Origin: Magnetococcales bacterium
Lineage (GTDB): Bacteria > Pseudomonadota > Magnetococcia > Magnetococcales > Magnetaquicoccaceae
Assembly (NCBI GenBank): GCA_015231755.1
Contig: JADGAZ010000003.1
Coordinates: 62,001-126,000, forward strand
Direction: 5' to 3'
Length of the DNA: 64,000 bases
Notes under the pieces: model-generated
The model's database searches: none
Told to the model about the DNA's origin: nothing
The model's input: the letters and a program-made list of their open reading frames with translations, nothing else
Made by a program: the position numbers and the translations under genes
Shown: piece after piece, positions 1 to 64,000 of the stretch
Numbering within the stretch: position 1 is the first letter of the stretch
Layout: every line of letters starts with the position of its first letter

Positions 1-1
1 T

Positions 2-883
2 GCCGACAAACCCAAAGCCGAAGTCACCCCCTGCCTGCAATGCCATTCGGTGGGAAGCAAATGCGACTCCTGCCACACCCGCCACCGCTTCGACCCCGCC
101 GAGGCCAGACGCCCGGAAGCCTGCATCACCTGTCACTCCGGCCCCCCCCATCCGGACGACGACAGCTATTTCGCCTCGGCCCACGGCCAGAAATATCTTG
201 GGGAGGGGGCCTCTTGGTCATGGAACAAGCCTTTAAAAAAAGGTAATTACCCTGCTCCCGGTTGCGCCTACTGCCACATGCGTGAGGGCAACCATCAAGT
301 GGCGGACAAGGCGGTGTGGAAGTTCGGCATCCGGGAGATCAACCCCCGCACCGCGGAAAACGTCATCAAGCGCAAACGCTGGCAGGAAACCTGCGCCGAC
401 TGCCATCCTGCGCCAGTGGCCCTCTCTTTTTTCAACGCCCTGGATGCGGAACGTAAAACCGCCTGGAATCTTTTGTACCGGGTGGAAGGGTTGCTCAAGA
501 GCCTGCGCAGCCAGGATTTATTGCGTCCCGCAGCCTCCGAACGCCCCCCCTATCCCATGGACCGGATCGCCCGTCTGTTTCCCAGAGCGCGGATCGGCTT
601 TTTTGAAGGGCAAGCCTCGTCCTTTTACAATGTCAGCGCCATCGAACGGGACTATTTCGAGCTGTGGTATTTCGACAATCTGGCAGCCTACAAAGGGATG
701 GCCCATCAGGCTCCAGACTTCCAGCACCGCTTTGCCGAACGCATGAACCAGTCGGCGCAACAGATCGAAAACCAGGCCAAACGGCTATCCGCCACCGGCC
801 CCCACACCCCCAACAACAGCATGGATCTGAAATCCATCTGGCTGGATGGGGAGTACACCCGCTTCAACCGGGATCACAATTAG
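2..883 (+). CDS. Multihaem cytochrome c, hydroxylamine-oxidoreductase-like (5' truncated)
   Basis: The frame is already open at base 2, so the N-terminus lies outside the window; 293 residues are visible. Five CxxCH haem-c sites occur in the first ~135 residues (CLQCH, CDSCH, CITCH, CAYCH, CADCH). They are followed by a haem-free, probably helical half rich in Tyr, Phe and Trp (around FYNVSAIERDYFELWYF). A haem-rich front with an aromatic helical tail is typical of the HAO/octahaem cytochrome family, which works in the periplasm in nitrogen-compound or general electron transfer. The catalytic haem and any cross-linking Tyr cannot be judged because the start is missing. The next gene begins 11 bases after the stop, and a related pentahaem cytochrome follows it, so the three probably form one operon. 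Family assignment is from layout, not alignment. Confidence 0.8.
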   Translation, partial: ADKPKAEVTPCLQCHSVGSKCDSCHTRHRFDPAEARRPEACITCHSGPPHPDDDSYFASAHGQKYLGEGASWSWNKPLKKGNYPAPGCAYCHMREGNHQVADKAVWKFGIREINPRTAENVIKRKRWQETCADCHPAPVALSFFNALDAERKTAWNLLYRVEGLLKSLRSQDLLRPAASERPPYPMDRIARLFPRARIGFFEGQASSFYNVSAIERDYFELWYFDNLAAYKGMAHQAPDFQHRFAERMNQSAQQIENQAKRLSATGPHTPNNSMDLKSIWLDGEYTRFNRDHN

Positions 884-894
884 AGGATGCCATC

Positions 895-1575
895 ATGAAC
901 CACCCCGCCCCGGATTCTGCCTCCCCTCCTGCCACCCGACTGCTGCGGCTGATGCTGCTGGTGACGCTGCTGGGCGCCATCGCCTGGGCCATCACCCACC
1001 GCGACCAGTTCGACATGGCCCAATGGGAAAGCTGGCTGCTCACCTGGGGAGAGATCGCGAAACCGGTTTATGTATTACTCTATGCCCTGGCCACCATTTT
1101 GTTTCTGCCGGGATCCATGCTGACCCTGGCGGGCGGGGCACTCTTCGGACCCTGGATGGGGGCGGGATTAAGCGTGCTGGGGGCGACCCTGGGGGCTGGA
1201 ATCTCTTTTTTGATCGCCCGACATCTGGCGGGTGGCTGGGTGGAACAACGGGCAAAAGGCATGATCGGACGCTTGCTGGCCGGAGTCGAGGCAGAGGGGT
1301 GGCGCTTTGTGGCCTTCACGCGGCTGGTGCCGGCATTTCCTTTCAATCTGCTCAACTACGCCCTGGGACTGACCCGCATCCGTTTTGACCACTACCTGAT
1401 CACCTCCCTCATCTGCATGATCCCGGGAGGGTTGGCCTACTCCTGGCTGGGCCACGCGGGACGGGCCGCCACCACAGGCGACGGAGAGGCGATCCGGGCC
1501 GGAATGTGGGCCTTGGGATTGCTGGGGGTGACGTTGCTTCTGCCCCGCTGGATCAAACGGATGCAAAAAAAATGA
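895..1575 (+). CDS. TVP38/TMEM64 (DedA-like, VTT domain) membrane protein
   Basis: A 226-residue polytopic inner-membrane protein. The start is ATG 895, preceded by AGAGGA at 882-887; upstream codons in this frame overlap the cytochrome gene and are rejected. The first helix covers residues ~16-33. The hallmark re-entrant motif of the VTT family is clear (LFLPGSMLTLAGGALFGPWMG region, ~65-85), as is the second signature FTRLVPAFPFNLLNYALGLT (~140-160). The family is linked to lipid scrambling or transport across membranes, but no substrate can be read from the sequence. It sits between two multihaem cytochrome genes, and its stop overlaps the next start by 4 bases (ATGA), so the genes are probably translationally coupled. 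Why a VTT protein would be coupled to cytochromes is unclear. Confidence 0.88.
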   Translation: MNHPAPDSASPPATRLLRLMLLVTLLGAIAWAITHRDQFDMAQWESWLLTWGEIAKPVYVLLYALATILFLPGSMLTLAGGALFGPWMGAGLSVLGATLGAGISFLIARHLAGGWVEQRAKGMIGRLLAGVEAEGWRFVAFTRLVPAFPFNLLNYALGLTRIRFDHYLITSLICMIPGGLAYSWLGHAGRAATTGDGEAIRAGMWALGLLGVTLLLPRWIKRMQKK

Positions 1576-2279
1576 TCCGGTTTATTTTTTCAGTCTTGAT
1601 TCTGCTGCCGATTCATCCCGCCACAGGGGATGAAAAACCGGAGTGCCTCACCTGTCACCAGGAGAAAACCCCCGCCCTGTTGGCTTCCTGGAAACAGGGC
1701 CGCCATGGGCAGGCAAAGGTCGGCTGTTCCGATTGTCATGGAGCGCTTCATGATGGCAAAATGGCGCAACGTTCCCGGTCCAACGGGGTTTGTCTCCCCT
1801 GTCACGAGAAAGAGAGCAAGAGTTATCGACTCTCCAAACACGGAGTGATCACCACCCTGGAGGCCGACCGCCTGGATTTTTCCCTGCCCTTGAAAGAGGG
1901 CAACCTGCGCGCCCCCACCTGCGCCTATTGCCATCTGCACGACAGCCACCACGCCGGCATCCCTCCCAGCGATCATCAAACCCCCTGCCGGGATTGTCAC
2001 TCCCCCCGTCTGGTGACGACCTGGTTTGCAAGTGGCGCAGAGATGGTGCGAACAGGCGAAATGAAACGTCGGGAAGCCCAATCGGTGGTGGACAAAATCC
2101 GCGCCAGTCATCCGGAGTCCATCCAGCCAGCCCTGGCCTTATTGAAAGAGATGAAAGAAAATCATCTGAGAAACATCATGCTGGGAGTTGGTCACCAATC
2201 CCCGGACGACCTATGGTGGCACGGACAACCCGCCCTGGATGGTGATCTGCTGCGCATCAAGTCGTTGTGGGGGGAATGA
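1572..2279 (+). CDS. Periplasmic pentahaem cytochrome c
   Basis: A 235-residue protein starting at ATG 1572, which overlaps the previous stop as ATGA. An N-terminal hydrophobic signal segment (residues ~2-18, ending near PATGDEKP) exports it. Five CxxCH sites are present: CLTCH, CSDCH, CLPCH, CAYCH and CRDCH. The stretch around the fourth site (EGNLRAPTCAYCHLHDSHH) matches the equivalent stretch in the upstream cytochrome (GNYPAPGCAYCHMREGNH) in spacing and residues, so the two look like paralogues of one family. The C-terminal ~85 residues lack haem sites and are helical and charged. Likely role: electron transfer partner of the upstream HAO-like protein. Its stop is 5 bases from the end of the convergent TPR gene. 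Confidence 0.85.
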   Translation: MIRFIFSVLILLPIHPATGDEKPECLTCHQEKTPALLASWKQGRHGQAKVGCSDCHGALHDGKMAQRSRSNGVCLPCHEKESKSYRLSKHGVITTLEADRLDFSLPLKEGNLRAPTCAYCHLHDSHHAGIPPSDHQTPCRDCHSPRLVTTWFASGAEMVRTGEMKRREAQSVVDKIRASHPESIQPALALLKEMKENHLRNIMLGVGHQSPDDLWWHGQPALDGDLLRIKSLWGE

Positions 2280-2284
2280 CGGCA

Positions 2285-3205
2285 TCAATAACGCCACTCC
2301 ATTTCCACCCCGAGGGCACCGGATTCCGGTTGCAGCAACAATCCCATGCGGTTCAACCGGTCATCCCGCAACCGCTTGTTGTATTTGTGGGTCAGACTGA
2401 CCGCGCTGAAAATCGTGCCGGAATACCATCCCAATTCGATCACGGCCAAGGCGGCCCCCAATCCCGAAACGCCCTTGGAAAAAGCCTGAATGGTCCCGGC
2501 CATCAGCAATCCATTGGACAAGAAAGCCACGCCCGCATCGTCGGGACGGTCCAGATACAGATGTCCCGCACCCGGCAACACCGCGGTCAACAACCCGGAG
2601 ATCCAGGGATCCTTGTAGGGCAGTTGGGGCAACGCCTCCAACTCCCGCAGCAATTCGTGAACCGGTTCTTTAAGACGCGGCAGGGTCACGGCCTGCAAAT
2701 GGCCCCGGGCCACCGCCTCTTCGCCGGGCTTGCCCATGGCCAACCACGCCAAACGCAAACGGGACAAGGCGCTCAACTCGGTCTCCATGCCCATTCCGGC
2801 CAAATGCCGGTAACGCTGCATCGCCTCCCCGCCATTCCCGGCCCGCTCGTAGAGCAACCCCATGCGCAACAAGGCCATGGGCACAAACGGACTCTTGGGA
2901 TAGGCTGCCCCCAACTCGGAAAAAGCCCGCAACGCCGGATCCACCTCCCTGGCTTCCGCCAGATTGACCGCAAGCCGGTACATGGCCTCCTCCAATCGGG
3001 GAAACACCCCGCGCCCTTCCCGTTTCCCCCCGGAGACATAACGCCCGAACTCCGTGGCGGCCCGTCGATGATCTTTTTGGGTCTCCAACTCCACCCCATA
3101 GGCGAATACCGCCTCGGGCGTGTTGAGATATTCCCCCCCATCCGCAGGCCGGGGCCACACCCCCCCCATCCAGACCACCAGGATCAGACACAAAACACGC
3201 ATCAT
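2285..3205 (-). CDS. TPR protein with C-terminal membrane domain, last gene of the T2SS cluster
   Basis: 306 residues. An N-terminal signal or anchor (LCLILVVWMGGVW) is followed by helical TPR-like repeats (~30-190; e.g. FSELGAAYPKSPFVPMALLR and MGLLYERAGNGGEAMQRYR). The C-terminal part has a Pro-Gly-Ala-Gly-His-Leu-Tyr turn and two to three hydrophobic segments (~200-275), an arrangement seen in small P13/DUF5683-like membrane domains. Its ATG overlaps the gspF stop by 4 bases (ATGA), so it is translated with the secretion genes and could assist assembly of the machine; that is inference. I do not recognise it as a standard Gsp subunit. It converges on the upstream cytochrome operon with almost no gap. 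Confidence 0.75.
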   Translation of the reverse strand: MMRVLCLILVVWMGGVWPRPADGGEYLNTPEAVFAYGVELETQKDHRRAATEFGRYVSGGKREGRGVFPRLEEAMYRLAVNLAEAREVDPALRAFSELGAAYPKSPFVPMALLRMGLLYERAGNGGEAMQRYRHLAGMGMETELSALSRLRLAWLAMGKPGEEAVARGHLQAVTLPRLKEPVHELLRELEALPQLPYKDPWISGLLTAVLPGAGHLYLDRPDDAGVAFLSNGLLMAGTIQAFSKGVSGLGAALAVIELGWYSGTIFSAVSLTHKYNKRLRDDRLNRMGLLLQPESGALGVEMEWRY

Positions 3206-4440
3206 TTGATAAACTGATTCATTTCAAAGATGGGCAACAGCACCGCCACCACCACGTAGCCCACCACGCCACCCATGATCAGGATGATCACCGGTTCCAC
3301 CAGATGCATCAGTCGCTCCAACGCCTGCTCGATCTCCTCCCGATGCAGTTGCGCCGCCCGGTCCAACATGGCCTCCAGACTCCCGGAACGCTCCCCGGCC
3401 TGGATCATGCGCAACGCCAACCCCTGAAAATGTCCGGTACGCTCCAAAGCGGCGGCCAACGACTCTCCCCGTTCCACCGAGCGGGCCACTTCCAGAATGC
3501 CCGCCTTCACCGTGACAAACCCGGTGGCATCCGCGGTCACCTGCAAACTGGTGATCACCGGCACACCGCTTTTCAACAACAATCCCAACAGTTGACACAT
3601 GCGCATGGTCACCACGCTGGATAAAAATTCCCCCAGCATTGGCATCTTCCACCACCACCGCTCCACCACCACCCGCCCCTTGGCGGAACGGGCCCACCAC
3701 AAAAACCCGAAGACCAATCCCACCATGAGCATACCGGTCCACACCCCCCACTCCCGCACATAATCGCTGATGGCCAGCAACGAACGGGTCACCAACGGCA
3801 AGGCCTGCTGGGTCTCCTTGAAGACCACCGTCACCTTGGGCACCACCACCGTCACCAAAAAGATCAGGATCAATCCACCCACCACCGCCATCACCGAGGG
3901 ATAGATCATGGCGCTGATCAAACGGGCGCGGATGCGGCGCTCCTCCTCCATCACCACCGCCAGACGCTCGAACACGATATCCAGCGCCCCGCCTCCCCCG
4001 CGCTCCCCGGCCCGCACCAGACTGACATAAATCGGCGGAAAAATCCGTCCATGACGGGCCAACGCCTCGGACAACGCCTGCCCCTCCCCCACATCGTTAC
4101 GAATGGTCGCCACCACCTCCCGAAACGGACCGGTGCGAATCTGCTCCTCGACGCTGCTCAACACCTCCATCACCGGAAAACCCGCCGCCAACAAACTGGC
4201 CATCTGCCGGGTGAAGACGATCCGCTCCCGCATCGACGGCAAAGGGGTGGAAGCCCAAAACTTCCAGCCCCGCCCCGTGCGACGCGGGGTATGCTCCCCC
4301 TCCAGCCGTTCCAGAAAGGTGGGATAGATCTCTTGTTGTTTCAACAAACGGCGGGCGTCCCGTTCCGAATCGGCGTCCAGTACCCCCTTGACCGTGCGAC
4401 CCCCGCCGGCCCGCATGCCCGCATATCGAAAAACCGCCAT
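3202..4440 (-). CDS. gspF: Type II secretion system inner-membrane platform protein GspF
   Basis: 412 residues, the usual length for GspF/PilC. The N-terminus MAVFRYAGMRAGG...VKGVLDADSERDARRLL is the classic GspF start. Two homologous cytoplasmic helical domains are each followed by membrane segments. The first membrane segment (VMAVVGGLILIFLVTVVVPKV) ends in the family motif PKVTVVFKETQQALP, and the C-terminus carries LMHLVEPVIILIMGGVVGYVVVAVLLPIFEMNQFIK. GspF is the polytopic platform that couples the GspE ATPase to pseudopilus assembly. Its start overlaps the gspE stop by one base (TGATG), and its stop overlaps the TPR gene, so the genes are co-translated. Nothing appears degenerate. Confidence 0.95.
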   Translation of the reverse strand: MAVFRYAGMRAGGGRTVKGVLDADSERDARRLLKQQEIYPTFLERLEGEHTPRRTGRGWKFWASTPLPSMRERIVFTRQMASLLAAGFPVMEVLSSVEEQIRTGPFREVVATIRNDVGEGQALSEALARHGRIFPPIYVSLVRAGERGGGGALDIVFERLAVVMEEERRIRARLISAMIYPSVMAVVGGLILIFLVTVVVPKVTVVFKETQQALPLVTRSLLAISDYVREWGVWTGMLMVGLVFGFLWWARSAKGRVVVERWWWKMPMLGEFLSSVVTMRMCQLLGLLLKSGVPVITSLQVTADATGFVTVKAGILEVARSVERGESLAAALERTGHFQGLALRMIQAGERSGSLEAMLDRAAQLHREEIEQALERLMHLVEPVIILIMGGVVGYVVVAVLLPIFEMNQFIK

Positions 4441-5966
4441 CAGACCACCTCGTTGCGCTCCTGGGTCACCCGGAACACCTCCTCCAGGCTGGTGACCCCC
4501 GCCGCCGCCTTGAACAGACCCGCCTCCCGCAACGAGGTCATCCCCTCCTCGCAGGCCACCTGATGCAGTTCCAGATCCGAGGCGCGACGATCAATGCGGG
4601 CGCGAATCCCCTGGCTCATGGTCAACAGCTCAAAAACCGCAGTCCGCCCCAGATAGCCGGTGCCCATGCAGGCGTCGCACCCCTGGGGACGATGAAAGGT
4701 GGCATCCTCCGGCACATAGACCGGTTTACTGCTCAAGCCCCGCAACAGTTCCGGATCCGGCGTGAACGGCACCTTGCAGCGGTTGCACAGTTTCCGCACC
4801 AGACGTTGCGCCACCACCCCATCCACCGAGGAACTGACCAGAAACGGTTCGATGCCCATGTTGACCAGTCGCACCACCGCGCCCACACTGTCATTGGTGT
4901 GCAGGGTGGAAAACACCAGATGGCCGGTGAGACTGGCCTGAATGGCAATCTCGGCGGTCTCCAGATCGCGGATCTCACCCACCATGATCACGTCCGGATC
5001 CTGACGCAAAATCGAACGCAACCCGGATGCAAAGGTCAAACCGATCCTCGGCGCCACCTGAATCTGACCCACCCCGGCCAGGGAATATTCAATGGGATCT
5101 TCGATGGTGATGATGTTTTTTTCCGAGGTGTTGATGGCGGAAAGCACCGAATACAACGTGGTACTCTTGCCGCTTCCCGTCGGCCCGGTCACCAGCAGAA
5201 TGCCATGGCTGGCGGTCATGCGGGTCTGGAGCCACTGCTGTTGGGGATCGGTCAATCCCAGTTCTTGCAGATTGGTCCGTTCCCCCTGCTTTTCCAGCAG
5301 ACGCATCACCAGACGTTCGCCGTAGTGGCCCGGCAGCACCGACACCCGCACATCCACCTCCTGACTGGCCACCTGCACCCGCATGGCACCGTCCTGGGGA
5401 AGACGTTTTTCGGCGATATTCAAACCCGCCATCACCTTGATGCGCGACATCAGCGGCGCCTGAACCGGCTTGGGGGGACGCAAGGCCTCGTGCAGCAGGC
5501 CATCCACCCGGAATCGGACAATCAGATTGTTTTCAAAGGGTTCGATATGGATGTCCGAAGCCCGGTTGCGCAAAGCCTGGATGATCAGGGAGTTGACCAG
5601 TTGAATGATCGGCGCGTCGTCGTCGGCTTCCAGCAGGTCGGGTTTTTCCGCCAACTGGGTGGCCAGCATGGAGGGGGGCAGCTCTTCCAGCACATTTTCC
5701 ACGGCGATGCCATGTTCCTGATGCACCCGTTGCAAGGCCTCCAGGAGTTGATCCCTGGAAACCAGCACCGGCTTGACTGGATCCGGAGCGGTCATGCGGA
5801 ATTGGTCGAGGATATACGGATCGGTTTGACTGGTGATCCACACCTCCAGGCGTCCGGATTCGTTTTTCCAGGCAGGCAGAAACAAGGCCCGTTTGGCGAT
5901 GGCAAAAGGTAACGAGCGGGCAATGGTCGGATTCAAACGTTCAGGCAGGGGTTCCATTCTTGACAT
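4440..5966 (-). CDS. gspE: Type II secretion ATPase GspE
   Basis: 508 residues. An N-terminal GspE/PilB-type domain (~1-130) is followed by the secretion ATPase core. The Walker A motif is GPTGSGKSTT (~residue 260), then come the Asp box (ITIEDPIEY), Walker B (LRQDPDVIMVGEIRD) and His box (TGHLVFSTLHTND). The family zinc motif is intact, with CNRC near 392 and CDAC near 430. It is the cytoplasmic hexameric motor that drives pseudopilin addition. The start is ATG 5966; a second in-frame ATG three codons on is an alternative. The leader of the gene is separated from gspD by a palindromic element (5994-6127), so expression of gspE-gspF may differ from gspC-gspD. Confidence 0.96.
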   Translation of the reverse strand: MSRMEPLPERLNPTIARSLPFAIAKRALFLPAWKNESGRLEVWITSQTDPYILDQFRMTAPDPVKPVLVSRDQLLEALQRVHQEHGIAVENVLEELPPSMLATQLAEKPDLLEADDDAPIIQLVNSLIIQALRNRASDIHIEPFENNLIVRFRVDGLLHEALRPPKPVQAPLMSRIKVMAGLNIAEKRLPQDGAMRVQVASQEVDVRVSVLPGHYGERLVMRLLEKQGERTNLQELGLTDPQQQWLQTRMTASHGILLVTGPTGSGKSTTLYSVLSAINTSEKNIITIEDPIEYSLAGVGQIQVAPRIGLTFASGLRSILRQDPDVIMVGEIRDLETAEIAIQASLTGHLVFSTLHTNDSVGAVVRLVNMGIEPFLVSSSVDGVVAQRLVRKLCNRCKVPFTPDPELLRGLSSKPVYVPEDATFHRPQGCDACMGTGYLGRTAVFELLTMSQGIRARIDRRASDLELHQVACEEGMTSLREAGLFKAAAGVTSLEEVFRVTQERNEVV

Positions 5967-5993
5967 CCCGCGCAGTCACACACATCGTCAACC

Positions 5994-6127
5994 ATTGAAA
6001 AAAAGAAGGGGTCTGGGGAATTCATTCCCCAGGAATTTGACTTTGATTTTTAAAAAACAAAAAATTTTGTTTAAAAAAATCAGAACCCTGGGGGATGAAT
6101 CCCCCAGACCCCCTCTTTTTTTTCAAT
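5994..6127. repeat. Palindromic MITE-like element, copy 1 (between gspD and gspE)
   Basis: A 134-bp imperfect inverted repeat. The ends read ATTGAAAAAAAG and CTTTTTTTTCAAT. Inside each end is a GC-rich hairpin (CTGGGGAATTCATTCCCCAG on the left, CTGGGGGATGAATCCCCCAG on the right). The centre is almost pure A/T. The two GC hairpins are also inverted copies of each other, so the whole element can fold as one long stem. A second copy lies at 48174-48325. On the minus strand it begins a few bases after the gspD stop and ends in the gspE leader. It could act as a terminator or attenuator, or as an mRNA-stabilising structure; the mobile origin is inferred from the two copies. Confidence 0.8.
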
Positions 6128-6132
6128 AGTAT

Positions 6133-8553
6133 TCACAAAGGATTTTCCTCAAGGGCCGGACGCCAACGAATGGGATAGACCCGTTTGCCCTCTTTTTTCT
6201 TGAAAGCCGCCGCTGCCCGATCCGCTTCCCCCACCGTGGCATAATGGCCAATCCGTACCGAAAACCGTGGCTTGCCATCCCGATCCAACTCCCGCACCAC
6301 ACTGGCCGCATACCCTTTGGCCAGCAGCTTATCAGCAGTCCCCTTGGCCCCCTCAAGCTTGTCCCCATACTCCACCTGCAAGGCATATCCCTCCACCGCC
6401 TCGCTCCGGGTATCGGGAGTCGGCTCCACCTTGACCGGAGGCGCGACCACAGGCTTCACCGCCTTGACCGGCTTGGTCTCCTTGGTGGGAACCACAGCCG
6501 CCGGCTGACTTGCGGACTCTTTCTTCTCTGGTTTAACCTCCGGGACATACGGCAAAATATGCTCGAAATCCGGCAACGAAGAAGGCTTCAGAGGAGAAAT
6601 CAACCGGGAACCCTGGGACTCCCCGGCCCCCCACGCCTCGGAACTGGCTCGGAATTTCTCCCCGGAGATCTTCACCAACTCATCGAACTGGTTGGTGATC
6701 ACCGGACGAATGAACACCATCAAATTGGACTTGTTCTGGGAGCGACTGGTCTTCTTGAACAGCTCACCCACCCCGGAAACCCCACCCAGACAAGGCACCA
6801 TGCCCACCTGATCGCTCTGCTCCTCCTTGATCAGCCCCCCCAGCACAATGGTATGACCACTCTTGAGATTGACCGTGGTTTTGATGGAACGCTTGTTGGT
6901 CACCACACTGCTGCCCAAGGTACCCGCATCCAACTGTTTGATGCTGGCGGGGGTGACACTGGACTGCTCTTGATAGATTTTCATCTCCAGCCATTGGTCC
7001 TCGATCACCCGGGGAGTGACCCGCAAGGTCAATCCCACATCCTTGCGCTCCACGGTCTGGGAGGTGACGCCCGGAGTGGCACTGGAAGAAGCCGCGGTCG
7101 AACTGGTGGTTCCCGATACAATCGGAATATTCTGACCTACGATAATTTCAGATTCCACCCCATCCATGGTCACAATGTTGGGGGTGGCGAGGATATTGAC
7201 ATCCCCTTCGGAGTGAAAAGCCCGAATCAATGCCGGAATGTTGGGCACCGTGGTGGTGCCCCACTGAATCGCGCCATGCATCAATCCCACGGCCATGCCG
7301 TTGCCGGTATCGAGGGGATTGGTGACGGTATCGCCAAACGACGACCCGCCAAAGCCGGTCAACGCCTTGGATCCGACTCCGGGAATGCTGCCAAAACGCC
7401 ATTCGACCCCAAACTCGGCAGCCCGGTCCGCGGTGACTTCGATGATCAAGGCCTCCACATGCACCTGCAAGCGCCGCTTGTCCAATCCCTGAATGATGGG
7501 CAACAACACCTGATAATCCTCCGGCGTGGCAGCGATCACCAAAGTATTGGTGGACTTCTCCCCCACCACATTCACGGAACGCATGAATTCCAACGGCTTG
7601 AGATCATCATTGCCCGCCTTGGCCGCGTTGGTGGACCCCATCAGGCTGGTCAACACCTTGGCAATGGCCTCGGCCTCACTGTTGCGGGGATAATACAAGT
7701 GCAGATTGCCCGGCGCGGTCACCACCGGATGATCCAAACCCGCCACCAAGTGTTCCACCTCCTTCATCTGCTCCGGGGCGCACACGGCGATCAGAATGTT
7801 GCTGCGGGCATCGGCGAACAGCTTGACCCCGACATCCTCTTTTCTTCTGCGGCTGTTGAAATCGGCAAAAACCGAATTGCCCAGTTTTTCCACCGTGAGC
7901 GCCGACGCGTGCTGCAACGGAAACAAACGCCGTTCCGCCAGACCCACCGGCACATCCATGGCCTCGATCAGACTGATCAGCTTGTTGGCTGTGATCGCCG
8001 CATCCGTGACCACCAGGGCATTGGTGGGCACATGGGCCGCCAGAGAGCCCCAGGGATGCATCAAGGGTTTCAAGGTGGAGGCCATGGAGTTGGCATCCAC
8101 ATGCCGCAGGCGGACCAATCGGCTCAAAACCATTTCATCTTTGGGAGGCGTCGGACCAGGCTGCAATACCGGCGTTCCCCCTTCGGAGATCCCGGACTTC
8201 AACGGCACGATCTTGAACGCCCCATCCCGTTCCACCACGGTCAACTCGTGGACACTCAAAATCGATTCAAAAATCTTTTCCGCCTCCCCCAGGGAAACCG
8301 GCGTGGGGGTAACCACCGTCACCTTGCCCTTCAACTGGGGATCCAGCACATAATTCTTGCCGGTCATCTCGGCGATGAAACGCACCACCTGGGCGAGTTC
8401 CACCCCTTGAAAATCCATGGTCACCCGGTCACCCGGTCCGGGCATCACCCCGGAGGCGGCATCCACCGCAGGCGTTGGGGGATTCTTGGCCGCAGGGGCC
8501 GCTTCCACCACGCCAACCCAAAAAATCAGCAATAAAAGACCAAAAAACCTCAT
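6133..8553 (-). CDS. gspD: Type II secretion secretin GspD with C-terminal SPOR-like domain
   Basis: 806 residues from ATG 8553. The frame extends 20 codons further to a TTG, but ATG 8553 opens directly into a signal peptide (MRFFGLLLLIFWVGVVEA). The N0 domain (VTMDFQGVELAQVVRFIAEMT) is followed by several N-domains and the secretin core (VPNIPALIRAFHSEGDVNIL, GLTLRVTPRVIEDQWLEMKI, VVLGG-type turn at IVLGGLIKEEQSD). After the secretin S-domain region there is a Pro/Lys/Val-rich linker (~640-720) and a final ~80 residues (YALQVEYGDKLEGAKGTADK, YPIRW) that look like a SPOR fold, which in other proteins binds denuded peptidoglycan. GspD forms the outer-membrane channel. The SPOR-like tail is unusual for a T2SS secretin. 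Confidence 0.93.
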   Translation of the reverse strand: MRFFGLLLLIFWVGVVEAAPAAKNPPTPAVDAASGVMPGPGDRVTMDFQGVELAQVVRFIAEMTGKNYVLDPQLKGKVTVVTPTPVSLGEAEKIFESILSVHELTVVERDGAFKIVPLKSGISEGGTPVLQPGPTPPKDEMVLSRLVRLRHVDANSMASTLKPLMHPWGSLAAHVPTNALVVTDAAITANKLISLIEAMDVPVGLAERRLFPLQHASALTVEKLGNSVFADFNSRRRKEDVGVKLFADARSNILIAVCAPEQMKEVEHLVAGLDHPVVTAPGNLHLYYPRNSEAEAIAKVLTSLMGSTNAAKAGNDDLKPLEFMRSVNVVGEKSTNTLVIAATPEDYQVLLPIIQGLDKRRLQVHVEALIIEVTADRAAEFGVEWRFGSIPGVGSKALTGFGGSSFGDTVTNPLDTGNGMAVGLMHGAIQWGTTTVPNIPALIRAFHSEGDVNILATPNIVTMDGVESEIIVGQNIPIVSGTTSSTAASSSATPGVTSQTVERKDVGLTLRVTPRVIEDQWLEMKIYQEQSSVTPASIKQLDAGTLGSSVVTNKRSIKTTVNLKSGHTIVLGGLIKEEQSDQVGMVPCLGGVSGVGELFKKTSRSQNKSNLMVFIRPVITNQFDELVKISGEKFRASSEAWGAGESQGSRLISPLKPSSLPDFEHILPYVPEVKPEKKESASQPAAVVPTKETKPVKAVKPVVAPPVKVEPTPDTRSEAVEGYALQVEYGDKLEGAKGTADKLLAKGYAASVVRELDRDGKPRFSVRIGHYATVGEADRAAAAFKKKEGKRVYPIRWRPALEENPL

Positions 8554-8609
8554 GAGTCGCTTCCAGATCACACAAAACAACGGATAAACAGGATCAACAT
8601 GGCCTGAAA

Positions 8610-9497
8610 TCAATTCCCGATGGTCAACTCGATGCTCTTCGGCTGATTGTCCCGCAACAAGTCGATCCGCAGCGTGGACATCCCTTTCAATTGATTGGCC
8701 AATTGACCGATCTTCTGGGCGTCGGTCACGGAGATGCCGTTGACCTGCTGGATCACATCATCGGGCTGCAAACCCAATTTGGTGAATTCGGTCTTGGAAT
8801 CCGGAAACTTGACCCGATATCCCAAGGAATCCTTGCCCTGATAAAACGGTGTGATGTTCACCCCCGCCAGCAGCCCCATGCCCTTGTTGAGCATGGCATC
8901 ATACTCCGGTCTTGGAATCGTTTGCACGGTCGCGACAGCAGTGGCGGGAGCCGAACCCATCACAGCCTGCGAGGCGCCGCCGCCGGCTGTTTCCGGTTTC
9001 AAGCGATCCTGCATGGCGATCCGTTCCATACGTCCCCGATTTTCAAAATAAACCGCATTGCGCTCGATACGCTTCAGATAGGCCCCATCCACCTCTTCAC
9101 CAATCTGCAAGACGATCTGGCTATTGGGATCCTTCTTGCGGGTCAAAATCGCCCAGGAAAGATGGGGCAGAATCATGGAACCGATGAGATTCAATTCCAG
9201 ATTGGAATCCACCGCCACCTCTTTGACTTCCGCTGGACGGGGGGCGGGCTTGTCTTTTTCCACCGCCGCACTCTCCCAGGGATTGAACGCCTTCAGGCCA
9301 TCCAGAACCGTGGCGCCGGAAAGCGCACGCTGGGTTGCCCCACCCCCCTTTTCGGGTTGAAGCTGAACCGGTTCGCCTACCTGAACAGGGTCTGGCAATG
9401 CCAACCATGTGACGCGGGAGAGTTCCAGGCCCATGCATGCCGCCACCAGATAAGGCGCATATCGCGCACCCAGATGGTTCCAGGAGGATGGATTCAT
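8610..9497 (-). CDS. gspC: Type II secretion protein GspC
   Basis: 295 residues from ATG 9497, preceded on the minus strand by a run rich in A and G; the longer frame to 9569 has no supporting signal. One N-terminal membrane segment (~10-28, YLVAACMGLELSRV region) is followed by a linker. The homology region comes next (LNLIGSMILPHLSWAILTRK, then VLQIGEEVDGAYLKRIERNA). The protein ends in a PDZ-like domain (FTKLGLQPDDVIQQVNGISV). GspC links the inner-membrane platform to the secretin N0 domain and helps select substrates. It is the first gene of the gspC-D-E-F set, directly downstream of a very large secreted-protein gene, from which it is separated by a hairpin at 9536-9566. Confidence 0.9.
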   Translation of the reverse strand: MNPSSWNHLGARYAPYLVAACMGLELSRVTWLALPDPVQVGEPVQLQPEKGGGATQRALSGATVLDGLKAFNPWESAAVEKDKPAPRPAEVKEVAVDSNLELNLIGSMILPHLSWAILTRKKDPNSQIVLQIGEEVDGAYLKRIERNAVYFENRGRMERIAMQDRLKPETAGGGASQAVMGSAPATAVATVQTIPRPEYDAMLNKGMGLLAGVNITPFYQGKDSLGYRVKFPDSKTEFTKLGLQPDDVIQQVNGISVTDAQKIGQLANQLKGMSTLRIDLLRDNQPKSIELTIGN

Positions 9498-9518
9498 GCG
9501 AGACCAAAAGAGAGGACT

Positions 9519-9566
9519 AAAAAAAACAGGAAGGAGTGCGGGAGCGGAACAAATCCGCTCCCGCAC
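9519..9566 (-). terminator. Hairpin and T-run between the large Big-domain gene and gspC
   Basis: Bases 9536-9548 and 9554-9566 form a perfect 13-bp stem (GTGCGGGAGCGGA with its complement) and an ACAAA loop. On the minus strand the stem is followed, after about 10 bases, by eight T's (9519-9526). It lies 10 bases past the stop of the upstream gene. The distance from stem to T-run is longer than in ideal intrinsic terminators, so it may only partly reduce read-through into gspC. Confidence 0.65.
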
Positions 9567-9575
9567 CAAGCGTGA

Positions 9576-12500
9576 TCAGCAGGCCTTGGCCAACCGGGCC
9601 CGTCTCCAACCCCGGATGCCGAACGGAACCGCGATCAGCAGAGCCAGGAGAGCCATCGTCATGGACATGGTGCCGTGCAGCAGCAACCAGCTCATGCCGA
9701 TCAAAGGCAGGAGAAGAACACGAACCACGGCCTTCCAGGTGTCATGCTCCCGCAACCAATCCGCCGCAGCCGGGCTGTGGGCATAATATTGCTCCACAAA
9801 CCAGGATCCCGCTTCATTGGTCAGGAGATACTCATCCCGGAACTCCCGCAGCAGCTTGACATAAGGTGCCTCATAGGAGCCATAAGCCGCCGTGGCGATA
9901 AAGCAGCCACCACCACCACTCTTCGTCGCAGCCGTCGTGGTCTCCGAAACACTCGGCACCACCACCGAGAAGTGAGGCATGTTGACCTTGACCGTATTGG
10001 TTGACGAGTCAAAAGTGGCCCCGGAGATGGTGGTGACATTCTTGTTGTCCAGGAAGTCCTGGAGCGTCGGCGCGGTATAGACCACGATTCTGCTGTTGAT
10101 GGTCGTGACATCCATGGTGGTCAGTCCAACCTTGGTCAACAAGGTGCTCAAGTTGACAGGAATGGAGACCGGAATGCCCACACTGCTGTTGATGGTGGTG
10201 TTGCCGCTGGAGGTGGAGAGCTGGGTTCCATTGGAATCAAAGGCCACCAGATCGATTTCCACCACCTCACCGCCTGTGATCGCGGCGCGGTTGTAAGCGG
10301 TTGTGGTGCTGGCATTGGTTGAAGACAGCTTGGCGCCACGAGCCGTGACGTAAACCTGCCCAACATCCGTGGCGCTGAAGGCATCCAGCGGCACCGTGAC
10401 CTTGACCGCGCCGACCGTGGTCAATTTGGAACTCAGATCGATCGACGTGGCATCCGTGGTGCCGACCGAAATGGGCTGCACGGCTGCGGTGACGATATCC
10501 GAAGCCTGCAAAGCAGACGGCGTGGTGTGGGTCACCTGGGTGGTGACCGCAGTCTGAATGGCGGTACTGGCGGTACTCAGGCTGGTGGGAGCCGCCGCGA
10601 GGGTCAGGGTGGAGAAGGTGCCCTTCCACACATTACCCGTCACCGCGATACAAGTGGCTTGGGTGGTCAGGGTGGTTTGGGCCACATCACTGCTGTTGAC
10701 ACAAGAGGTCGTGGCTTCGCTCACCGCTTTCTTGACCGCGAGACCACCCGTCGCCGACACATAAAGATTGACCGGAGTGAAGACCGAAGTATCGACCCAC
10801 ACGGTAAAGGTGGTGCCGACAATCGATCCTTCCACCTTGTTACCGCTGGCATCCACCGCCGTGACGGTCGCCGCGAGGCTCGCGCTGTTGACCAGGGTGC
10901 CGGTGTACTTCATCGGCGTCCCGATTTTGCGCAACGTGACGGTGCCGGAGGTGGTCCCACTGGCCAGCGTGATACTACCGGTCTGATGCGTGGTCAGATT
11001 GGCCGGAACCACGTTGAAGGTATAAGTACCACCCACAGGCAGGGAAACCGAGGTTTTGCCGTTGGCGTCCGTGGCGCTGATGGTGATGGCGCTGCCCATG
11101 GTCGTCTCGACTTCGCTCTTGCTGCGCAAGGTGACCACGGCACCCGACATGGCCGTGCCGCTGCTGTCGCTGACGGTCAGAGCATAGGTGGTCACCGGAA
11201 GGATCGAAACCGCATTCGAGGTTACGGTGGCCCAACTGTTGGTGGAATCGGCGTTATTGGTTTGCAGCACCGCCTTCACCTTGAAGAGGGTCACCGCGGT
11301 CAAGGTGCTCTTGGGTACGATGTAACCCATGGCCGGATTGGTTCCGGTGCCGGTAACCGCCGTGGCCGTCAACGTCGCACTTCCGGTGCTGCTGGAAGCC
11401 GTGGAGCTGAGTCCGGCAATCGCGCCATTGGCATCCGCCGTACCCGCGCCATCCAGCATGGTGAGTTTGAAGATGTCACCCGCTGCGCCACCGGTCACGG
11501 TGATCAGTTGGGTGGTGTCCGTACCCAGGATCGTGGACTTGGAGGCCGTGACCTTGTAAGGCACGTTGACGGTCATGGTCTTGGTCAGCCCAGCCGTGGT
11601 ATCGGTCACGGTCACGGTGTAGACCCCGGCAAAGGCTCCGGTGGTGGGAGGATTGAAGGTGTAGACCCCATTGGTGGCAGTCAAGGTGGCACTGTAGCTG
11701 CCCGGACCGGTGGCTGCGACCGCATAGTTGGTCGAACCGCCTGTCAGGGTGAAGGTCAGGCCACTGCCGCCACTGGTGGCAATCTGGCTGGTGGTGATTT
11801 CAGACGGCGTGGTCGCGGTATCCTTGATGGCAATCGGACCCATCACCACCACCACCAGTTTCTGGGTGATATTGGTGTAAGCCGTGCTGGTCAGGGTGAT
11901 CTCCGTGGTGCCCGCAGCCTGAGCCGTGACCACACCGTCGCTGGAAACCGTCGCCGCCGCGGTGTTGGACGAGCTGTAGGTATAGCTGGTGGTCTTGCCG
12001 CCGGTTGCGGTGATGGTGTAGCTCTTGTTGGTGCTGGTATCGAGATAAACCTTGCCATCGGTGTTCTTGGCAGAGGTCACCGTGATCGGATGCACCACTT
12101 CGACCGCAGCCGTAGTGCTGCTGTTGGTGGTCTTGCTGGTGCCTTGGTAGGTGGCGGTATCCTGAACCATGATGGTGAAGGATCCGGTGGCCACCGTGGT
12201 GACGGTGCAGGTGCTGCTGGTGGCCGTTGCGGTCACCGTGGCAACCGCAGGCGCGCTGCTGGTGCAGGTGTAGTTGCCATTGCCGCCATTGATGATCAGC
12301 GTCATGGTCTGTCCCAGAACCGCAGCCGTGGCCGTGGTCCAGGAGGTGCCCACCGGGGTATACACCGTGACGTTGACCGCCGAGGTCACCGGCGTGCCGC
12401 CGATGGAATCGGAGGCTGTGACCGTATCCGTGGTGGAAGCGGCAACCGAACCGGCGGTGTAGGTGACGGCGGTACCGGTGGTCCCGCTCAGGGTGCCGGC

Positions 12501-15167
12501 GGTGGTGCTGGTCTTGGTCCAGGCCGTGGCCGCAGAGCCACCGGTCACGGTCAAGTTGGTGGTGTCACCGGCAACCAGGTTGACGGCGCTGACGTTCACC
12601 GAGAAGGGCACCAAGGCCAAGGTCACATCCGTGACCATGCTCTTGGTAATGGTTCCGGTGGAGGCATCAATCAGAATGTTGTGGGTGGCCGTATCCGTCA
12701 AAGGCATCAGGACGGTGGTCACGGTGGTGGTGGCCACGCCATTGACCGGCGTCACCGTTTTGGTAAGGGTGCCACTCGTTCCGAGGTAGCCATAAGTGGC
12801 AGCATCCAGAACAAAGGTGACATCGCTGGTGGCAGCCGTCGCGGTATTGCCATACTGATCCTTCAGGGTACCGGTCAAGGTCACCTGGGAGGAGGAGTAG
12901 GAACTGACCTTGGTGCTGCTCAGGCCCAAAGAGAGTTGCGATGCGGTTCCGGCAGTACCGGTGGCGGTGAAGGTAGCCGGGGTCGTGACGCCGGTAACCG
13001 CGGCGGTCACGCTGTTGGCACCCGCCGTGGTACCCAGGGTCAAGGTGGTGCTGGCCAGACCGTTGGCATCGGTGGTGCCGGTAGCGGCACTCACGCTGCC
13101 ACCGCCGCTGGCCACCGCGAAGGTCACCGTGGCATTGGAGACGACATTGTTGTTGGCATCCTTGACGACCACCGTGAACGGCGTGGTCAACGCGGATCCA
13201 ACCGTTCCGCTCTGGGCGTCACCGGCACTCTTGGTGACGCTGGCAGCGGCACCGGCGGTGGCGGTCAGGGTGAAGGTCTGAGAAGAGTAACCCGTGGCCG
13301 TAACCGTCACCGTGTAGGTTCCCGCGGTGGTACCCAGGGTCAGGGCCGAAGAGGTGGCCACGCCTTGAGCGTTGGTGGTGGCTTTGGTGGTGGTCGTGCC
13401 GTTGGCGAAGGTGCCGCCGGACGTGGTGAAGGTCACTTCCACACCCGCGCTGGGGGTGGTCCCGGTGGTCAGGGTGACACTCAAAGGATTGGTCACCGCG
13501 GTTCCGACCGTGGCGGTCTGGCTGTTGCCGGAGGTCTGGCTCATCGCGTTGAAGACCAACGACACCGTCAGATCGGCCACGCTGGTGGCCGCGATCGTAT
13601 CGGTGGAGGCATCCACCACGATATTGAGGCTGGAGGATCCGCCTGCGGGCTGGGCAATGGTGGTCAGGGTGGTCGTGGCGACACCATTGACCGTGGTGAC
13701 GGTGGCGGTACCAATCGAGCCATACGTGGTGGCATTCGTGGTGAAGGTGACCGACTTGGCAGGAGAGATCACCGTATTGCCATACTGATCCTTCAAGGTA
13801 CCGGTCAGGACCACCTGATTGGCAACCGTGGCGCTCACGGTAGTGGCGGCAGCGCCCAGAACCAACTGGGAAGCGGTGCCGGCGGTGCCGGTGGCGTTGA
13901 AGGTGGCCGGAGTCGCAGCACCGGTCACCGAGGCGGTGACACTGTTGGCGCCCACGATCGTACCCAGGGTCAACGTGGTGCTGGCCTGACCTTGAGCGTT
14001 GGTGGTAGCGGTGGCGGGATTGACGCTGCCGCCGCCAGTGGCCACTGCGAAGTTCACCGTGGCATTGGAAACGACATTATTGTTGGCATCCTTGACCGTG
14101 ACCGTGAAGGGCGCGGCCAAAGCGGTTCCGACCATGGCGGTCTGATCGGTGCCTGCGCTGGAAACGATGCTGGCAGCGGCACCGGCAGTACCGGTCAGGG
14201 TAAAGGTCTGGGAGGTATAACCCGTGGCAGAAGCGGTGACGGTATACGCGCCCACCGTGGTGCCCAGGGTAAGAGCGGGGGCGGTGGCAATACCGTTGGC
14301 ATCCGAAACCGCCGTGGCCGTGGGACCCGTGGCGAAGGTGGCACCACCCGCGGCGGTGAAGGTCACGGTCACACCGGCGTTGGGGGTGGTTCCGGTGGCC
14401 AGGGTAACACCCAGGGCCGTTCCCACCGCGGAACCGGCAACCGCGCTTTGGTTGTTACCCGCAGTCACGCTCATGGAGGGCGCGCTCACAGCAAGGGTCT
14501 TGGTGCCTTGGGTGTAAGAGGCGGGGGTGGAGCCCTTGTTGTCCGACACGGCGATGAACTTGGCCTTGACCGCCGAATTGCCCGCCGTCGCACCACTCTT
14601 CACCAACAATTTCAGCGTGAAGAACTGATAATTGCTGATCACCGCTCCGGACTGATTGAACGAAGCCGTGCGGGTATAGTTGATATAGGCACGATTCGCG
14701 GTCCCGAACATCGAATCCCCGGAGACATCCTGATCGGAGATGCGCAGTTCCATCACGTCCGTATCACCCGTGGTCTTCCAAAGCTGGGTGATGCGGTTGT
14801 TCTGGTCGTTCTGCTTTTGTCCAAACTGACCGTCCAGATAGGGTGTTTTATGGGGATCGTTATCCCCGGCGGTCCCCAGAGCGGAGGAGGCATCCAGAGC
14901 GAAAACGCTCTTGTCCCACTCGACCACGATGCCCGCCGAACTGATGGCGGTCGCCCCGGCATCGGCTGCGGAAACGGCAACCGTCACATCCACAGTCGCT
15001 CCGACGGCCACCGTATCGGCACTGCTGGTCACCAGCAGGGAGCCACCCGTGGCAGCCCAGACTTGACCACTGGTCAAAATCAATACAGTCATGGCTAACC
15101 ACCGAAGCGTGGCGGCCAATCGGCTGCCCGACTCCTTCCTTACACCCTGAAACGGCCATGTAATCAT
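9576..15167 (-). CDS. Large secreted protein: cohesin-like domain, Big/Ig-like repeats, CFI-box C-terminal anchor
   Basis: 1863 residues from ATG 15167 (GAGGTG upstream; a GTG three codons earlier sits too close to that site). A signal peptide (LRWLAMTVLILTSGQVWA) is followed by a cohesin-like beta domain (~45-225; begins SLLVTSSADTVAVGATVDVT). Two tandem ~310-residue units (~234-543, ~544-856) each hold three bacterial Ig-like domains with motifs such as VKDANNNVVSNATV and LTGTLKDQYGNT. More Ig-like and a transthyretin-like domain (~1330-1425) follow. The C-terminus has GGGGCFIATAAYGS (~1755), the CFI-box signature, then a hydrophobic helix and an Arg-rich tail, which suggests anchoring or sorting at the cell envelope. 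No enzyme motif is visible. It is probably a surface or matrix protein; its position next to gspC suggests T2SS export (inference). Confidence 0.88.
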   Translation of the reverse strand: MITWPFQGVRKESGSRLAATLRWLAMTVLILTSGQVWAATGGSLLVTSSADTVAVGATVDVTVAVSAADAGATAISSAGIVVEWDKSVFALDASSALGTAGDNDPHKTPYLDGQFGQKQNDQNNRITQLWKTTGDTDVMELRISDQDVSGDSMFGTANRAYINYTRTASFNQSGAVISNYQFFTLKLLVKSGATAGNSAVKAKFIAVSDNKGSTPASYTQGTKTLAVSAPSMSVTAGNNQSAVAGSAVGTALGVTLATGTTPNAGVTVTFTAAGGATFATGPTATAVSDANGIATAPALTLGTTVGAYTVTASATGYTSQTFTLTGTAGAAASIVSSAGTDQTAMVGTALAAPFTVTVKDANNNVVSNATVNFAVATGGGSVNPATATTNAQGQASTTLTLGTIVGANSVTASVTGAATPATFNATGTAGTASQLVLGAAATTVSATVANQVVLTGTLKDQYGNTVISPAKSVTFTTNATTYGSIGTATVTTVNGVATTTLTTIAQPAGGSSSLNIVVDASTDTIAATSVADLTVSLVFNAMSQTSGNSQTATVGTAVTNPLSVTLTTGTTPSAGVEVTFTTSGGTFANGTTTTKATTNAQGVATSSALTLGTTAGTYTVTVTATGYSSQTFTLTATAGAAASVTKSAGDAQSGTVGSALTTPFTVVVKDANNNVVSNATVTFAVASGGGSVSAATGTTDANGLASTTLTLGTTAGANSVTAAVTGVTTPATFTATGTAGTASQLSLGLSSTKVSSYSSSQVTLTGTLKDQYGNTATAATSDVTFVLDAATYGYLGTSGTLTKTVTPVNGVATTTVTTVLMPLTDTATHNILIDASTGTITKSMVTDVTLALVPFSVNVSAVNLVAGDTTNLTVTGGSAATAWTKTSTTAGTLSGTTGTAVTYTAGSVAASTTDTVTASDSIGGTPVTSAVNVTVYTPVGTSWTTATAAVLGQTMTLIINGGNGNYTCTSSAPAVATVTATATSSTCTVTTVATGSFTIMVQDTATYQGTSKTTNSSTTAAVEVVHPITVTSAKNTDGKVYLDTSTNKSYTITATGGKTTSYTYSSSNTAAATVSSDGVVTAQAAGTTEITLTSTAYTNITQKLVVVVMGPIAIKDTATTPSEITTSQIATSGGSGLTFTLTGGSTNYAVAATGPGSYSATLTATNGVYTFNPPTTGAFAGVYTVTVTDTTAGLTKTMTVNVPYKVTASKSTILGTDTTQLITVTGGAAGDIFKLTMLDGAGTADANGAIAGLSSTASSSTGSATLTATAVTGTGTNPAMGYIVPKSTLTAVTLFKVKAVLQTNNADSTNSWATVTSNAVSILPVTTYALTVSDSSGTAMSGAVVTLRSKSEVETTMGSAITISATDANGKTSVSLPVGGTYTFNVVPANLTTHQTGSITLASGTTSGTVTLRKIGTPMKYTGTLVNSASLAATVTAVDASGNKVEGSIVGTTFTVWVDTSVFTPVNLYVSATGGLAVKKAVSEATTSCVNSSDVAQTTLTTQATCIAVTGNVWKGTFSTLTLAAAPTSLSTASTAIQTAVTTQVTHTTPSALQASDIVTAAVQPISVGTTDATSIDLSSKLTTVGAVKVTVPLDAFSATDVGQVYVTARGAKLSSTNASTTTAYNRAAITGGEVVEIDLVAFDSNGTQLSTSSGNTTINSSVGIPVSIPVNLSTLLTKVGLTTMDVTTINSRIVVYTAPTLQDFLDNKNVTTISGATFDSSTNTVKVNMPHFSVVVPSVSETTTAATKSGGGGCFIATAAYGSYEAPYVKLLREFRDEYLLTNEAGSWFVEQYYAHSPAAADWLREHDTWKAVVRVLLLPLIGMSWLLLHGTMSMTMALLALLIAVPFGIRGWRRARLAKAC
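12610..14477 (-). repeat. Two tandem ~0.93-kb coding repeats (310-residue units)
   Basis: Inside the large Big-domain gene, residues ~234-543 and ~544-856 are two consecutive copies of the same three-domain unit. Each runs in the same order: a first domain with LATGTTP/LTTGTTP, a second with VVKDANNNVVSNAT, a third with LTGTLKDQYGN. Many short segments are identical between the units, so a tandem duplication built this part. Boundaries are approximate. Confidence 0.7.
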
Positions 15168-15231
15168 GGAATACACCTCACTGGAACACGGTTATAAAGA
15201 ACAAAAAACAGGCATAATGGTACATTCAGAC

Positions 15232-15261
15232 AGGATACCATGCCCAATCCCGACTCATCAA
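15232..15261 (-). promoter_or_regulatory. Candidate sigma-70 promoter for the large Big-domain gene
   Basis: On the minus strand TTGATG (15261-15256) and TATCCT (15237-15232) are separated by 18 bases, about 65 bases before the proposed ATG at 15167. The gap 15168-15331 holds no gene. A small GC hairpin (15271-15284, CCCGT/ACGGG) lies upstream and could belong to the end of the preceding transcript. The match to consensus is moderate. Confidence 0.35.
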
Positions 15262-15331
15262 GCAAATTCACCCGTCCGAACGGGCCAAAACACGTCACCA
15301 ATCATAAACAAGCAATCACATGCAAACAGCG

Positions 15332-16195
15332 TTATTTCAAGGCGTCAATGGTTGAAATCACCGTGGTATTGGTCTGTCCGGTTGGCAATACCACGCCAGT
15401 ATCGATGGTGGAACCGGCATTCAAACGACGCAGGATCAAAACTCCGTCGCTGGCACTGACTCCTTTATCCTTGTCCACATCCAGACTCAAACCTGCCGCA
15501 TCGATCATGGCAATCACCGAGGCATTGGTCCGCCCCTCCCCCAGCACCACGCCGGTATCGATGGTGGAGGCTCCATTCAGCCGACGCAGGATCAACACAC
15601 CATCCGTGGCATCCACCGTACCGCTCTGATCCACATCCAAAACGGCAAAAGCGGAATCGGTGCTGTACAACAAGGCACGCCCCGCGGTCAGAGTATAACC
15701 GTTCGCCATGCCACTGGCGGTCAAACGAACCGTTGTGCGACCCGTCACCCCTTCAGCCACCTTGAAACGGACCGTGAACAAATTGACAGGCCAGGAAGAT
15801 CCAACACCCGGCCAGTTGCCATCGAGGGAGACCCAGGCCAGACCCACCCTTTTATCCGTGGCCCCATCGCCATCCCCGTCATCAACATCGTCTACCGGTA
15901 GCGTGTCCTGTCCGATCAGGGCCAGTCTCTTCTCTCCGCCAAGATTTTCCCCGGAGTGCAAAAGATCCGAGAAACCATCAAAGGTCAACCGGCTGGAGTC
16001 GTAATGAATCCGCAATCCCAATCCAGTCGTCTGGGATTCCGTGGGATTGGTGGTGGCATACCCGACGGTCACACTCACGGTTTCCCCGGACGCGATGTGC
16101 TGAGTGGTCACCTTGGGGGCAACCACCTGTTCCCTGGCCCAGAGATCCGAAACAAACCAGGGAAACAACAACGCCAGGAACAGCAATCGCGTCAT
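15332..16195 (-). CDS. Small secreted protein with cohesin-like domain and two dockerin-like EF-hand modules
   Basis: 287 residues from ATG 16195, which opens a signal peptide (MTRLLFLALLFPWFVSDLWA). Residues ~22-180 resemble a cohesin beta-sandwich (HIASGETVSVTVGYATTNPT, LGLRIHYDSSRLTFDGF). They contain an Asp-rich loop (VDDVDDGDGDGATD) that could bind calcium. The C-terminus has two ~50-residue dockerin-like repeats. Each starts with an EF-hand-like calcium loop (LDVDQSGTVDATDGVLILRR; LDVDKDKGVSASDGVLILRR) and continues into TIDTGVVL...G.TN..V...IDA. Cohesin and dockerin partners normally bind each other with calcium in extracellular assemblies. Having both in one small protein suggests an adaptor or self-assembling link. 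No catalytic domain is present. Family names rest on motif recognition; cohesin is less certain than dockerin. Confidence 0.82.
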   Translation of the reverse strand: MTRLLFLALLFPWFVSDLWAREQVVAPKVTTQHIASGETVSVTVGYATTNPTESQTTGLGLRIHYDSSRLTFDGFSDLLHSGENLGGEKRLALIGQDTLPVDDVDDGDGDGATDKRVGLAWVSLDGNWPGVGSSWPVNLFTVRFKVAEGVTGRTTVRLTASGMANGYTLTAGRALLYSTDSAFAVLDVDQSGTVDATDGVLILRRLNGASTIDTGVVLGEGRTNASVIAMIDAAGLSLDVDKDKGVSASDGVLILRRLNAGSTIDTGVVLPTGQTNTTVISTIDALK

Positions 16196-16213
16196 GGACC
16201 CTTGGTCCTCACG

Positions 16214-16245
16214 TTGCCCCTCCCCATGGAGAGGGGGAGGGGCAA
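16214..16245. terminator. GC-rich hairpin after the PKD-domain gene
   Basis: A 12-bp perfect stem (TTGCCCCTCCCC at 16214-16225 with GGGGAGGGGCAA at 16234-16245) and an 8-base loop lie in the 64-base gap between two secreted-protein genes. No T-run follows in either direction, so it may be a weak or factor-dependent terminator or an mRNA processing structure. Confidence 0.45.
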
Positions 16246-16259
16246 CCATGAGTGTGCCA

Positions 16260-18812
16260 CTATTTGAGCGCATCAATGGTGGCCTTCACCGTATCGTTCG
16301 TCTGACCCGAGGGCAGAACCACACCGGTATTGATGGTGGACCCCCCGTTCAGACGCCGCAGGATCAACACACCATCCGTGGCATCCACCGTTCCACTCTT
16401 GTCCACATCAAACACCATCCCGGCGGTATCGATGGTGGTCTTCACCGTATCATTGGTCTGACCCGAGGGTAAAACCACACCGGTATTGATGGTGGAACCG
16501 CCATTCAAACGCCGCAGGATCAATACACCATCCGTGGCATCCGTGGTGCCGCTCTTGTCCACATCCAGCGTGACGAGGTTGGTGCCGCCACTAAAGGTGA
16601 TGGTGACCGTCGAAGCGGCGCTGTTCTGCTTGCCATCGTTGACCAACAGGCTGAAGGTGTAGGTCCCGTTCACGGTCGGCGTGAAAGTCGGCTTCTGGGC
16701 CGTGGTGGAGGACAACACGATATTGGACCCGCCCGGCTGGCTGACAATCGACCAGGTGTAGCTCAAGGAGGTATCCGACGCGTCCACATCGGCACCGGAT
16801 CCATTCAGGGTCACGGCACCCGCCGTGCTCACGGTTTGGGCCGATCCGGCATTGGCGGTGGGGGCGTTGTTGACCGTCACGGTCACGGTGGACGGTGTGG
16901 CGCTGGAATGCAGTCCATCGCTCACAGTCAGACTGAAGACCAGCGAACCCACGGTACTCGGGGCCGTGAAGGTCGGTTTGGCGGCGGTGCTGGAAGAAAG
17001 GGTGACCGAACTGCCGAAAGTCTGACTCCAGGCATAGGTCAGATTGGTGCCCGCATCGGCATCCGAAGAGCCGGAACCATCCAGGGTCACGACCGCTCCG
17101 GGTGCCACCACCTGGGCGCTGCCGGCCTTGGCCACCGGACGGGTGTTGACCGTGATGGTCACGGTGGCGCTGTTGGTGCTGTTCTGGGTTCCATCGTTCA
17201 CCACCAGACTGAACACATAGGAACCGGAAACGGTCGGGGTGAAGGTCGGCTTCGAGGCCGAGGTGGACGACAGGGTCACCACCGACGTGGCGGGACTGGT
17301 CTGGGTCCAGGTGTAGGTCAACGCATCGCTATCCGTATCCTGTGAACCGGTACCATCCAGGGTGACGACACTGCCGGCTGCCACCGTCTGCGCCGAACCG
17401 GCATTGGCGACCGGTGCGTTGTTGGCGGTCACGGTGACACTCTTGGCGGCAGAGGCCACCTTGCCATCGTTGACCACCAGAGCGACCACATACTTACCCT
17501 TCACATCCGGCGTGAACGACGCGGACGGAGGCGAACTCTGGGTGATGAAACTCGAAGCGGTTCCAGCGGTCCCGGTGGCCAAAGACGATCCGGTGGGTTT
17601 GCTGGTCAGAGTCCAGATGTAGGAGGTGAGAGTGTCGCCATCCTGATCCGAGGATTTTGAACCGTTCAAGGTCACGGCACTGCCCGGGGCCACCGTGACA
17701 TCACTGCCCGGATCGGCCACGGGAGCATTGTTGGTGCCGGCCGCCGCATTCACGGTCAGAGTCATGGTGGCCGCGGAACTGTTCTCGAAGCCATCGTTGA
17801 CCACCAGGGAGAAGGTGTACGAACCCGCGGTCTTGACCACCACCGTCTGGGCACTGCCAGTCAAGGTGGAGTTGGCCGACAGCGTGGACGAACCCGAGGT
17901 GATGACCGCACTGGTGGGCATACTGGTCAAAGTCCAGGTATACGTCGAGAGGGTATCCCCATCCGCATCGGTGGAGGTGGCCCCCGTCAGCGAAACCGAA
18001 GCCTGACCGCTGCTCAAGGTCACGGTTTGATTGCCTCCCGTGGCGGCAGTCGGCGCGGTATTGGTGGAGGTATACTTGCTCACCGCCGAAGCCGTCTTGG
18101 ACCAGGGGGTGGGATTGATCACCTTGACATCATAAATCCCCGGAGCCGTGCTGGCCGGCACTGTGGCCGTCAACTGACTGGAGCTGACAAAAGTCACGTT
18201 GGTCAAGGCGACATCCGACAAGGTGACGGTGGAACCACTGACCGTCCGTTTGCCGTTGACCAGTTGAATCGTGGCTCCGCTCATGAAATTGGTGCCATTG
18301 AGGGTCACGTTCACTGCGGATTTATGGGATCCAGAGGCCGGAGAAACCGGGGACGTGGCATCCAACGTGGGCGCGCTGTTCAGAACATAGGGACCGACCT
18401 TGGTAATGGCAGTGGCTCCAACCAATCCTCCGCTATCCGAGGCGCGAATGAAAAAATAATAGCTGCCATCCGCCAGGGAACTGGCCGTCACCGTGGTGCT
18501 GTTGCTCAGGCTGCCACGCTTCAAGGTGGTGGACTCCGCCGTGGACAGGCGCGTCTCGAAGGTGGTGGTGTCCAAAGCGGTATCGGTGCTGACCACATAT
18601 TCGTAAGTAATCGACGAACCGGAAATTCCGGAAGTGGCGGCTGTCCAGGAAAAAACAATACTGCTGTTGGTCGAGGAGACCGACGCGGTATGACTCGTGC
18701 TGGCGACCCCATTCACCGCACTGCCGCTGGTAATGGCCGCACCCGCGCTCAGGGCCGATACAACCCATACCATCACGGCCAAGAATACCTGAATTGCGTG
18801 ATTACGTTTCAT
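16260..18812 (-). CDS. Secreted IPT/TIG and PKD-repeat protein with C-terminal dockerin-like modules
   Basis: 850 residues from ATG 18812, preceded by AGGA seven bases upstream; a longer frame starts at 18839 without a better signal. A signal peptide (AIQVFLAVMVWVVSALSAGA) leads into a fibronectin-like region and an IPT/TIG domain (~170-245, VTLNGTNFMSGATIQLVNGK). Five PKD-type domains follow, each opening with N.AP.A..G and DGSGS/STDADGD signatures. The last ~100 residues are two dockerin-like repeats (LDVDKSGTTDATDGVLILRR and FDVDKSGTVDATDGVLILRR, each followed by INTGVVLPSGQTNDTV). These are almost identical in protein and DNA to the modules of the neighbouring 287-residue protein. No enzyme domain was seen. 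PKD proteins are usually surface, adhesive or matrix components. Confidence 0.86.
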   Translation of the reverse strand: MKRNHAIQVFLAVMVWVVSALSAGAAITSGSAVNGVASTSHTASVSSTNSSIVFSWTAATSGISGSSITYEYVVSTDTALDTTTFETRLSTAESTTLKRGSLSNSTTVTASSLADGSYYFFIRASDSGGLVGATAITKVGPYVLNSAPTLDATSPVSPASGSHKSAVNVTLNGTNFMSGATIQLVNGKRTVSGSTVTLSDVALTNVTFVSSSQLTATVPASTAPGIYDVKVINPTPWSKTASAVSKYTSTNTAPTAATGGNQTVTLSSGQASVSLTGATSTDADGDTLSTYTWTLTSMPTSAVITSGSSTLSANSTLTGSAQTVVVKTAGSYTFSLVVNDGFENSSAATMTLTVNAAAGTNNAPVADPGSDVTVAPGSAVTLNGSKSSDQDGDTLTSYIWTLTSKPTGSSLATGTAGTASSFITQSSPPSASFTPDVKGKYVVALVVNDGKVASAAKSVTVTANNAPVANAGSAQTVAAGSVVTLDGTGSQDTDSDALTYTWTQTSPATSVVTLSSTSASKPTFTPTVSGSYVFSLVVNDGTQNSTNSATVTITVNTRPVAKAGSAQVVAPGAVVTLDGSGSSDADAGTNLTYAWSQTFGSSVTLSSSTAAKPTFTAPSTVGSLVFSLTVSDGLHSSATPSTVTVTVNNAPTANAGSAQTVSTAGAVTLNGSGADVDASDTSLSYTWSIVSQPGGSNIVLSSTTAQKPTFTPTVNGTYTFSLLVNDGKQNSAASTVTITFSGGTNLVTLDVDKSGTTDATDGVLILRRLNGGSTINTGVVLPSGQTNDTVKTTIDTAGMVFDVDKSGTVDATDGVLILRRLNGGSTINTGVVLPSGQTNDTVKATIDALK

Positions 18813-18839
18813 GGTAACATCCTGATTTTTATGGAACAT

Positions 18840-18869
18840 AAAAACTCCCCTCCCACCTCGGGAGGGGAG
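18840..18869 (-). terminator. Rho-independent terminator after the 3127-residue gene
   Basis: On the minus strand a perfect 10-bp stem (CTCCCCTCCC, 18869-18860, with GGGAGGGGAG, 18854-18845) with a 5-base loop is followed at once by five T's (18844-18840). It lies about 65 bases past the stop of the giant gene and just upstream of the start of the PKD gene, so it should separate the two transcripts. Confidence 0.8.
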
Positions 18870-18933
18870 ATCCTAAAAGCTGATGATGACACAGACGATG
18901 CGCCGGGGTCCATCCCTGTTGAGCACGGAATCG

Positions 18934-21900
18934 TTAATTCGTCACGTTCAGGCTCAAATCCAAAGTGGCCCCTGCGCTGGTGGCGGTGACACTTCCCGTG
19001 GCATAACCACTGGTCACGCTCCAATCCGCGTTCTTGACCTTGGTGGCGCTGAACGCTTTCACCGTATAGCTCTGGTTCGGCTCCAGACCCTCCAGCTTGT
19101 ACACCCCGGTCGTCCCATTGGCGACCGCACGGTCCTTCTCCACGCCACTGGCGTCATACGCGATCACCATCGCACCACCTGCCGCGCTGCCGCCGCTGGT
19201 CACCGTGCCCTGAACGATCCCCGCCGCCTTGACCACCGTCAACGTCACGCCGGTCTGGTTCGCCCCGTTCACCGTCACGTCCGTGCCCGCCGTCCCTTCC
19301 AGCGTCCACACGTCCACCTTGTAGGTCGCGTTCGACAAACCCTTGATCGTGAACTCTCCCTTGGTGTTGGTCACCGCGCCGCCACCCATGGAATTGCCAG
19401 ACGACCAAGCGTTCACCCATGCCCCGCTCACCGCGTTGCCGCCACTCGTCACCGTGCCCTTGATCGCGTAACCCGTCAACATGGCCACGTTCAAGCCGGT
19501 GGTATTGCCGTTGATCGACACCGTTCCCACATCGTTCCAGCCGCTTGTCCAGCTCGACGCCGTCACCTTGTTGTCGCTCACCGTCACACTCTTGGTCCGC
19601 TGCGACACATACCCGCTCGAACTCACCTCCACCGTATAATTACCCGCCGGCAATCCCTCCAGCGTGTAGTTCGCATTCCCGGTCACACTCGTCCGGGATC
19701 CCCCCGTCGACGACCAAGCGTTGATCTCCACCACCTGATCCGCCGCCAAGCCGCTCACCGTTCCCGACAGCGTGTAGAATAGATTGCCCGCCGCCGTCAG
19801 ATTGAAGTCGATTCCCTTCGTCGCTCCCGCGTTGACCACACTCACCTTGCTGTGATTATCCCACACCGGCGTCACGCCACCCGTGGCGTAAAACACCCCT
19901 TGATAACCACGCCACACACCCACCACGTAGTCGGTTCCATCCGGCACGCCGCTCAACGTATAGGCCGCCGATCCGTTGGCATCCGCGGTCGCTCCCCCCA
20001 CCACGAACGCGTCCGTGGCCGGCGACCACACATCCACCCGTACCCACTCCTGGGCCTTCAGACCCGTGATGGTTCCGGCAATGCTGCCTCCCGTCGAAGC
20101 CGTGAAATCCACTCCCGTCACGTCCCCGCCGCTGGTGTTCACATCCGACTTCTTCTGCGTCATATACCCGTCCGCGCTGAAGGTCACCTTGAAGTCCGTT
20201 GCCGAACCCACACCGGCGATCGTGTACGCATCCGCACCCGATCCCGCAGCCTGCACCGCGTTTCCGCCCCAGGAATAGGTGCTGTTGGACCAGGCATCCA
20301 CCCAGCCCCATTGCGCCTTCTTCATGCCGTTCACCGTACCGGCGATCGACTTGCCGGACGACACCACCAGATCGATCGTCGCGTCACCACTGGTCACATT
20401 CACCAGCTCCGCGCTCTCCCAGGCTCCCGGCGCCTTGCCGTTGCCGGCATACGTGCCACCCTGAATCTGGCCACCCCAGATGGAAATCCGGTAATCCTCC
20501 GCCGCTTCCAGACCCTTGATCTCCACCTGATCGCTGGTACCGTTTCCATACGACACCTCTCCACCGCCCCACGACCACGTCGTCTCCGAGAAGGCATCTA
20601 CCCACGCTTTCTGACCGCTCTTCAGGCCAGACACCTTCACCGTCACCTTGCGGCCACTGCCCACCTGCATGGACACATAATGATCGCTCGACATGTCCAG
20701 CAGCGTCGCCCGATCCCAGCCCACCAGACTCCCGAGCGTGGCCGGATAGTCGCTGGCACCCACCTCTCCTTTGAAGTTGCCCGTCTTGAAGCCCCCATCC
20801 GGACCACCCACGAACAACCGGTAATCCTTCCCGCTGGCATCCAGACCCTTCAGTTCAATCAGCGCCTGACCAGTGCTGTCCGCCGTCCCCTGCTTCCAGC
20901 GACCCGCGCTCAACTCTTCCGACCAGACGTTGGCATCCACCTTCGCACCGGCGACCAGACCCGTCACCTTCACCTTCAAGGTCTTCGAGGTCACCGCCGC
21001 CAAATCCACCGCCACACCCGTCACGTTGCCGTTCAAGGTGCTCAACAGCGTCGCCTTCTCCCAACTCTTCGGACCCGACGCCCCTCCCCCGGCCACACCG
21101 CCATAATATCCCGACGGCACATCCTCCACGTCCGATTGCCAATCCAAACGATAGTCTCCCGCCTGGGCCAGACCCGATACCTCAAAGCTCACCGCTCCGC
21201 TTCCGGTCCCCACCACTTCGGTCCCGCCCCAGACCCGTTCGCTCTCCGACCACACGTTCACACGCACCTTCGTATCCTTGCCAAGACCCGCGATCGTGCC
21301 GCTGATCTTCGCTCCCGCGTTCATCAAAAAGTCCACGTTCTCCGGACTCTTGCTCCCCGAAGCGTCGATCAGCGTCGCTTCATCCTCTTTGCCCGCGTTC
21401 TTGTAATAGGTGGTGCGATACAAACCGCTCCAACCCCAGACCACACCCACATAGTTGTTGGCCGGCGCCACCGTCACTCGGTAATTGCCGTTTTCGTCCG
21501 TGTTGGCTCCGTACCAACGGCTTCCGTCCTGACTGTGAATGTCCACCCAAGTCCAGGCCAGACCGTTGTTGCTCCCGTCCGTCACACGGCCAGAAATGGT
21601 GTTGCCGGTGCTCAGGGTGAAATTCACGACCACGCCCCCGGCGGGATTCTCCTGAATCACCTCACCGGCGACGGGCTTGGCATAACCATCCTCCGCTTCA
21701 ACAAACTTGTCCTTGGCCCGTTTGTACACCCCGGTTACACCCTGGGGTTCCACCTTCACCAAAACCGGATCCGGGGACAAATAAGACTCGCTCCACACAT
21801 TGACTTCGTACCAGACCACCTTGCCCGCAGCGGGTTTGTGGATCAGGAGAGAGTATTGACCCGTGGAATCCGAAGCCTTGCCCGCGCCCTGGCGGGTATC

Positions 21901-24900
21901 GTGAGACCAAGCATTGACCCACAGATTGGCAATCCCGTTGCCCGAGCCATCCTGGATCGTGCCGGTGATGGAAAGACCACTGCCCACACGTACCAGCAAT
22001 CCCTGGGTTCCATTACCCAGATCCATCAACGGCCAAGCCACTTCGCCGGTGGCGTCCGCGGTCAGATCCTTTTCAAACGCCAAAGCCTGTTGCCCGTCGC
22101 TGGACACGGTATAACCATCGGTGGCATTGCCAACCACAGCCCCGCCGATGAATCCAGTCCCCTCGATCCAGGCTCCGGTTTGGGGATCCTGATGACCACT
22201 GGGGGAAATATTGATGTCAAAGGTGTTGTTCACCCCCTGGGTCAGATTCACCGAGGGCAGATTCAGGGTGAAATACCCCCCCTGATCCGTGGCCACACCA
22301 CCCAAAGGCGTGTTGACCCACGCATAAGGCACACCTTCATTCGCGCCATTGACCACCCGTCCGTGAATCGGCTTGCCCGCGTCCACCTGAACGCCAATGG
22401 ATAACGATTTGTCCATCAGGATATTGGTCACGGCATGGTCTTCCCACTGGGACATTACCATGCCCGGCACCACACCCGCCACCTGACCGGAAATCCCGTT
22501 ATGGGTCAGGATGTCGGTGGTACTCACCAGACTCGCCTTGACCAGGGGCCGGGTTTTGGAATCATCCTTCACCCAACGGCTCACCCAGGAGGCTTCCGGG
22601 GGGGTGATCCAACTGCCGCCCTGGAAATTCACCGCATTGCAAGACGATTGACCACTGCCACCGGTGCCGGTACCGGTCTCACAGTAGGACGGCCACACCT
22701 CCACCCGATACTCCTTGTTCGGGACCACCAGCACGGAGAAGTTGCCTTCCGCATCGGTCCGGGCGTGGAAATTGGTATCCCAATCTTTGTCATGCACGCT
22801 CACTTCGGCTCCCGTGACCGGGGCGAGCGCAGTGCCATTGGCCTGCACCACTTTGCCGGAAAGGGTCATGCCGGTCACCATGCGGGCATCCACCACCAAA
22901 GGACCAGTCACCCGGAAAATCTTGGCACTGGACCAGTCATGCACCACCTTGCCATCCCCATCCGCATAACCACCCACCAAACCACCGGGCAACTTCACCT
23001 CTTGCGGCGGGTTGGTATCCCATTTCCAGTAGGAGGTGGCAAACTCGATGCGGTATTTGCCCGGCTGCACCGAAAACTCGTACTGACCTGTGGCACTGGT
23101 ACGGGTCTCCGACCACAAACCGGAAGAACCGGTCTCTTCATCCCACTCGGGTTGCAAACGCACCGTCACATCCTGGATTCCGGTGGTGCCATCCGTGGTC
23201 ACGGTACCCCGGATGGTCAAACCGGCGATCAAGGTCGCGTTGACCGTGGTATCCGCGGTGAATGTATATTTCTTGGCGGTGTCGGAAGCACCATTCAGTT
23301 TGTTGTCCGCGGCACCGGTGCTGTAACCACCCAGACCGTCCAGCTTGACCTGTTTCTGGGTCTGCCAGTCATAATAACTGGTGCTGAAGTAGACCCGATA
23401 GACCGATCCCTTCTTGACGAAAATCTCGTAGTTGCCATTGGCGTCCGTGGTGCCCTGTGCCCATTCGGAAGTACCCGTGGTGCTTTCCCAGTCGGGTTGC
23501 AGCTCCACCCGCACACCCTGAACCGGCTGCTGATTGGCATTGACCACCTTGCCCGAAATGCGCATCCCGCTGACCATGGTGGCATTGAGGGTCGTGGCCT
23601 GCGCGAAATCGAACACTTTCGCGTCTTCGGAGCGTTCGACGGTGCCGCCTTTGTCGTCGGCATACCCGCCTTGCCCCAGCACGCCAGGAACTTTCACCAT
23701 CGACATGGTGGCGTTGTCCCAATATTCGGAGCGGAACTGGACGCGATATTTGCCCGGATAGATATCCACCGAATAGTGTCCGGCCCCATCGGTTTTCACC
23801 GAAGCCGCATCCACAACCCCGGTGTTATGCTCCCAATCGGGTTGGAATTCCACCAGGATGTTCGGCAAGGCCCCCTGACCACCACTCACCGAACCGGAAA
23901 CCGTAATCTTGGTTGTGGTCCCCGGATCGCCACCACCACCGCTGGTCTGATTGTAGGCTGAAGTCAACGACACGGTGCCCAGATTGAGATCGTTCTGAAG
24001 GTTTTGACTCATGCCCTGGGTCCTGGAAAGACCGGTGGTCTCGCCGATGGAGGCGACATAGGCCATGGCCACAAAACCGGTGCCCACATATTTGAAGGCA
24101 AAGCTGTAAGAACCGGCATCCAACTCCACGTCAAAAGCGCCGTTGGCCGTGGTATGAAACACCAACGGCGTCTGACTGTTGGCGGGATAGACGATCAGGT
24201 CGGCGTTGACCAGACCATGGGTTCCGTCGGTGAGGATGCCGGTGATCCGTTTTTTGCCCGTTGAGGAGCCGGCACCCCCCACCACCAGCACCAACTCGCC
24301 ACTGGTGGGGGAAACCTGGAAGGCGGCGGCAGTGGTGAGATTGCCACTCTGCACATTGACCGTTCCCGCGGCGGCATCGGCTTTGTACCAACCACCGGTG
24401 AAGGAACCCGCACCATTGTTCGGCCACACCCCGAGACAGTAGGTGCCATCGGCGAGCACCGCGGCAATCTTGCCCTCCTGGTCTGTACCGAAATACTGGC
24501 CTTGTCCGGAAACGCACGCGCCATTTTCAAACGGCAGAATCTGGATACCCGCATCCGCCACCGGGGTATTGCTGGCCGTGACCACCCGGAAGGAGACATT
24601 CCGGCCCTGATCCGCGGCACTGAGGGTCAACACCTGGGGATCCGTCAAGGAGGCGGTTTCCACCTGGAGATTCTTGCGGACAAATCCAGCCGCGCCGAAC
24701 GTGACATTCAGAGAGGTGACCTCATCTCCCACCGGGGCATTGAGACGATTGAACACAGTCAACAAGGCACTGCTGGTGCCGGGGGTTTCGTTGAACGTGG
24801 CGGTGGCGTTGTGGGAATGGGGCGACGCATAGGCGCTGGAGGTGTGTTCGGCCCGGGTCTGGACAAAGGCGTCCTTGAGAATCACACCCGCCGGTCCATC

Positions 24901-27900
24901 GATCCGCACCTTGCGGGCCTTGACCTGATCCGTGGTCAGGGACTTCAGCACGCCGGCGGCATCCACCGTGGCCCGCAGAGATCCCTTCCACATGCCATCG
25001 TTTTCCTGATTGTGTTCAAACACCACACCCAGGCCCTGGGCCAAATAGACATGATTGACCTGGGACGAGGACGCGGCCCCACCCTGGGGTTGATAACGGG
25101 TCTCCACCATCCGTATATGGGCCGCGTGGGTGACCTTGCTCAAAAGATCCGCATCGGTGATCGAGTCGCGCCAATGGGCGAAGTACTCGTCGTTCATCAG
25201 GTCCGTGGGCGGCACGGAATCCAGCAGATTGACGTTTCCGGTCACGGTGATCTCGGACTTGGTGATGGTCCACTGGTCGATCTTGACCTTGCCATCCTCA
25301 TCCAGGGGGAAACGGATCGAAAACTGGGAATGGGTGTACCCGTTGGTGACGGTTGCCGGCACCAACGGACTGGGCACGGTGAAATTGGAGGTGGCGAGAT
25401 CCGCGGCGGTAATGCCCGCGACGGGATCGGGTTGGGTCTTGAAACCAAAGTCAATGAAACGGGTGGTCCGGTTCTGACCCGGCTCCACTCTTTTTTCCCC
25501 GTGGAACGTCAGTCCGTTGGAGTCCAGGGTATAGTAGTTCTCTCCATGAGTGCTCTGTTCCACGGAGACGGTACGATCCATCAACGTGGCGCTGCCACCG
25601 GCCCGTGAGGGTTGAATGGAGAATTCGGTCATGGGGTTGGACGGCTGGGAGGACTGCCAGCGGCCATGCGTCACCAACGTGAGATTCGCCGGAAAGAGCC
25701 ACTGGGTCATGTCGATGGAGGTGACCGGGGTGGCAGGATCCACACAGGTGACCGTGGTGGTGGCCTGATTGGTCCCGAAGGCCACCGTCAGGGTCGCGCT
25801 TCCCGCCTTCTGACAGGTGATGGGCACCCCCGTCACGGAGGTATTCCAGGTGATCACATCGCTCCCCGAGGTGACCGTGACAGTCGGGGTACCACTGCCG
25901 GTGGGCAGGGGAAGGGTACGCCCGCCACCCACGGTCATGTTGATCGGTTCCATGGGAATGGTCGTGGTGGTGCCGCCACCTCCGCCGCTGGAGGCCGTAC
26001 ACGTGACCGGCACAGAAAAGCTGTGCGCGGCATTGTCCTGGACCAGAACGGTGGAACCACCCTCTGCGGCGCAAGTCACGGTAGCGGTGGCGTTGTTCCC
26101 GACGACCGTGATCAACGCGCTGCCCGCGTCAAACCGATAGGGGGCGACACCACCCGACACCACGAGGTCGCCGCTTCCGCCCACCACCCGATTCAACGCG
26201 GGGGGATAAACGGTCAACGGAACCGGTTGGGCCGCATTCGGAGAGAAACGAACCCGCGCGGGACGATTGTTGCTCCAGTCCCCATTGCTGCCCCCCTGGG
26301 GCCAGATCAGACCAACCGTATGGTGGGTAAAGAAACCCAGTTCATAGGTGGCGCCCGGATCGATCAACGACAACGGCCAAGCAACCTCCATGGTCTGGGT
26401 GGTGGTGTTGACGGTCAGGGTATCCGACAGCTTCACATAGGCGTTGTAGTCACGGGGATTGGCGGCGGTGTTGTACAGTCTGGCGTAAACCCCTGTGGCA
26501 TCCTGAAACAGCTCCACGGAGAAAGCCGGTCCACCCGCCTGGACAGGCATGAAGTTGACCCAATAGTTGACGTATTCACCGGTGGGCAGTTGCAAGGAGG
26601 CGCGATCGATGCGCAGATAGGCCTGACTGGCATCCCGGGCCAGATAGATCCCCGTGACATCCAGACCCGAGAAACCATCTCCCTGGTCTCCCAAAGCATC
26701 CACCAGCATCGGAGCCAAAGTGCCCCAATCCGTGGGGGCGCCATCCACGGTGATGGTGGCCTGAGGCACCACGAACACCATATCCTCCAGAATATCCGGG
26801 ATACCGTTCTGGTTGACATCCTGGTTGAGGCTTTCGTGCCGGAAATTGTAGACTCCATCCGGGAACACCCCCCCCAAGGTGGCATCGGGGAACAGTCCAG
26901 ACGGCTTGTTGCCGCTGAAAGAGGGCAGAATCCCCCGCAGGCTCACCCCGTCGAACCACTTGGCCAGATTCAGGGCCATGGAGCGGGTGCCTTCCGTGAT
27001 CTGGGCGGTCCCGGCCAAAGCGGCCTTGAAGTCGTTCAGGACTTTGGTGGCATCGGCGACTTCCCGGGCCTCCAGGGTGAAGAGATCATCGTCTTGCGGA
27101 TCGCTTTCCGCCTGAATGGATGGAATCGCAGCCAGCAAGGCGTCCGCCGCCATGTTCCAATGACTTTTGGCCGCGGCCAGATTGGTGGAGGCATACGGGG
27201 ACAAGGAACCGAAATTCGGATTGTTCAAGAAGAGTTGTTCGGTATTCACGCCCATGGCGGCATCGATGTCGATGTTCCAGTCATAAGCCTGATCGATATA
27301 CAATTGGCCCAGCATCATCCCCAGCAGACCCTTGAACATCAGCACATCGGAGTAGTCGATCTCCGTCTCATCCGGCTCCTGACTGCCCGGATCCCCCACC
27401 TTGAAAGAGGCCATATCCGTGGGAAGCTCGTTGAGCAGGGCCAACGAATCGTTGAAGGCCGGAATCATGGCGGCATTCAACCAGCCGCTGAGATCCTGAC
27501 CGGTCGGAGAGGCGATCGGCAGGGTCTTGGGACACTCCATCTTCTCCAGTCCCAGATGACGACGGGTACAACCGAATCCGGCCAACAGATCCCCCAGAGT
27601 GGCGCCGGCCGTGGCATAAGTGGTGGTTCCAGCCGAAGAGGATTGGGCGGTATTGGTCGCGAGGGCGGCAATGCGGGAAATGGCGTGCAGGACGTGGGTG
27701 GCATGCTTGCGGGCATCCCCGGCGGCAGTGGCTTTCTCATCGGCCTTGGCAAAAAAGGCATCCGCCGCCACCATCCAGCCATGGCCGAAGGCCAACGACA
27801 TGCCATAGTCCACCAGGGAGGGGACATCCAGAGTGGCGTAACGATCCATCAAGGTTCTTTGGATGGAACCAAAGGGGACGGTCGAACGCAACGCGGTGGC

Positions 27901-28317
27901 AGATCCCACAGCCAGACCGGTGGTGGGAGGATTGGTCGGAGTGACCACCCCATCCGTTTCGTGGATGTTGAGCAATCCAAGATTGAAGGCGGCTCCGGAA
28001 AGCAGTTGGAACGCATCCTTGGCGCGGTTGTTGAACCGCAAGGGCAACAGGGTTCCCTTGGTGAACAGGAACACCGACAGATCCTGATTCACCGGAAGGT
28101 CGCTGACCGAAAAGTTCCACTGACCCATCATGCCAGGGACAGGGCTGGATTCCGTGGCCTGAAGCACCGCATTGGTGCCATTCACCACCAGGATGATCGC
28201 CCTCTGGCCCACCTGACCCGAAATCGACTCGGCGTGCGCCATACCCATGGCCCCCACCAAACCGAACAGGACAAACGCCATCATCAAAACCTGTTGCTTG
28301 ATCCTTTGTCCGACCAT
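18934..28317 (-). CDS. Giant secreted protein D, carboxypeptidase-regulatory/CnaB-like repeats (3127 aa)
   Basis: Starts at ATG 28317 with GGGGAAGGATC before it. The signal peptide is MMAFVLFGLVGAMGMAHA. Residues ~30-490 are a mostly helical region unlike its paralogue, ending in a calcium-loop-like NQDVNQNGIPD (~500). Residues ~520-700 resemble a CBM9/DOMON-like beta domain (ITVDGAPTDWGTLAPMLVDA). A Gly-rich linker and Ig-like segments follow. From ~870 it aligns with the other giant protein. From ~1355 to the end it is a string of ~90-residue carboxypeptidase-regulatory/CnaB-like beta domains (SGKVVNANQQPVQGVRVELQ, DANGNYEIFVKKG). The last nine carry a V(D/N)AWS or VNVWS motif. Residues 2232-3117 are the block shared with the paralogue. 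No catalytic motif is seen; probably an extracellular fibre or matrix protein. Confidence 0.88.
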   Translation of the reverse strand: MVGQRIKQQVLMMAFVLFGLVGAMGMAHAESISGQVGQRAIILVVNGTNAVLQATESSPVPGMMGQWNFSVSDLPVNQDLSVFLFTKGTLLPLRFNNRAKDAFQLLSGAAFNLGLLNIHETDGVVTPTNPPTTGLAVGSATALRSTVPFGSIQRTLMDRYATLDVPSLVDYGMSLAFGHGWMVAADAFFAKADEKATAAGDARKHATHVLHAISRIAALATNTAQSSSAGTTTYATAGATLGDLLAGFGCTRRHLGLEKMECPKTLPIASPTGQDLSGWLNAAMIPAFNDSLALLNELPTDMASFKVGDPGSQEPDETEIDYSDVLMFKGLLGMMLGQLYIDQAYDWNIDIDAAMGVNTEQLFLNNPNFGSLSPYASTNLAAAKSHWNMAADALLAAIPSIQAESDPQDDDLFTLEAREVADATKVLNDFKAALAGTAQITEGTRSMALNLAKWFDGVSLRGILPSFSGNKPSGLFPDATLGGVFPDGVYNFRHESLNQDVNQNGIPDILEDMVFVVPQATITVDGAPTDWGTLAPMLVDALGDQGDGFSGLDVTGIYLARDASQAYLRIDRASLQLPTGEYVNYWVNFMPVQAGGPAFSVELFQDATGVYARLYNTAANPRDYNAYVKLSDTLTVNTTTQTMEVAWPLSLIDPGATYELGFFTHHTVGLIWPQGGSNGDWSNNRPARVRFSPNAAQPVPLTVYPPALNRVVGGSGDLVVSGGVAPYRFDAGSALITVVGNNATATVTCAAEGGSTVLVQDNAAHSFSVPVTCTASSGGGGGTTTTIPMEPINMTVGGGRTLPLPTGSGTPTVTVTSGSDVITWNTSVTGVPITCQKAGSATLTVAFGTNQATTTVTCVDPATPVTSIDMTQWLFPANLTLVTHGRWQSSQPSNPMTEFSIQPSRAGGSATLMDRTVSVEQSTHGENYYTLDSNGLTFHGEKRVEPGQNRTTRFIDFGFKTQPDPVAGITAADLATSNFTVPSPLVPATVTNGYTHSQFSIRFPLDEDGKVKIDQWTITKSEITVTGNVNLLDSVPPTDLMNDEYFAHWRDSITDADLLSKVTHAAHIRMVETRYQPQGGAASSSQVNHVYLAQGLGVVFEHNQENDGMWKGSLRATVDAAGVLKSLTTDQVKARKVRIDGPAGVILKDAFVQTRAEHTSSAYASPHSHNATATFNETPGTSSALLTVFNRLNAPVGDEVTSLNVTFGAAGFVRKNLQVETASLTDPQVLTLSAADQGRNVSFRVVTASNTPVADAGIQILPFENGACVSGQGQYFGTDQEGKIAAVLADGTYCLGVWPNNGAGSFTGGWYKADAAAGTVNVQSGNLTTAAAFQVSPTSGELVLVVGGAGSSTGKKRITGILTDGTHGLVNADLIVYPANSQTPLVFHTTANGAFDVELDAGSYSFAFKYVGTGFVAMAYVASIGETTGLSRTQGMSQNLQNDLNLGTVSLTSAYNQTSGGGGDPGTTTKITVSGSVSGGQGALPNILVEFQPDWEHNTGVVDAASVKTDGAGHYSVDIYPGKYRVQFRSEYWDNATMSMVKVPGVLGQGGYADDKGGTVERSEDAKVFDFAQATTLNATMVSGMRISGKVVNANQQPVQGVRVELQPDWESTTGTSEWAQGTTDANGNYEIFVKKGSVYRVYFSTSYYDWQTQKQVKLDGLGGYSTGAADNKLNGASDTAKKYTFTADTTVNATLIAGLTIRGTVTTDGTTGIQDVTVRLQPEWDEETGSSGLWSETRTSATGQYEFSVQPGKYRIEFATSYWKWDTNPPQEVKLPGGLVGGYADGDGKVVHDWSSAKIFRVTGPLVVDARMVTGMTLSGKVVQANGTALAPVTGAEVSVHDKDWDTNFHARTDAEGNFSVLVVPNKEYRVEVWPSYCETGTGTGGSGQSSCNAVNFQGGSWITPPEASWVSRWVKDDSKTRPLVKASLVSTTDILTHNGISGQVAGVVPGMVMSQWEDHAVTNILMDKSLSIGVQVDAGKPIHGRVVNGANEGVPYAWVNTPLGGVATDQGGYFTLNLPSVNLTQGVNNTFDINISPSGHQDPQTGAWIEGTGFIGGAVVGNATDGYTVSSDGQQALAFEKDLTADATGEVAWPLMDLGNGTQGLLVRVGSGLSITGTIQDGSGNGIANLWVNAWSHDTRQGAGKASDSTGQYSLLIHKPAAGKVVWYEVNVWSESYLSPDPVLVKVEPQGVTGVYKRAKDKFVEAEDGYAKPVAGEVIQENPAGGVVVNFTLSTGNTISGRVTDGSNNGLAWTWVDIHSQDGSRWYGANTDENGNYRVTVAPANNYVGVVWGWSGLYRTTYYKNAGKEDEATLIDASGSKSPENVDFLMNAGAKISGTIAGLGKDTKVRVNVWSESERVWGGTEVVGTGSGAVSFEVSGLAQAGDYRLDWQSDVEDVPSGYYGGVAGGGASGPKSWEKATLLSTLNGNVTGVAVDLAAVTSKTLKVKVTGLVAGAKVDANVWSEELSAGRWKQGTADSTGQALIELKGLDASGKDYRLFVGGPDGGFKTGNFKGEVGASDYPATLGSLVGWDRATLLDMSSDHYVSMQVGSGRKVTVKVSGLKSGQKAWVDAFSETTWSWGGGEVSYGNGTSDQVEIKGLEAAEDYRISIWGGQIQGGTYAGNGKAPGAWESAELVNVTSGDATIDLVVSSGKSIAGTVNGMKKAQWGWVDAWSNSTYSWGGNAVQAAGSGADAYTIAGVGSATDFKVTFSADGYMTQKKSDVNTSGGDVTGVDFTASTGGSIAGTITGLKAQEWVRVDVWSPATDAFVVGGATADANGSAAYTLSGVPDGTDYVVGVWRGYQGVFYATGGVTPVWDNHSKVSVVNAGATKGIDFNLTAAGNLFYTLSGTVSGLAADQVVEINAWSSTGGSRTSVTGNANYTLEGLPAGNYTVEVSSSGYVSQRTKSVTVSDNKVTASSWTSGWNDVGTVSINGNTTGLNVAMLTGYAIKGTVTSGGNAVSGAWVNAWSSGNSMGGGAVTNTKGEFTIKGLSNATYKVDVWTLEGTAGTDVTVNGANQTGVTLTVVKAAGIVQGTVTSGGSAAGGAMVIAYDASGVEKDRAVANGTTGVYKLEGLEPNQSYTVKAFSATKVKNADWSVTSGYATGSVTATSAGATLDLSLNVTN
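18968..21624 (-). repeat. 2657-bp direct repeat, copy 1 (3' part of giant gene D)
   Basis: The same sequence occurs at 30546-33202, exactly 11,578 bases away and in the same orientation. I found no mismatch where I compared the two copies by eye, and the 886 encoded residues are identical. Sequence divergence is sharp at both edges: just past base 21624 the copies read CACGAC and GACCGG, and just before 18968 they also differ. Both edges lie inside coding sequence. Confidence 0.93.
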
Positions 28318-28376
28318 GATCCTTCCCCTTGTGTGAAAGACTGCTGTATTGCTTTGGTGTAGGTCCTACGCGGGCA

Positions 28377-29477
28377 TCACGGTTGGGTGCCCTGCGCCGC
28401 CTCACGCTGACGTTTGATTTCAGCCTGTCGTTTGGCCTCGGCATTGCGCGCCGCCGCCGCTTTTTGTTCGGCCACAATAGCCGCCTGCCGGGAGGCCTCG
28501 GCGCGTCGGGCGGCCTCGACCTGGGTGGACTGATCACGCACCAGGGCAGCTTGCCGGTTGACCATGGCCCGGTTTTCGATCTGTTGTTCCGCCGGAGTCT
28601 TGAGACTGGCCAGATCCTGACGCAACTGCTGCAATTTCAATTGCTCCGGGGCCATCATGCCTTGAAAATTCTGTTCGCTGCGGGCCTGCTGCTGCTCCAG
28701 GGTGGCGAGTTTTTCCACCAGTTCCCGGGAATTGCCCTGGCCCGAGGCCAGTTGCATCTGGGTACGGGCCTTTTCGGCCTCCAGAGCCTGACTCTCGCCG
28801 GCAGCCTTGCGTTGAATCAGGGAAATCGACGCCTCGGTCTCGGCAATGGCGGCCATGAGCTGGGCCGGTCCCCGCACGCTTTGCGTATTGATGTGGTTTG
28901 GAATGCGGGTATTGGATGGATCGGCACCGGCAGGATCCTTGACGATCTCGGTGCGGGAGGCGGGAGTGGTTCCCGTTTTCTCCGGGGAGGCGGCGGTGAC
29001 CGGGGGGGCTTTGCCAGCCTCTCCGGTTTTGTCGGCAGCAGTTTCGGTAGCCTCCGCCGGTCCGACCCGTTCGTAGCGGGTCGCGCTCAGGCTGCCTTTC
29101 TTGAAAACCTTGACCTGAACAACCTTGGAATCCCCTTTTTCGGTACTCCCTTTTTCACCCTTCTTGCCCGCCGCGTAAACCACCACGTGGCTTTGACCAC
29201 TCAGCAGACGCTTCAAGGCCGACTCCAGAGGCACCCCATCGAAACTCATGGAAAGGGTGCCCTTGACCTCCGGATCCAACAAAAACGGAATGCCCACCTT
29301 GTTGGCCACCTGTTCCAGGGCCACCCGGATGGGGGTCGAACGGAAGGCAACGCTCAACTTTCCCTGACGATAGACAACCCCGTCGGGAACCGATGCTGCG
29401 GCAGCCATCACGGAAACGGGCGCGAACAGCGCCCAGAAGACCAAAGATACAAAAGAAATCAATCGGAATTGATTCAT
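28377..29477 (-). CDS. Secreted/periplasmic STN-domain protein with coiled-coil tail
   Basis: 366 residues from ATG 29477, preceded by GGAGGGGAG, with a signal peptide (LISFVSLVFWALFAPVSVMA). Residues ~30-110 look like an STN (secretin/TonB short N-terminal) domain: KLSVAFRSTPIRVALEQVAN, VGIPFLLDPEVKGTLSMSFD, PLESALKRLLSG. A Lys/Gly/Thr/Pro-rich linker (~115-200) is followed by a long Ala/Glu/Gln/Arg-rich helical region (~215-366), probably coiled coil (TEASISLIQRKAAGESQALE). There is no secretin pore or TonB barrel domain. It lies 59 bases upstream of the giant gene D and is probably co-transcribed with it. A role helping export or assembly of the giant protein is possible but inferred only from position. 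Confidence 0.75.
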   Translation of the reverse strand: MNQFRLISFVSLVFWALFAPVSVMAAAASVPDGVVYRQGKLSVAFRSTPIRVALEQVANKVGIPFLLDPEVKGTLSMSFDGVPLESALKRLLSGQSHVVVYAAGKKGEKGSTEKGDSKVVQVKVFKKGSLSATRYERVGPAEATETAADKTGEAGKAPPVTAASPEKTGTTPASRTEIVKDPAGADPSNTRIPNHINTQSVRGPAQLMAAIAETEASISLIQRKAAGESQALEAEKARTQMQLASGQGNSRELVEKLATLEQQQARSEQNFQGMMAPEQLKLQQLRQDLASLKTPAEQQIENRAMVNRQAALVRDQSTQVEAARRAEASRQAAIVAEQKAAAARNAEAKRQAEIKRQREAAQGTQP

Positions 29478-29551
29478 GCACTCCCCTCCCTCCGGGAGAA
29501 AAACCATTGGAAAGATCACATCTTGCGGGGTGATGCATCCAGGCTCGATTC

Positions 29552-29579
29552 AGGTTAACATTTACGCAAGAAATGTCAA
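29552..29579 (-). promoter_or_regulatory. Candidate sigma-70 promoter upstream of the STN gene
   Basis: On the minus strand a perfect TTGACA (29579-29574) is followed, after 16 bases, by TAACCT (29557-29552), about 75 bases before the STN start. It would drive the STN gene and the giant gene D. The -10 box is a weaker match. Confidence 0.45.
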
Positions 29580-29622
29580 AACAAAAAATACCCCTCATCC
29601 TGATTACAAAGTGGAAACCTTG

Positions 29623-30375
29623 CTACATGGCGCTCAGGGTAAAATCCAAGCCCACCCGCAACCCTTTGGCCGTAGCCTGACCCTTGGGGGATTCGGCGAA
29701 ATAGGCTCCCGGAATCTCGAAAGAACGTGTGGATTTGTTCCAATCGATGACGGCACTGGTAATTTTTTGATGCGCGAACGGATTTTCCAGGATGGCCTGA
29801 CTGAAGCGAATGCGACCGGAACCCTGGCCCACCACAGCGGATGCGGCTTGCAAACGCAGCGTCACCGCCTGATCCATCCACAACTCCAGGGTCAGCGGGG
29901 CAAGCACCAACTGGGTCACCCGTGACCAGAAAGAAAATACCCCCGTTTGTCCTCCCCCATCGTGACGGGGAAGAATGCCTTGGATCATGCCGCCGACCTC
30001 CTCCTCAAGGGAGTCTGGTAACGACTGTGCATCCGCACGGTAACGATACAGGCGCAGATGCACATCCTTGAAAATCGCTTCTTGAACCGCCTTGCTCTGA
30101 AAGGCCAGAAAACGGCGCCGTTGAATGGTGAACTCCCGGGCCGCAAAAGATTTGACCGGTCGGCCATCCCGCAGTTCCGTAAAAACCGGCCCACCCACCG
30201 CATACCGGGAAAACGCATCCTGGATGGTCGCGTCAGCAGCCTGTTCCGACACGCCGGAAATCTGATAATCCCGCAGCACCAAAAACACCACGCCGCCAAG
30301 ACACCCCACCAGGAGAAACTTCAACCCCATCAGGCCCAGGAACCGCCAGGACTGGATGCCCACTCTCCCGATCAT
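29623..30375 (-). CDS. Single-pass membrane protein, LptC-like in outline
   Basis: 250 residues from ATG 30375 (AGGG upstream); the open frame runs 34 codons further upstream without a good start signal. One N-terminal membrane helix (LKFLLVGCLGGVVFLVLRDY, ~18-37) is followed by a beta-rich periplasmic region with repeated short strands (FAAREFTIQRRRFLAFQSKA, VHLRLYRYRADA, ALDLEL-like stretches). A single anchor plus a beta-strand periplasmic domain recalls LptC and related beta-taco proteins, but the resemblance is weak and I do not assign function. It sits between the two giant secreted-protein genes on the same strand. Confidence 0.65.
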   Translation of the reverse strand: MIGRVGIQSWRFLGLMGLKFLLVGCLGGVVFLVLRDYQISGVSEQAADATIQDAFSRYAVGGPVFTELRDGRPVKSFAAREFTIQRRRFLAFQSKAVQEAIFKDVHLRLYRYRADAQSLPDSLEEEVGGMIQGILPRHDGGGQTGVFSFWSRVTQLVLAPLTLELWMDQAVTLRLQAASAVVGQGSGRIRFSQAILENPFAHQKITSAVIDWNKSTRSFEIPGAYFAESPKGQATAKGLRVGLDFTLSAM

Positions 30376-30443
30376 CGTGAAAGCCCTGTCATCCTGGAAT
30401 TCTGGCACCCTTGGACAAACACGAAAAAATCTCACAGAAGTTC

Positions 30444-30507
30444 CCCGCACGTCCTTTTGGTTGCCTGTCGTTTGCATTCAACAGAAAACAACCCAAGGAC
30501 GTGCGGG
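30444..30507 (-). terminator. Long hairpin after the 2803-residue gene
   Basis: CCCGCACGTCCTT (30444-30456) pairs perfectly with AAGGACGTGCGGG (30495-30507). The ~38-base loop contains further short pairing (GGTTG with CAACC). It starts 14 bases past the giant gene stop on the minus strand, and a T-rich stretch (ATTTTTTCG) follows about 20 bases beyond the stem. It is probably a transcript end or a 3' stabilising structure. A 16-base palindrome (30507-30522) overlaps the stop codon. Confidence 0.5.
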
Positions 30508-30520
30508 ATCCATCGATGGA

Positions 30521-33500
30521 TCAGTTCAATCCCAGATCCAATGCCGCCCCTGCGCTGGTGGCGGTGACACTTCCCGTGGCATAACCACTGGTCACGCTCC
30601 AATCCGCGTTCTTGACCTTGGTGGCGCTGAACGCTTTCACCGTATAGCTCTGGTTCGGCTCCAGACCCTCCAGCTTGTACACCCCGGTCGTCCCATTGGC
30701 GACCGCACGGTCCTTCTCCACGCCACTGGCGTCATACGCGATCACCATCGCACCACCTGCCGCGCTGCCGCCGCTGGTCACCGTGCCCTGAACGATCCCC
30801 GCCGCCTTGACCACCGTCAACGTCACGCCGGTCTGGTTCGCCCCGTTCACCGTCACGTCCGTGCCCGCCGTCCCTTCCAGCGTCCACACGTCCACCTTGT
30901 AGGTCGCGTTCGACAAACCCTTGATCGTGAACTCTCCCTTGGTGTTGGTCACCGCGCCGCCACCCATGGAATTGCCAGACGACCAAGCGTTCACCCATGC
31001 CCCGCTCACCGCGTTGCCGCCACTCGTCACCGTGCCCTTGATCGCGTAACCCGTCAACATGGCCACGTTCAAGCCGGTGGTATTGCCGTTGATCGACACC
31101 GTTCCCACATCGTTCCAGCCGCTTGTCCAGCTCGACGCCGTCACCTTGTTGTCGCTCACCGTCACACTCTTGGTCCGCTGCGACACATACCCGCTCGAAC
31201 TCACCTCCACCGTATAATTACCCGCCGGCAATCCCTCCAGCGTGTAGTTCGCATTCCCGGTCACACTCGTCCGGGATCCCCCCGTCGACGACCAAGCGTT
31301 GATCTCCACCACCTGATCCGCCGCCAAGCCGCTCACCGTTCCCGACAGCGTGTAGAATAGATTGCCCGCCGCCGTCAGATTGAAGTCGATTCCCTTCGTC
31401 GCTCCCGCGTTGACCACACTCACCTTGCTGTGATTATCCCACACCGGCGTCACGCCACCCGTGGCGTAAAACACCCCTTGATAACCACGCCACACACCCA
31501 CCACGTAGTCGGTTCCATCCGGCACGCCGCTCAACGTATAGGCCGCCGATCCGTTGGCATCCGCGGTCGCTCCCCCCACCACGAACGCGTCCGTGGCCGG
31601 CGACCACACATCCACCCGTACCCACTCCTGGGCCTTCAGACCCGTGATGGTTCCGGCAATGCTGCCTCCCGTCGAAGCCGTGAAATCCACTCCCGTCACG
31701 TCCCCGCCGCTGGTGTTCACATCCGACTTCTTCTGCGTCATATACCCGTCCGCGCTGAAGGTCACCTTGAAGTCCGTTGCCGAACCCACACCGGCGATCG
31801 TGTACGCATCCGCACCCGATCCCGCAGCCTGCACCGCGTTTCCGCCCCAGGAATAGGTGCTGTTGGACCAGGCATCCACCCAGCCCCATTGCGCCTTCTT
31901 CATGCCGTTCACCGTACCGGCGATCGACTTGCCGGACGACACCACCAGATCGATCGTCGCGTCACCACTGGTCACATTCACCAGCTCCGCGCTCTCCCAG
32001 GCTCCCGGCGCCTTGCCGTTGCCGGCATACGTGCCACCCTGAATCTGGCCACCCCAGATGGAAATCCGGTAATCCTCCGCCGCTTCCAGACCCTTGATCT
32101 CCACCTGATCGCTGGTACCGTTTCCATACGACACCTCTCCACCGCCCCACGACCACGTCGTCTCCGAGAAGGCATCTACCCACGCTTTCTGACCGCTCTT
32201 CAGGCCAGACACCTTCACCGTCACCTTGCGGCCACTGCCCACCTGCATGGACACATAATGATCGCTCGACATGTCCAGCAGCGTCGCCCGATCCCAGCCC
32301 ACCAGACTCCCGAGCGTGGCCGGATAGTCGCTGGCACCCACCTCTCCTTTGAAGTTGCCCGTCTTGAAGCCCCCATCCGGACCACCCACGAACAACCGGT
32401 AATCCTTCCCGCTGGCATCCAGACCCTTCAGTTCAATCAGCGCCTGACCAGTGCTGTCCGCCGTCCCCTGCTTCCAGCGACCCGCGCTCAACTCTTCCGA
32501 CCAGACGTTGGCATCCACCTTCGCACCGGCGACCAGACCCGTCACCTTCACCTTCAAGGTCTTCGAGGTCACCGCCGCCAAATCCACCGCCACACCCGTC
32601 ACGTTGCCGTTCAAGGTGCTCAACAGCGTCGCCTTCTCCCAACTCTTCGGACCCGACGCCCCTCCCCCGGCCACACCGCCATAATATCCCGACGGCACAT
32701 CCTCCACGTCCGATTGCCAATCCAAACGATAGTCTCCCGCCTGGGCCAGACCCGATACCTCAAAGCTCACCGCTCCGCTTCCGGTCCCCACCACTTCGGT
32801 CCCGCCCCAGACCCGTTCGCTCTCCGACCACACGTTCACACGCACCTTCGTATCCTTGCCAAGACCCGCGATCGTGCCGCTGATCTTCGCTCCCGCGTTC
32901 ATCAAAAAGTCCACGTTCTCCGGACTCTTGCTCCCCGAAGCGTCGATCAGCGTCGCTTCATCCTCTTTGCCCGCGTTCTTGTAATAGGTGGTGCGATACA
33001 AACCGCTCCAACCCCAGACCACACCCACATAGTTGTTGGCCGGCGCCACCGTCACTCGGTAATTGCCGTTTTCGTCCGTGTTGGCTCCGTACCAACGGCT
33101 TCCGTCCTGACTGTGAATGTCCACCCAAGTCCAGGCCAGACCGTTGTTGCTCCCGTCCGTCACACGGCCAGAAATGGTGTTGCCGGTGCTCAGGGTGAAA
33201 TTGACCGGCACACTGCCCCGCTCATCTCCCAGAATCAATTCACCAGCCTTGGGACGATACATCCCGGTGGTGTCATCCACGGCATGGGAGGTGTCGATGG
33301 CATAGACGCCGACCACACCCTGAGCCTGAACCTTCACCAGCTTCGCTTCCGGAGCCAGATACCCCTCTTTCCAGAGGCTGACTTCATACCACACCGTGAC
33401 GCCCTCAGCCGGAGTCGCCACCCGGATGGCATATTCCCCACTGCCCCCGGTGGCCGCACCACCGCCGACGCCACTTTCGTGGGACCAAGCGTTGACCCAG

Positions 33501-36500
33501 ACATCACCAACCCCGCCGGAGCCATTGTCAACCGTTCCGGAAATGGTCACCCCGCGGCTCGCCTGCACCAGCAAGCCGGTCACGCCATTGCCCAGATTGG
33601 TGAAAGGCCAAGCCACCCCGGAAGCCAGATCCGAACCGAACGCCGCAGCCTGGGCGGCATCGCTGCTCAAGCGACACACACCCGCCGTGTCGCAGGACAC
33701 CACGCCACCCATAAAATCCCCGCTTGGCACCCAGGCATGGGTTTCGGGATCCTCGTATCCTCCCGGCTGCACATTCACCGAGAAGGTGGCGCGAGCCTTG
33801 GTGGCCACACTGGCCGAGGGCAGATTCAAGGTGAAATAACCATACTGATCCGTGGGTCCATCGCCAAAATCACTGCTGACCCAGGCGTGGGCGATGCCAT
33901 TGTTGTCACCATCCACCACCCGTCCTTGCACCTGAACCCCGCCATCCACCATCACCGCGATGGTCAAGGATTGATCCATGCGCAGGGTGGTCACCACATG
34001 GTCATCGGATTGATCCATCACCGAACCGGGGATGGGATCCGTGGTGCCCACACCACTGGCCACCACCACAGGCCGGGTGGACACATCCTCGCTCTGCCAA
34101 CCGGTCACCCAGGAGGCATCCGGCGGCGTCACCCAGTTGCCACCCAGGAAGGGCACGAAACCCTCGCCGCAACCCGCCGTCGCATCGGTATTGCCCGGTT
34201 CGCAATAGGCCGGCCACACCTGCACCCGATATTCCAGACCCGGCTTCACGTTGATGGCGAAATTACCCTGTTCGTCCACCTTGCCGTGGAAGGCCGTGGT
34301 CCAATCCCGGGTGTGAACATAAACCAGCGCCCCCTTGGCCAGCGTGCCATCCCCCAGAGCCACGCTCCCGGAAAGGGTCATGCCGGCGGGCAGACGGGTA
34401 TTGATTTCGGTGGCCGCCCCGACCCTGAACAGCTTGGCACTGGTCCAATCCGAAGCGACGCCCCCCTGGCCATCGGCAAAACCACCCACCAGATGGCCGG
34501 GCAGGGTTTTCTGCTCCTGGGTATCCCACTTCCAATAAGAGGTCAAAAATTCGACCCGATACTTGCCGGGCACCGCCGTGAAGCTGTAATGCCCCATGGA
34601 ATCGGTGTAAGTCTCGGCCCAGGTTCCGGAACCGCCGGACTCCGCATCCCACTCCGGTTGCAGACGTACCAGCACATCGGCCAAAGCCGTCTCCCCATCG
34701 GAGGCGGTAACCATGCCTTGGATGGTCAATCCGGTCGAAAGGCGCCCATGCACCTCGGCTTCGTTGGTAAAGGTGTAAATCTTGGCCTCGGACGCCTCAC
34801 CCGACAGGGTATGTTCCGCCGCATCGGTGCTGTAGCCCCCCAGACCGGACAATTTGACCTGTTTCTGGGTCTGCCAGTCCCAATAGTTGGTGTTGAAATA
34901 GACCCGATAGGCCGCACCCGGCTGCACGAAAACCACATATTGACCCGCCGCATCCGTGATGGATTCCATCCACGGGCCATTCGGAGCGCCCTCCTGTGCC
35001 GCATCCGGCTGGAACTCCACCTTGACTCCCTGGACAGGCTGTCCGGCGGCATTGGTCACGGTTCCGGAAACACGCGTGCCACTGGGCAGTTGGGCATTGA
35101 CCTGATCATCCGTGGCGAACGTGAAGAGATAAATCGCCTCTTGCGTCTCGGTGACCTGACCATTGCCATCCGAGAACCCGCCGTCACCCAGCACACCGGG
35201 CACGGTGACCATATGGCCCGCGCCGTTGTCCCAATAGACCGCACGGAACATCACACGATACAGGCCCGGAAGGATGGAGGCCGAATAGTTGCCCTGGGCA
35301 TCGGTCTTGACCGAAACCATATCCACGGATCCGGTGTTTTGTTCCCAGTCGGGTTGGAATTCCACCAAGATATTGGACAAGGCACCCGCGCCACCGCTCA
35401 CATGGCCGGTGATGGTGATTCTGGGCAGATTGGGATCCCCGCCTCCGGAACCCGACTCCTTGGTCAAAGCGACCATCAGGTTGAGGGAAGCCGCTCCGGT
35501 TCCACCCAGCAGATAGTTCTGGGCCGCGCCGGCGCCACCCAAGGTCACGGTGGTGCCTTGGCCGCTAGCCAGACCGCCGACATAACCCCGGGCAAAAAAC
35601 TCGATCCGATAGGAACCGGCCTCGACCGAAAGGTTGTAATACCCCATGGCGTCGGTGACCGCCTCGAAGACACGGGTGGCATCCGCCTGACTCACGGCCC
35701 GCACCGTGGCTCCGGGAACCGGGATCACGGTGGTGGCATTGTTTTCGGTCACCTTGCCCACGATGGGATAGGTCTGAACACCCATGGCATCGATCAGGGT
35801 GGCGTTCAGGGTCATGTTGCCATGGACCGTCAGGGGGGACTGGGCATTCCGGTCCGCCACCACATTGCCGAAGGCATCGACAAAACCCCGATACAGCATA
35901 CTGTTGCCTCGGGCCACGAACTCGATCCGGAACTCCTCGTGCAACGGCAACGACACGGAGAAATCACCCCCGGTGCCGGTGGTGGTCTGAGCGAAAAAGC
36001 CCGTGGGATTGGGAGAGCGCACCAGCACCGTGACCGGACCGCTGATGCGGGCCGTGGTCGCGTCGGTGACCGTCCCCGAAAGGGTGGCGGTGGTGATCTG
36101 GAACTCGGGCGTGAGTTTGACCTCTCCGATGAGCAGGTCGGAAAAGACATGTTGCCCGACCCCCTGGGTGGGAGACAGCAGATTGGTCGCGCCGATGGCG
36201 GTCAGATAGCCCTGGGCGACAAAACCGCTGCCCGTGTGACGAAACACAAAAACATAGGCGCCGGCGGGAAGATCCAGGGTGAAGGCACCGGTCTCGTCGG
36301 TATGGAACAGATAGGGTTCGCCTCCCCCGACGGGATAGGCGAGGATTTCGGCATTGGCCAGCCCCTGGAGGCCATTGGTCAGTTTACCGGTCACCCGGTT
36401 GTGACCAGGAGCCACATCCCGGCCCACCACCAGTTTTACCTCGGTGACGGCGTCGGCCAAGGGGAACGGCAGCCCCTGCATGCCCGAGTTGGGGGCGATC

Positions 36501-38932
36501 ACATTGACCAGTCCCACCGGAATGGTGGCATCATACCAACCACCGATGAAGTCACCGGGATTTTTGGGCCAGATCTCCACGCAACGCTGGCCGGGGGCCA
36601 GGGTGAAGGTGGCCTGACCTTGCGCAGAGAGTTCCTGATACTGAGCCAGGGGGAAGGCGCACAGGCCATTTTGCACCGGAGCGACACGCACCCCGGTATT
36701 GGCGATGATGGTGCCAGAGCCATCCTTGACCGTGAACGTGACAGGCCGACCCAGATGATCGTTGGTCAAAACCAGCACCGCCGGATTGGGCAGGGTGGAC
36801 ACATCCACATCCACCGCCACCTGACGCTCATATCCCTTGGCCCCGTGGGTCAAACGCACCACCCGGGTGGAATCGGACTCCAGGTCGTTGGCCCGGTCAT
36901 ACACGGTCAACAAGGCGCTGTTGCCATTGGGGGTTTCGTTGTAAAAACCGGTGGTTTCGTGGACGTGGGGAGAGGCGGCGAAAGATCCCTGGCTGTGTTC
37001 CACCCGCGTCTGGACAAACGGATGTTCCAAGATGGTACCCGCGGGGGCATCGATGCGAAACTGTCTGGCCACAATCGTCTGCCCGGTCACGGAGATCAGG
37101 CCATTGCCCTTGTCCAGGGCCATCAAGGCACCCACCGACCGGCCATCGCCTTCGTTCCAACGTTCAAACACAATGCCCAGCCCGTTGGCCAGAAAAATGT
37201 CCCCCCCTCCGCTCTCGGGGGGATTGGTCCCGGAACGGAAACGGGTTTCCGTCACATGCAGGCGAATCACGCCGGTCAACCGGTTCAACACGCCGCCATC
37301 GGTGATGGCGTCCCGCCACTCCAGAAACCGGGGATCATCCTGCAATCCCTCCGGGGGGTGTTCCGCCAGCAGGTCCACCGCGCCGGCAACCGTCACATCC
37401 TGTTTCACCACGGTCCAATGCCCGTCAATGGGCTGACCCGCGGCATCCAGCTCGTATTCGATCCGGGTGGTGGTGGCGGTGTGGCCATCCACAACCGTGG
37501 GAGGCAGCATGGGCACCGGCGGGGTCAGGTTCGACAGAGCCACATGCTCCGGCAGAATCTCCACGGCCCCCGGATCCAGCACCGGGGGATTCACGAAGCC
37601 GTAAAAGGCCTTGTGACGCACCCCTTCCTTCTGCCCATCGAACCCTTTTTCGCCATGAAAAGTCAAACCTTTATCATCGATGGTATAGATCATCCCCTCG
37701 TCACCCGCCAGCGTCGAAAGGGTGCCACGATCCAGGAAAGAGACGCTTGCCCCGCTCCTCGACCAACGATAACCATCGTTGGCCCATCCTCCGGCGTTGT
37801 CGGATTGCCAATGCTCCTGGGTCACACGGGTCACACCGGGGGTGAAGATCCAATCGGCGATGGGATATTCGGTGCTGGCGCCGGGTTGAACCCCCGCCAC
37901 GCAGGAGACGATAGCCGCGGCGGAGCCATTGGCATCGGTGACCGTGACTGTGGCCTGACCCGGGGCCTCGCACAGAATCCGCGTGACACCACCAGCGTTA
38001 CTCATGGAAACCACACCGGTTTCCGGGGAGGTGCTGACCGAAGGCGTGCCGGTGACATGATCCATGTGGAGCAGTCGGGATTGCCCCACGGTGAGATTCA
38101 TCGGGAGGACCGACAGGGTGGCATCCGGATTGGGGGTGACCCCGGCGCGGGTCAGGGTGACGGTGTTGGAACCGGTGCACACCTGTCCTGCGGTGTTGTT
38201 GACCCAATGCATGGCGCCATTGCCGGAATCGGCGTTGATCAAAAGAAAATGAGTGTAGGAAAATGCGGTTTGCGTACCGGTCTGGATGGAGGCCACCGTG
38301 TGCATGGCTCCATCGATATCCCCGGTGAGATGGGGAGAGTCATTGAAAGAAATCAAGAAGGTATTACCCGCCTGCACAATCGCGGCCTGGAGGGTTTTGG
38401 CCGGAGCCGGAAGACACGCCGGGTTGGACAAGGTGGTATCCAGCTGATCCGCGCTCACCTGGACATTCCAGGAACCGCTGACATCGAAAATTGCGTCGAT
38501 GGCCCGGTTGACCGTCACGGTGCCGGAGGCCGAACAGGTTCCCCCCTGCCCATCGGACCAGGATGAAGTGGCTGTTCCGGTTCCGGAATCGCCGCTGGCC
38601 AGGATGAGGGAGACCGTGCTGGTGCTGCCGTTGGCCCGGGTAATCTGATAGGCATAGGTTTCGCCGTTGATCGTCCCGGATCCCTGGGCGCCGCCCAGTT
38701 CGGTCAGGGTGAAGGTGTCATCGCTTTGGGCCAGGGTGGCCACAAAGCGCTCGGGGGGAATGGGCAGACACAAGTTTGATGGCGGTGTCGCGGGGGAAGT
38801 GGGCGCAAACGCGACCATCCACCGTCCCGTGGCATCATACGTGGCGGCTTGCGCCACCTCGGCGGGTACCAGCAGACCCAACACGGCGAAAAGCAACAAC
38901 CAGATCCCCACGAGGTTTCGTTTTTCGAGCAT
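30521..38932 (-). CDS. Giant secreted protein E, paralogue of D (2803 aa)
   Basis: Starts at ATG 38932 with GGGGATGG upstream. The signal peptide is IWLLLFAVLGLLVPAEVAQA. The first ~350 residues hold two related beta domains not found in D (ATYDATGRWMVAFAP and IDAIFDVSGSWNVQVSA, each with Cys pairs) and an Ig-like segment. From ~354 (YPIADWIFTPGVTRVTQEHW) to the end it follows protein D. A middle conserved region (GLTFHGEK, LANGLGIVFE) is followed from ~845 by carboxypeptidase-regulatory/CnaB-like repeats. Residues 1911-2796 are identical to residues 2232-3117 of D, while the flanking parts are clearly diverged, so this tail was recently copied or converted. The last residues differ (LDLGLN against LDLSLNVTN). 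Likely role: extracellular matrix or fibre subunit. Confidence 0.88.
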   Translation of the reverse strand: MLEKRNLVGIWLLLFAVLGLLVPAEVAQAATYDATGRWMVAFAPTSPATPPSNLCLPIPPERFVATLAQSDDTFTLTELGGAQGSGTINGETYAYQITRANGSTSTVSLILASGDSGTGTATSSWSDGQGGTCSASGTVTVNRAIDAIFDVSGSWNVQVSADQLDTTLSNPACLPAPAKTLQAAIVQAGNTFLISFNDSPHLTGDIDGAMHTVASIQTGTQTAFSYTHFLLINADSGNGAMHWVNNTAGQVCTGSNTVTLTRAGVTPNPDATLSVLPMNLTVGQSRLLHMDHVTGTPSVSTSPETGVVSMSNAGGVTRILCEAPGQATVTVTDANGSAAAIVSCVAGVQPGASTEYPIADWIFTPGVTRVTQEHWQSDNAGGWANDGYRWSRSGASVSFLDRGTLSTLAGDEGMIYTIDDKGLTFHGEKGFDGQKEGVRHKAFYGFVNPPVLDPGAVEILPEHVALSNLTPPVPMLPPTVVDGHTATTTRIEYELDAAGQPIDGHWTVVKQDVTVAGAVDLLAEHPPEGLQDDPRFLEWRDAITDGGVLNRLTGVIRLHVTETRFRSGTNPPESGGGDIFLANGLGIVFERWNEGDGRSVGALMALDKGNGLISVTGQTIVARQFRIDAPAGTILEHPFVQTRVEHSQGSFAASPHVHETTGFYNETPNGNSALLTVYDRANDLESDSTRVVRLTHGAKGYERQVAVDVDVSTLPNPAVLVLTNDHLGRPVTFTVKDGSGTIIANTGVRVAPVQNGLCAFPLAQYQELSAQGQATFTLAPGQRCVEIWPKNPGDFIGGWYDATIPVGLVNVIAPNSGMQGLPFPLADAVTEVKLVVGRDVAPGHNRVTGKLTNGLQGLANAEILAYPVGGGEPYLFHTDETGAFTLDLPAGAYVFVFRHTGSGFVAQGYLTAIGATNLLSPTQGVGQHVFSDLLIGEVKLTPEFQITTATLSGTVTDATTARISGPVTVLVRSPNPTGFFAQTTTGTGGDFSVSLPLHEEFRIEFVARGNSMLYRGFVDAFGNVVADRNAQSPLTVHGNMTLNATLIDAMGVQTYPIVGKVTENNATTVIPVPGATVRAVSQADATRVFEAVTDAMGYYNLSVEAGSYRIEFFARGYVGGLASGQGTTVTLGGAGAAQNYLLGGTGAASLNLMVALTKESGSGGGDPNLPRITITGHVSGGAGALSNILVEFQPDWEQNTGSVDMVSVKTDAQGNYSASILPGLYRVMFRAVYWDNGAGHMVTVPGVLGDGGFSDGNGQVTETQEAIYLFTFATDDQVNAQLPSGTRVSGTVTNAAGQPVQGVKVEFQPDAAQEGAPNGPWMESITDAAGQYVVFVQPGAAYRVYFNTNYWDWQTQKQVKLSGLGGYSTDAAEHTLSGEASEAKIYTFTNEAEVHGRLSTGLTIQGMVTASDGETALADVLVRLQPEWDAESGGSGTWAETYTDSMGHYSFTAVPGKYRVEFLTSYWKWDTQEQKTLPGHLVGGFADGQGGVASDWTSAKLFRVGAATEINTRLPAGMTLSGSVALGDGTLAKGALVYVHTRDWTTAFHGKVDEQGNFAINVKPGLEYRVQVWPAYCEPGNTDATAGCGEGFVPFLGGNWVTPPDASWVTGWQSEDVSTRPVVVASGVGTTDPIPGSVMDQSDDHVVTTLRMDQSLTIAVMVDGGVQVQGRVVDGDNNGIAHAWVSSDFGDGPTDQYGYFTLNLPSASVATKARATFSVNVQPGGYEDPETHAWVPSGDFMGGVVSCDTAGVCRLSSDAAQAAAFGSDLASGVAWPFTNLGNGVTGLLVQASRGVTISGTVDNGSGGVGDVWVNAWSHESGVGGGAATGGSGEYAIRVATPAEGVTVWYEVSLWKEGYLAPEAKLVKVQAQGVVGVYAIDTSHAVDDTTGMYRPKAGELILGDERGSVPVNFTLSTGNTISGRVTDGSNNGLAWTWVDIHSQDGSRWYGANTDENGNYRVTVAPANNYVGVVWGWSGLYRTTYYKNAGKEDEATLIDASGSKSPENVDFLMNAGAKISGTIAGLGKDTKVRVNVWSESERVWGGTEVVGTGSGAVSFEVSGLAQAGDYRLDWQSDVEDVPSGYYGGVAGGGASGPKSWEKATLLSTLNGNVTGVAVDLAAVTSKTLKVKVTGLVAGAKVDANVWSEELSAGRWKQGTADSTGQALIELKGLDASGKDYRLFVGGPDGGFKTGNFKGEVGASDYPATLGSLVGWDRATLLDMSSDHYVSMQVGSGRKVTVKVSGLKSGQKAWVDAFSETTWSWGGGEVSYGNGTSDQVEIKGLEAAEDYRISIWGGQIQGGTYAGNGKAPGAWESAELVNVTSGDATIDLVVSSGKSIAGTVNGMKKAQWGWVDAWSNSTYSWGGNAVQAAGSGADAYTIAGVGSATDFKVTFSADGYMTQKKSDVNTSGGDVTGVDFTASTGGSIAGTITGLKAQEWVRVDVWSPATDAFVVGGATADANGSAAYTLSGVPDGTDYVVGVWRGYQGVFYATGGVTPVWDNHSKVSVVNAGATKGIDFNLTAAGNLFYTLSGTVSGLAADQVVEINAWSSTGGSRTSVTGNANYTLEGLPAGNYTVEVSSSGYVSQRTKSVTVSDNKVTASSWTSGWNDVGTVSINGNTTGLNVAMLTGYAIKGTVTSGGNAVSGAWVNAWSSGNSMGGGAVTNTKGEFTIKGLSNATYKVDVWTLEGTAGTDVTVNGANQTGVTLTVVKAAGIVQGTVTSGGSAAGGAMVIAYDASGVEKDRAVANGTTGVYKLEGLEPNQSYTVKAFSATKVKNADWSVTSGYATGSVTATSAGAALDLGLN
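30546..33202 (-). repeat. 2657-bp direct repeat, copy 2 (3' part of giant gene E)
   Basis: Second copy of the block at 18968-21624, same orientation, constant offset of 11,578 bases. The edges fall at g30546 and t33202. Outside it the two genes are homologous only at protein level. Confidence 0.93.
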
Positions 38933-39316
38933 GATCCATCCCCTGAAACATCATAATTTCGGCCACACACAAAGGCTTCGGTTCGGCCCCAAACAGGCCG
39001 ATCCCCCCCTTGACACCATTCTATAGCATTAACACAAACATGAATGAATTGCTCCAAAAAGTCAAAAAGAAAATCAGTTTTTACTTTTGGTTACATGAAT
39101 CGGGTCACCGGCTGCCGACCGGATTTTGACCTTCGAGAAAAGGCAAGCTTTCGTCCCGAGTTGTCCGCTCCTGCCTGCTGTTGCAAAGGGTGATAAACAT
39201 CCACGGATCGATCCATTCCCGCTCCCCGGCCCACGGATGGAGCGTTTCAAACGGCTGGGTATGGCGTCGAACCGCGGGCATCCGCACTCAAAAATTCTCC
39301 GGATCAGGCATGGCAT
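38933..39316. other. Non-coding gap upstream of giant gene E
   Basis: 384 bases between the start of giant gene E and the stop of the ChaN-like gene. On the minus strand TGCTATAGAAT (with TATAGA at 39025-39020) resembles an extended -10 box about 90 bases before the ATG; no convincing -35 accompanies it. On the plus strand TTGACA (39010-39015) has no good -10. Short open frames on the minus strand at 39074-39316 lack start signals and are not called. The T/A-rich stretch 39045-39100 may contain regulatory sites. Confidence 0.4.
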
Positions 39317-40447
39317 TCATGGGGAGGGGGATGTCGCCATGGGAAGCTCGATTTCCGCTGTCCGTCCTTCGCGTTCCCGTTGCAACCGCACCGGCGATCC
39401 CTGGGAGACCCCTTGCAGCAGTCGCACCAGGGCATGACGGGTTGAAATCTCCCGACCGTTCAGACGCAACAGCCGATCCCCGCTTTTCAGACCGGCGCGG
39501 GCAGCCGGTGACTCCTCCTGAATGCCGGTCACCCAGGCCCCATCCCGACGCTGCTCGTCCAGAATCACCCCAAGACGCACCGGCGGGGGGGATTCCGGGG
39601 CTTCGGGGGTACCCCAGGCATAGTCGGCGGCCTCGGGATCGATCCAGGAGTCCGATCCGGTCCAAGGGAGCAACGTGACCAGATCCGTCACGCCCCGCGC
39701 CCGCAATTGATGGGGAATGCCATGTCCCATCAGCAGATGCCCGGAACCCGCCAATCCCACCACCACCCCATGGGGATGGGCTGCTCTCCAACGTTGGATC
39801 GAATCCGCCATCACCCCATCCCACAGGGTCTGGGCCTCGACAAAAGAGTCGAATGGCCCCCCCTTCGACATCATCGGATGGGAGTTGAACACCTCCTCCA
39901 ACCGGATGCGATAGGGTGTGCTGGCAGGGGTGATGGATGGCAGGGTGTCACGGATGGATGGTTCCAGGGCCGCCAGGCCTGTCTTGCGCACCCGGGAGAC
40001 GATCTCCCGGGGCAGGTTCATGGCCAGCAGTGGCAAACGCTCGTCACGGGCGTAACGCAAAATCGGTCCATACAGTTCAAAGTCGAATCCCCAGGTGAAA
40101 TACCATTCCACCGCATCCAGGAACGCCTCCTCGCTCAACTCTCCGGCCACCCAACGATCCAGTTCCGGCTGCATCGTGCGGGGAAACATCTCCATCGCCA
40201 CAACCATCTCCGGATGACGGGCGCGCAAGGCCCGGATCACGCGCAACTGCACCCCGTGATGAGCCGGATTGTCGTGGGACTCGCCGATCAACACGATGCG
40301 ATGAGCGGCAAGACGCTCGATGAGTTGCGCCTCGGTGAGACGGGATTGATCCGACAGATGCATCAGTTCGTTGATGTCGATTGGAATCACACCCATAACC
40401 CCCCATTGCAGCAAAGCCAACCCCAAAAACAACGGCAGAAAGATCAT
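39317..40447 (-). CDS. ChaN-type haem/iron-regulated protein with C-terminal PDZ domain
   Basis: 376 residues from ATG 40447; the frame extends upstream to 40618 but that overlaps nadA. The N-terminal hydrophobic stretch (MIFLPLFLGLALLQWGVMGV) is a signal or anchor. The ChaN (DUF399) domain spans ~35-275: IVLIGESHDNPAHHGVQLRV, MVVAMEMFPRTMQPELDRWV, EWYFTWGFDFELYGPILRYA, VVGLAGSGHLLMGHGIPHQL. Known ChaN proteins bind haem on the membrane. The C-terminal ~85 residues form a PDZ domain (GAWVTGIQEESPAARAGLKSGDRLLRLNG), which binds peptide ends. Its ATG overlaps the stop of a small upstream frame (ATGA). Confidence 0.85.
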   Translation of the reverse strand: MIFLPLFLGLALLQWGVMGVIPIDINELMHLSDQSRLTEAQLIERLAAHRIVLIGESHDNPAHHGVQLRVIRALRARHPEMVVAMEMFPRTMQPELDRWVAGELSEEAFLDAVEWYFTWGFDFELYGPILRYARDERLPLLAMNLPREIVSRVRKTGLAALEPSIRDTLPSITPASTPYRIRLEEVFNSHPMMSKGGPFDSFVEAQTLWDGVMADSIQRWRAAHPHGVVVGLAGSGHLLMGHGIPHQLRARGVTDLVTLLPWTGSDSWIDPEAADYAWGTPEAPESPPPVRLGVILDEQRRDGAWVTGIQEESPAARAGLKSGDRLLRLNGREISTRHALVRLLQGVSQGSPVRLQREREGRTAEIELPMATSPSP

Positions 40448-40536
40448 CGCGCAAGGTCCGGATCCACGGACAGCGCCCGCAGCCGTCCCCAGGTCCGCTG
40501 ATATTTTTGCAACCGGGCCTGATCCTGTTCGGTCAT
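40444..40536 (-). CDS. Candidate 30-residue small protein coupled to the ChaN gene
   Basis: ATG 40536 begins 8 bases past the nadA stop. The 30-residue product (MTEQDQARLQKYQRTWGRLR, then ALSVDPDLAR) is highly charged and could form one helix. Its TGA overlaps the ChaN ATG as ATGA, which is the coupling pattern used by genuine gene pairs in this window. The upstream sequence GAGCCACCCC is a poor ribosome site, so it may be a leader that couples ChaN translation to nadA rather than a functional protein. Confidence 0.4.
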   Translation of the reverse strand: MTEQDQARLQKYQRTWGRLRALSVDPDLAR

Positions 40537-40544
40537 GGGGTGGC

Positions 40545-41627
40545 TCACGCGATGGAAAGCATGCGGTCCAGAGCCACCTTGGCCAACTGCGCCACCTCGG
40601 ATGGCACGGAGATGACATTCACCGCGGTTCCCGCCACCAGATTCTCCAGGGTCCAGCACAGATGCTGGGCGTCGATGCGAAACATGGTGGAACACATGCA
40701 GATGGTGGGACAGAGGAAATGGATCTCCTTGTCGGGCATTTCGTGTTTCAGGCGGTTGACCAGATTCAGCTCCGTGCCCACGGCCCAGACCGAGCCGGGA
40801 GGGGATTCCCGCACGCTTTTCTGGATCAATTCGGTGGAGCCGCTCAGGTCGGCCATGCGACACACCTCGAAGCAGCATTCCGGATGGACGATCACCCGAA
40901 TGCCGGGATGACGGGCGCGGAACTGTTCCACATGGGCAGGCTGGAACATCTGATGCACCGAACAGTACCCATCCCACAAGATCACCTTGGCCTGTCGCAG
41001 GGCTTCGGGGGAGACTCCACCATTTTTCCGGGTGGGATCCCAGACCACCATCTGCTCCAAAGGAACGCCGAGGTTGAAGGCGCTGATGCGCCCCAGGTGT
41101 TGATCGGGGAAAAACAGCACCTTTTCCCGTTGGGCAAAGGCCCATTGCAGAATTTTCGAGGCGTTGGAGGAGGTGCAAACCACGCCGTTATGGGCGCCGC
41201 AGAAGGCTTTGAGATCGGCCATGGAGTTGACATAGGTAATGGGAGTCATCACCTGTTCCACATCCATCAAAGCGCCGAGTTCCTGCCAGGCGGTTTGCAC
41301 CCGGGGCAGATCCGCCATGTCGGCCATGGAGCAGCCAGCGGCCATATCCGGGAGGATCACGGTCTGGTGGGGCGCGGAGAGGATATCCGCCACCTCGGCC
41401 ATGAAATGGACGCCGCAAAAGACGATATGCCGGGCATCGGTCCGGTGCGAGGCGAGCCGGGAGAGCTTGAGGGAGTCACCGGTGAGATCGGCGAACTTGT
41501 AGACCTCCTCCCGTTGATAGTGGTGGCCGAGGATCACGCATTGGCTGCCCAGGGTTGCCTTGGCGGCATGAATGCGGCTATCCAGATCGGCATCGGAGAG
41601 TTCATAATAAGGCTCCAGCGGGATCAT
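40545..41627 (-). CDS. nadA: Quinolinate synthase NadA
   Basis: 360 residues, full length. NadA condenses iminoaspartate with dihydroxyacetone phosphate to give quinolinate in NAD synthesis, using a [4Fe-4S] cluster held by three cysteines. Recognisable blocks are ILGHHYQREEVYKFADLTGD, FCGVHFMAEVADIL, LPDMAAGCSMAD, VVCTSSNASKILQWAF, PDQHLGRISAFNLG, HPECCFEVCRMADL and FLCPTICMCSTMFRID. These include the expected ligand cysteines in the VCTSSN, HPEC and CPTICMC regions. It starts at ATG 41627, divergent from queG with 53 bases between the two starts. nadB and nadC are not in the window. The downstream small frame and ChaN gene follow on the same strand. Confidence 0.96.
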   Translation of the reverse strand: MIPLEPYYELSDADLDSRIHAAKATLGSQCVILGHHYQREEVYKFADLTGDSLKLSRLASHRTDARHIVFCGVHFMAEVADILSAPHQTVILPDMAAGCSMADMADLPRVQTAWQELGALMDVEQVMTPITYVNSMADLKAFCGAHNGVVCTSSNASKILQWAFAQREKVLFFPDQHLGRISAFNLGVPLEQMVVWDPTRKNGGVSPEALRQAKVILWDGYCSVHQMFQPAHVEQFRARHPGIRVIVHPECCFEVCRMADLSGSTELIQKSVRESPPGSVWAVGTELNLVNRLKHEMPDKEIHFLCPTICMCSTMFRIDAQHLCWTLENLVAGTAVNVISVPSEVAQLAKVALDRMLSIA

Positions 41628-41680
41628 CGCGAATATCCTTCCATCAATAAAGGACGAGGGACGGCCAACCTTTGGAAAAC

Positions 41681-42877
41681 ATGTCCAAGTCTACCAATCC
41701 TTGGGAGCAACGGAAAGAGGCCTTGCGTCGACAGGCTCTGGCCATGGGATTTGCCATGGCGGGATTCGCCCCGGTCCGTCCTCCCCCCCATGCCCAGGCG
41801 TTGCAACCCTGGCTGGATCAGGGGTGTCATGGGGGCATGGCGTGGCTGGCGCGGGATCCGCAGCGTCGCGCCGACCCGGGTCATTGGATGGAAGGGGATG
41901 GGGTGATTCTGGTATTGGGTTTCAATCTGGCCCCCGGTCCGGCACAGCCCGGAGAAGAGGACGGGGATCAAGGGGTAATCGCCGCCTATGCCCGCCGTCG
42001 GGATTATCACGATGTCCTGAAACAAAAGGTTCAAGAGCTGGCCATATGGCTGGAGGGTGAGTTGGGTCATCCGGTCTGGCATCGTCTCTTCGTAGACACA
42101 GGCGCCGTATTGGAAAAACCGTTGGCCACGGCTGCCGGGTTGGGATGGCAGGGAAAAAACGCCTTGCTGGTGACCCGTGGTTTTGGTGGCTGGTTGATGC
42201 TGGCGGAGTTGTTTTTGGGTTTACCTTTCTCTCCAGACCCGGTGGTGGTCACCGATCATTGTGGAACATGTGACCGGTGTCAACGGGCCTGCCCCACTGG
42301 GGCGTTGAGTCAAGCCTATCGGGTGGACGCCTCCCGTTGTCTGGCCTATTTCACGGTAGAGAGTCGGGAGCCGATTCCCCGTGAATACCGGGAGGCGCTG
42401 GGCAATCGGATTTTTGGATGCGATGTGTGCATTCGGGTTTGTCCCTGGAACCGTTTCGCTCCGGTTACCAGCCAGGCGCCGGTGGCAGGAACCCTGCGTT
42501 CTTTGATGGCGTGGGCGGCGTTGGACGGGGTGGCTTTTCAGGGCATTTTTCGTGGGACGCCGGTGAAGAGGGTTGGTTTGACCCGTTTCTTGCGCAATGT
42601 GGCCACGGCGTTGGGTAACGGGCAGGATCCGGACGGGTTGTGGTCATTGCAGCGTTTGTTGAGGCACGAGGCTCCCATGGTGAGGATGCACGCGGCCTGG
42701 GGGTTGGGAAAACGTATGATGGAGATCGAAAAAGAAACCGGTTTACATTCAAATCAAAACCGGATCATGAATCAAATCAAGGCCTGGCTACAGGAACGTT
42801 TAACGATCGAGAGCGATGACGCCGTGAAAGCCGAAATCGAATCGGCCCTGTCGCCCGGATCATCCCAAACCCATTGA
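41681..42877 (+). CDS. queG: Epoxyqueuosine reductase QueG
   Basis: 398 residues from ATG 41681 (GGA five bases upstream); a TTG three codons earlier is also in frame. It catalyses the last step of queuosine tRNA modification, reducing epoxyqueuosine with a cobalamin cofactor and two [4Fe-4S] clusters. The cluster motifs are CGTCDRCQRACPTGAL and CDVCIRVCPWNRF. The cobalamin/active-site region includes YHDVLKQKVQELA and FVDTGAVLEKPLA, then GLGWQGKNALLVTRGFGGW. The C-terminus shows a short HEAT-like repeat (LLRHEAPMVRMHAAWGLGKR), usual for this family. No other queuosine gene is nearby. Confidence 0.96.
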   Translation: MSKSTNPWEQRKEALRRQALAMGFAMAGFAPVRPPPHAQALQPWLDQGCHGGMAWLARDPQRRADPGHWMEGDGVILVLGFNLAPGPAQPGEEDGDQGVIAAYARRRDYHDVLKQKVQELAIWLEGELGHPVWHRLFVDTGAVLEKPLATAAGLGWQGKNALLVTRGFGGWLMLAELFLGLPFSPDPVVVTDHCGTCDRCQRACPTGALSQAYRVDASRCLAYFTVESREPIPREYREALGNRIFGCDVCIRVCPWNRFAPVTSQAPVAGTLRSLMAWAALDGVAFQGIFRGTPVKRVGLTRFLRNVATALGNGQDPDGLWSLQRLLRHEAPMVRMHAAWGLGKRMMEIEKETGLHSNQNRIMNQIKAWLQERLTIESDDAVKAEIESALSPGSSQTH

Positions 42878-42892
42878 AAGTAACCGTCCCTC

Positions 42893-45800
42893 CTACGAAA
42901 AAAACTTGATAAACTCTTTCTCCGGCATCGGCTTGCCAATCAAATAGCCCTGAATCGCCTCACACCCCCTCTGACACAAATACTCCCGCTGCTCCTCCGT
43001 CTCCACCCCCTCTGCAACCACCTGCAACTTCAACCCGTGGGCCATGGACAAAATCGCCTCCACAATCGCGCCATCCCCCCGACAATCCGGTAAATCCCTC
43101 ACGAACGATTGATCGATCTTCAACGTATTCAAAGGAAAACGCTTCAAATAACCCAACGAAGAATAACCCGTGCCAAAATCATCCATGGCCAAGGAAATCC
43201 CCAAATTGCGCAAACACTTCATGATGCCAACCGCCCGCTCCACATTGCCCATGACCATACTTTCGGTAATCTCAATTTCCAGACGCTCCGCAGGCAACCC
43301 GGTCTTCTCCAACGAATCCCGAATCTGCTCCAACGAATCCGATTGCTGAAACTCCCGTGACGAAATGTTCACCGCCATCTTGAACGGAATCAAACTCCCC
43401 TTGGTCCATCGCGCCGTACTCGCCGCAGCCGAAAACAATACCTGCTTGCCAATCGATAAAATCAATCCGGTCTCCTCAGCCAAAGGAATGAACTGCCCCG
43501 GATTCACCAACACACCATCCGGCTTGATCCACCGCACCAAAGCCTCGGCACCACACAACCGATCCTTCTTCAAATCCCACTTGGGCTGATAAAACGGTAC
43601 CAACTGCTCCCGATCCAAAGCCTTGTACAACTCATCTTCCATGGCGATCCGATCAAACGCCTTGATGTGAACCTCCTTGGAAGCAAAACGAAACGTGTTC
43701 CGACCCGCCTCCTTGGCCTGATACATGGCCATGTCCGCCAACTTGATCAAGGTCTCCTGATTGCCGGAATCGGTGGGGAAAAGAGCGATCCCCACACTGG
43801 CTCCCACATAGACATTTTGCTCTAAGATATGAACCGGTTCACAGACCGTAGCGATCAGTTTCTGCGCCACCTGGGCCACATGATCGGTATTGGCCAGATC
43901 CGCCAGAATAATGGTAAACTCATCCCCCCCCAAACGGGCCACGGTATCGCTCTCACGCACACAATCCCGCAAACGCTGACTGATCTGCTTGAGCAGATTA
44001 TCCCCAGCCGCATGCCCCAAAGTATCGTTGACCCACTTGAAACGATCCAGATCAATGAACATCAAAGCCAACTGCGCCTCCATACGCCTGGCCCGGGCCA
44101 GATCCTGGGCAAGACGCTCTTGAAAAAACATCCGGTTGGGAAGCCCGGTCAAAGCATCGTAAAACGCCAACCGTTCCAACTTGTGCTCCACCGCCTTTTG
44201 ATCGCTGATGTCCAGAAAAATCGCCATGTAATGGGTCAACTCACCAGCGGAATTGCGAATCGCACTGATGGAAACCCACTTGGGAAACACCTCCCCATTC
44301 TTGCGCCGGTCCCAGATCTCCCCTTCCCACTGACCGTTGGTCAACAACTGTTGCCACATCTCCCGGTAAAAAGCGTCGTCATGCCGCCCCGACTTGGTGA
44401 TGGAAGGCGATTTGCCCACCACCTCATCCCGCTGATAACCGGTGATCGATTCGTAAGCCGGATTCACATCCGTGATCATTCCCCCCGCATTGGTGATCAA
44501 GATGGCCTCGCCCGCGTGCTCGAACACCTTGCGGGCGAGAATCAGGGTCTCCTCGGCCCGTTTGCGCTCGGTGATGTCGTTGATCACCCCCACAAACATC
44601 CGAAAACCACTGACCCGCATCTCGCTGACGAACAACTCCGCCTTGAAGGTGGATTGATCCCGACGCTGACACACCACCTCCCGCCCCTGATCAATGATCT
44701 TGCGTTCGCCACTCTCCAGATACCGATCCACATACCCATCATGGGCATCCCGGATTGGATGAGGCATGAGCCGGTTTACATTTTGTCCCATCATCTCCTC
44801 CGCGGCGTAACCAAAAGCCCGCTCCGCCGCCGGATTGAAAATATGCACCAGTTTGTTGGCGTCCATCACCACAATGGCATTGCAGGCCGTTTCCACCACG
44901 GCACGCACCAAAGCCGCGTCACGCCGCCGCACCTCTTCGCTCTCTCTCAACGCCCGTGTCATCTCTTCGGCCAACAGCACGGCCCGCTCACGACCGGTCA
45001 TCAACTGCCAGGCAATCAGGGCCAACAACACGCTGGTCAAAAGACCGATCCACACAATCACCTTGGAGCCGCGACCCGCCACCAAAGCCGCCTTGAATCC
45101 CGGCAGCACCTGCATCCGCAAGGTCCACAGATGACCCGCCAACCACAAGGACCGCACCCTGGAAAACTCCCCGGCCTCCGGATCCAGCCCGGAATGGACC
45201 GAAACCGTGGAAACGGAGGCATCGGAATCAAACAACAAGGAGTCGGCATTCACCTCCTGACCATCGTAGATTTCCAGATCCACCCCTTCCCCGTAGCGGC
45301 CCAGAATGCCATCCATCAGATCGTGGACACGAAACGGTGAATAGGCCCAGCCCACCAGATGGGTGCGCCGCTCCTCGGCAGAGGCCAGGGAACGTCCATT
45401 GCGGTAAACTGGAACATACAACAAGAAACCGGCTTGCGGTTGTTGACCATCTTCCTGAACCAAGGTGACCTTGCCGGACAAAGCCGACCCACCCGTATCC
45501 CGCGCCCGTTCCATGGCGATGCGCCGCACGGACTCGGAGAACATATCGTAACCAAAAGCCCGCAGATTGCGGCCCGCAAACGGTTCCAGGTAAATGGTCG
45601 GGGCATAGAAGGGACGTTCTCCATCCGGATGGATGGTGTAATCGGCAAAACCCTCGCCACGAATCGAAGCGATGTGAGCGGCCTTGTCCTCGGGACGCAA
45701 AGCCAAAGAAAAACCCACTCCCTGGATTCCCGGATAACGGGCGTCCAGTTGCAAAGCGGCGACATAATCGCGAAACTCACCCCGGTCCACCCACTCCGAG

Positions 45801-46012
45801 GCGGCGAATACCCCACCCACTCCCAAAAGCAGTTGCTCCTGAGTGGCCATGCGCTGGGTGATACGGGTCACGATCTCCCGAGTCTGATAGTCGAATTCAC
45901 GTTGGAGATCGGCACGCCACTCGAATGCGGCAGAACGCTGCCACAAGGAGGTCACCGTCAGACCAACGGCCAGCACCAGCCAGGGAAGCAACCTGAAAAA
46001 AGAGACCTTCAT
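42893..46012 (-). CDS. CHASE-PAS-PAS-GGDEF-EAL c-di-GMP signalling protein
   Basis: 1039 residues from ATG 46012 (GGGAACGGA upstream); the frame continues to a TTG at 46177 but the ATG opens straight into the first membrane helix (LLPWLVLAVGLTVTSLW). The periplasmic CHASE domain (~60-255) contains PGIQGVGFSLALRPEDKAAH. The second membrane helix (~318-338) is followed by PAS1 (~365-470, ACNAIVVMDANKLVHIFNPA) and PAS2 (~495-600, HAGEAILITNAGGMITDVNP). The GGDEF domain has an intact RLGGDEF (~692) and an RxxD-like upstream region. The EAL domain has AEALVRW (~822) and DDFGTGYSSLGYL (~945). Both halves look active, so the protein could make and degrade c-di-GMP in response to an external signal. 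Confidence 0.94.
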   Translation of the reverse strand: MKVSFFRLLPWLVLAVGLTVTSLWQRSAAFEWRADLQREFDYQTREIVTRITQRMATQEQLLLGVGGVFAASEWVDRGEFRDYVAALQLDARYPGIQGVGFSLALRPEDKAAHIASIRGEGFADYTIHPDGERPFYAPTIYLEPFAGRNLRAFGYDMFSESVRRIAMERARDTGGSALSGKVTLVQEDGQQPQAGFLLYVPVYRNGRSLASAEERRTHLVGWAYSPFRVHDLMDGILGRYGEGVDLEIYDGQEVNADSLLFDSDASVSTVSVHSGLDPEAGEFSRVRSLWLAGHLWTLRMQVLPGFKAALVAGRGSKVIVWIGLLTSVLLALIAWQLMTGRERAVLLAEEMTRALRESEEVRRRDAALVRAVVETACNAIVVMDANKLVHIFNPAAERAFGYAAEEMMGQNVNRLMPHPIRDAHDGYVDRYLESGERKIIDQGREVVCQRRDQSTFKAELFVSEMRVSGFRMFVGVINDITERKRAEETLILARKVFEHAGEAILITNAGGMITDVNPAYESITGYQRDEVVGKSPSITKSGRHDDAFYREMWQQLLTNGQWEGEIWDRRKNGEVFPKWVSISAIRNSAGELTHYMAIFLDISDQKAVEHKLERLAFYDALTGLPNRMFFQERLAQDLARARRMEAQLALMFIDLDRFKWVNDTLGHAAGDNLLKQISQRLRDCVRESDTVARLGGDEFTIILADLANTDHVAQVAQKLIATVCEPVHILEQNVYVGASVGIALFPTDSGNQETLIKLADMAMYQAKEAGRNTFRFASKEVHIKAFDRIAMEDELYKALDREQLVPFYQPKWDLKKDRLCGAEALVRWIKPDGVLVNPGQFIPLAEETGLILSIGKQVLFSAAASTARWTKGSLIPFKMAVNISSREFQQSDSLEQIRDSLEKTGLPAERLEIEITESMVMGNVERAVGIMKCLRNLGISLAMDDFGTGYSSLGYLKRFPLNTLKIDQSFVRDLPDCRGDGAIVEAILSMAHGLKLQVVAEGVETEEQREYLCQRGCEAIQGYLIGKPMPEKEFIKFFS

Positions 46013-46307
46013 GCGAATATCCGTTCCCAAACCAAACTCACGCTCATGACTGGCCGCGTCAACCAACCATGACGCTCCCCCTGCCCACACAAAGCCCGCC
46101 TTCAGAAAAGGCGCACCGCTCCCTGGCACCCCCTTTTGACCAACCGGCACGGCCCTAAGTGATGCGACTTCAGACAAATTTTAGATTTGCATATTTTGCT
46201 CAACATGCAACTTATGAGATTGTACCCATAATCATGACGCGAGCAAGACAAAAAAGCAAAACAGGGGAAAGGGCCAACACGTCAAAATCACACAGAATTA
46301 TGAACGG
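46013..46307. other. Gap upstream of the GGDEF-EAL gene
   Basis: 295 bases between the GGDEF-EAL start and the trpC stop. The part nearest the gene is GC-rich; the part around 46170-46300 is A/T-rich and holds the candidate promoter listed separately. No ORF, tRNA or clear trpC terminator was seen. Confidence 0.5.
46219..46246 (-). promoter_or_regulatory. Candidate promoter for the GGDEF-EAL gene
   Basis: On the minus strand TACAAT (46224-46219, five of six consensus bases) is preceded, 16 bases upstream, by TTGCTC (46246-46241). It lies about 200 bases before the chosen ATG, in an A/T-rich region, so the transcript would have a long leader. Confidence 0.4.
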
Positions 46308-47129
46308 TCACACAGACGCTCCAGCCAGCATGCGACCGAGGGCGGCCCCGGGATCGGACTCCTTCATGAACGACTCGCCGATCAGCACCGCGAAGATATC
46401 CTGATCCATCAAACGACGCAGATCTTCCGAATCGCGAATTCCGCTTTCCGAGACCACCACCCGCCCGGCTTCCACCCGCCGCGACAGCCGGAAAGTGGTC
46501 TCCAGATCGGTAACGAAGCTCTTGAGATTACGGTTATTGATTCCCATCAGCGGGGTACGCAGCTCGTGGGCCGCCTCCAGTTCCGCCTCGTCGTGGACTT
46601 CCACCAGCACATCCATGCCCAACTCGAAGGCCGCCGATTCCAACTCCCGTGCCTGGGGAACCTCCAGAACCGCCATGATCAGCAAAATGGCGTCGGCGCC
46701 CAAAGAGCGGGACTCCACCACCTGATAGGGATCATCAACAAAATCCTTGCGCAACACCGGCAACCCGACCCGATCCCGGATGCGCGCCACAAACGACCCC
46801 TCCCCGAAAAAGAAATCCCGATCCGTCAGACAGGACAGACAGGTGGCCCCGTTCTGGGCATACCCTTGGGCGATGGCCGCCGGATCGAAGGTCAGGCCAG
46901 GGGGATGGATGCGACCCTTGGAGGGGGATCCCAGCTTGACTTCGGCGATCACCGCCGGTTTGGCCGCGCCCGCCTGTTTCACCAGAGCCGACGCAAAACC
47001 TCGGGGCGGCTCGATGCCCCGACAGGCGGCCAGCAACCCGGACTCGGAAATTCGATGGCGCGCCTCGGCCACCTCTGCTTTTTTCCGGGCCATGATGCGA
47101 TCAAGAATGGTGGTTCCGGCCATGATCAT
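46308..47129 (-). CDS. trpC: Indole-3-glycerol phosphate synthase TrpC
   Basis: 273 residues. A TIM-barrel enzyme closing the indole ring from CdRP in tryptophan synthesis. Family blocks are clear: ILDRIMARKKAEVAEAR, PAVIAEVKLGSPSKGRI (catalytic Lys in EVKLGSPSKG), CLSCLTDRDFFFGEG, LPVLRKDFVDDPYQVVESRS, GADAILLIMAVL, MGINNRNLKSFVTDLETT, VVVSESGIRDSEDL and AVLIGESFMKE. The start at 47129 overlaps the trpD stop by 4 bases (ATGA). It is the last gene of trpE-G-D-C; trpF, trpB and trpA are not in the window. Confidence 0.96.
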   Translation of the reverse strand: MIMAGTTILDRIMARKKAEVAEARHRISESGLLAACRGIEPPRGFASALVKQAGAAKPAVIAEVKLGSPSKGRIHPPGLTFDPAAIAQGYAQNGATCLSCLTDRDFFFGEGSFVARIRDRVGLPVLRKDFVDDPYQVVESRSLGADAILLIMAVLEVPQARELESAAFELGMDVLVEVHDEAELEAAHELRTPLMGINNRNLKSFVTDLETTFRLSRRVEAGRVVVSESGIRDSEDLRRLMDQDIFAVLIGESFMKESDPGAALGRMLAGASV

Positions 47130-48172
47130 GCACTGCTCAAAGAGTTGGAAACGTGAATCAACTGGTTCAGACGGTCCAAAGCCGCACCCCGATCCAGGGC
47201 GTTGGCGGCCAACGCGATGCCTGCGCCGATGGTCTCGGCCTTGCCCGCCACCTTCAGGGCGGCCCCGGCGTTGAGCAGCACGATGTGACGGCGGGGACCG
47301 GTTTCTCCTGCCAGGATGCCACGGGTGATGCCCGCGTTGAAAGCCGCATCCCCTCCCGCCAGATCCTCGGGCCGGGCCAGGGGAATGCCGAACAGTTCCG
47401 GATGAATCTCATACCGGTTCACAACACCCTCCGGGGTCCACTCCGCCACATGGGTCAAACCCGTGGTGGTGATTTCGTCCAGACCGTCGAAACCATGCAC
47501 CACCATGGCGTGACGGGATCCCAGCACCCCCAGGGCGCGGGCCATGGGTTCCACCCAACGGGCGTCGAACACCCCCAGCAGTTGATTCGGCGCACCGGCG
47601 GGATTGGTCAACGGACCCAGCAGGTTGAACACCGTGCGATAGCCCAACTCCTGACGGGGCCCCATGGCGTGACGCATGGCCCCATGATGACGGGGCGCAA
47701 ACAAAAAACCGATTCCCACCTCTTTCAGACACCGCTCCACCGCCGGCGGTTCCAGATCGATTTTCACCCCCAAAGCCAGCAGCAGATCCGCAGAACCGCT
47801 TTTCGAGGAGATGGCGCGATTGCCATGTTTGGCCACGGTGACACCGCAGGCCGCCACCACAAAAGCCACGGTGGTGGAGATGTTGAAGGTGCCCAGGCCA
47901 TCCCCGCCGGTGCCGCAGGTGTCGATCACATCGCCGGTGGCGACCACGCGGGTGGCCTTGTCGCGCATGGTCATGGCGGACCCGGCGATCTCGTCCACAG
48001 TCTCTCCCTTGAGACGCAAGGCGGTCAGATAGGCGCCGATCTGGGCCTGGGTCATCTCCCCGGACATGATGCGGTCCATCATCCAGCGCGCTTCGAGTCG
48101 CGTCAGATCGCACCCTGTCACCAATCGCCCCAGAATCTCCTTGATCTCCACCAGCCGCCCCCATTCGATCAC
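47126..48172 (-). CDS. trpD: Anthranilate phosphoribosyltransferase TrpD
   Basis: 348 residues. It transfers phosphoribose from PRPP to anthranilate. The signature CGTGGDGLGTFNISTTVAF and the following HGNRAISSKSGSADLLLALG are intact, as are FLFAPRHHGAMRHAMGPRQE and RTVFNLLGPLTNPAGA. The longest frame starts at GTG 48172, which touches the edge of the palindromic element at 48174. A second GTG at 48151 gives a more typical N-terminus (VEIKEILGRLVTGCDLTRLE) and is an alternative start. It overlaps trpC by 4 bases. The palindromic element (48174-48325) sits between trpG and this gene and could alter relative expression. Confidence 0.95.
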   Translation of the reverse strand: MIEWGRLVEIKEILGRLVTGCDLTRLEARWMMDRIMSGEMTQAQIGAYLTALRLKGETVDEIAGSAMTMRDKATRVVATGDVIDTCGTGGDGLGTFNISTTVAFVVAACGVTVAKHGNRAISSKSGSADLLLALGVKIDLEPPAVERCLKEVGIGFLFAPRHHGAMRHAMGPRQELGYRTVFNLLGPLTNPAGAPNQLLGVFDARWVEPMARALGVLGSRHAMVVHGFDGLDEITTTGLTHVAEWTPEGVVNRYEIHPELFGIPLARPEDLAGGDAAFNAGITRGILAGETGPRRHIVLLNAGAALKVAGKAETIGAGIALAANALDRGAALDRLNQLIHVSNSLSSA

Positions 48173-48173
48173 A

Positions 48174-48325
48174 ATTGAAAAAAAAGCGGGGGTCTGGGGG
48201 ATTCTTCCCCCAGGGTTTTGACTTTAAAATCTTCTAAAAATATAAAATTTATTTTTTAAAAGACAAAAAGATAAAATCAAAACCCTGGGGAATGAATTCC
48301 CCTGCCCCCTTCTTTTTTTTTCAAT
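48174..48325. repeat. Palindromic MITE-like element, copy 2 (between trpG and trpD)
   Basis: 152 bp with the same architecture as 5994-6127: ATTGAAAAAAAAG at one end and CTTTTTTTTTCAAT at the other. Inside are a left GC hairpin (CTGGGGGATTCTTCCCCCAG), a right GC hairpin (CTGGGGAATGAATTCCCCTG) and an A/T-only centre. On the minus strand both copies start within a few bases of a stop codon, after the same ACT (ACTATTGAAA). It lies inside the trp gene set. Confidence 0.8.
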
Positions 48326-48327
48326 AG

Positions 48328-48894
48328 TCAACAACCACGCAGAAAATTGGCCAACAGATCATGACCATGTTCGGTCAAAATCGACTCGGGATGAAACTGC
48401 ACCCCCTCCACCGGCAAGGTCCGATGGCGCAATCCCATCACCAGACCATCTCCGGTCCAGGCGGTGACCCGCAACGACTCGGGCACCGAATCCCTGGCCA
48501 CCACCAGCGAATGATAACGGGTGGCCTGAAACGGCATCGGCAAACCGGTGAACACCCCACTGCCGTCATGTTCGATAATCGAGGTCTTGCCATGCATCAA
48601 ATGGGGCGCCCGCACCACCAAACCACCAAAAGCCTGGCCGATGGCCTGATGTCCCAGACACACCCCCAGAATCGGCACCCGACCCGACAAACGCCGAATC
48701 ACCTCCAAGGTGATCCCCGCCTGATCCGGATTGCCCGGCCCCGGGGAAATGACCAGTCGATCCGGTGCCATGGCCTCGATTTCCTCGATGGTCAAGGCGT
48801 CGTTGCGACACACCCGCACATCCGCCCCCAACTCGCCAAAATACTGGGCCAGATTATAGGTGAAAGAGTCATAATTATCGATCAACAGGAGCAT
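48328..48894 (-). CDS. trpG: Anthranilate synthase glutamine amidotransferase TrpG
   Basis: 188 residues from ATG 48894; the longer frame overlaps trpE and is rejected because [20 protein letters not shown] is the standard N-terminus. Class I glutamine amidotransferase: the nucleophile Cys lies in [17 protein letters not shown], and the His-Glu pair is in [15 protein letters not shown]. The oxyanion strand [12 protein letters not shown] is present. It supplies ammonia to TrpE. The same protein type (PabA) can also serve aminodeoxychorismate synthase; the trpE neighbour argues for anthranilate. It begins 7 bases after the trpE stop. Confidence 0.95.
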
Positions 48895-48901
48895 GAAAGC
48901 C

Positions 48902-50392
48902 TCACTCCAAGCCTTGCTGAACCAGATCCACGGCACGCAACACGGCGCGCGCCTTCTCCCGGGTCTCTTCGTACTCGCGCTCAGGCCGGGAGTCGGCGAC
49001 GATGCCCGCTCCGGCTTGCACATACAGCCGTCCCCCCTTGATCACCGCCGTGCGCAAGGTGATGGCCATATCCATGTTACCGGAAAAAGAGATGTATCCC
49101 ACCGCCCCCGCGTAAGGCCCACGCCGGGAAACCTCCAACTCGTCGATGATCTCCATGGCGCGGATTTTCGGAGCGCCACTCACGGTCCCGGCGGGAAAAG
49201 TGGCCGCCACCAGATCAAAAGCGTCCAGACCCGGCTTGAGCCGCGCCTCCACGTTGGAAACAATGTGCATCACATGGGAATAGCGTTCCACCACAAAACG
49301 TTCCGTCACCTTGACCGTGCCGTTCACCGCCACCCGTCCCAGATCGTTGCGCCCCAGATCCACCAGCATGATATGCTCCGCCACCTCCTTGGGATCGGCG
49401 AGCAACTCCTGCTCCAAGGCCAGATCCTGGGCGGCATCCGCGCCCCGACGCCGGGTGCCGGCGATGGGACGCACCGTGGCGGTCTCGCCTTCCTGACGGA
49501 CCAGGATCTCCGGGCTGGAACCCACGATGGAAAAATCCCCCATGCGCAAAAAATAGAGGTAAGGGGAAGGATTGGTGGCCCGCAACGCCCGATACAAGGC
49601 GATGGGGGGATGTTCGAAGGGAATCGACAACCGATGGGACAACACCACCTGGAAAATGTCGCCGGCCAGGATGTACTCCTTGGCGCGACGCACCGACTCC
49701 TCGTAGGCTTCCCGGGAGGTTTCATGCACGAAATCGGCTTCGGTGACCGGTTGGCCGGGGACACGGGAGGGAGCGCGGGCCAGACCCGCCTTGAGTTTTT
49801 CCACCACCGCGTCGATGCGGGCGGTGGCCTGCTGGTACAACCGATCCAGGGAATCTCCCGGCTCCACCAGAACGTTGACCACCACCTTGAGCTTGCCGAA
49901 CAGGTTGTCGAAGATCAAGGTCAGATCGGTCAACATGAACTGGGCATCGGGACATCCCAGCACGTTGGGATTGTCATCCGGAATGCGCTCGAAACAGCGC
50001 ACCATGTCATAGGAGAAATAGCCCACCGCCCCCCCGTGGAACCGGGGCAACCCCTCTACGGCCACTGGACGGAAACGACTCATGAACCGCTTGAGGATGG
50101 CCATGGGATCCCCCTCCTCCTCGACGCGGGAGCCGTCAACCGGTCGATGGATCTCCACCCGGTTGCCGTGAACCGTGAACAGGGCCATGGGATCCAGACC
50201 AATCATGCTGTAGCGGCCCCATTTCTCCCCGCCCTGGACCGATTCCAGCAAAAAGGCGTAAGGCTGGCCATCCGCCACCTTGAGAAAGGCGGAAACCGGA
50301 GTATCCAGATCCGCCATGATCTCCCGATAGACCGGAATCAGATTGCCCAGAGTGGCCAGTGTGTGAAACTGCCGCAAGGAAGGTTGAATCAT
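48902..50392 (-). CDS. trpE: Anthranilate synthase component I TrpE
   Basis: 496 residues. It converts chorismate to anthranilate. The N-terminal segment contains [11 protein letters not shown], the LLES motif that binds tryptophan for feedback inhibition. The chorismate-binding half contains [78 protein letters not shown] and [15 protein letters not shown], then [19 protein letters not shown]. It starts at ATG 50392, 36 bases after the yqgE stop. That gap is too short for a leader-peptide attenuator, so regulation by attenuation is unlikely here. Confidence 0.96.
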
Positions 50393-50428
50393 GCCCCTTC
50401 ATCCATCCCAAAGACCATCGAAAAGGAT

Positions 50429-50992
50429 TCAATTGATCAAATGCGCGCCGGGATCGGCCAGCAAAGCCGGATGGATTCCCAGGCCACGCATGGCCGTACT
50501 CCAGCGGTCCACAGCCGGAGCGTCGAACAGCACCGAACGGTTCGGCTCGCTCACCAGCCAGGTGTTGGCCCGCAATTCGGCCTCCAACTGTCCGCTGGCC
50601 CAGCCGGAGTAACCCAGAGCCAGAAGAAACCGCCCTCCGGTTTCATCCACCAGATGACGCAGGATATCCGGATTGGTTCCCAGATACAGTCCCTTTTCCA
50701 CCTCGATATAACCCGGACAAGGCACACTGCGCTCATACAGAATGAAACCCCGATCCAGGGCCACGGGACCGCCCTGATACACCAGGGGATGCTGATCCGT
50801 GCGCCGCCAGGACAACCCCAACTGTTGCATGATTTCGTGCATGGAGACGGGATGGGGTTGATTGATCACCAAACCCAAAGCCCCGTCGCTGTTGTGGGAG
50901 CAGACGAACAATACCGCCCGCTCAAAATTGGCGTCGCGAAGACCGGGCATGGCAATCAAAAACTTACCGGCCAGACTCCCTTCCTGTCTCAT
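50429..50992 (-). CDS. YqgE/AlgH family protein (DUF179)
   Basis: 187 residues from ATG 50992, preceded by AAGGGGATG; a GTG at 51019 overlaps the mpl stop and is less likely. Family blocks are SLAGKFLIAMPGLRDANFER, VLFVCSHNSDGALGLVINQP, YQGGPVALDRGFILYE and FLLALGYSGWASGQLEAELR. The DUF179 proteins are conserved cytoplasmic proteins of unclear biochemical role; one member was described as an alginate regulator. It lies between mpl and trpE on the same strand with tight spacing. Confidence 0.93.
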   Translation of the reverse strand: MRQEGSLAGKFLIAMPGLRDANFERAVLFVCSHNSDGALGLVINQPHPVSMHEIMQQLGLSWRRTDQHPLVYQGGPVALDRGFILYERSVPCPGYIEVEKGLYLGTNPDILRHLVDETGGRFLLALGYSGWASGQLEAELRANTWLVSEPNRSVLFDAPAVDRWSTAMRGLGIHPALLADPGAHLIN

Positions 50993-51011
50993 CTGCGCCC
51001 ATCCCCTTCGA

Positions 51012-52430
51012 TCAGCCACCCTGGGACAACATGATCCGCAACCGCTCGTGAATGCCGTCGAATCCCCCGTTGCTCATCACCACCACCCGGTCGCCGGGGC
51101 GCAACCGTTCTTGCAGATGGGCCACGGTTTCCGCCGCCCCATCCACCACCATGGCCCTGGGTTCGTGACCCGACAAGGGACGGGCCCGATTGATGGTTTC
51201 CACCACCGCCTCCACGTCCAGAAGATCGTCGGCAGCCAGTCCACGGGCCGCCGGACGGGCCAGCACCACCCGATCCGCCGCCGCCAGGGCCGGGGCCAGA
51301 CGATCCTGATGGATCCGCCGCCGCATGGTGTTGGAACGGGGTTCCAGGATCACCCAGATCCGGGCCTCGCCCACACTGGCGCGCAATCCCCGCAAGGTGG
51401 TATCGATGGCCGTGGGGTGGTGGGCGAAATCATCATAAACCGCCACACCCCGGATTTCAAAGCGCAGTTGCAACCGACGGGCCACACCGCGAAAAGCGGC
51501 CAGTCCATCCCGGACCCGCAAGGGATCCATGCCGTGGGACAGGGCCGCAGCCGCCACCGCCAGACCGTTCATCACATTGTGCCGCCCGGTGGCATTCCAG
51601 GTGACAGTGAACAGCGGTCGTCCCTCCCGCAACAGGGTCCAGACCCGCCCGTCCTCTTGATCCAGATGGGCGGAAAACGGATGGGGAGCCTCCAGGCCAT
51701 ACCGGATCACCCGGGAGTGGGCATGGGAAAGCAAGGCTTCGATCTCCGGATCGTCCCCGTTGGCCAGGATCAGTCCGGAAGCCGGCACGGTGCGCAGCAA
51801 CAGCCGGAACTGCACCCGGATGGATTCCAGATCCGGATAGATATCCGCGTGATCGTATTCCAGATTGTGCAAAATCAGGGTGCGGGGACGATAGTGCAGA
51901 AACTTGGGTCGCTTGTCGAAAAAGGCGGTATCGTATTCGTCCCCCTCGATCACCACCCAGGGGCCTTGCGGCGCCCGGGCACCGAGACCAAAATCCAGAG
52001 GAATGCCCCCGATCAAAAATCCCGCCCCCCAACCCGCCTCTTCCCACACCCGGGCCATGAGGCTGGTGGTGGTGGTCTTGCCATGGGTGCCGGTTACCAC
52101 CACCGGATGACGCCCCTGCAACACATGCTGAAACAGCCATTCGGGTCCGGAAACAAAGGGGATGTCCGAATCCATCAACGCTTCCAGCTCCGGATTGCCC
52201 CGGGAGATGGCATTGCCCACCACCACCAGATCCGGAACCGGATGCAAATTTTCCGGACGAAATCCCTCCGCCACCGGGATGGCCCGTTCGGCCAGAAAAT
52301 CGCTCATGGGAGGATAGACCCCGGCGTCGGATCCGGTGACCCGCCAGCCGCTCTCCTGGGCCAACGCGGCGATGCCAGCCATGGCCGTGCCGCAGACACC
52401 AATGATGTGAAGATGCTTGACCATGCTCAT
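51012..52430 (-). CDS. mpl: UDP-MurNAc:tripeptide ligase Mpl
   Basis: 472 residues. Mpl ligates recycled L-Ala-gamma-D-Glu-mesoDap to UDP-MurNAc in murein recycling. It is a Mur ligase: N-terminal HIIGVCGTAMAGIAALAQES, ATP loop VVVTGTHGKTTTTSLMARVW, then YDTAFFDKRPKFLHYRPRTL and LEYDHADIYPDLESIRVQF. The last two blocks distinguish Mpl from MurC. The C-terminal domain includes VYDDFAHHPTAIDTTLRGLR and VILEPRSNTMRRRIHQD. It starts at ATG 52430, overlapping the ampD stop by 4 bases (ATGA), so the two recycling genes are translationally coupled. Confidence 0.95.
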   Translation of the reverse strand: MSMVKHLHIIGVCGTAMAGIAALAQESGWRVTGSDAGVYPPMSDFLAERAIPVAEGFRPENLHPVPDLVVVGNAISRGNPELEALMDSDIPFVSGPEWLFQHVLQGRHPVVVTGTHGKTTTTSLMARVWEEAGWGAGFLIGGIPLDFGLGARAPQGPWVVIEGDEYDTAFFDKRPKFLHYRPRTLILHNLEYDHADIYPDLESIRVQFRLLLRTVPASGLILANGDDPEIEALLSHAHSRVIRYGLEAPHPFSAHLDQEDGRVWTLLREGRPLFTVTWNATGRHNVMNGLAVAAAALSHGMDPLRVRDGLAAFRGVARRLQLRFEIRGVAVYDDFAHHPTAIDTTLRGLRASVGEARIWVILEPRSNTMRRRIHQDRLAPALAAADRVVLARPAARGLAADDLLDVEAVVETINRARPLSGHEPRAMVVDGAAETVAHLQERLRPGDRVVVMSNGGFDGIHERLRIMLSQGG

Positions 52431-52978
52431 TCCCAGACCAAGGAGTTTCTTTCATCGGGATGCGCCCAACGCAACAAGGCGCGAAAATGTTCCCAGTCGA
52501 AACCGGAACCCGGATCCCATTTGCGATCCGGAGCGATATCCCGATGACCGACGATCCGCTCCGGAGTCAGGGCGGGCAGTTCGTCCATCAAGGTGCGGGC
52601 CAATCCGGCCAGACGGCTGTACTGCTCGGGGGTGAACTCTCCGTGTTCCACCCCTTCCAGCTCCACCCCCACGGAATAATCGTTGCAGGACTCCCGTCCC
52701 AGCCAGTTGCTTTTGCCCGCGTGCCAAGCCCGTTTGGCCACCGGCACATACTGGGTCAACGCCCCGGTGCGCTCGATGAGAAAATGGGCCGATACCCGCA
52801 ATCCCGCCAACTGACGAAAATACGGATGGGCATCCAGATCCAGCCGACCCAAAAACAGATCATCCACAAACGGACCGCCGAAGGCTCCGGGGGGAAGGCT
52901 GATGGCATGCACCACCAACAGATCCACCGGCCCCCCCTCGGGCCGATCATCCGCATGAGGGGATGGAAGATACCGCAC
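52427..52978 (-). CDS. ampD: 1,6-anhydro-MurNAc-L-alanine amidase AmpD
   Basis: 183 residues from GTG 52978; codons further upstream overlap the NifU-like gene in another frame and are not coding. AmpD removes the peptide from anhydro-muropeptides imported from the periplasm, supplying the tripeptide used by Mpl. Zinc ligands and family blocks are LLVVHAISLPPGAFGG (first His), SAHFLIERTGALTQYVP, KRAWHAGKSNWLGRE, CNDYSVGVELEG and IVGHRDIAPDRKWDPGSGFD (His and Asp ligands). There is no signal peptide, which fits cytoplasmic AmpD rather than periplasmic amidases. It begins 14 bases past the NifU-like stop. Confidence 0.93.
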   Translation of the reverse strand: MRYLPSPHADDRPEGGPVDLLVVHAISLPPGAFGGPFVDDLFLGRLDLDAHPYFRQLAGLRVSAHFLIERTGALTQYVPVAKRAWHAGKSNWLGRESCNDYSVGVELEGVEHGEFTPEQYSRLAGLARTLMDELPALTPERIVGHRDIAPDRKWDPGSGFDWEHFRALLRWAHPDERNSLVWE

Positions 52979-52992
52979 GGTCCGCCGGACGG

Positions 52993-53232
52993 TCAGCGCA
53001 CGTTCTCCACAGAGACCACTTCCGGAATGCGCTGCTTCATGATGCGCTCGATGCCCCCTTTCAGGGTCATGATGGCGCCGGGACAGGTGCCGCAGGCGCC
53101 CCGCAGACGCACATGCACCACATTGTCCGGTGTGACCTCCACCAGTTCCACATCCCCGCCATCCCGTTGCAGCATGGGACGAATCTCTTCCAGAACCTTT
53201 TGCACCTGCTCCAGCATAGTCGTGTTCTCCAA
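52993..53232 (-). CDS. NifU C-terminal-domain Fe-S scaffold protein
   Basis: 79 residues. It is a stand-alone Nfu domain: MLEQVQKVLEEIRPMLQRDGG, then VELVEVTPDNVVHVRLRGAC and the CGTCPG cysteine pair that binds an Fe-S cluster between two monomers, then AIMTLKGGIERIMKQRIPEV. It delivers clusters to apo-proteins. There is no nif context, so this is a housekeeping Nfu protein. The start is ATG 53232; an ATG five codons later is also possible. Queuosine, NadA and KamA enzymes in this window are Fe-S proteins, but no direct link is implied. Confidence 0.93.
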   Translation of the reverse strand: MENTTMLEQVQKVLEEIRPMLQRDGGDVELVEVTPDNVVHVRLRGACGTCPGAIMTLKGGIERIMKQRIPEVVSVENVR

Positions 53233-53280
53233 TCCTGGGTGTATCCAAATGGATTTCGGGTTGAACGGTCCGCCCCGGAA

Positions 53281-54651
53281 CTACCGACGGGGTGGCTTGG
53301 GTGAGTCCCTGTCGGATGACTCCCGGCTGGGACGGTCTCCGGTTTGGGGAGGATTCAGGGTCAGGGCTTCCAGGGTCAAACGTCCCATGGCGTGCAACAG
53401 GCGAAACCCGGAATTCACCATGCCGAACCGGCTTTTGGCCAGTTCGGTCTCGGCGGAAAAGGCCTCGTTGCGGGCATCCAGCAGATCCAGGGCCGTGCGG
53501 GTGCCGACACGATACTCCCGATCCACGCCGTCCAAGGCGTCATCGGCGGCCTTCAGGGCGGTTTCCAGGGCCACATCGGCGGCCCGGGCGCTGTGCAGAT
53601 CCAACGCCGCCGCTTCCACCTCCCGGGTGATCTGGAGTCGCAACCGTTCCACCTCGGCGGCCTGGGCCTCCTGACGGGCCAGGGCTTCGGCGGTTTGGGA
53701 TACCACCATGCCACCGGCGTAGATCGGTACCGTCACCCCCAGATCCACGGCGTATTTGTTCACCGGATCGATGGTATTGGAGATCTCCTCGCCCCAGTTG
53801 CGGCTCGCCTTGGCGGAAAGGGCCACCGATGGCATGTGACCGGCCCGTTTCAAATCCACCTCATCCTCGGCGACTTTCAGACGCAAGATGGCAGCCACCA
53901 GATCGGGACGCTCCGCAGCCCGGGTTTGCAGTTCGGAACGGGGCAGGTCATCCAGTTTGTCGCGGAATCCCGGCAAGTGCAATCCTTCCGGCACCGGGCC
54001 GCCGGTCACCTCCTGAAAACGGGCCCGGGCCACCGCCAGGGTGTTTTCGGAGCGCACCAGATTGGCCTCGGCGCTGGCCAGACGGGATTCCGCCTGACTC
54101 ACATCGGTGCGGGTGATCTCCCCCACCTTGAAACGGGAACGGGTCGCCTCCAGATGATGTTTCAGCAACTCCCGATTGTTCTTGGCCAGCCGGACCACCT
54201 CGGAGGCCTGCAACACCTCCACCGCCGTGGAGGCCGCCTCAAGAAAAACCGCCTGAATGGCCGCCTGGGCATCCTGCTCCACCGAGGCGATATAGGGTTT
54301 GGTCTGACGGAAGCCCACCAGCGCCTTTTGATTGAACAGGGACTGGGTCAGGGAGAGTCCCACCACTGCCGGATCGGTGCTGCTGCTGCCGCCACCACTC
54401 CATTCGAGACGACTGTGACCCCGGGAGGCGTTGAGGTCGAGGGTAGGCATGAGCAGGGCGCGACTTTGGGGCAGACGCTCCAAAGCGGCCTTGAGTTGGG
54501 CGGCGGCGGCGATGATTTTGGGATTTTTCTGCAACGCCGCCTCCATGGAGGCCACAAACGGATCGGTCGCCCCGGAACCGGCCAATGCCGCTCCGGTCAG
54601 TCCGATCATCGCCACGCCGATCCCGAAAAGACGCTTGATCACGGCAAACAC
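53281..54651 (-). CDS. TolC-family outer-membrane efflux/secretion channel
   Basis: 456 residues from GTG 54651, preceded by AAAGGGGTGCAGGC; an ATG at 54711 has no ribosome site. A signal peptide (VIKRLFGIGVAMIGLTGAALA) leads into two repeated OEP domains of long helices: PFVASMEAALQKNPKIIAAA, VVGLSLTQSLFNQKALVGFR, EVVRLAKNNRELLKHHLEAT, RSRFKVGEITRTDVSQAESR, then DLGVTVPIYAGGMVVSQTAE and REYRVGTRTALDLLDARNEA. TolC proteins form trimeric outer-membrane tunnels for efflux pumps or type I secretion. No fusion protein or inner-membrane pump gene is adjacent, so its partner is elsewhere. The C-terminus ends in a Pro/Arg/Ser-rich tail. Confidence 0.92.
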   Translation of the reverse strand: MFAVIKRLFGIGVAMIGLTGAALAGSGATDPFVASMEAALQKNPKIIAAAAQLKAALERLPQSRALLMPTLDLNASRGHSRLEWSGGGSSSTDPAVVGLSLTQSLFNQKALVGFRQTKPYIASVEQDAQAAIQAVFLEAASTAVEVLQASEVVRLAKNNRELLKHHLEATRSRFKVGEITRTDVSQAESRLASAEANLVRSENTLAVARARFQEVTGGPVPEGLHLPGFRDKLDDLPRSELQTRAAERPDLVAAILRLKVAEDEVDLKRAGHMPSVALSAKASRNWGEEISNTIDPVNKYAVDLGVTVPIYAGGMVVSQTAEALARQEAQAAEVERLRLQITREVEAAALDLHSARAADVALETALKAADDALDGVDREYRVGTRTALDLLDARNEAFSAETELAKSRFGMVNSGFRLLHAMGRLTLEALTLNPPQTGDRPSRESSDRDSPKPPRR

Positions 54652-54739
54652 GCCTGCACCCCTTTGCAAAATGTGGATACGATCCCCATGTTGTTCCCGC
54701 CATGTGACCATGAGCGAGCAAACATAGGGCGATTGCGGT

Positions 54740-56656
54740 TCAAATGTCCAGATGATCCTTTGCGAACGGGGCTTTTTCCTGAATGAAACGAAACCGTTCG
54801 GCGGGTCTTTTGCCCATCAGGCGATCGAAGGTGTCATCGGTGGAGACCGGATCATCCACCACCACCTTGAGCATGTGACGGGTCTGGGGAGACATGGTGG
54901 TCTCCCGCAACTGAGCCGGATCCATCTCCCCCAACCCCTTGAAACGGGAGATTTCCACCTTGGCGTTGGCGCGTTTTTTCAGGATCGCGGCGATCACCAC
55001 CTGTTTGGCCGCATCGTCGAGGGCATAACGGGTCTCGGCCCCGGTGGTGATCCGGTACAAGGGGGGCTGGGCCAGAAACAACCGGCCCGCCTGGATCAAC
55101 GGGGCCATGTGACGGTAAAAAAAGGTCAACAGCAAACTGGCGATGTGGGCCCCATCCACGTCGGCGTCGGTCATGATGACCACACGGCCATAACGCACCT
55201 TGTCCAGGGTGAAGGCCCGACCATGATCGGCGCCGATGGCGGTGATCAGGTTTTTGATTTCGGCGTTGGCCTCGAATTTTTCCAGGTTGGCCTGCTCCAC
55301 GTTGAGAATTTTGCCCCGCAACGGCAGCACCGCCTGGGTATTGCGATCCCGGGCCTGCTTGGCGGATCCTCCCGCCGAATCCCCTTCGACGATAAACAGT
55401 TCCGTGGCGCTGGTATCCGAAGAGATGCAATCCGTCAACTTGCCCGGCAAAGTCAGGCGGGTGGTGGCGCTCTTGCGGGTGACCCGGGATTGATTCTTTT
55501 TGCGGTTGAACCGCTCCCGGGACCGTTCGATGGCCAACTCCACCAGTCGGGTGGCCCGTTCCGGAGCACCATGCAACCAATGGTCCAGGTTGTCCTTGAT
55601 GATCGCCTCGACCTTGCGGGCCACGCCGGCGTTGGTGAGCCGGTCCTTGGTCTGACCCGCGAACTCGGGGTTGGAAACGAACAACGACAACACCCCGTTC
55701 AAACCGTCCAGCACATCCTCGGGGGCCAGTTCCAGCCCTTTGGGCACCAGATTGCGCGCCTCGGCGAACTCCCGCACCCCCTTGATCAGGGCCGCCCGCA
55801 GTCCGGCCTCGTGTACCCCTCCCTCCCGGGTGGGAATGGTGTTGCAGTAAAACAGGGTCGAACCCCGCTCCTCGGCGGTCCAGACCATGGCCCATTCCAG
55901 ACGACCCTTGCCGTCGTCGCCGAACCGCTCCACCAGACCGGCGAACGGCTCCGCGATCACCCGCTGCTCACCCGGCACCATCTCCCGCACAAAATCCCGC
56001 ACTCCGTCGGGATACAGGAAAGTCTGATCGGCATTCTGCGTCTCGTCCCGCAAAACGACCGTCAGACCCCGATTGAGATAGGCCTTGGCGCGACACATCT
56101 CCACCAAACGTTGGGGATCGAAGCGGGTCTGGGGAAAAATGTCGCCATCGGGGGCAAAGGTCACCAGGGTGCCGTGACGGCGGGTGGCCTCCAGACGTTC
56201 CAGGGGACAGGCGGTGCGACCCCGTTCGTAGCGTTGCCGCCAGCGGAAGCCATCCCGTTCTACCACCACCTCGGTCCAGGCGGACAGGGCGTTGACCACC
56301 GACACCCCCACCCCGTTGAGACCGCCAGCGGTTTCGTAAGCCTGATCGTTGAATTTTCCGCCGGCGTGCAGGGTGGTCATGATGACCTCCAACGCCGACT
56401 TGTCCGGATAACGGGGCAAGGGATCCACCGGAATGCCCCGGCCATTGTCCCACACCGCCACCGCCCCATCCTTGCGCAGGGTCACCTGCACACGGTTGGC
56501 GTGACCCGAGGAGGCCTCATCCGTGGCATTGTCCAGGAGTTCCACCACGAGGTGGTGCAAGGCCTGTTCGTCGGTGCCGCCGATATACATGCCCGGCCGC
56601 CGACGCACGCCTTCCAGCCCTTCCAGGACCTCGATCTGGGATGCGTTGTAACTCAT
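54740..56656 (-). CDS. parE: DNA topoisomerase IV subunit B ParE
   Basis: 638 residues from ATG 56656 (MSYNASQIEVLEGLEGVRRR); the 14 upstream codons start at a TTG. The GHKL ATPase domain has ELLDNATDEA, VWDNGRGIPVD and ETAGGLNGVGVSVVNALSAW. The Toprim domain has LFIVEGDSAGGSAKQARDRN, LPLRGKILNVE and VIMTDADVDGAHIASLLLTF. The length (~640) and the phrase TTRLTLPGKLTDCISSD with TNAGVARKVEAIIKD fit ParE better than GyrB. With ParC it decatenates replicated chromosomes. It lies between infA and the TolC gene. Confidence 0.92.
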   Translation of the reverse strand: MSYNASQIEVLEGLEGVRRRPGMYIGGTDEQALHHLVVELLDNATDEASSGHANRVQVTLRKDGAVAVWDNGRGIPVDPLPRYPDKSALEVIMTTLHAGGKFNDQAYETAGGLNGVGVSVVNALSAWTEVVVERDGFRWRQRYERGRTACPLERLEATRRHGTLVTFAPDGDIFPQTRFDPQRLVEMCRAKAYLNRGLTVVLRDETQNADQTFLYPDGVRDFVREMVPGEQRVIAEPFAGLVERFGDDGKGRLEWAMVWTAEERGSTLFYCNTIPTREGGVHEAGLRAALIKGVREFAEARNLVPKGLELAPEDVLDGLNGVLSLFVSNPEFAGQTKDRLTNAGVARKVEAIIKDNLDHWLHGAPERATRLVELAIERSRERFNRKKNQSRVTRKSATTRLTLPGKLTDCISSDTSATELFIVEGDSAGGSAKQARDRNTQAVLPLRGKILNVEQANLEKFEANAEIKNLITAIGADHGRAFTLDKVRYGRVVIMTDADVDGAHIASLLLTFFYRHMAPLIQAGRLFLAQPPLYRITTGAETRYALDDAAKQVVIAAILKKRANAKVEISRFKGLGEMDPAQLRETTMSPQTRHMLKVVVDDPVSTDDTFDRLMGKRPAERFRFIQEKAPFAKDHLDI

Positions 56657-56739
56657 GCTTGAATGGTGCCCTCTCGCCCGTGGGAAAGATGTCCCCAAGG
56701 AGGGGGGAGAAAGTCATCCGGCTTCTTTGAAGAAGGGAA

Positions 56740-56958
56740 CTACTTGTGACGGTAAGAGATGCGCCCCTTGGTGAGATCATAGGGGGTCAGTTGTACCGTC
56801 ACCTTGTCGCCCGGCAGGATACGGATATAGTGCTTTCTCATGCGTCCGGAGATGTGGCACAACAGCTTGTGCTGATTCTCCAGCTCCACGCGGAACATGG
56901 CGTTGGGAAGGTTTTCCATGACCGTTCCCTCCATTTCTATGACATCTTCCTTACTCAA
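56740..56958 (-). CDS. infA: Translation initiation factor IF-1
   Basis: 72 residues, the standard length. [60 protein letters not shown] and [12 protein letters not shown] are nearly consensus IF-1. It is a single OB-fold that binds the ribosomal A site during initiation. The start codon ATG 56958 is preceded on the minus strand by GTAAGGAAGATGTCATAGAA-like sequence with AAGGAAG; a GTC-ATA-GAA-ATG alternative nine codons on is unlikely. Confidence 0.97.
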
Positions 56959-57084
56959 TATTCATCACTCCCAAGACGGGTCCGAACAAATTGGAAGCGG
57001 ACCACTGTGAAGCAAGCCAAACCCATTGTCAAGCCCGATTGTCGGGCACCGCTGCCAAGCCACCATTCCCGCCTGGGGATGAGA

Positions 57085-57882
57085 TCACTTCATCAAGCGG
57101 CCGGCATGGGGCAGGAACTCCCGGGTGAAGGCATTGGCGGGAAACTCCCGACTCTCCGCCCGACCCACCCGCCAGGACGAACGATAGGCCTGATTCATGC
57201 CGCTGGCGGTCTCCATGAGCATGGGCAGCAAATGATCCCCATCCGACTCCTGGGCTTCCCGGTACTGGATGGTCTTGAGAGCGAAACCACCGGCGTCGAA
57301 CTGGGACAACTCCAGAGGCATCAGACTCTTTTTGTCCACCTTGAGTTCCAATCGGGCGTAGGGACTGCTCTCGAAACGGGGCTTGAGGGAAAGAGTCCAC
57401 ACCGACTCCTCCTCTTTGGCCAGGGTGGGGAGATATTCTTCGGAAAAATTCCCGATCAGAAAATCCGCATTGTTGAACACCCCACCCACCATGGAGAGCA
57501 TCAGGTTGGTCTTGCGGGTTTCCAATTCACCGGGCATGTGCAGCCACACTTCGTCGCCTACCCGGAGTACCGCCCGTCCCCGCAACTCATCCGGGGAGAC
57601 CACCATCGCCAAAGCCCGACGACCGCTGGCCTGGGCGCAATACAAGGTCACGGTACGCTGACGGGTGTTGGGCAAATTGAAGGTAATCCGGTTGAACGTT
57701 TCGTAGGAGGGGGAGTGCATCTTGCGATCCACGGCGCGCAGAATCTCTTCGGCATTCATGCCCCAGGCCGTGGATAACACAGACCACACCATCACCGCCA
57801 CGAGACCGCCTAACCACCGTCTCACGCTCCGCCCGGAGCCAAGCATCCAGGGTTCACGGGGAAAAAAGTGCATTGCAACCAT
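57085..57882 (-). CDS. LolA-like outer-membrane lipoprotein-sorting protein
   Basis: 265 residues from ATG 57882; ATG 57873 and ATG 57846 are alternatives, all giving a signal peptide (LGGLVAVMVWSVLSTAWG). After it comes the LolA-like fold: NAEEILRAVDRKMHSPSYET, RQRTVTLYCAQASGRRALAM, VVSPDELRGRAVLRVGDEVW, LHMPGELETRKTNLMLSMVG and LELKVDKKSLMPLELSQFDA. This is the COG-type outer membrane lipoprotein-sorting family that often accompanies RND/MmpL exporters rather than canonical LolA; no such exporter is adjacent. It is periplasmic and may carry a lipid or hydrophobic ligand. It is divergent from the next gene with about 70 bases between starts. Confidence 0.82.
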   Translation of the reverse strand: MVAMHFFPREPWMLGSGRSVRRWLGGLVAVMVWSVLSTAWGMNAEEILRAVDRKMHSPSYETFNRITFNLPNTRQRTVTLYCAQASGRRALAMVVSPDELRGRAVLRVGDEVWLHMPGELETRKTNLMLSMVGGVFNNADFLIGNFSEEYLPTLAKEEESVWTLSLKPRFESSPYARLELKVDKKSLMPLELSQFDAGGFALKTIQYREAQESDGDHLLPMLMETASGMNQAYRSSWRVGRAESREFPANAFTREFLPHAGRLMK

Positions 57883-57954
57883 GGTGTCACCGTCCAACCG
57901 ATGTTAATGTACCCCAAAATTTTCTCAAACCCTTTCACCGAAACCAGCCCAAGC

Positions 57955-58767
57955 ATGATCGACCTCACTCCCCATGCCCAAATCCACGACCACTCCCTCT
58001 GGCCATGGCTGTTGGCTCTCCTGGTCACAGGCGTCACCGTCTGGCTGGTTTATGATTTCCTGATTGCGCCGATCTGGAAAAAACGCCACATCCTGGCATC
58101 CATTCCCTACTGTCCATCCCTGCTGCTGCCCCAACTGCCCGCGGAACTCGACAAGGTGATCCTGGTGCCCAGCCACAAGCTGATGCACATGAATTATCGG
58201 GTCAACCTGTTTCGGCTCACCTGCTCGTGCATGCGTTTCCGCCGCATCAGACGGTTCTATCCGGCCAACGACATCCGCCGTTTGTGCCGCCATCTGCGCA
58301 AAGAGCTGCTCACGCACAGCTGCGCCCAACAACTGGACGAACTAACCCGAGGGGTGATCGCCTCCCGGCTGCGGGATGGCTGCTACACCCGCGAAAGCCT
58401 GTCCACATCGGAAATGGTCGTCGGGTTTCACCCCCGCAGCACCATCATCCGGATCTACACCTACCGCAAAAGCCAGGATGACCTGCCCATCGGCCCCTAC
58501 ACCGGCCCGGTGGACAAGTTCACCTACAACCACCGGCAGGATCTCTGGATCTACGGCGAACCGCCCCCCAACAGCGAAGAGATTCTCTCGGTGGTGGAAA
58601 CCCTCATGACCGCCTGCCGGGCGCGCTATCCCCATCCCAACAAGCTGCCCCAGTCCAAGGGGGAGACCCTCTCCATGCCCATCCCCGAAACCGAGGCCAC
58701 CCAGGCGGCCCATGCCCGTCGGGAACGGATCCTGGCCGCCCGAAGATCCACCACGCCGCTGCAATGA
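57955..58767 (+). CDS. Membrane-anchored protein with SWIM-like CxC...CxH motif
   Basis: 270 residues from ATG 57955; ATGs at 57901 and 57907 would add up to 18 residues. One N-terminal membrane helix (LWPWLLALLVTGVTVWLVYDFLI) is followed by a soluble domain. YRVNLFRLTCSC starts a motif TCSC-x18-CRH (residues ~92-117, ending NDIRRLCRHLRKELL). Its Cys-x-Cys...Cys-x-His spacing is that of SWIM zinc-binding domains. A second conserved-looking stretch (GVIASRLRDGCYTRESLSTS) follows, then a charged tail ending in Arg-rich helices. I do not recognise a named family beyond the SWIM-like motif, which elsewhere binds DNA or proteins. It lies divergent from the LolA-like gene. Confidence 0.7.
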   Translation: MIDLTPHAQIHDHSLWPWLLALLVTGVTVWLVYDFLIAPIWKKRHILASIPYCPSLLLPQLPAELDKVILVPSHKLMHMNYRVNLFRLTCSCMRFRRIRRFYPANDIRRLCRHLRKELLTHSCAQQLDELTRGVIASRLRDGCYTRESLSTSEMVVGFHPRSTIIRIYTYRKSQDDLPIGPYTGPVDKFTYNHRQDLWIYGEPPPNSEEILSVVETLMTACRARYPHPNKLPQSKGETLSMPIPETEATQAAHARRERILAARRSTTPLQ

Positions 58768-58806
58768 ATCCTGCAACGAAAAAAGGCAACCGCTTTTCTT
58801 GATCGG

Positions 58807-59007
58807 TTAATACATACGCCCGGCGATCTTGCCGCGACGCAAGGTCCACCCTCTGCCCAACTGCCGTTCGGTCACCGTGGCCCGGGCCGGGGTCTGGGCA
58901 TCGACACTGTCCAGCCAAGCCAGCCAGTCCGCCCGGGTGGCGACAAAAAAGGTTCCCACACGGCTCATCGCCTCCGGGGAACGGGATCCTTGCGATCCGT
59001 GAATCAT
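58807..59007 (-). CDS. Small hypothetical protein (66 aa)
   Basis: ATG 59007 is preceded by AAAGGAGTC at a good distance. The product (MIHGSQGSRSPEAMSRVGTF, then VATRADWLAWLDSVDAQTPA) is hydrophilic with Trp-rich centre and a basic tail (RRGKIAGRMY). No family was recognised and no membrane segment or signal is present. It converges on the SWIM-like gene with a 39-base gap and is divergent from the next small gene. The strong ribosome site makes it credible; it also has in-frame codons upstream to 59076 that are not needed. Confidence 0.6.
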   Translation of the reverse strand: MIHGSQGSRSPEAMSRVGTFFVATRADWLAWLDSVDAQTPARATVTERQLGRGWTLRRGKIAGRMY

Positions 59008-59164
59008 GACGTTTGACTCCTTTAGCAACACGTGAAGGCCCAAGACCATCCATTCCTGACAAACCGAGTCTAGCAATACTCATACCATGATTTCTTTGAC
59101 CGTAATCGTGAAATTCGTTAATCCAACCCATCAAAAAAATCCATGGAAAAGATCCGAATTTTGA

Positions 59165-59192
59165 TTGCCGCTCACAGGGATTCGCTTATAAT
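59165..59192 (+). promoter_or_regulatory. Strong sigma-70 promoter upstream of the Lys/Ala/Pro-rich gene
   Basis: TTGCCG (59165-59170), a 16-base spacer, and a perfect TATAAT (59187-59192). Transcription would start near 59199, about 37 bases before the small gene ATG. This is the best promoter match I found in the window. Confidence 0.7.
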
Positions 59193-59235
59193 GGTACCCT
59201 TATTCACCAACAACTTTTCTTCCATGGAGGAAGGT

Positions 59236-59373
59236 ATGGCCGTCTCGAAACAACCCGCCGCCAAACCCGCTGCCGCCAAGCCCCCAGCGGCCAAGCCCGC
59301 CGCCAAGCCCGCCGCCAAACCGGCCGCGGCCAAACCCTCAGCCGCCCCCAGAGGCGCGGCCAAGGGACGCTGA
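59236..59373 (+). CDS. Small Lys/Ala/Pro-rich basic protein (45 aa)
   Basis: ATG 59236 has an excellent ribosome site (GGAGGAAGGT at 59226-59235). The product MAVSKQPAAKPAAAKPPAAK continues with more AAKPAAKP units and ends RGAAKGR. It is low-complexity, strongly positive, with no acidic residue and no hydrophobic core, like histone-H1-type or AlgP-like tails that bind DNA or RNA. A consensus promoter lies just upstream and a strong terminator just downstream, so it forms a ~260-base single-gene transcript. Function is unknown; a nucleoid or RNA-associated role is only a guess. The frame is open further upstream to 59143 but without a better start. Confidence 0.65.
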   Translation: MAVSKQPAAKPAAAKPPAAKPAAKPAAKPAAAKPSAAPRGAAKGR

Positions 59374-59431
59374 CCTTCGGTCACGGCTCCCGGACCAGCC
59401 CTTTCAGTTCTTAAGTAGAACCCGTTTTGCC

Positions 59432-59463
59432 AAAGCCTTCGGGATTCCCGAAGGCTTTTTTTC
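59432..59463 (+). terminator. Strong rho-independent terminator
   Basis: AAAGCCTTCGGG (59432-59443) pairs perfectly with CCCGAAGGCTTT (59447-59458) around a 3-base loop, followed by a T-run to 59463. It ends the small gene transcript and lies 2 bases before the stop of the convergent ATP-grasp gene, so it may also serve that gene from the other strand, where the T-run is shorter. Confidence 0.88.
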
Positions 59464-59465
59464 AT

Positions 59466-60452
59466 TCAGGATCTCTCCCCGGCCATGCGCTCCACCGCTC
59501 CGGCCACCATGGCCAGGATCAACGGCTCATACGACCACCCGGCCATGGCCGCCATGCGCGGAAAACCCGACAGCTCCGGATGCAATCCGGCCAGCGGGTT
59601 GATCTCCAGAAAACAGGGCATGCCCGCCCCGTCGGAACGAAAATCCAGACGCCCCGCATCCCGACATCCCAACAACCGATAGATGGCCAATCCCTGCTCC
59701 AGGGCCAACAACGCCTCGGCGTCATCCACCAACCGATAGGCCACCCGACTGCCGCTGCACTCCTTGTTCGCAAACGAATAGATCCCGGCGTCATCCCGGG
59801 TGGCGAAGACGATCTCGGCCACCAACGCCAGACGGATGGTCTCGGCGTTCCCCACGATGGCCACCGTGAACTCCCGACCCGGCAAATACGGCTCCACCAG
59901 CACCGGCTGGGCGAAACGGTGACGCAACTCCCAAAAGACCGCTTCCAGCCTGTGCCGGCTCTCGACCCGGGAACGGGCCGAACACCCCTTGCCGCTCCCT
60001 TCGGCCACGGGTTTCAAAAACATCGGATAGGAAAAAACCACGGAGTCCAGATCCTCATGCCGATCCAGCACCGCGAACGGAGCCGTGGACAGTCCCGCGT
60101 CCCGCACCACCCGTTTGCACATCCCCTTGTCCAGGGAGAGGGCCAAAGTCAACGGGTCGGAAAAAAGGTAGGGGATCCCATACGCTTCCAGCAGCCCCGG
60201 AACCTGGGCCTCCCGACTGCGCCCCCGCACCCCCTCGGCGATGTTGAACACCAGATCCCAACGTCTTCCCGCCACCAGAGCCGACGCCAACGCCCGGATA
60301 TGGCCGATGCGCTCCACCCGATGCCCTCCGCTCTCCAGGGCCGCCACCAACGCCGCCACGGTTTCCGGACGATCGAACTCCGCCAGATGCTCCTCGTCCA
60401 GCCCTGAGTCCCGATAATCATCCCGCAGATCATACACCAAACCGATTTGCAC
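59466..60452 (-). CDS. D-Ala-D-Ala-ligase-like ATP-grasp ligase
   Basis: 328 residues. The ATP-grasp fold is clear: an N-terminal domain (WDLVFNIAEGVRGRSREAQV, PGLLEAYGIPYLFSDPLTLA), then DKGMCKRVVRDAGLSTAPFA and YPMFLKPVAEGSGKGCSARS (ATP-binding loop). LVEPYLPGREFTVAIVGNAE and the metal-binding end GRLDFRSDGAGMPCFLEINP complete it. It resembles D-alanine-D-alanine ligase, but the usual N-terminal GGxSxEREVS motif is absent (it starts MQIGLVYDLRDDYRDSGLDE), so the substrate is probably different. It starts 3 bases past the stop of the KamA-type gene, so the two are almost surely one operon and may act in one pathway (inference). Confidence 0.85.
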   Translation of the reverse strand: MQIGLVYDLRDDYRDSGLDEEHLAEFDRPETVAALVAALESGGHRVERIGHIRALASALVAGRRWDLVFNIAEGVRGRSREAQVPGLLEAYGIPYLFSDPLTLALSLDKGMCKRVVRDAGLSTAPFAVLDRHEDLDSVVFSYPMFLKPVAEGSGKGCSARSRVESRHRLEAVFWELRHRFAQPVLVEPYLPGREFTVAIVGNAETIRLALVAEIVFATRDDAGIYSFANKECSGSRVAYRLVDDAEALLALEQGLAIYRLLGCRDAGRLDFRSDGAGMPCFLEINPLAGLHPELSGFPRMAAMAGWSYEPLILAMVAGAVERMAGERS

Positions 60453-60455
60453 CCT

Positions 60456-61604
60456 TCAATGACTCCTTTTTCCCTCGGGAGGATCCGGATAACGGTAAAT
60501 CCCACCCAAATGACTCTTCAGCAACACCCCTTCGGCGTCCCGTCCCACCAGGGTGACCGGTCCCACCGGAATCTTGCCTCCGCCCCCAGGGGCATCGATC
60601 ACGTAACGGGGCACCGCGTAGCCGCTCAAGTGCCCCACCAGTCCTTCCATCAGCCGGATCCCCTGCTCCACCGGAACCCGGAAATGGCCGGAACCGGGAA
60701 TCGGATCACACTGATACAGATAATAAGGCCGCACCCGGTTGCGCAACAAGCCACGCATCAAGGCCCGCAGGGTTTCCAGGGAGTCGTTGATCCCGGCCAG
60801 CAGCACGGTCTGCCCCGCCAGCATGATGCCCGCATCCGCCAGACGAGCCAGGGCCACCCCAGCCTCCGGGGTCAACTCGGCGGGATGGGTGGCATGGAGG
60901 CTCACCGCCAGGGGATGATGCCGCTTCAGCATGGCCACCAGCTTGCGAGTCACCCGCATGGGCAACACCAGGGGCATGCGGGTGCCGAGGCGCAGCAGTT
61001 CCACATGGGGAATGGCCCGCAGACGGGTCAACAGGGTATCGAGTTTCCGGGTGGACAGCATCAGGGGATCACCGCCGGAAACCAGCACGTCCCGGATCTC
61101 CGGATGGGCCGCGACATAGGCGATGGCCTGATCCCAATGACCCTCGGGATGGATCCGCCCTCCCACCAGACGGGAACGGGTACAGTAGCGGCAATAGGTG
61201 GCGCACACCCCGGTGGCCAGAATCACCACCCGATCCGTGTAGCGTCGGATCACCCCGGGAGCCACCGTATCCCGGACCTCGTCCAGGGGATCCTCCGACT
61301 CTCCCGCCGAGCGCACGAGTTCATCCACCACCGGCAGCAGGGTACGGCGCAACGGATCCAAGCAATCATCCGGATCCATCAGCGCCGCATAATAGGGAGT
61401 CACCGCCACCGGCAATCCCCCCTCCCGACGTTCCCATCCCTGCCGCTCCGGATCGGAAAGGTTCAACACCCGCGCCAAGGCGGGAAGATCCCGCAACCGG
61501 TGTCGCACCTGCCAGCGCCAGTCCGACCACCGGGCCGCGTCCGCCTCCGGAAAAAACCGACGACGAAACGCCTCACGCCCTCTTTCCGCCAATCCGTCGG
61601 ACAC
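60456..61604 (-). CDS. KamA-family radical SAM aminomutase (lysine 2,3-aminomutase-like)
   Basis: 382 residues from GTG 61604, preceded by GGGGGAGATG. The radical SAM motif is CATYCRYCTR (CxxxCxxC). Other KamA family blocks are DVLVSGGDPLMLSTRKLDTL, LRLGTRMPLVLPMRVTRKLV, HATHPAELTPEAGVALARLA and PYYLYQCDPIPGSGHFRVPV. VIDAPGGGGKIPVGP contains the lysine that binds PLP. Family members shift the alpha-amino group of lysine (or glutamate) to the beta position. EpmB, which modifies EF-P, is a shorter relative; no epmA or efp is adjacent. Its coupled partner is the ATP-grasp ligase, which suggests that a beta-amino acid is made and then ligated. Confidence 0.9.
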   Translation of the reverse strand: MSDGLAERGREAFRRRFFPEADAARWSDWRWQVRHRLRDLPALARVLNLSDPERQGWERREGGLPVAVTPYYAALMDPDDCLDPLRRTLLPVVDELVRSAGESEDPLDEVRDTVAPGVIRRYTDRVVILATGVCATYCRYCTRSRLVGGRIHPEGHWDQAIAYVAAHPEIRDVLVSGGDPLMLSTRKLDTLLTRLRAIPHVELLRLGTRMPLVLPMRVTRKLVAMLKRHHPLAVSLHATHPAELTPEAGVALARLADAGIMLAGQTVLLAGINDSLETLRALMRGLLRNRVRPYYLYQCDPIPGSGHFRVPVEQGIRLMEGLVGHLSGYAVPRYVIDAPGGGGKIPVGPVTLVGRDAEGVLLKSHLGGIYRYPDPPEGKRSH

Positions 61605-61730
61605 GCCACATCTCCCCCAACCCAGGCCAACCTTGACAACAGGATGGTGAAAAGTTTAATTAAAACCCGACCTGATCGGCAAGGATGCGCCTGTGTTCCC
61701 TCCAATCCGTGCGAAATCCAAGGAATCCCC

Positions 61731-63824
61731 ATGCCCCAGCCCCTCTCCCGACCGACGCCCTTGTCGCGCCAGCTCCTTTTTGCCCTGATCGCCGCCATCG
61801 GCACCGTGGCCCTGGGCAGCGTGGCCCTCAACCGGGGAGAGTCGGTCAACGCCACCTGGCTGGTGATCGCCGCCTTGTGCATCTATACCCTCTCTTACCG
61901 CTTCTATGCCCTGTTCCTCGAACAGACCGTACTCACCCTCGATCCATCCCGGCCCACCCCGGCGATCCGCTACAACGACAACAAGGATTTTGTCCCCACC
62001 AACCGCATCGTGCTGTATGGCCATCACTTCGCGGCCATCGCCGGGGCCGGTCCCCTGGTGGGTCCGGTGCTGGCGGCCCAAATGGGCTATCTGCCGGGTC
62101 TGTTGTGGATCCTGGTGGGGGTGGTGCTGGCGGGAGCGGTGCAGGACTTTTTGATTCTGTCGTTTTCCATGCGTCGCGGGGGACGCTCCCTCGGGGAGAT
62201 CATCCGCTCGGAGATGGGAGCCATCCCCGGCAGCGTGGCCATGATCGGCATCTTCGGCATCATGACCATTCTGCTGGCGGTCTTGAGCCTGATCGTGGTC
62301 AAGGCCATGGCGGAAAGCCCCTGGTCGGTGTTCACCGTGGTCATGACCATCCCCATCGCCTTGTTCATGGGGATCTACATGAAAAAACTCCGGCCAGGAC
62401 ACGTGGCGGAAATCTCCGTCATCGGCGCGGTGTTGCTGATCGTGTCCATCATCGGCGGAGGGCATGTGGCCACCCATCCGACCCTTGGCCCCCTCTTCAC
62501 CCTCACCGGACCCCAGGTGACCGCCGGATTGATCGCCTATGGGGCACTGGCCTCGATCCTGCCGGTGTGGATGATGCTCTGTCCCCGGGATTACCTCTCC
62601 ACCTTCTTGAAAATCGGCACCATCGTCCTGCTGGCCATCTGCGTCTTCGTGGCCGCGCCTGCGCTCAAGATGCCCGCCACCACCGTGTTCATCAACGGCA
62701 CCGGACCGGTGTGGAGCGGAGAACTGTTTCCGTTTCTGTTCATCACCATCGCCTGTGGCGCCTGCTCCGGATTCCACTCCCTGATCGCCTCCGGCACCAC
62801 CCCGAAAATGATCGCCAGCGAAGGCGATGCCCGTTTCATCGGCTACGGAGGCATGCTGATGGAGTCCTTCGTGGCCATTATGGCCCTGTGCGCCGCCTCC
62901 ATCCTGGAACCCGGCGTCTACTTCGCCATGAACGCCCCGGCGGCGGTACTCGGAACCACCCTCGAAGGCGCGGTCACGATCATCCGCGAATGGGGCTTCG
63001 TGGTCACCCCGGAGATGATCACCCAACTCACCCGCGACGTGGGCGAACACTCCCTGCTCTCCCGCACCGGCGGCGCCCCCACCCTGGCGGTGGGCATGGC
63101 CCACCTGCTGTCGGTGTTCGGCGGCACGGCCTGGATGGGCTTCTGGTATCACTTCGCCATCCTGTTCGAGGCCCTCTTCATCCTCACCGCCGTGGATACC
63201 GGCACCCGGGCCTGTCGTTTCATGGTCCAGGACATGTTCGGCGTGGTTTTCAAACCCCTGGCCCGCACCTCCTCGTGGCTTTCCAGCGTGGTGGCCACCG
63301 CCATCGTGGTCAGCGCCTGGGGCTATATCCTCTATCAAGGGGTGATCGATCCTTTCGGCGGCATCAACAGCCTGTGGCCCCTGTTCGGTATCTCCAACCA
63401 GATGCTCGCCGGCTGCGCCATGATCCTGGCCACGGTGATCCTCTTCAAACTCAAACGTCACAAACTGGCCTGGGTGACCATTCTCCCCGCCATCTGGCTG
63501 ATCGTCTCCACCATGACCGCCAGCTTCCAGAAAATCTTTTCCGCCAACACCAAAATCGGCTTTCTGGCCCACGCGGACAAATATCAACAAGCCCTGGACA
63601 AAGGAACCATCCTCGCTCCGGCCAAAACCCTCGAACAGGTGGCCCGGGTAGTGGCCAACGATCGCCTGGACGCGATTCTGGCCCTGTTCTTCATGAGCAT
63701 TGTCCTCATTCTGCTGATCTTCGGAGTGCGGGCCTGTCTCCAGGCCCTGCACAACCCGCTGGTCACCGCCCGGGAGGACGAACCGCCATCCGGGGTGTGC
63801 AATCCCATCACCCGCTGCTGTTGA
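61731..63824 (+). CDS. cstA: Carbon starvation protein CstA family transporter
   Basis: 697 residues from ATG 61731 (AAGGAATCCCC upstream), close to the ~700 of E. coli CstA; a much longer open frame upstream is antisense to the KamA gene and is not coding. It has some 16 membrane segments. Family blocks are RYNDNKDFVPTNRIVLYGHH, FAAIAGAGPLVGPVLAAQMG, GACSGFHSLIASGTTPKMIA, GGTAWMGFWYHFAILFEALF, ILTAVDTGTRACRFMVQD and LWPLFGISNQMLAGCAMILA. CstA proteins import pyruvate or peptides, often under nutrient limitation. The C-terminus is soluble and ends CNPITRCC. No regulator pair (such as BtsSR) is adjacent. Confidence 0.96.
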   Translation: MPQPLSRPTPLSRQLLFALIAAIGTVALGSVALNRGESVNATWLVIAALCIYTLSYRFYALFLEQTVLTLDPSRPTPAIRYNDNKDFVPTNRIVLYGHHFAAIAGAGPLVGPVLAAQMGYLPGLLWILVGVVLAGAVQDFLILSFSMRRGGRSLGEIIRSEMGAIPGSVAMIGIFGIMTILLAVLSLIVVKAMAESPWSVFTVVMTIPIALFMGIYMKKLRPGHVAEISVIGAVLLIVSIIGGGHVATHPTLGPLFTLTGPQVTAGLIAYGALASILPVWMMLCPRDYLSTFLKIGTIVLLAICVFVAAPALKMPATTVFINGTGPVWSGELFPFLFITIACGACSGFHSLIASGTTPKMIASEGDARFIGYGGMLMESFVAIMALCAASILEPGVYFAMNAPAAVLGTTLEGAVTIIREWGFVVTPEMITQLTRDVGEHSLLSRTGGAPTLAVGMAHLLSVFGGTAWMGFWYHFAILFEALFILTAVDTGTRACRFMVQDMFGVVFKPLARTSSWLSSVVATAIVVSAWGYILYQGVIDPFGGINSLWPLFGISNQMLAGCAMILATVILFKLKRHKLAWVTILPAIWLIVSTMTASFQKIFSANTKIGFLAHADKYQQALDKGTILAPAKTLEQVARVVANDRLDAILALFFMSIVLILLIFGVRACLQALHNPLVTAREDEPPSGVCNPITRCC

Positions 63825-63894
63825 CGCGGCCCAGGCTTCGGGCTAGACTGAAAACAGGCATGGCACCAATGGCACCACAACCACGAGGTCCACG

Positions 63895-64000
63895 TTGCAT
63901 AAACTCCGCATCGATCAAGCCGTCATCGCCGATCTGGTGACCGAAGGGGCGCGTGTACTCGATTTGGGGTGCGGAGACGGCTTGCTGCTCGACCACCTGA
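63895..64000 (+). CDS. metW: MetW-like methyltransferase (3' truncated by the window edge)
   Basis: The first 35 codons are visible from TTG 63895, preceded by GAGG seven bases upstream. HKLRIDQAVIADLVTEGARV followed by LDLGCGDGLLLDHL is the usual MetW start and SAM-binding motif I (LDLGCGDG). MetW assists MetX in methionine synthesis in many proteobacteria, but metX is not in the window and cstA is the upstream neighbour. The rest of the gene is outside the window; a generic class I methyltransferase is the alternative. Confidence 0.75.
   Translation, partial: MHKLRIDQAVIADLVTEGARVLDLGCGDGLLLDHL

Follow-up and report, generated by a model that had tools for sequence, protein, structure and literature searches.

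Gene content of the block

The stretch of DNA that we analysed (the window, 64,000 nucleotides, C3:62001-126000) lies in the genome of a Magnetococcales bacterium (G000; 3.84 Mb in 44 contigs). On its minus strand, we found a block of genes in the order giant 1, 284-aa protein, 380-aa protein, giant 2, 859-aa protein with PKD repeats and dockerin-like modules, 287-aa protein, 1863-aa protein, the type II secretion system (T2SS) genes gspC-D-E-F and a TPR protein; all window coordinates below are on this strand. No intergenic gap within the block exceeds 166 bp, so the gene set reads as one operon. A promoter and terminator scan from 28000 to 40000 found a number of sites not above that in shuffled sequences. 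The original prediction, made from the letters of the window, had named five exported proteins upstream of gspC-D-E-F on one strand. All five genes are present as described; the list missed two further genes of the block, those of the 380-aa and 284-aa proteins.

The 1863-aa protein (9576..15167) is our candidate anchor. It has a signal peptide, a cohesin-fold domain at residues ~40-230 (by AlphaFold2 model and fold search), a stalk of Big_1/Invasin_D3 Ig domains, a CFI-box-CTERM at residues 1755-1823 and a hydrophobic tail; by profile match, it holds the only CFI box of the genome. The DNA of the modelled cohesin domain (14454..15050) has counterparts in 6 of the 48 genomes of the order that we compared, this one included. 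The 287-aa protein (15332..16195), our candidate adaptor, has a signal peptide, a cohesin-fold domain and paired dockerin-like modules, and it has orthologues in G006, G005 and G009. Counted from its TTG start, the open reading frame is 314 aa long, with the cohesin-fold domain at residues 48-205; a good signal peptide begins at Met28. The 859-aa protein (16260..18839) consists of PKD/Ig repeats with paired dockerin-like modules at the end, and its gene adjoins the anchor gene in G006, G005, G009, G002 and G030.

The two giants are giant 2 (3127 aa, 18934..28317), which has CarboxypepD_reg repeats and was followed by synteny, and giant 1 (2803 aa, 30521..38932), a paralogue of giant 2 by sequence comparison. 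Between them lie the gene of the 380-aa protein (28377..29519), which has a signal peptide, a weak STN/GspD-N0-like domain and a coiled coil, and that of the 284-aa protein (29623..30477), which has a single membrane segment, orthologues in G006 and G005 and no match to a known family. The 380-aa gene is conserved as far as G030 and stays beside the giants across families. At the other end of the block, the gene of the 306-aa TPR protein (2285..3205) is downstream of gspF also in G006 and G030.

Two domains with a predicted cohesin fold

When we searched the whole genome with PF00963, matches were limited to the domains of the 1863-aa and 287-aa proteins. Their scores of 19.6 and 11.9 bits (E 0.0017 and 0.5) are both below the curated cut-off of 24.1, and we therefore file the domains as cohesin-like by predicted fold, not as Pfam members. 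A PDB sequence search with the adaptor cohesin profile gave alanine racemase noise only, so the fold was tested instead, using AlphaFold2 models built from small in-lineage alignments. The anchor domain model has a mean pLDDT of 75.7 and a pTM of 0.77. The model of the 287-aa protein has a pLDDT of 72.3 and a pTM of 0.51, with the dockerin pair at 85-96 and the cohesin part at about 40-80.

For both models, cohesin structures rank first in the PDB (Foldseek 9.8e-6 and 1.3e-6). In VIA-align, the anchor domain reaches Z 12.7 (6kgf, 2vo8, 4fl4; rmsd 2.5, 131 aligned) and the domain of the 287-aa protein reaches Z 12.6 (4fl4; rmsd 3.0, 136 aligned), while pilin or antigen I/II (adhesin) Ig domains reach Z about 10.5-10.9, some 2 Z units under the cohesins. 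The cohesin-like domains that had been proposed for these two proteins are thus borne out by structure prediction, and the assignment of a cohesin jelly-roll fold to both is good, on models of medium confidence. The genome-wide PF00963 search found one cohesin in each of the two proteins and no scaffoldin with several cohesins; with one cohesin per scaffold, there is no classical multi-enzyme scaffold.

A paired dockerin-like tag on six otherwise unrelated proteins

Two proteins of the block had been predicted to end in paired dockerin-like calcium modules, and Dockerin_1 matches, loop residues and a module profile all agree with this. In hmmscan, where the Dockerin_1 cut-off is 22.9 bits, the two window pairs score 23.0 and 21.9, and across the whole genome PF00404 is above its curated cut-off at six places, with a seventh counted with its neighbours. 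The tag is built of 52-aa units, longer than cellulosomal dockerin units, with the consensus LDVDKSGxVDATDGVLILRRLNGxSTIxTGVVLPxGQTNxxVxxxIDxL. Among 12 modules, the calcium-loop residues are kept at D1 in 11, D3 in 12, D9 in 10 and D12 in 12, and position 5 is mostly S. Each of the two 12-residue loops is followed by a predicted helix (AlphaFold2, pair pLDDT 85-96), which is the layout of a type I dockerin.

When we searched the genome with a profile of the 52-aa module, we found 12 strong copies, with E values no higher than 4e-28; all are paired, and they are spread over six proteins that are otherwise unrelated. The next best match has E 0.09, and the size of this gap indicates that the six-protein set is not chance. 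In addition to the 859-aa PKD protein and the 287-aa cohesin protein of the window, tags are found on a 603-aa M10 matrixin (contig C20), an 852-aa S8 subtilase (C4), a 694-aa RCC1-repeat protein (C23) and a 1143-aa Lcl-domain protein whose pair is N-terminal (C13). Signal peptides are visible on most tagged proteins; none is visible on the RCC1 protein. None of the six is a cellulase or other plant-wall enzyme. The original statement that no enzyme domain is present is true within the block; genome-wide, however, the same tag is carried by M10 and S8 proteases.

The RCC1+dockerin open reading frame adjoins that of a calpain-like C2 + Calx-beta protein (1816 aa) immediately upstream (C23, positions 4978-12609 of locus L017). 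The G005 counterpart of the two is a single 2259-aa open reading frame, and the arrangement in G000 may be a split gene or a frameshift.

In the relatives, M10 proteins are tagged in G006, G005 and G009, S8 proteins in G006 and G005, trypsin S1 in G030 and, in G005, a calpain C2 fused with RCC1 as well as FGE-sulfatase-like proteins. G004 has an LTDG-type tag on M10 and FGE-sulfatase-like proteins. A second cohesin-like and dockerin-like protein with an LTDG-type module is found in G009 (C189, positions 2-2203 of locus L091), so there are at least two module types within the genus. A tag search of genome contigs gave matches in only two named Magnetococcales MAGs.

The tags of G000 share a mean identity of 74% among unrelated proteins (84%, for instance, when the M10 tag is compared with the PKD tag), above the 56-60% that they share with orthologous tags in G005 and G009. 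Within-genome identity exceeds orthologue identity with respect to the more distant G005 and G009 in G000 and G006, and does not do so in G005 or G009, which gives partial support to concerted evolution of the tag as judged by these identities.

The linked type II secretion system

By homology, gspC (8610..9569), gspD (6133..8613), gspE, the ATPase gene (4440..5966), and gspF (3202..4440) follow the anchor gene. The GspD secretin has an added C-terminal SPOR domain (residues 741-809), which might tie it to peptidoglycan. Just beyond the window, C3:52.9-58.7 kb holds gspG to gspN on its plus strand, so the T2SS is complete near the block; homologues were found for GspC, D, E, F, G, K, L and M. 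The same genome has another T2SS core (gspF, gspG-like pseudopilins, GspK) on contig C2, within C2:6000-25000. In tagged genomes, gspC identity is 38-87%, whereas it is no more than 24-28% in untagged genomes, two of which are of the same genus and nearly complete. Because C2 holds another core and untagged genomes have only this distant gspC, the linked T2SS appears to be a lineage-specific second system that was inherited together with the cohesin block.

Conservation and co-occurrence

The order giant, 380-aa gene, PKD+dockerin gene, adaptor, anchor and gspC-D is kept in G006, G005 and G009, where the compared stretch runs on into E-F-TPR in G006, stops within the anchor gene in G005 and, on a contig that begins within the giant, starts there in G009. 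In G002 and G030 the adaptor is missing, and the order is giant, 380-aa gene, PKD+dockerin gene, anchor and gspC-D; E-F-TPR is kept as well in G030, which is from a different family of the order. The original link between the exported proteins and the neighbouring T2SS is thus upheld by synteny in five other genomes.

Across the order, tags occur in 8 of 48 genomes, and the anchor cohesin is present in 6 of the 8 tagged genomes and in none of the 40 untagged ones (naive Fisher p 2e-6, which ignores relatedness and operon linkage). The co-occurring genomes are mostly of one genus plus one other family, with the genes in one operon, and are phylogenetically not independent. The two genomes with a tag and no anchor are G010 (a tag fragment; 84% complete) and G004 (divergent tags; 77% complete). 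A CFI-box tail is present once per genome in the same six anchor-cohesin genomes and in G028. The G028 protein has stalk and tail in common with the anchor, and a cohesin is not recognisable in it, so having the tail is not enough to define the system.

Giant repeat proteins

We sought cohesin and dockerin in both giants and found neither module. The prediction had counted the giants as part of the set, and this holds as far as they belong to the same operon; it is by operon position only that they are tied to the system. The 3' ends of the two genes form a 2,657-bp direct repeat that is 100% identical (18968..21624 in giant 2 and 30546..33202 in giant 1), equal to about 886 C-terminal residues of both proteins, and the sequence just before it is 55-70% identical. 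In G006, which differs from G000 by roughly 8% in the giant-end region, the boundary is at the same place, with 127 bp identical at the contig end and then divergence. The best fit to the identical ends would be repeated gene conversion, since a boundary in both G000 and G006 is not accounted for by an assembly collapse in just one of them.

Discussion

Our preferred explanation, to which we give a probability of roughly 0.55, is that the linked T2SS exports dockerin-tagged proteases and structural proteins, which are displayed on a cohesin anchored at the cell surface. The tagged proteins (M10, S8, the PKD stalk protein, the cohesin-bearing adaptor and others) would leave the cytoplasm via Sec and would then be exported by the adjacent second T2SS. 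The CFI-box C-terminal tail may hold the 1863-aa protein in the envelope, from where it would project its N-terminal cohesin on the Ig stalk at the cell surface. There, the cohesin would capture tagged proteins via their paired calcium-loop dockerins, presumably in a calcium-dependent manner, and the complex would be extended by the 287-aa protein, an adaptor with a cohesin and a dockerin pair of its own. The giants, encoded in the same operon, are probably exported along with these proteins as surface rods, and we infer that the system works in protein degradation.

The surface or matrix assembly that was originally proposed retains the cohesin fold and the dockerin pairs in its favour. A purely structural form of it, in which the 287-aa protein polymerises head to tail and forms a calcium-dependent coat with the PKD protein and the giants while the proteases share the module by descent only, would agree with the lack of enzymes among the block's own proteins and with the 287-aa protein and its orthologues, each of which combines cohesin and dockerin in one polypeptide. 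The loci of G002 and G030, however, have no 287-aa protein despite having tag and anchor, and tags on proteases are as similar as those on structural proteins, for instance in the comparison of the M10 and PKD tags. Because M10 and S8 proteases and, in relatives, S1 and C2 proteases carry tags, enzyme display fits better, and we consider a coat of this kind unlikely, slightly more so than a reading in which the linked T2SS mainly reads the paired module as a signal for export or sorting, or the module is a folding cap stabilised by calcium, and in which the cohesin-like domains are ordinary Ig-like domains for adhesion and are no partners of the module. That reading would explain why the tag goes with this gspC variant as well as with the cohesin across genomes and why the pair can be C-terminal, N-terminal or internal, and pilin and adhesin Ig domains are indeed close in fold; but cohesin is the top fold match for each domain independently, and a cohesin next to a dockerin-bearing gene is the standard pairing, which leaves it unlikely too. 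Far less probable is a reading in which the modules are left over from the widespread LTDG-type dockerin-like repeats and have no partner today, and in which the synteny is plain inheritance of a secretion operon. LTDG-type tagged proteins occur without an anchor cohesin in G004, and a restriction to one genus plus one other genome would be compatible with inheritance, yet the loops and helices of G000 are highly conserved across unrelated proteins, above the level of orthologous tags in G005 and G009.

The display of tagged proteases on an anchored cohesin can be compared with several known systems. The claim that this is not a usual cellulosome was correct: we rejected a cellulosome on the grounds that the tag is on no plant-wall enzyme; the PF00963 search gave no multi-cohesin scaffoldin either. 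With clostridial cellulosomes (types I and II), the system shares the predicted cohesin fold, the paired calcium-loop dockerin and the layout of anchor, adaptor and tagged enzyme; it differs in having no tagged cellulases, one cohesin per scaffold, a diderm host and a dockerin whose units have an extra helix and a spacing of about 52 aa. The non-cellulosomal cohesin of Archaeoglobus fulgidus (PDB 2xdh) matches both models (Z 11.6 and 11.0) and is likewise a cohesin outside cellulosomes, although an archaeal one, and to our knowledge no T2SS adjoins it. C-terminal sorting tails linked to T2SSs, such as GlyGly-CTERM with rhombosortase, resemble the CFI tail, here known by profile match, in being hydrophobic C-terminal tails on T2SS-associated surface proteins. 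In the literature that we searched, we found no processing enzyme for the CFI-box tail and nothing on Magnetococcales with dockerin or on CFI-box-CTERM.

Outside cellulosomes, cohesins and dockerins are widespread, and what they do there is described as unknown (PMC5244752). The planctosome of Nemodlikiaceae (Planctomycetes) is a cohesin-dockerin peptidase complex predicted from genomes only, and the part of its description on which we draw has a cohesin anchor, a dockerin+cohesin adaptor, dockerin-tagged peptidases (zinc ones there) and no cellulases (PMC6461901). The same layout of cohesin anchor, cohesin+dockerin adaptor and tagged peptidases was found here, in another phylum. In contrast to the lamin-tail-domain anchor and M12B/M14 peptidases there, the anchor here is of the CFI-box-CTERM type with no lamin-tail domain, and that part of the description mentions no linked T2SS (PMC6461901). 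Given the different anchor, we regard the system as one that would work like a planctosome and do not file it as one. In Ca. Stygibacter (Cloacimonadota), a cellulosome-like complex was also proposed from genomes only; there too, dockerins lie at the C-terminus of secreted enzymes, among them S8 (and in that case C25) peptidases, and the scaffold is on the cell's own surface, but that scaffold is a single large scaffoldin that combines tandem cohesins with CBMs and a C-terminal domain of secretion type, and the complex includes glycoside hydrolases as well (PMC8542988).

Similar peptidase complexes have therefore been proposed before, and the novelty here would lie, as read from the genomes, in a dedicated second T2SS to which the complex is coupled, in the CFI-box anchor, in the lineage and in the protease-rich tag set. 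A wider reading, which we hold tentatively and at somewhat less than even odds, is that a second T2SS has its whole cargo organised by cohesin-dockerin pairing, with machine, anchor, adaptor and proteases co-inherited as a unit, so that cells of a Gram-negative magnetotactic lineage would carry a tethered array of proteases. Partners, cargo and candidate export machine lie together in one conserved operon and are open to direct testing, and the anchor cohesin and the dockerin tag are a compact pair for binding assays. If true, this would mean that the plug-and-socket principle by which cellulose degraders put their enzymes together has, in magnetotactic bacteria, been joined to a secretion system dedicated to surface proteases.

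Follow-up and report, generated by a model that had tools for sequence, protein, structure and literature searches.

What do the repeated EF-hand-like modules at the ends of two neighbouring proteins of a Magnetococcales bacterium serve for, and what could they bind? The window, the whole analysed stretch of 64,000 nucleotides, contains two adjacent minus-strand open reading frames, P1 (15332..16276, 314 aa) and P2 (16260..18839, 859 aa), whose translations end in a tandem pair of modules. The initial annotation had described two modules per protein and four in all, and this arrangement was confirmed, 28 of the 52 alignment columns being invariant across the four.

Architecture and family of the module

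Each module was about 52 residues long and combined an EF-hand-like loop with a helix and with a conserved tail. The P1 pair (15335..15637, minus strand) comprised repeat 1 at about 15637-15482 and repeat 2 at about 15481-15335; in the P2 pair (16263..16565, minus strand) the repeats were located at about 16565-16410 and 16409-16263, respectively. When the genome was searched with the P2 pair, P1 was matched with an E-value of 2.4e-38, far beyond chance.

Six proteins of the genome were found to bear the pair: P1, P2, an M10 matrixin, an S8 subtilase, an Lcl_C protein and an RCC1-like protein. The pair was C-terminal in the first four. In the Lcl_C protein it was located directly behind the signal peptide, and in the RCC1-like protein, for which no signal peptide was found, about 120 residues followed it. 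P2 has a signal-peptide-like N-terminus and PKD domains (open reading frame and Pfam). The initial annotation had suggested a sorting or binding tag, an idea to be given up if the module occurred only in the two genes; a private module was ruled out by the six carriers, and their number and the C-terminal position in four of the six support, at the level of sequence, a tag or binding function. A plasmid tblastn search with the dockerin pair gave no match.

The alignment to the Pfam family Dockerin_1 extended over both loops of the pair (positions 3-57 of 57) and treated the tail as an insertion. In whole-protein hmmscan the P2 pair scored 23.0 bits, above the cut-off of 22.9, and the P1 pair (residues 214-286), the matrixin and the Lcl protein were under it with 21.9, 20.6 and 20.1 bits, respectively. 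The genome scan placed four of the six carriers above the cut-off as single matches, P1 was above it only with its neighbours in frame (28.2) and the subtilase was under it (15.7); Dockerin_1 was at, above or near the cut-off in all carriers except the subtilase. Two more matches above the cut-off, C13:87735 and C27:17027, were rejected, being calcium-repeat regions of another kind within very large proteins. The best PDB chain for the module profile was the Xyn10B dockerin 2ccl_B of Clostridium, a weak match (E 0.022), and 1ohz_B was also among the matches. The standard calcium-loop spacing was detected in 46 of 48 loops. In these 46, the calcium-ligand positions were occupied by D/N at position 1 (45), D at 3 (45), S/N/D at 5 (44), D/N/S/T at 9 (44) and D at 12 (46), the conservation at positions 1, 3 and 12 being partly built in, since acidic residues or N at the first two of these, and D at the third, were demanded by the search pattern itself. 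In the P1 model the dockerin part was predicted as loop-helix-helix-loop-helix-helix with pLDDT 66-89. Dockerin chains were absent from the structure-search rows of the whole P1 model, which were filled by the cohesin half. With Dockerin_1 at or near the cut-off and a Clostridium dockerin as the closest solved sequence, the module is, judged by sequence comparison, a dockerin variant.

Similarly to type I dockerins (PF00404), the pair has two EF-hand-like loops each with a helix, near-symmetric repeats, and exported enzymes and PKD proteins as carriers. The period of type I dockerins is about 30-36 residues, whereas here it was determined to be 52 (alignment and P1 model): loop, helix and a second, tail helix, twice over, repeat 2 included. 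Also unlike type I dockerins, the carriers are proteases and surface proteins, with no glycoside hydrolase domain detected by Pfam among the six. The contrast with standard dockerins drawn in the initial annotation stands for the linker length, but not for the alignment, as Dockerin_1 still runs across both loops. Nor is the module unusual among known dockerin-like repeats in having a tail: one stands at the same place in longer relatives (LRYLFGFRG...GAV...RT...I..YL), which occur within the same taxonomic order and in two further genomes of Pseudomonadota.

The modules had also been taken for near-identical in DNA between the genes and recently spread. The DNA identity between the P1 and P2 modules was only 71-79%, and fourfold-degenerate sites were equal at 10/22 to 17/25. 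Over all 15 gene pairs of the genome the fourfold identity was 0.477, compared with 0.449 predicted from codon use, which rules out recent DNA spread between genes. Recent copies were detected only within one protein, between the two repeats of P2 (87% DNA identity) and of the matrixin (93%).

Cohesin-type domains and secretion genes beside the module genes

The new part of the locus is its surroundings, where cohesin-type domains and type II secretion (T2SS) genes lie beside the module genes. The start of P1 was placed by eye at the likelier Met at residue 28 (about 16195), right after which a signal-peptide-like stretch follows. The N-terminal domain of P1 (15650..16135, minus strand; mature residues 1-162) has, in the predicted model, the cohesin jelly-roll fold: 24 of the 26 Foldseek chains with E<=0.001 were cohesin or scaffoldin entries, and the best VIA match was CaCohA2 (Z 10.3, 135 aligned residues, rmsd 3.2). 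The mean pLDDT of this model was 64.9, a low to moderate confidence. By sequence, the domain scored 18.4 bits alone with Pfam Cohesin, under the cut-off of 24.1, and one of four homologues matched at E<=0.1. NCBIfam gave no match for P1, and no paralogue of its cohesin was found in the genome. Searched against PDB sequences, neither the P1 nor the P3 cohesin profile gave a match at E<=1, and the two profiles aligned over only 49 columns with probability 15.

P3 (9576..15176, minus strand), the gene next to P1, encodes a cohesin-like N-terminus, a Big_1/Invasin_D3 stalk and a CFI-box-CTERM at about 9905-9699 (Pfam, NCBIfam); hydrophobic stretches and a basic tail lie at about 9737-9579. Its cohesin-likeness is weaker than the fold match of P1. 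Pfam Cohesin was the top family of the head (14481..15056, minus strand), with E 8.8e-5 and 23.2 bits as a domain, under the cut-off of 24.1. It was also matched by three of five head homologues, and in the G006 orthologue it was above the cut-off with neighbours in frame. The structural matches were mixed. Cohesins made up 11 of the 22 Foldseek chains with E<=0.001, the CLIPPER domain 9ifr being the first row; in VIA the top row was a pilin (Z 12.1) and the best cohesin had Z 10.9. The mean pLDDT of the P3 model was weak, 57.2. The cohesin-type partner domains in P1 itself and in the next gene had been missed by the initial annotation.

Directly after P3, four type II secretion genes follow in a row on the minus strand: a GspC-like protein with PDZ (8610..9569; T2SSC E 8.9e-6, 26.0 bits, just under the cut-off of 27), a GspD secretin with a SPOR domain (6133..8613), a GspE ATPase (4440..5966) and GspF (3202..4440). 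Upstream of P2, a giant CarboxypepD_reg-repeat protein is encoded (18934..28317, minus strand; open reading frame, Pfam); in relatives, a giant protein of this kind was recognised by eye from sequence at the same place.

Distribution among related genomes

P3 was detected in 6 of 61 genomes, in all six with the module in a neighbouring gene and with GspC directly behind it. Short-type dockerins with clear scores were found in the same six. The linkage of P3 with the module resulted in a Fisher p of 5e-7, a value that ignores kinship, five of the six genomes being of one genus. A close variant of the adjoining T2SS was present in nine genomes, with P3 in six of these and in 0 of the other 52. 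As P1 was missing in G002 and G030, the putative adaptor appears dispensable; in both, P3 still lies beside a dockerin protein. The matrixin orthologue of G004, a genome with a T2SS secretin and without P3, bears a long-type dockerin instead.

The first dockerin tree comprised 24 of 36 module matches (G000 6/6, G006 4/4, G002 1/1, G005 8/12, G009 3/5, G030 1/3, G004 1/4, G010 0/1); in the second, five rows were added (29), two of them outside the 36 matches, with five of eight extra loci usable. The dockerins clustered by genome, not by gene, although their carriers are orthologous: 9 label changes against 14.3 when shuffled (0/200 as low) with 24 rows, and 12 against 17.9 with 29 rows. The G005 dockerins formed one clade with 24 rows (88/93) which was broken with 29 rows (3 changes), and from the side of G005 orthologous dockerins were as similar as, or closer than, those within the genome. 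The P1 dockerins formed a distinct clade (98/98) in the 24-row tree.

A proposed surface complex and its alternatives

The module probably serves to tether proteases and other proteins within a complex on the cell surface. The explanation we favour, with reasonable though not high confidence, is a non-cellulosomal cohesin-dockerin complex in which the dockerin variant would plug its carrier into a cohesin. P3 would be the surface anchor, with a cohesin-like head, an Ig stalk, and a CFI-box and membrane-spanning tail; P1, as adaptor or extender, would link P3 to further dockerin proteins; the cargo would be P2 together with the scattered matrixin, subtilase, RCC1-like and Lcl_C proteins. The computations show the module family, the cohesin fold of P1, the gene order and the co-occurrence. 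We infer binding, these pairing partners and the surface location, as well as export of the parts by a dedicated T2SS, the one encoded right behind P3, and calcium dependence, extracellular calcium folding the dockerins so that the complex would assemble on the cell surface. In favour of the complex are the dockerin and cohesin matches, the linkage of P3 with the module and the T2SS, the clustering of dockerins by genome and the long-type dockerin of the G004 matrixin. The weak models, the mixed structural matches of the P3 head, the short alignment of the P1 and P3 profiles, the loss of P1 in two genomes, the G005 dockerins and the RCC1-like carrier without a signal peptide weigh against it.

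The module could alternatively be a calcium-folded export or stability tag for the neighbouring T2SS, or a terminus cap, which binds no cohesin. Its place at or near the terminus of most carriers and the abutting T2SS genes fit such a tag, and once exported it would be folded by extracellular calcium, calcium-induced folding being established for dockerins. However, the cohesin fold of P1 and the cohesin-like head in the next gene would then be a coincidence, and the G004 orthologue has another dockerin type despite the T2SS secretin of that genome; we consider a pure tag unlikely. That the module is entirely novel, without kinship to dockerins, and recently spread as a 50-residue tag is very improbable: the Pfam scores are indeed close to the cut-off, but Dockerin_1 aligns end to end over both loops and the fourfold-site test contradicts a recent spread, synonymous sites being at the codon-use expectation.

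A greater, still minor probability was assigned to the P3 head being a CnaA/CLIPPER-like adhesin domain, which would leave P1 as the sole cohesin, binding P2 and the other clients. The first Foldseek row and the pilins leading VIA point in this direction, whereas Pfam Cohesin as the top family of the head and of three of five homologues, and P3 staying beside a dockerin protein in the two genomes without P1, argue for a cohesin. Within the favoured complex the role of P1 may also differ. P1 has a cohesin together with a dockerin that is nearly of the same class as all others in the genome, and so copies of P1 may join head to tail and grow from the P3 anchor as a calcium-dependent filament, P2 and the proteases serving as side or end caps. 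Such a T2SS-exported, non-covalent surface fibre held together by cohesin-dockerin links is in our view doubtful; alternatively, the distinct P1 dockerin clade might reflect docking of P1 on P3 alone.

The proposed surface complex resembles cellulosomal anchoring and adaptor scaffoldins in having an anchor with a cohesin, an adaptor with a cohesin and a dockerin, and dockerin clients. It differs in being Gram-negative, with one cohesin per protein and a CFI-box/membrane tail replacing the SLH or sortase signal. Neither dockerin-bearing glycoside hydrolases nor a cellulose-binding scaffoldin were found with Pfam in the six carriers or P3, and carbohydrate-binding modules, in contrast to cellulosome scaffoldins, were likewise absent from them. 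The cohesin (PF00963) likeness lies in the fold of the P1 N-domain and the top Pfam match of the P3 head; the scores in this genome are, however, below the Pfam cut-off, and the domains have about 160-190 residues compared with the 139-position profile. In Saccharophagus degradans 2-40, two dockerin-like open reading frames and six with cohesin-like modules, also Gram-negative and non-cellulosomal, are described in passages of PMC2386152 which leave binding open and describe no linkage to T2SS genes. CLIPPER (DUF11, PDB 9IFR), a CnaA-like isopeptide domain ranked first by Foldseek for the head of P3, is presented in passages of PMC12617251 as a stalk domain of Gram-negative adhesins; cohesins are nowhere mentioned in that paper, whereas the P3 head is called Cohesin by Pfam. 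Searches of the literature found no paper on dockerins in Magnetococcales, and none linking the cohesin domain to GspD and type II secretion.

Cohesin-dockerin pairs that do not belong to cellulosomes have long been on record, their partners and purpose being mostly open, as in the Saccharophagus genome paper. Here a cohesin, a putative adaptor, putative clients and an export machine are brought together at a single conserved locus, although few genomes of the phylum have a Pfam cohesin at all (1 of 397 at E<=1e-4), and therefore the partner and function are directly testable. The locus also points to type II secretion systems being able to bring along a surface-docking kit of their own.

Dockerin pairs of P1 and P2

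The adjacent minus-strand genes P1 (15332-16276, 314 aa) and P2 (16260-18839, 859 aa) each end with two ~52-residue EF-hand-like repeats, which the initial annotation had described as 50-residue modules. The consensus of a copy was DVDxSGxxDATDGVLILRRLN-GxSTI(D/N)TGVVLPxGQTNxTVxxTID. The secondary structure was taken from the AlphaFold2 model of mature P1, where the local pLDDT of the dockerin part was 66-89. Loops 1 and 2 were followed by helices at residues 176-186 and 228-238 and by tail helices at 204-218 and 256-266, respectively; thus, both loop-helix units are followed by an "extra tail" that closes with a helix. Ordinary dockerins have a shorter linker helix at this position, between the two units. 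The ordinary layout is summarized as loop-helix-helix-loop-helix in the available text of PMC12484212.

The score of Pfam Dockerin_1 was slightly above the cut-off with P2 and slightly below it with P1. In the scan of the own genome, all six carriers of the pair were matched, the subtilase below the cut-off; five of six exceeded it when P1 was counted together with its in-frame neighbours. The best PDB chain for the six-pair profile was the Clostridium thermocellum Xyn10B dockerin, a weak match (E 0.022). Standard spacing was determined for 46 of 48 loops, and the calcium-ligand positions were conserved in this set. As the loop-finding pattern preset an acidic residue or N at positions 1 and 3 and D at position 12, the freer test of conservation is given by positions 5 and 9, each conserved in 44/46 loops. 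Positions 10, 11, 18 and 19, which correspond to cohesin-contacting positions of dockerins, were occupied by A (41/46), T or S (45/46), R (46/46) and R (35/46), respectively, and were near-identical in both repeats. This is the same kind of symmetry as that which type I dockerins exploit to bind in two orientations, according to the available text of PMC12484212.

The DNA of the modules had been regarded as near-identical between the genes and recently spread. Modules of different genes were only ~70% identical in DNA, and the identity of their fourfold-degenerate sites was 0.477 compared with 0.449 expected from codon use; recent copies were limited to the repeat pairs within P2 and within the matrixin. 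Since the fourfold identity is near the codon-use level, the protein likeness is maintained by selection or reflects old homogenisation, and recent spreading is rejected.

Carriers and dockerin types

A genome search, the check proposed in the initial annotation, detected the pair in four proteins beyond P1 and P2: an M10 matrixin that also has PKD, an S8 subtilase, an Lcl_C-domain protein and an RCC1-like protein. It was located at the C-terminus in four of the six carriers and directly after the signal peptide in one. In the RCC1-like carrier (L021, 2981-5119), the pair precedes a tail of ~120 residues and the N-terminus has no signal peptide; this protein may leave the cell by a different export route.

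Module matches were found in 8 of 61 genomes (own and 60 relatives), including the Magnetococcales MAGs nW5bin1 and nMBPbin6. Scores over 60 bits were confined to the six genomes with P3, the gene next to P1; G004 had weaker matches, those placed on the tree being of a longer type, and G010 a single fragment with an internal stop. A threshold of E<=0.001 was reached by seven of 397 Pseudomonadota genomes, of which two lie outside Magnetococcales. The long type, LRYLFGFRGxALxxGAV...RT...I..YL, was present in both outside-order genomes and as a C-terminal RYLFGFRG-type pair in a 1615-aa protein on contig C10 of the own genome (L095, 5367-10211), which therefore has two dockerin types. Having a tail too, the long type removes the tail as a distinguishing feature of the window's short type. 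In the tree without the outside-order genomes, the types were separated by a 100/100 branch. The matrixin of G004, a genome without P3, was 64% identical to the own-genome matrixin outside the module, and its dockerin was of the long type. Two proteins of 2040 aa (L023, 2702-8821) and 4043 aa (L024, 4425-16553) have other EF-hand-like regions near their C-termini, which exceeded the Dockerin_1 cut-off.

Cohesin-like domains and the type II secretion locus

Residues 1-162 of mature P1 have a cohesin-like fold: 24 of 26 Foldseek chains at E<=0.001 were cohesin or scaffoldin entries and the best VIA row was CaCohA2 (Z 10.3 over 135 residues), with the Pfam cohesin score below the cut-off. P3 (9576-15176, minus strand), the next gene downstream, consists of a head, Big_1/Invasin_D3 repeats and a CFI-box-CTERM domain; hydrophobic stretches and a basic tail end all six orthologues examined. 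Cohesin was the top Pfam family of the head (E 8.8e-5; 3/5 homologues matched), but the fold matches were mixed: half of the 22 best Foldseek chains (11) were cohesins, with CLIPPER ranking first there and pilins first in VIA. The head is therefore likely, not certainly, a cohesin.

Genes similar to GspC, GspD, GspE and GspF of the type II secretion system (T2SS) follow P3 on the same strand. P3 orthologues were found in 6/61 genomes, five of one genus and the sixth of another family; in all six, GspC follows P3 and the adjoining gene carries a dockerin pair, being P1 in G000 (own), G006, G005 and G009, and P2 in G002 and G030, which have no P1. The close T2SS variant, defined by GspC E below 1e-30 and GspD above 500 bits, was present in nine genomes, the six with P3 and G023, G036 and G045; G040, whose GspC piece reached an E of 2.4e-30, was left out. 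The Fisher p values, uncorrected for kinship among the 61 genomes, were 5e-7 for P3 with modules and 1.5e-6 for P3 with the T2SS variant. In G023, the slot directly before gspC is occupied, in place of the CFI-box anchor, by a secreted 1297-aa protein (L120, 4089-7979) with a glycine-rich (GGGGG), hydrophobic and basic (RRFRK) C-terminus, reminiscent of GlyGly-CTERM anchors.

The GspD secretin of the window (6133-8613) bears a C-terminal SPOR domain, which is unusual to our knowledge. Two consecutive giant CarboxypepD_reg-repeat proteins of 3127 aa (18934-28317) and 2803 aa (30521-38932) are encoded on the T2SS strand; in G005, G006 and G030, the gene with the dockerin is likewise immediately preceded by the end of a similar-looking one, and another was seen in G023.

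Grouping by genome and the putative surface complex

The dockerins clustered per genome and not per carrier gene, with 9 label changes versus 14.3 in shuffles (24 rows; 0/200 shuffles as low) and 12 versus 17.9 in the 29-row tree. One shared partner per genome would account for this grouping, as would ancient gene conversion or separate gains. The carriers are orthologous, with identities to the own genome outside the module of 60-64% (matrixin), 54-70% (P2) and 84% (Lcl), the near copy in G006 aside. The three short-type dockerins of G009 formed a single clade in both trees (93/93 and 80/92). The G005 clade (88/93) of the 24-row tree broke up with added rows, and the G005 comparison is not clean because its orthologous dockerins are at least as similar as those within the genome. 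Dockerins of the close relatives G000 and G006 sorted by gene instead in both trees.

The locus is taken as a non-cellulosomal cohesin-dockerin surface complex. The module family, the P1 fold, the linkage, the co-occurrence and the co-clustering are the computed part of this reading; binding, calcium, export route and location are what we infer. P3 would be the anchor, P1 an adaptor or extender, and P2 with the scattered proteases the cargo, the parts leaving via the neighbouring T2SS. The occurrence of cohesins and dockerins in microbes that are Gram-negative or non-cellulolytic is reportedly addressed in a survey by Peer and colleagues. In the open-licence literature, covered mostly at listing level, no paper was found on a Magnetococcales cohesin-dockerin system or one tied to a T2SS. 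Subtilases carrying Dockerin_1 are already known, as stated in the available part of PMC2605481. Because both kinds of module are also known from Gram-negative as well as non-cellulolytic microbes (available part of PMC2386152), the locus would be a variant of a known theme.

Follow-up and report, generated by a model that had tools for sequence, protein, structure and literature searches.

How do two giant genes that have diverged over most of their length come to end in the same 2657 bases? The question arises from a window of 64,000 nucleotides in the draft genome of an uncultured member of the Magnetococcales (G000:C3:62001-126000; the draft comprises 3.84 Mb in 44 contigs), in which the two genes are separated by two small ones (Table 1). 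Both encode carboxypeptidase regulatory-like (PF13620) repeat proteins, gene 1 scoring 203 bits and gene 2 215 bits against a curated cutoff of 32.3; the shared block alone scores 96.5 bits. The answer, we believe, is very probably recurrent intrachromosomal gene conversion between two ancient tandem paralogs, confined to their 3′ ~2.66 kb.

Table 1. Coordinates of features at the locus, numbered from the first base of the window
Feature	Position	Strand	Basis or remark
Gene 1, giant CarboxypepD_reg-repeat protein, 3127 aa	18934..28317	-	ORF and translation; Pfam PF13620, E 5.6e-61
Gene 2, paralog of gene 1, 2803 aa	30521..38932	-	ORF and translation; Pfam PF13620, E 1.1e-64
Homogenized block, gene 1 copy, nine repeats, 885 codons	18968..21624	-	Exact match
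Homogenized block, gene 2 copy	30546..33202	-	Exact match
Gene 1 diverged 5′ part, 2231 codons	21625..28317	-	Clusters with gene 1 orthologs of other species
Gene 2 diverged 5′ part, 1910 codons	33203..38932	-	Clusters with gene 2 orthologs of other species
380-aa protein between the copies	28377..29519	-	Weak secretin N0/STN similarity; beside the pair in relatives having the pair
284-aa protein between the copies	29623..30477	-	Beside the pair in relatives having the pair
PKD-domain protein with dockerin-like tail, downstream; synteny anchor	16260..18839	-	
Terminator-like stem-loop after gene 1	18845..18869	-	
Type II secretion genes gspC, gspD, gspE and gspF, downstream, same direction	3202..9569	-	

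When the two copies are aligned base by base, all 2657 positions are identical at an offset of 11,578, as the preliminary description had it, and the run is maximal, extending no further on either side. It forms the 3′ end of both genes and encodes 885 full codons, within one codon of the 886 residues counted earlier. The nine repeats noted before are also present; they are beta-sandwich repeats of ~95 residues each with a ‘WVDAWS’ type core, and the motif recurs at block positions 26, 120, 229, 341, 441, 528, 632, 736, and 819. A match of this kind is not due to chance, and even at 99% per-base identity, the probability of an unbroken run of 2657 bases is ~10^-11.6. The remainder of the two genes is merely homologous, again as described, with ~48% protein identity upstream and 58% DNA identity in the upstream parts that can be aligned. 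Both borders had been called abrupt and placed within coding sequence. This holds for the 5′ border, past which same-offset identity is ~56% directly and ~25 to 30% further out, but the 3′ border is soft, with ~22 bases before position 18968 still alike in both copies (repeat family D2, 98% over 300 nt). The giant proteins terminate in ...SAGATLDLSLNVTN and ...SAGAALDLGLN, respectively, and there is no visible similarity between the two loci past the stop codons.

The perfection of the match has to be read in light of how the genome was assembled. Many contig ends in G000 overlap by exactly 55 bases, and it is consequently a short-read draft from a de Bruijn assembly with k=55; given the same overlaps, a long-read origin is not supported. 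Both 16S and 23S rRNA are missing from the assembly, and its short contigs C43 and C44 (L131 and L132) appear as N. Because short reads cannot span a repeat of 2657 bases, the two recorded copies are probably one graph segment printed twice, in which small differences could hide; the assembly graph at the locus would take the form entry-R-loop-R-exit, with a sole through-path that prints R twice. The assembler, which we infer from k only to be metaSPAdes, collapses small variants and bulges by design (PMC8021871). With a k=55 short-read assembly and a probably collapsed repeat, the true similarity can therefore be no higher than the recorded 100% identity, which may be partly assembler-made.

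It is accordingly quite plausible, if short of probable, that the copies are near-identical (~97 to 99.9%) and that their differences were collapsed into a consensus, a reading that is compatible with conversion and only makes it less extreme. The relatives, of which the named ones are Magnetococcales metagenome bins, lend this some weight. In the sister species G006 (bin nW5bin1), the last 140 bases of contig C82, at the 5′ border of the gene 2 block, match gene 1 at 139 positions, such that homogenization there is incomplete. In G009, the tails of genes 1 and 2 were assembled separately, on contigs with the same first 55 bases, after which they differ at 34 of 537 positions (503/535 identical, ~94%); the differences form a clustered mosaic that includes an identical run of 151 bp (P ~1e-4 under random placement). 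On the other hand, G000 itself gives no direct sign of hidden variants, and repeats undergoing frequent conversion, rRNA operons among them, typically show complete or almost complete identity (PMC8022953).

The gene pair and its two small neighbors are present, whole or in part, in G006, G005, G009, G007, and G004, and the block has no match in four other genus members (G001, G003, G008, and G010). Both loci were compared across relatives, as had been proposed earlier. In a tree of the ~1000 residues preceding the block, the gene 1 copies of G000, G006, G005, and G009 form one clade and the gene 2 copies of G000, G006, G009, G004, and G007 another, each with 100/100 support. Forcing the G000 copies together upstream is rejected (AU 2.3e-5; delta lnL 1132), as is forcing the G009 copies together, with an AU value far lower than for G000. 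The block tree, computed without G006 gene 2 as only its ends are assembled, groups sequences by species instead (G000 copies, 99/96; G009 copies, 91/87), and both a gene 1 clade (AU 8.7e-53) and a gene 2 clade (AU 2.5e-6) are rejected. Judged from these phylogenies, the duplication predates the species split, and the block has undergone concerted evolution in several species while the 5′ parts remained orthologous. The suggestion of a new domain-block duplication is not supported, since both full-length genes are old paralogs with orthologs in the relatives.

Divergence estimates are in keeping with the trees. Between G000 and G006, the 5′ parts have dS values of 0.54 and 0.56 with dN of 0.11, and the block has dS 0.27 and dN 0.033 and differs by 8% in DNA. 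Within G000, genes 1 and 2 differ in their 5′ parts by a dS of 1.28, which is near saturation, and in the block by a dS of 0, to which the assembly caveat applies; subject to the same caveat, synonymous sites have been homogenized too, which goes beyond what protein selection alone would do. If the identity is real, the absence of changes at ~649 synonymous sites limits divergence since the last homogenization to ~0.005 or less (95%), which is less than 2% of what separates G000 from G006. We considered whether the block dS of 0.27 might signal exchange between species, but neighboring genes range from 0.22 to 0.71 and the value is not unusual. GC-biased conversion was likewise set aside: GC at 4-fold sites in the block is only 0.01 to 0.07 above the expectation from the 5′ parts, and the same slight excess is seen in G002, a species with an unpaired gene.

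A single recent block duplication or transfer in the G000 lineage would readily leave zero differences between the two G000 copies, but we regard it as very improbable. G006 also has the block in two copies and with almost identical borders, the 5′ one lying 15 bp from that of G000, and the situation in G005 and G009 is similar; because each species has its own version of the block, one event cannot explain them. Homogenization has thus recurred in independent lineages (G000, G006, G009, and partly G005). As for the earlier proposal of very recent gene conversion, there is good support for conversion that keeps the nine C-terminal repeats uniform, but the process is recurrent across related species and more than a single very recent event.

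Still less probable is an assembly artifact, in which the block belongs to one gene alone and its presence in the other is the work of the assembler. The G000 draft, with its 55-base overlaps, its lack of 16S and 23S rRNA, and reads unable to cross 2.66 kb, is of a kind in which such a copy might arise, but assemblies of other species made independently and with different k-mers (127 in G006, 77 in G005, and 55 in G009) break or split within the same block. Contig C19 of G006 carries all of gene 1, including the block, at 94% protein identity to G000, followed by both small neighbors, and stops 127 bases into the 3′ end of the gene 2 block, all 127 of which match gene 1. Contig C82 carries the 5′ part of gene 2 and stops just within the block start. 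C82 therefore holds the 5′ junction of gene 2, and C19 its 3′ junction along with both junctions of gene 1, such that all four unique junctions are present and the contigs end about one k-mer into the block, as expected for a true two-copy repeat. The copy offset in G006 is 11,648 (11,578 in G000), and the coverages given in the titles of the two contigs are similar, at 36.8 and 41.9. A G005 contig likewise begins with 77 bases identical to part of the gene 1 block end, and in G009 both tails are present and distinct; in G006 and G005 the second copy is visible at its ends only. The two-copy repeat is real, given that the break falls within this block, a single k-mer beyond the border, in independently made assemblies from other species. 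The earlier concern about an assembly error is thus borne out only insofar as short reads and a probable collapse may have contributed to the 100% identity, and the locus illustrates that an identical block in a short-read draft can be a genuine repeat whose perfect identity is perhaps partly assembler-made.

Programmed DNA shuffling, with a site-specific recombinase or retroelement exchanging the block, would account for the sharp 5′ border within coding sequence but is scarcely credible, given that the window has no inverted repeats of 100 nt or more, that a scan of 22 window proteins gave no recombinase or reverse transcriptase, that the 3′ border is soft, and that the outcome is homogenization and not diversification.

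Recurrent gene conversion between the paralogs would proceed by RecA-type homologous recombination between direct repeats ~8.9 kb apart, and is presumably RecA-dependent and nonreciprocal. The 5′ halves may have diverged below the identity needed for recombination, so that conversion tracts would stop there; the 5′ border is the point where paralog identity falls from 100% to below 60%, and the 3′ border comes shortly before the stop codons, beyond which the genes are unrelated. In the Salmonella tuf genes, conversion is processive, and its tracts are halted once identity runs out (PMC5485169). Evolution is slower in the C-terminal repeats than in the 5′ parts, so the repeats may never have left the range in which recombination operates, and these more constrained repeats would then be rehomogenized repeatedly. 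Selection for identity of the block, through a shared partner or co-assembly, is possible but not required. A stronger version, in which long-lasting concerted evolution of half a gene has a nearly fixed intragenic border and selection keeps the C-terminal arrays of the two giant surface proteins identical for the same partner or co-assembly, with the N-terminal parts free to diverge, we regard as rather unlikely.

Direct repeats of this length could in principle also delete the DNA between them, as was pointed out before, but the simple product of such a deletion is not seen in any sampled relative. In G030, from another family, a single gene lies between a 380-aa-type fragment and the PKD gene. 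The one giant gene of G002 belongs to the gene 2 clade and has a 380-aa-type gene and then the PKD gene after it, and we rejected it as a simple deletion product because the 380-aa neighbor is retained between the giant gene and the PKD gene. More distant third copies of the block occur at other loci (L026, G005:C456; L028, G004:C117; L030, G007:C15), and the matches in C117 and C15 extend to the contig end.

The C-terminal repeats probably have a common structural or export role, and the N-terminal parts would differ in function. The block is predicted to be all-beta (mean pLDDT 61); Foldseek searches with the model returned generic multidomain beta-sandwich proteins alone (TM ≤0.2) and nothing specific, and a PDB sequence search gave only a weak cellulosomal scaffoldin match (E 0.009). 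The translated N termini of both giant proteins are signal-peptide-like, and the proteins are probably secreted. Gene 2, the 284-aa and 380-aa genes, gene 1, the PKD-dockerin gene, a dockerin-like gene, a Big_1/invasin-domain gene, and gspC, gspD, gspE, and gspF all read in one direction. From this position and the N termini, we would guess that the giant proteins are exported by the adjoining type II secretion system. The 380-aa protein, with matches to PF21305 (E 0.004) and PF07660 (E 0.008) that do not reach the cutoff, is conserved beside the giant genes and is possibly a dedicated export helper. The 284-aa protein has one hydrophobic stretch near its N terminus and no family match in a domain search.

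Dockerin-like C-terminal tails of ~100 aa (15344-15637 and 16272-16565) are common to the 314-aa and 859-aa proteins, and tails 71 to 78% identical occur in at least four further G000 proteins (contigs C4, C13, C20, and C23). No cohesin (PF00963) partner for them was found in the G000 genome, and they are perhaps sorting tails and not parts of a cellulosome. Very long open frames run antisense to gene 2 (31430-38566, + strand, 2378 aa) and to the Big_1 gene (10527-15098, + strand, 1523 aa); most likely they simply reflect the codon composition of repeat genes with high GC.

Our searches of open-access papers turned up no earlier report on this gene pair. The tufA and tufB genes are not close neighbors. 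In Salmonella, they resemble the pair described here as same-chromosome duplicates that are kept alike, with tracts limited by the ends of homology, but they are homogenized as whole genes, in an event observed in the laboratory (PMC5485169). The babA and babB genes of Helicobacter pylori (PMC4552749) are also surface-protein paralogs with near-identical terminal and divergent parts and intragenomic recombination. They encode an unrelated protein, however, and conversion there also yields chimeras and couples to phase variation, whereas here the 3′ part alone is homogenized and no phase variation is seen. Among prokaryotes, 26 genes with long-lasting concerted evolution have been described in which, as here, paralogs are recurrently closer within species than orthologs are between them; the mtrA-1/mtrA-2 pair, in which gene fusion and domain shuffling are also involved, is comparable (PMC6053082). 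Unlike the present pair, those genes are mostly members of stable complexes or pathways, and the words “surface” and “adhesin” are absent from that paper. In E. coli, intragenomic recombination likewise maintains full or almost full identity among the rRNA operons, which are multikilobase repeats, although they are RNA genes in seven operons and are homogenized as whole genes (PMC8022953). Measured against these systems, the locus is a clear example of concerted evolution, a process already well documented, here seen in a new gene pair and limited to one half of the genes. With a converting and a nonconverting half in one pair and a border that is nearly the same in two species, it is a clean natural case for asking how far sequences must diverge before recombination stops, and what maintains the identity, selection or homology alone.
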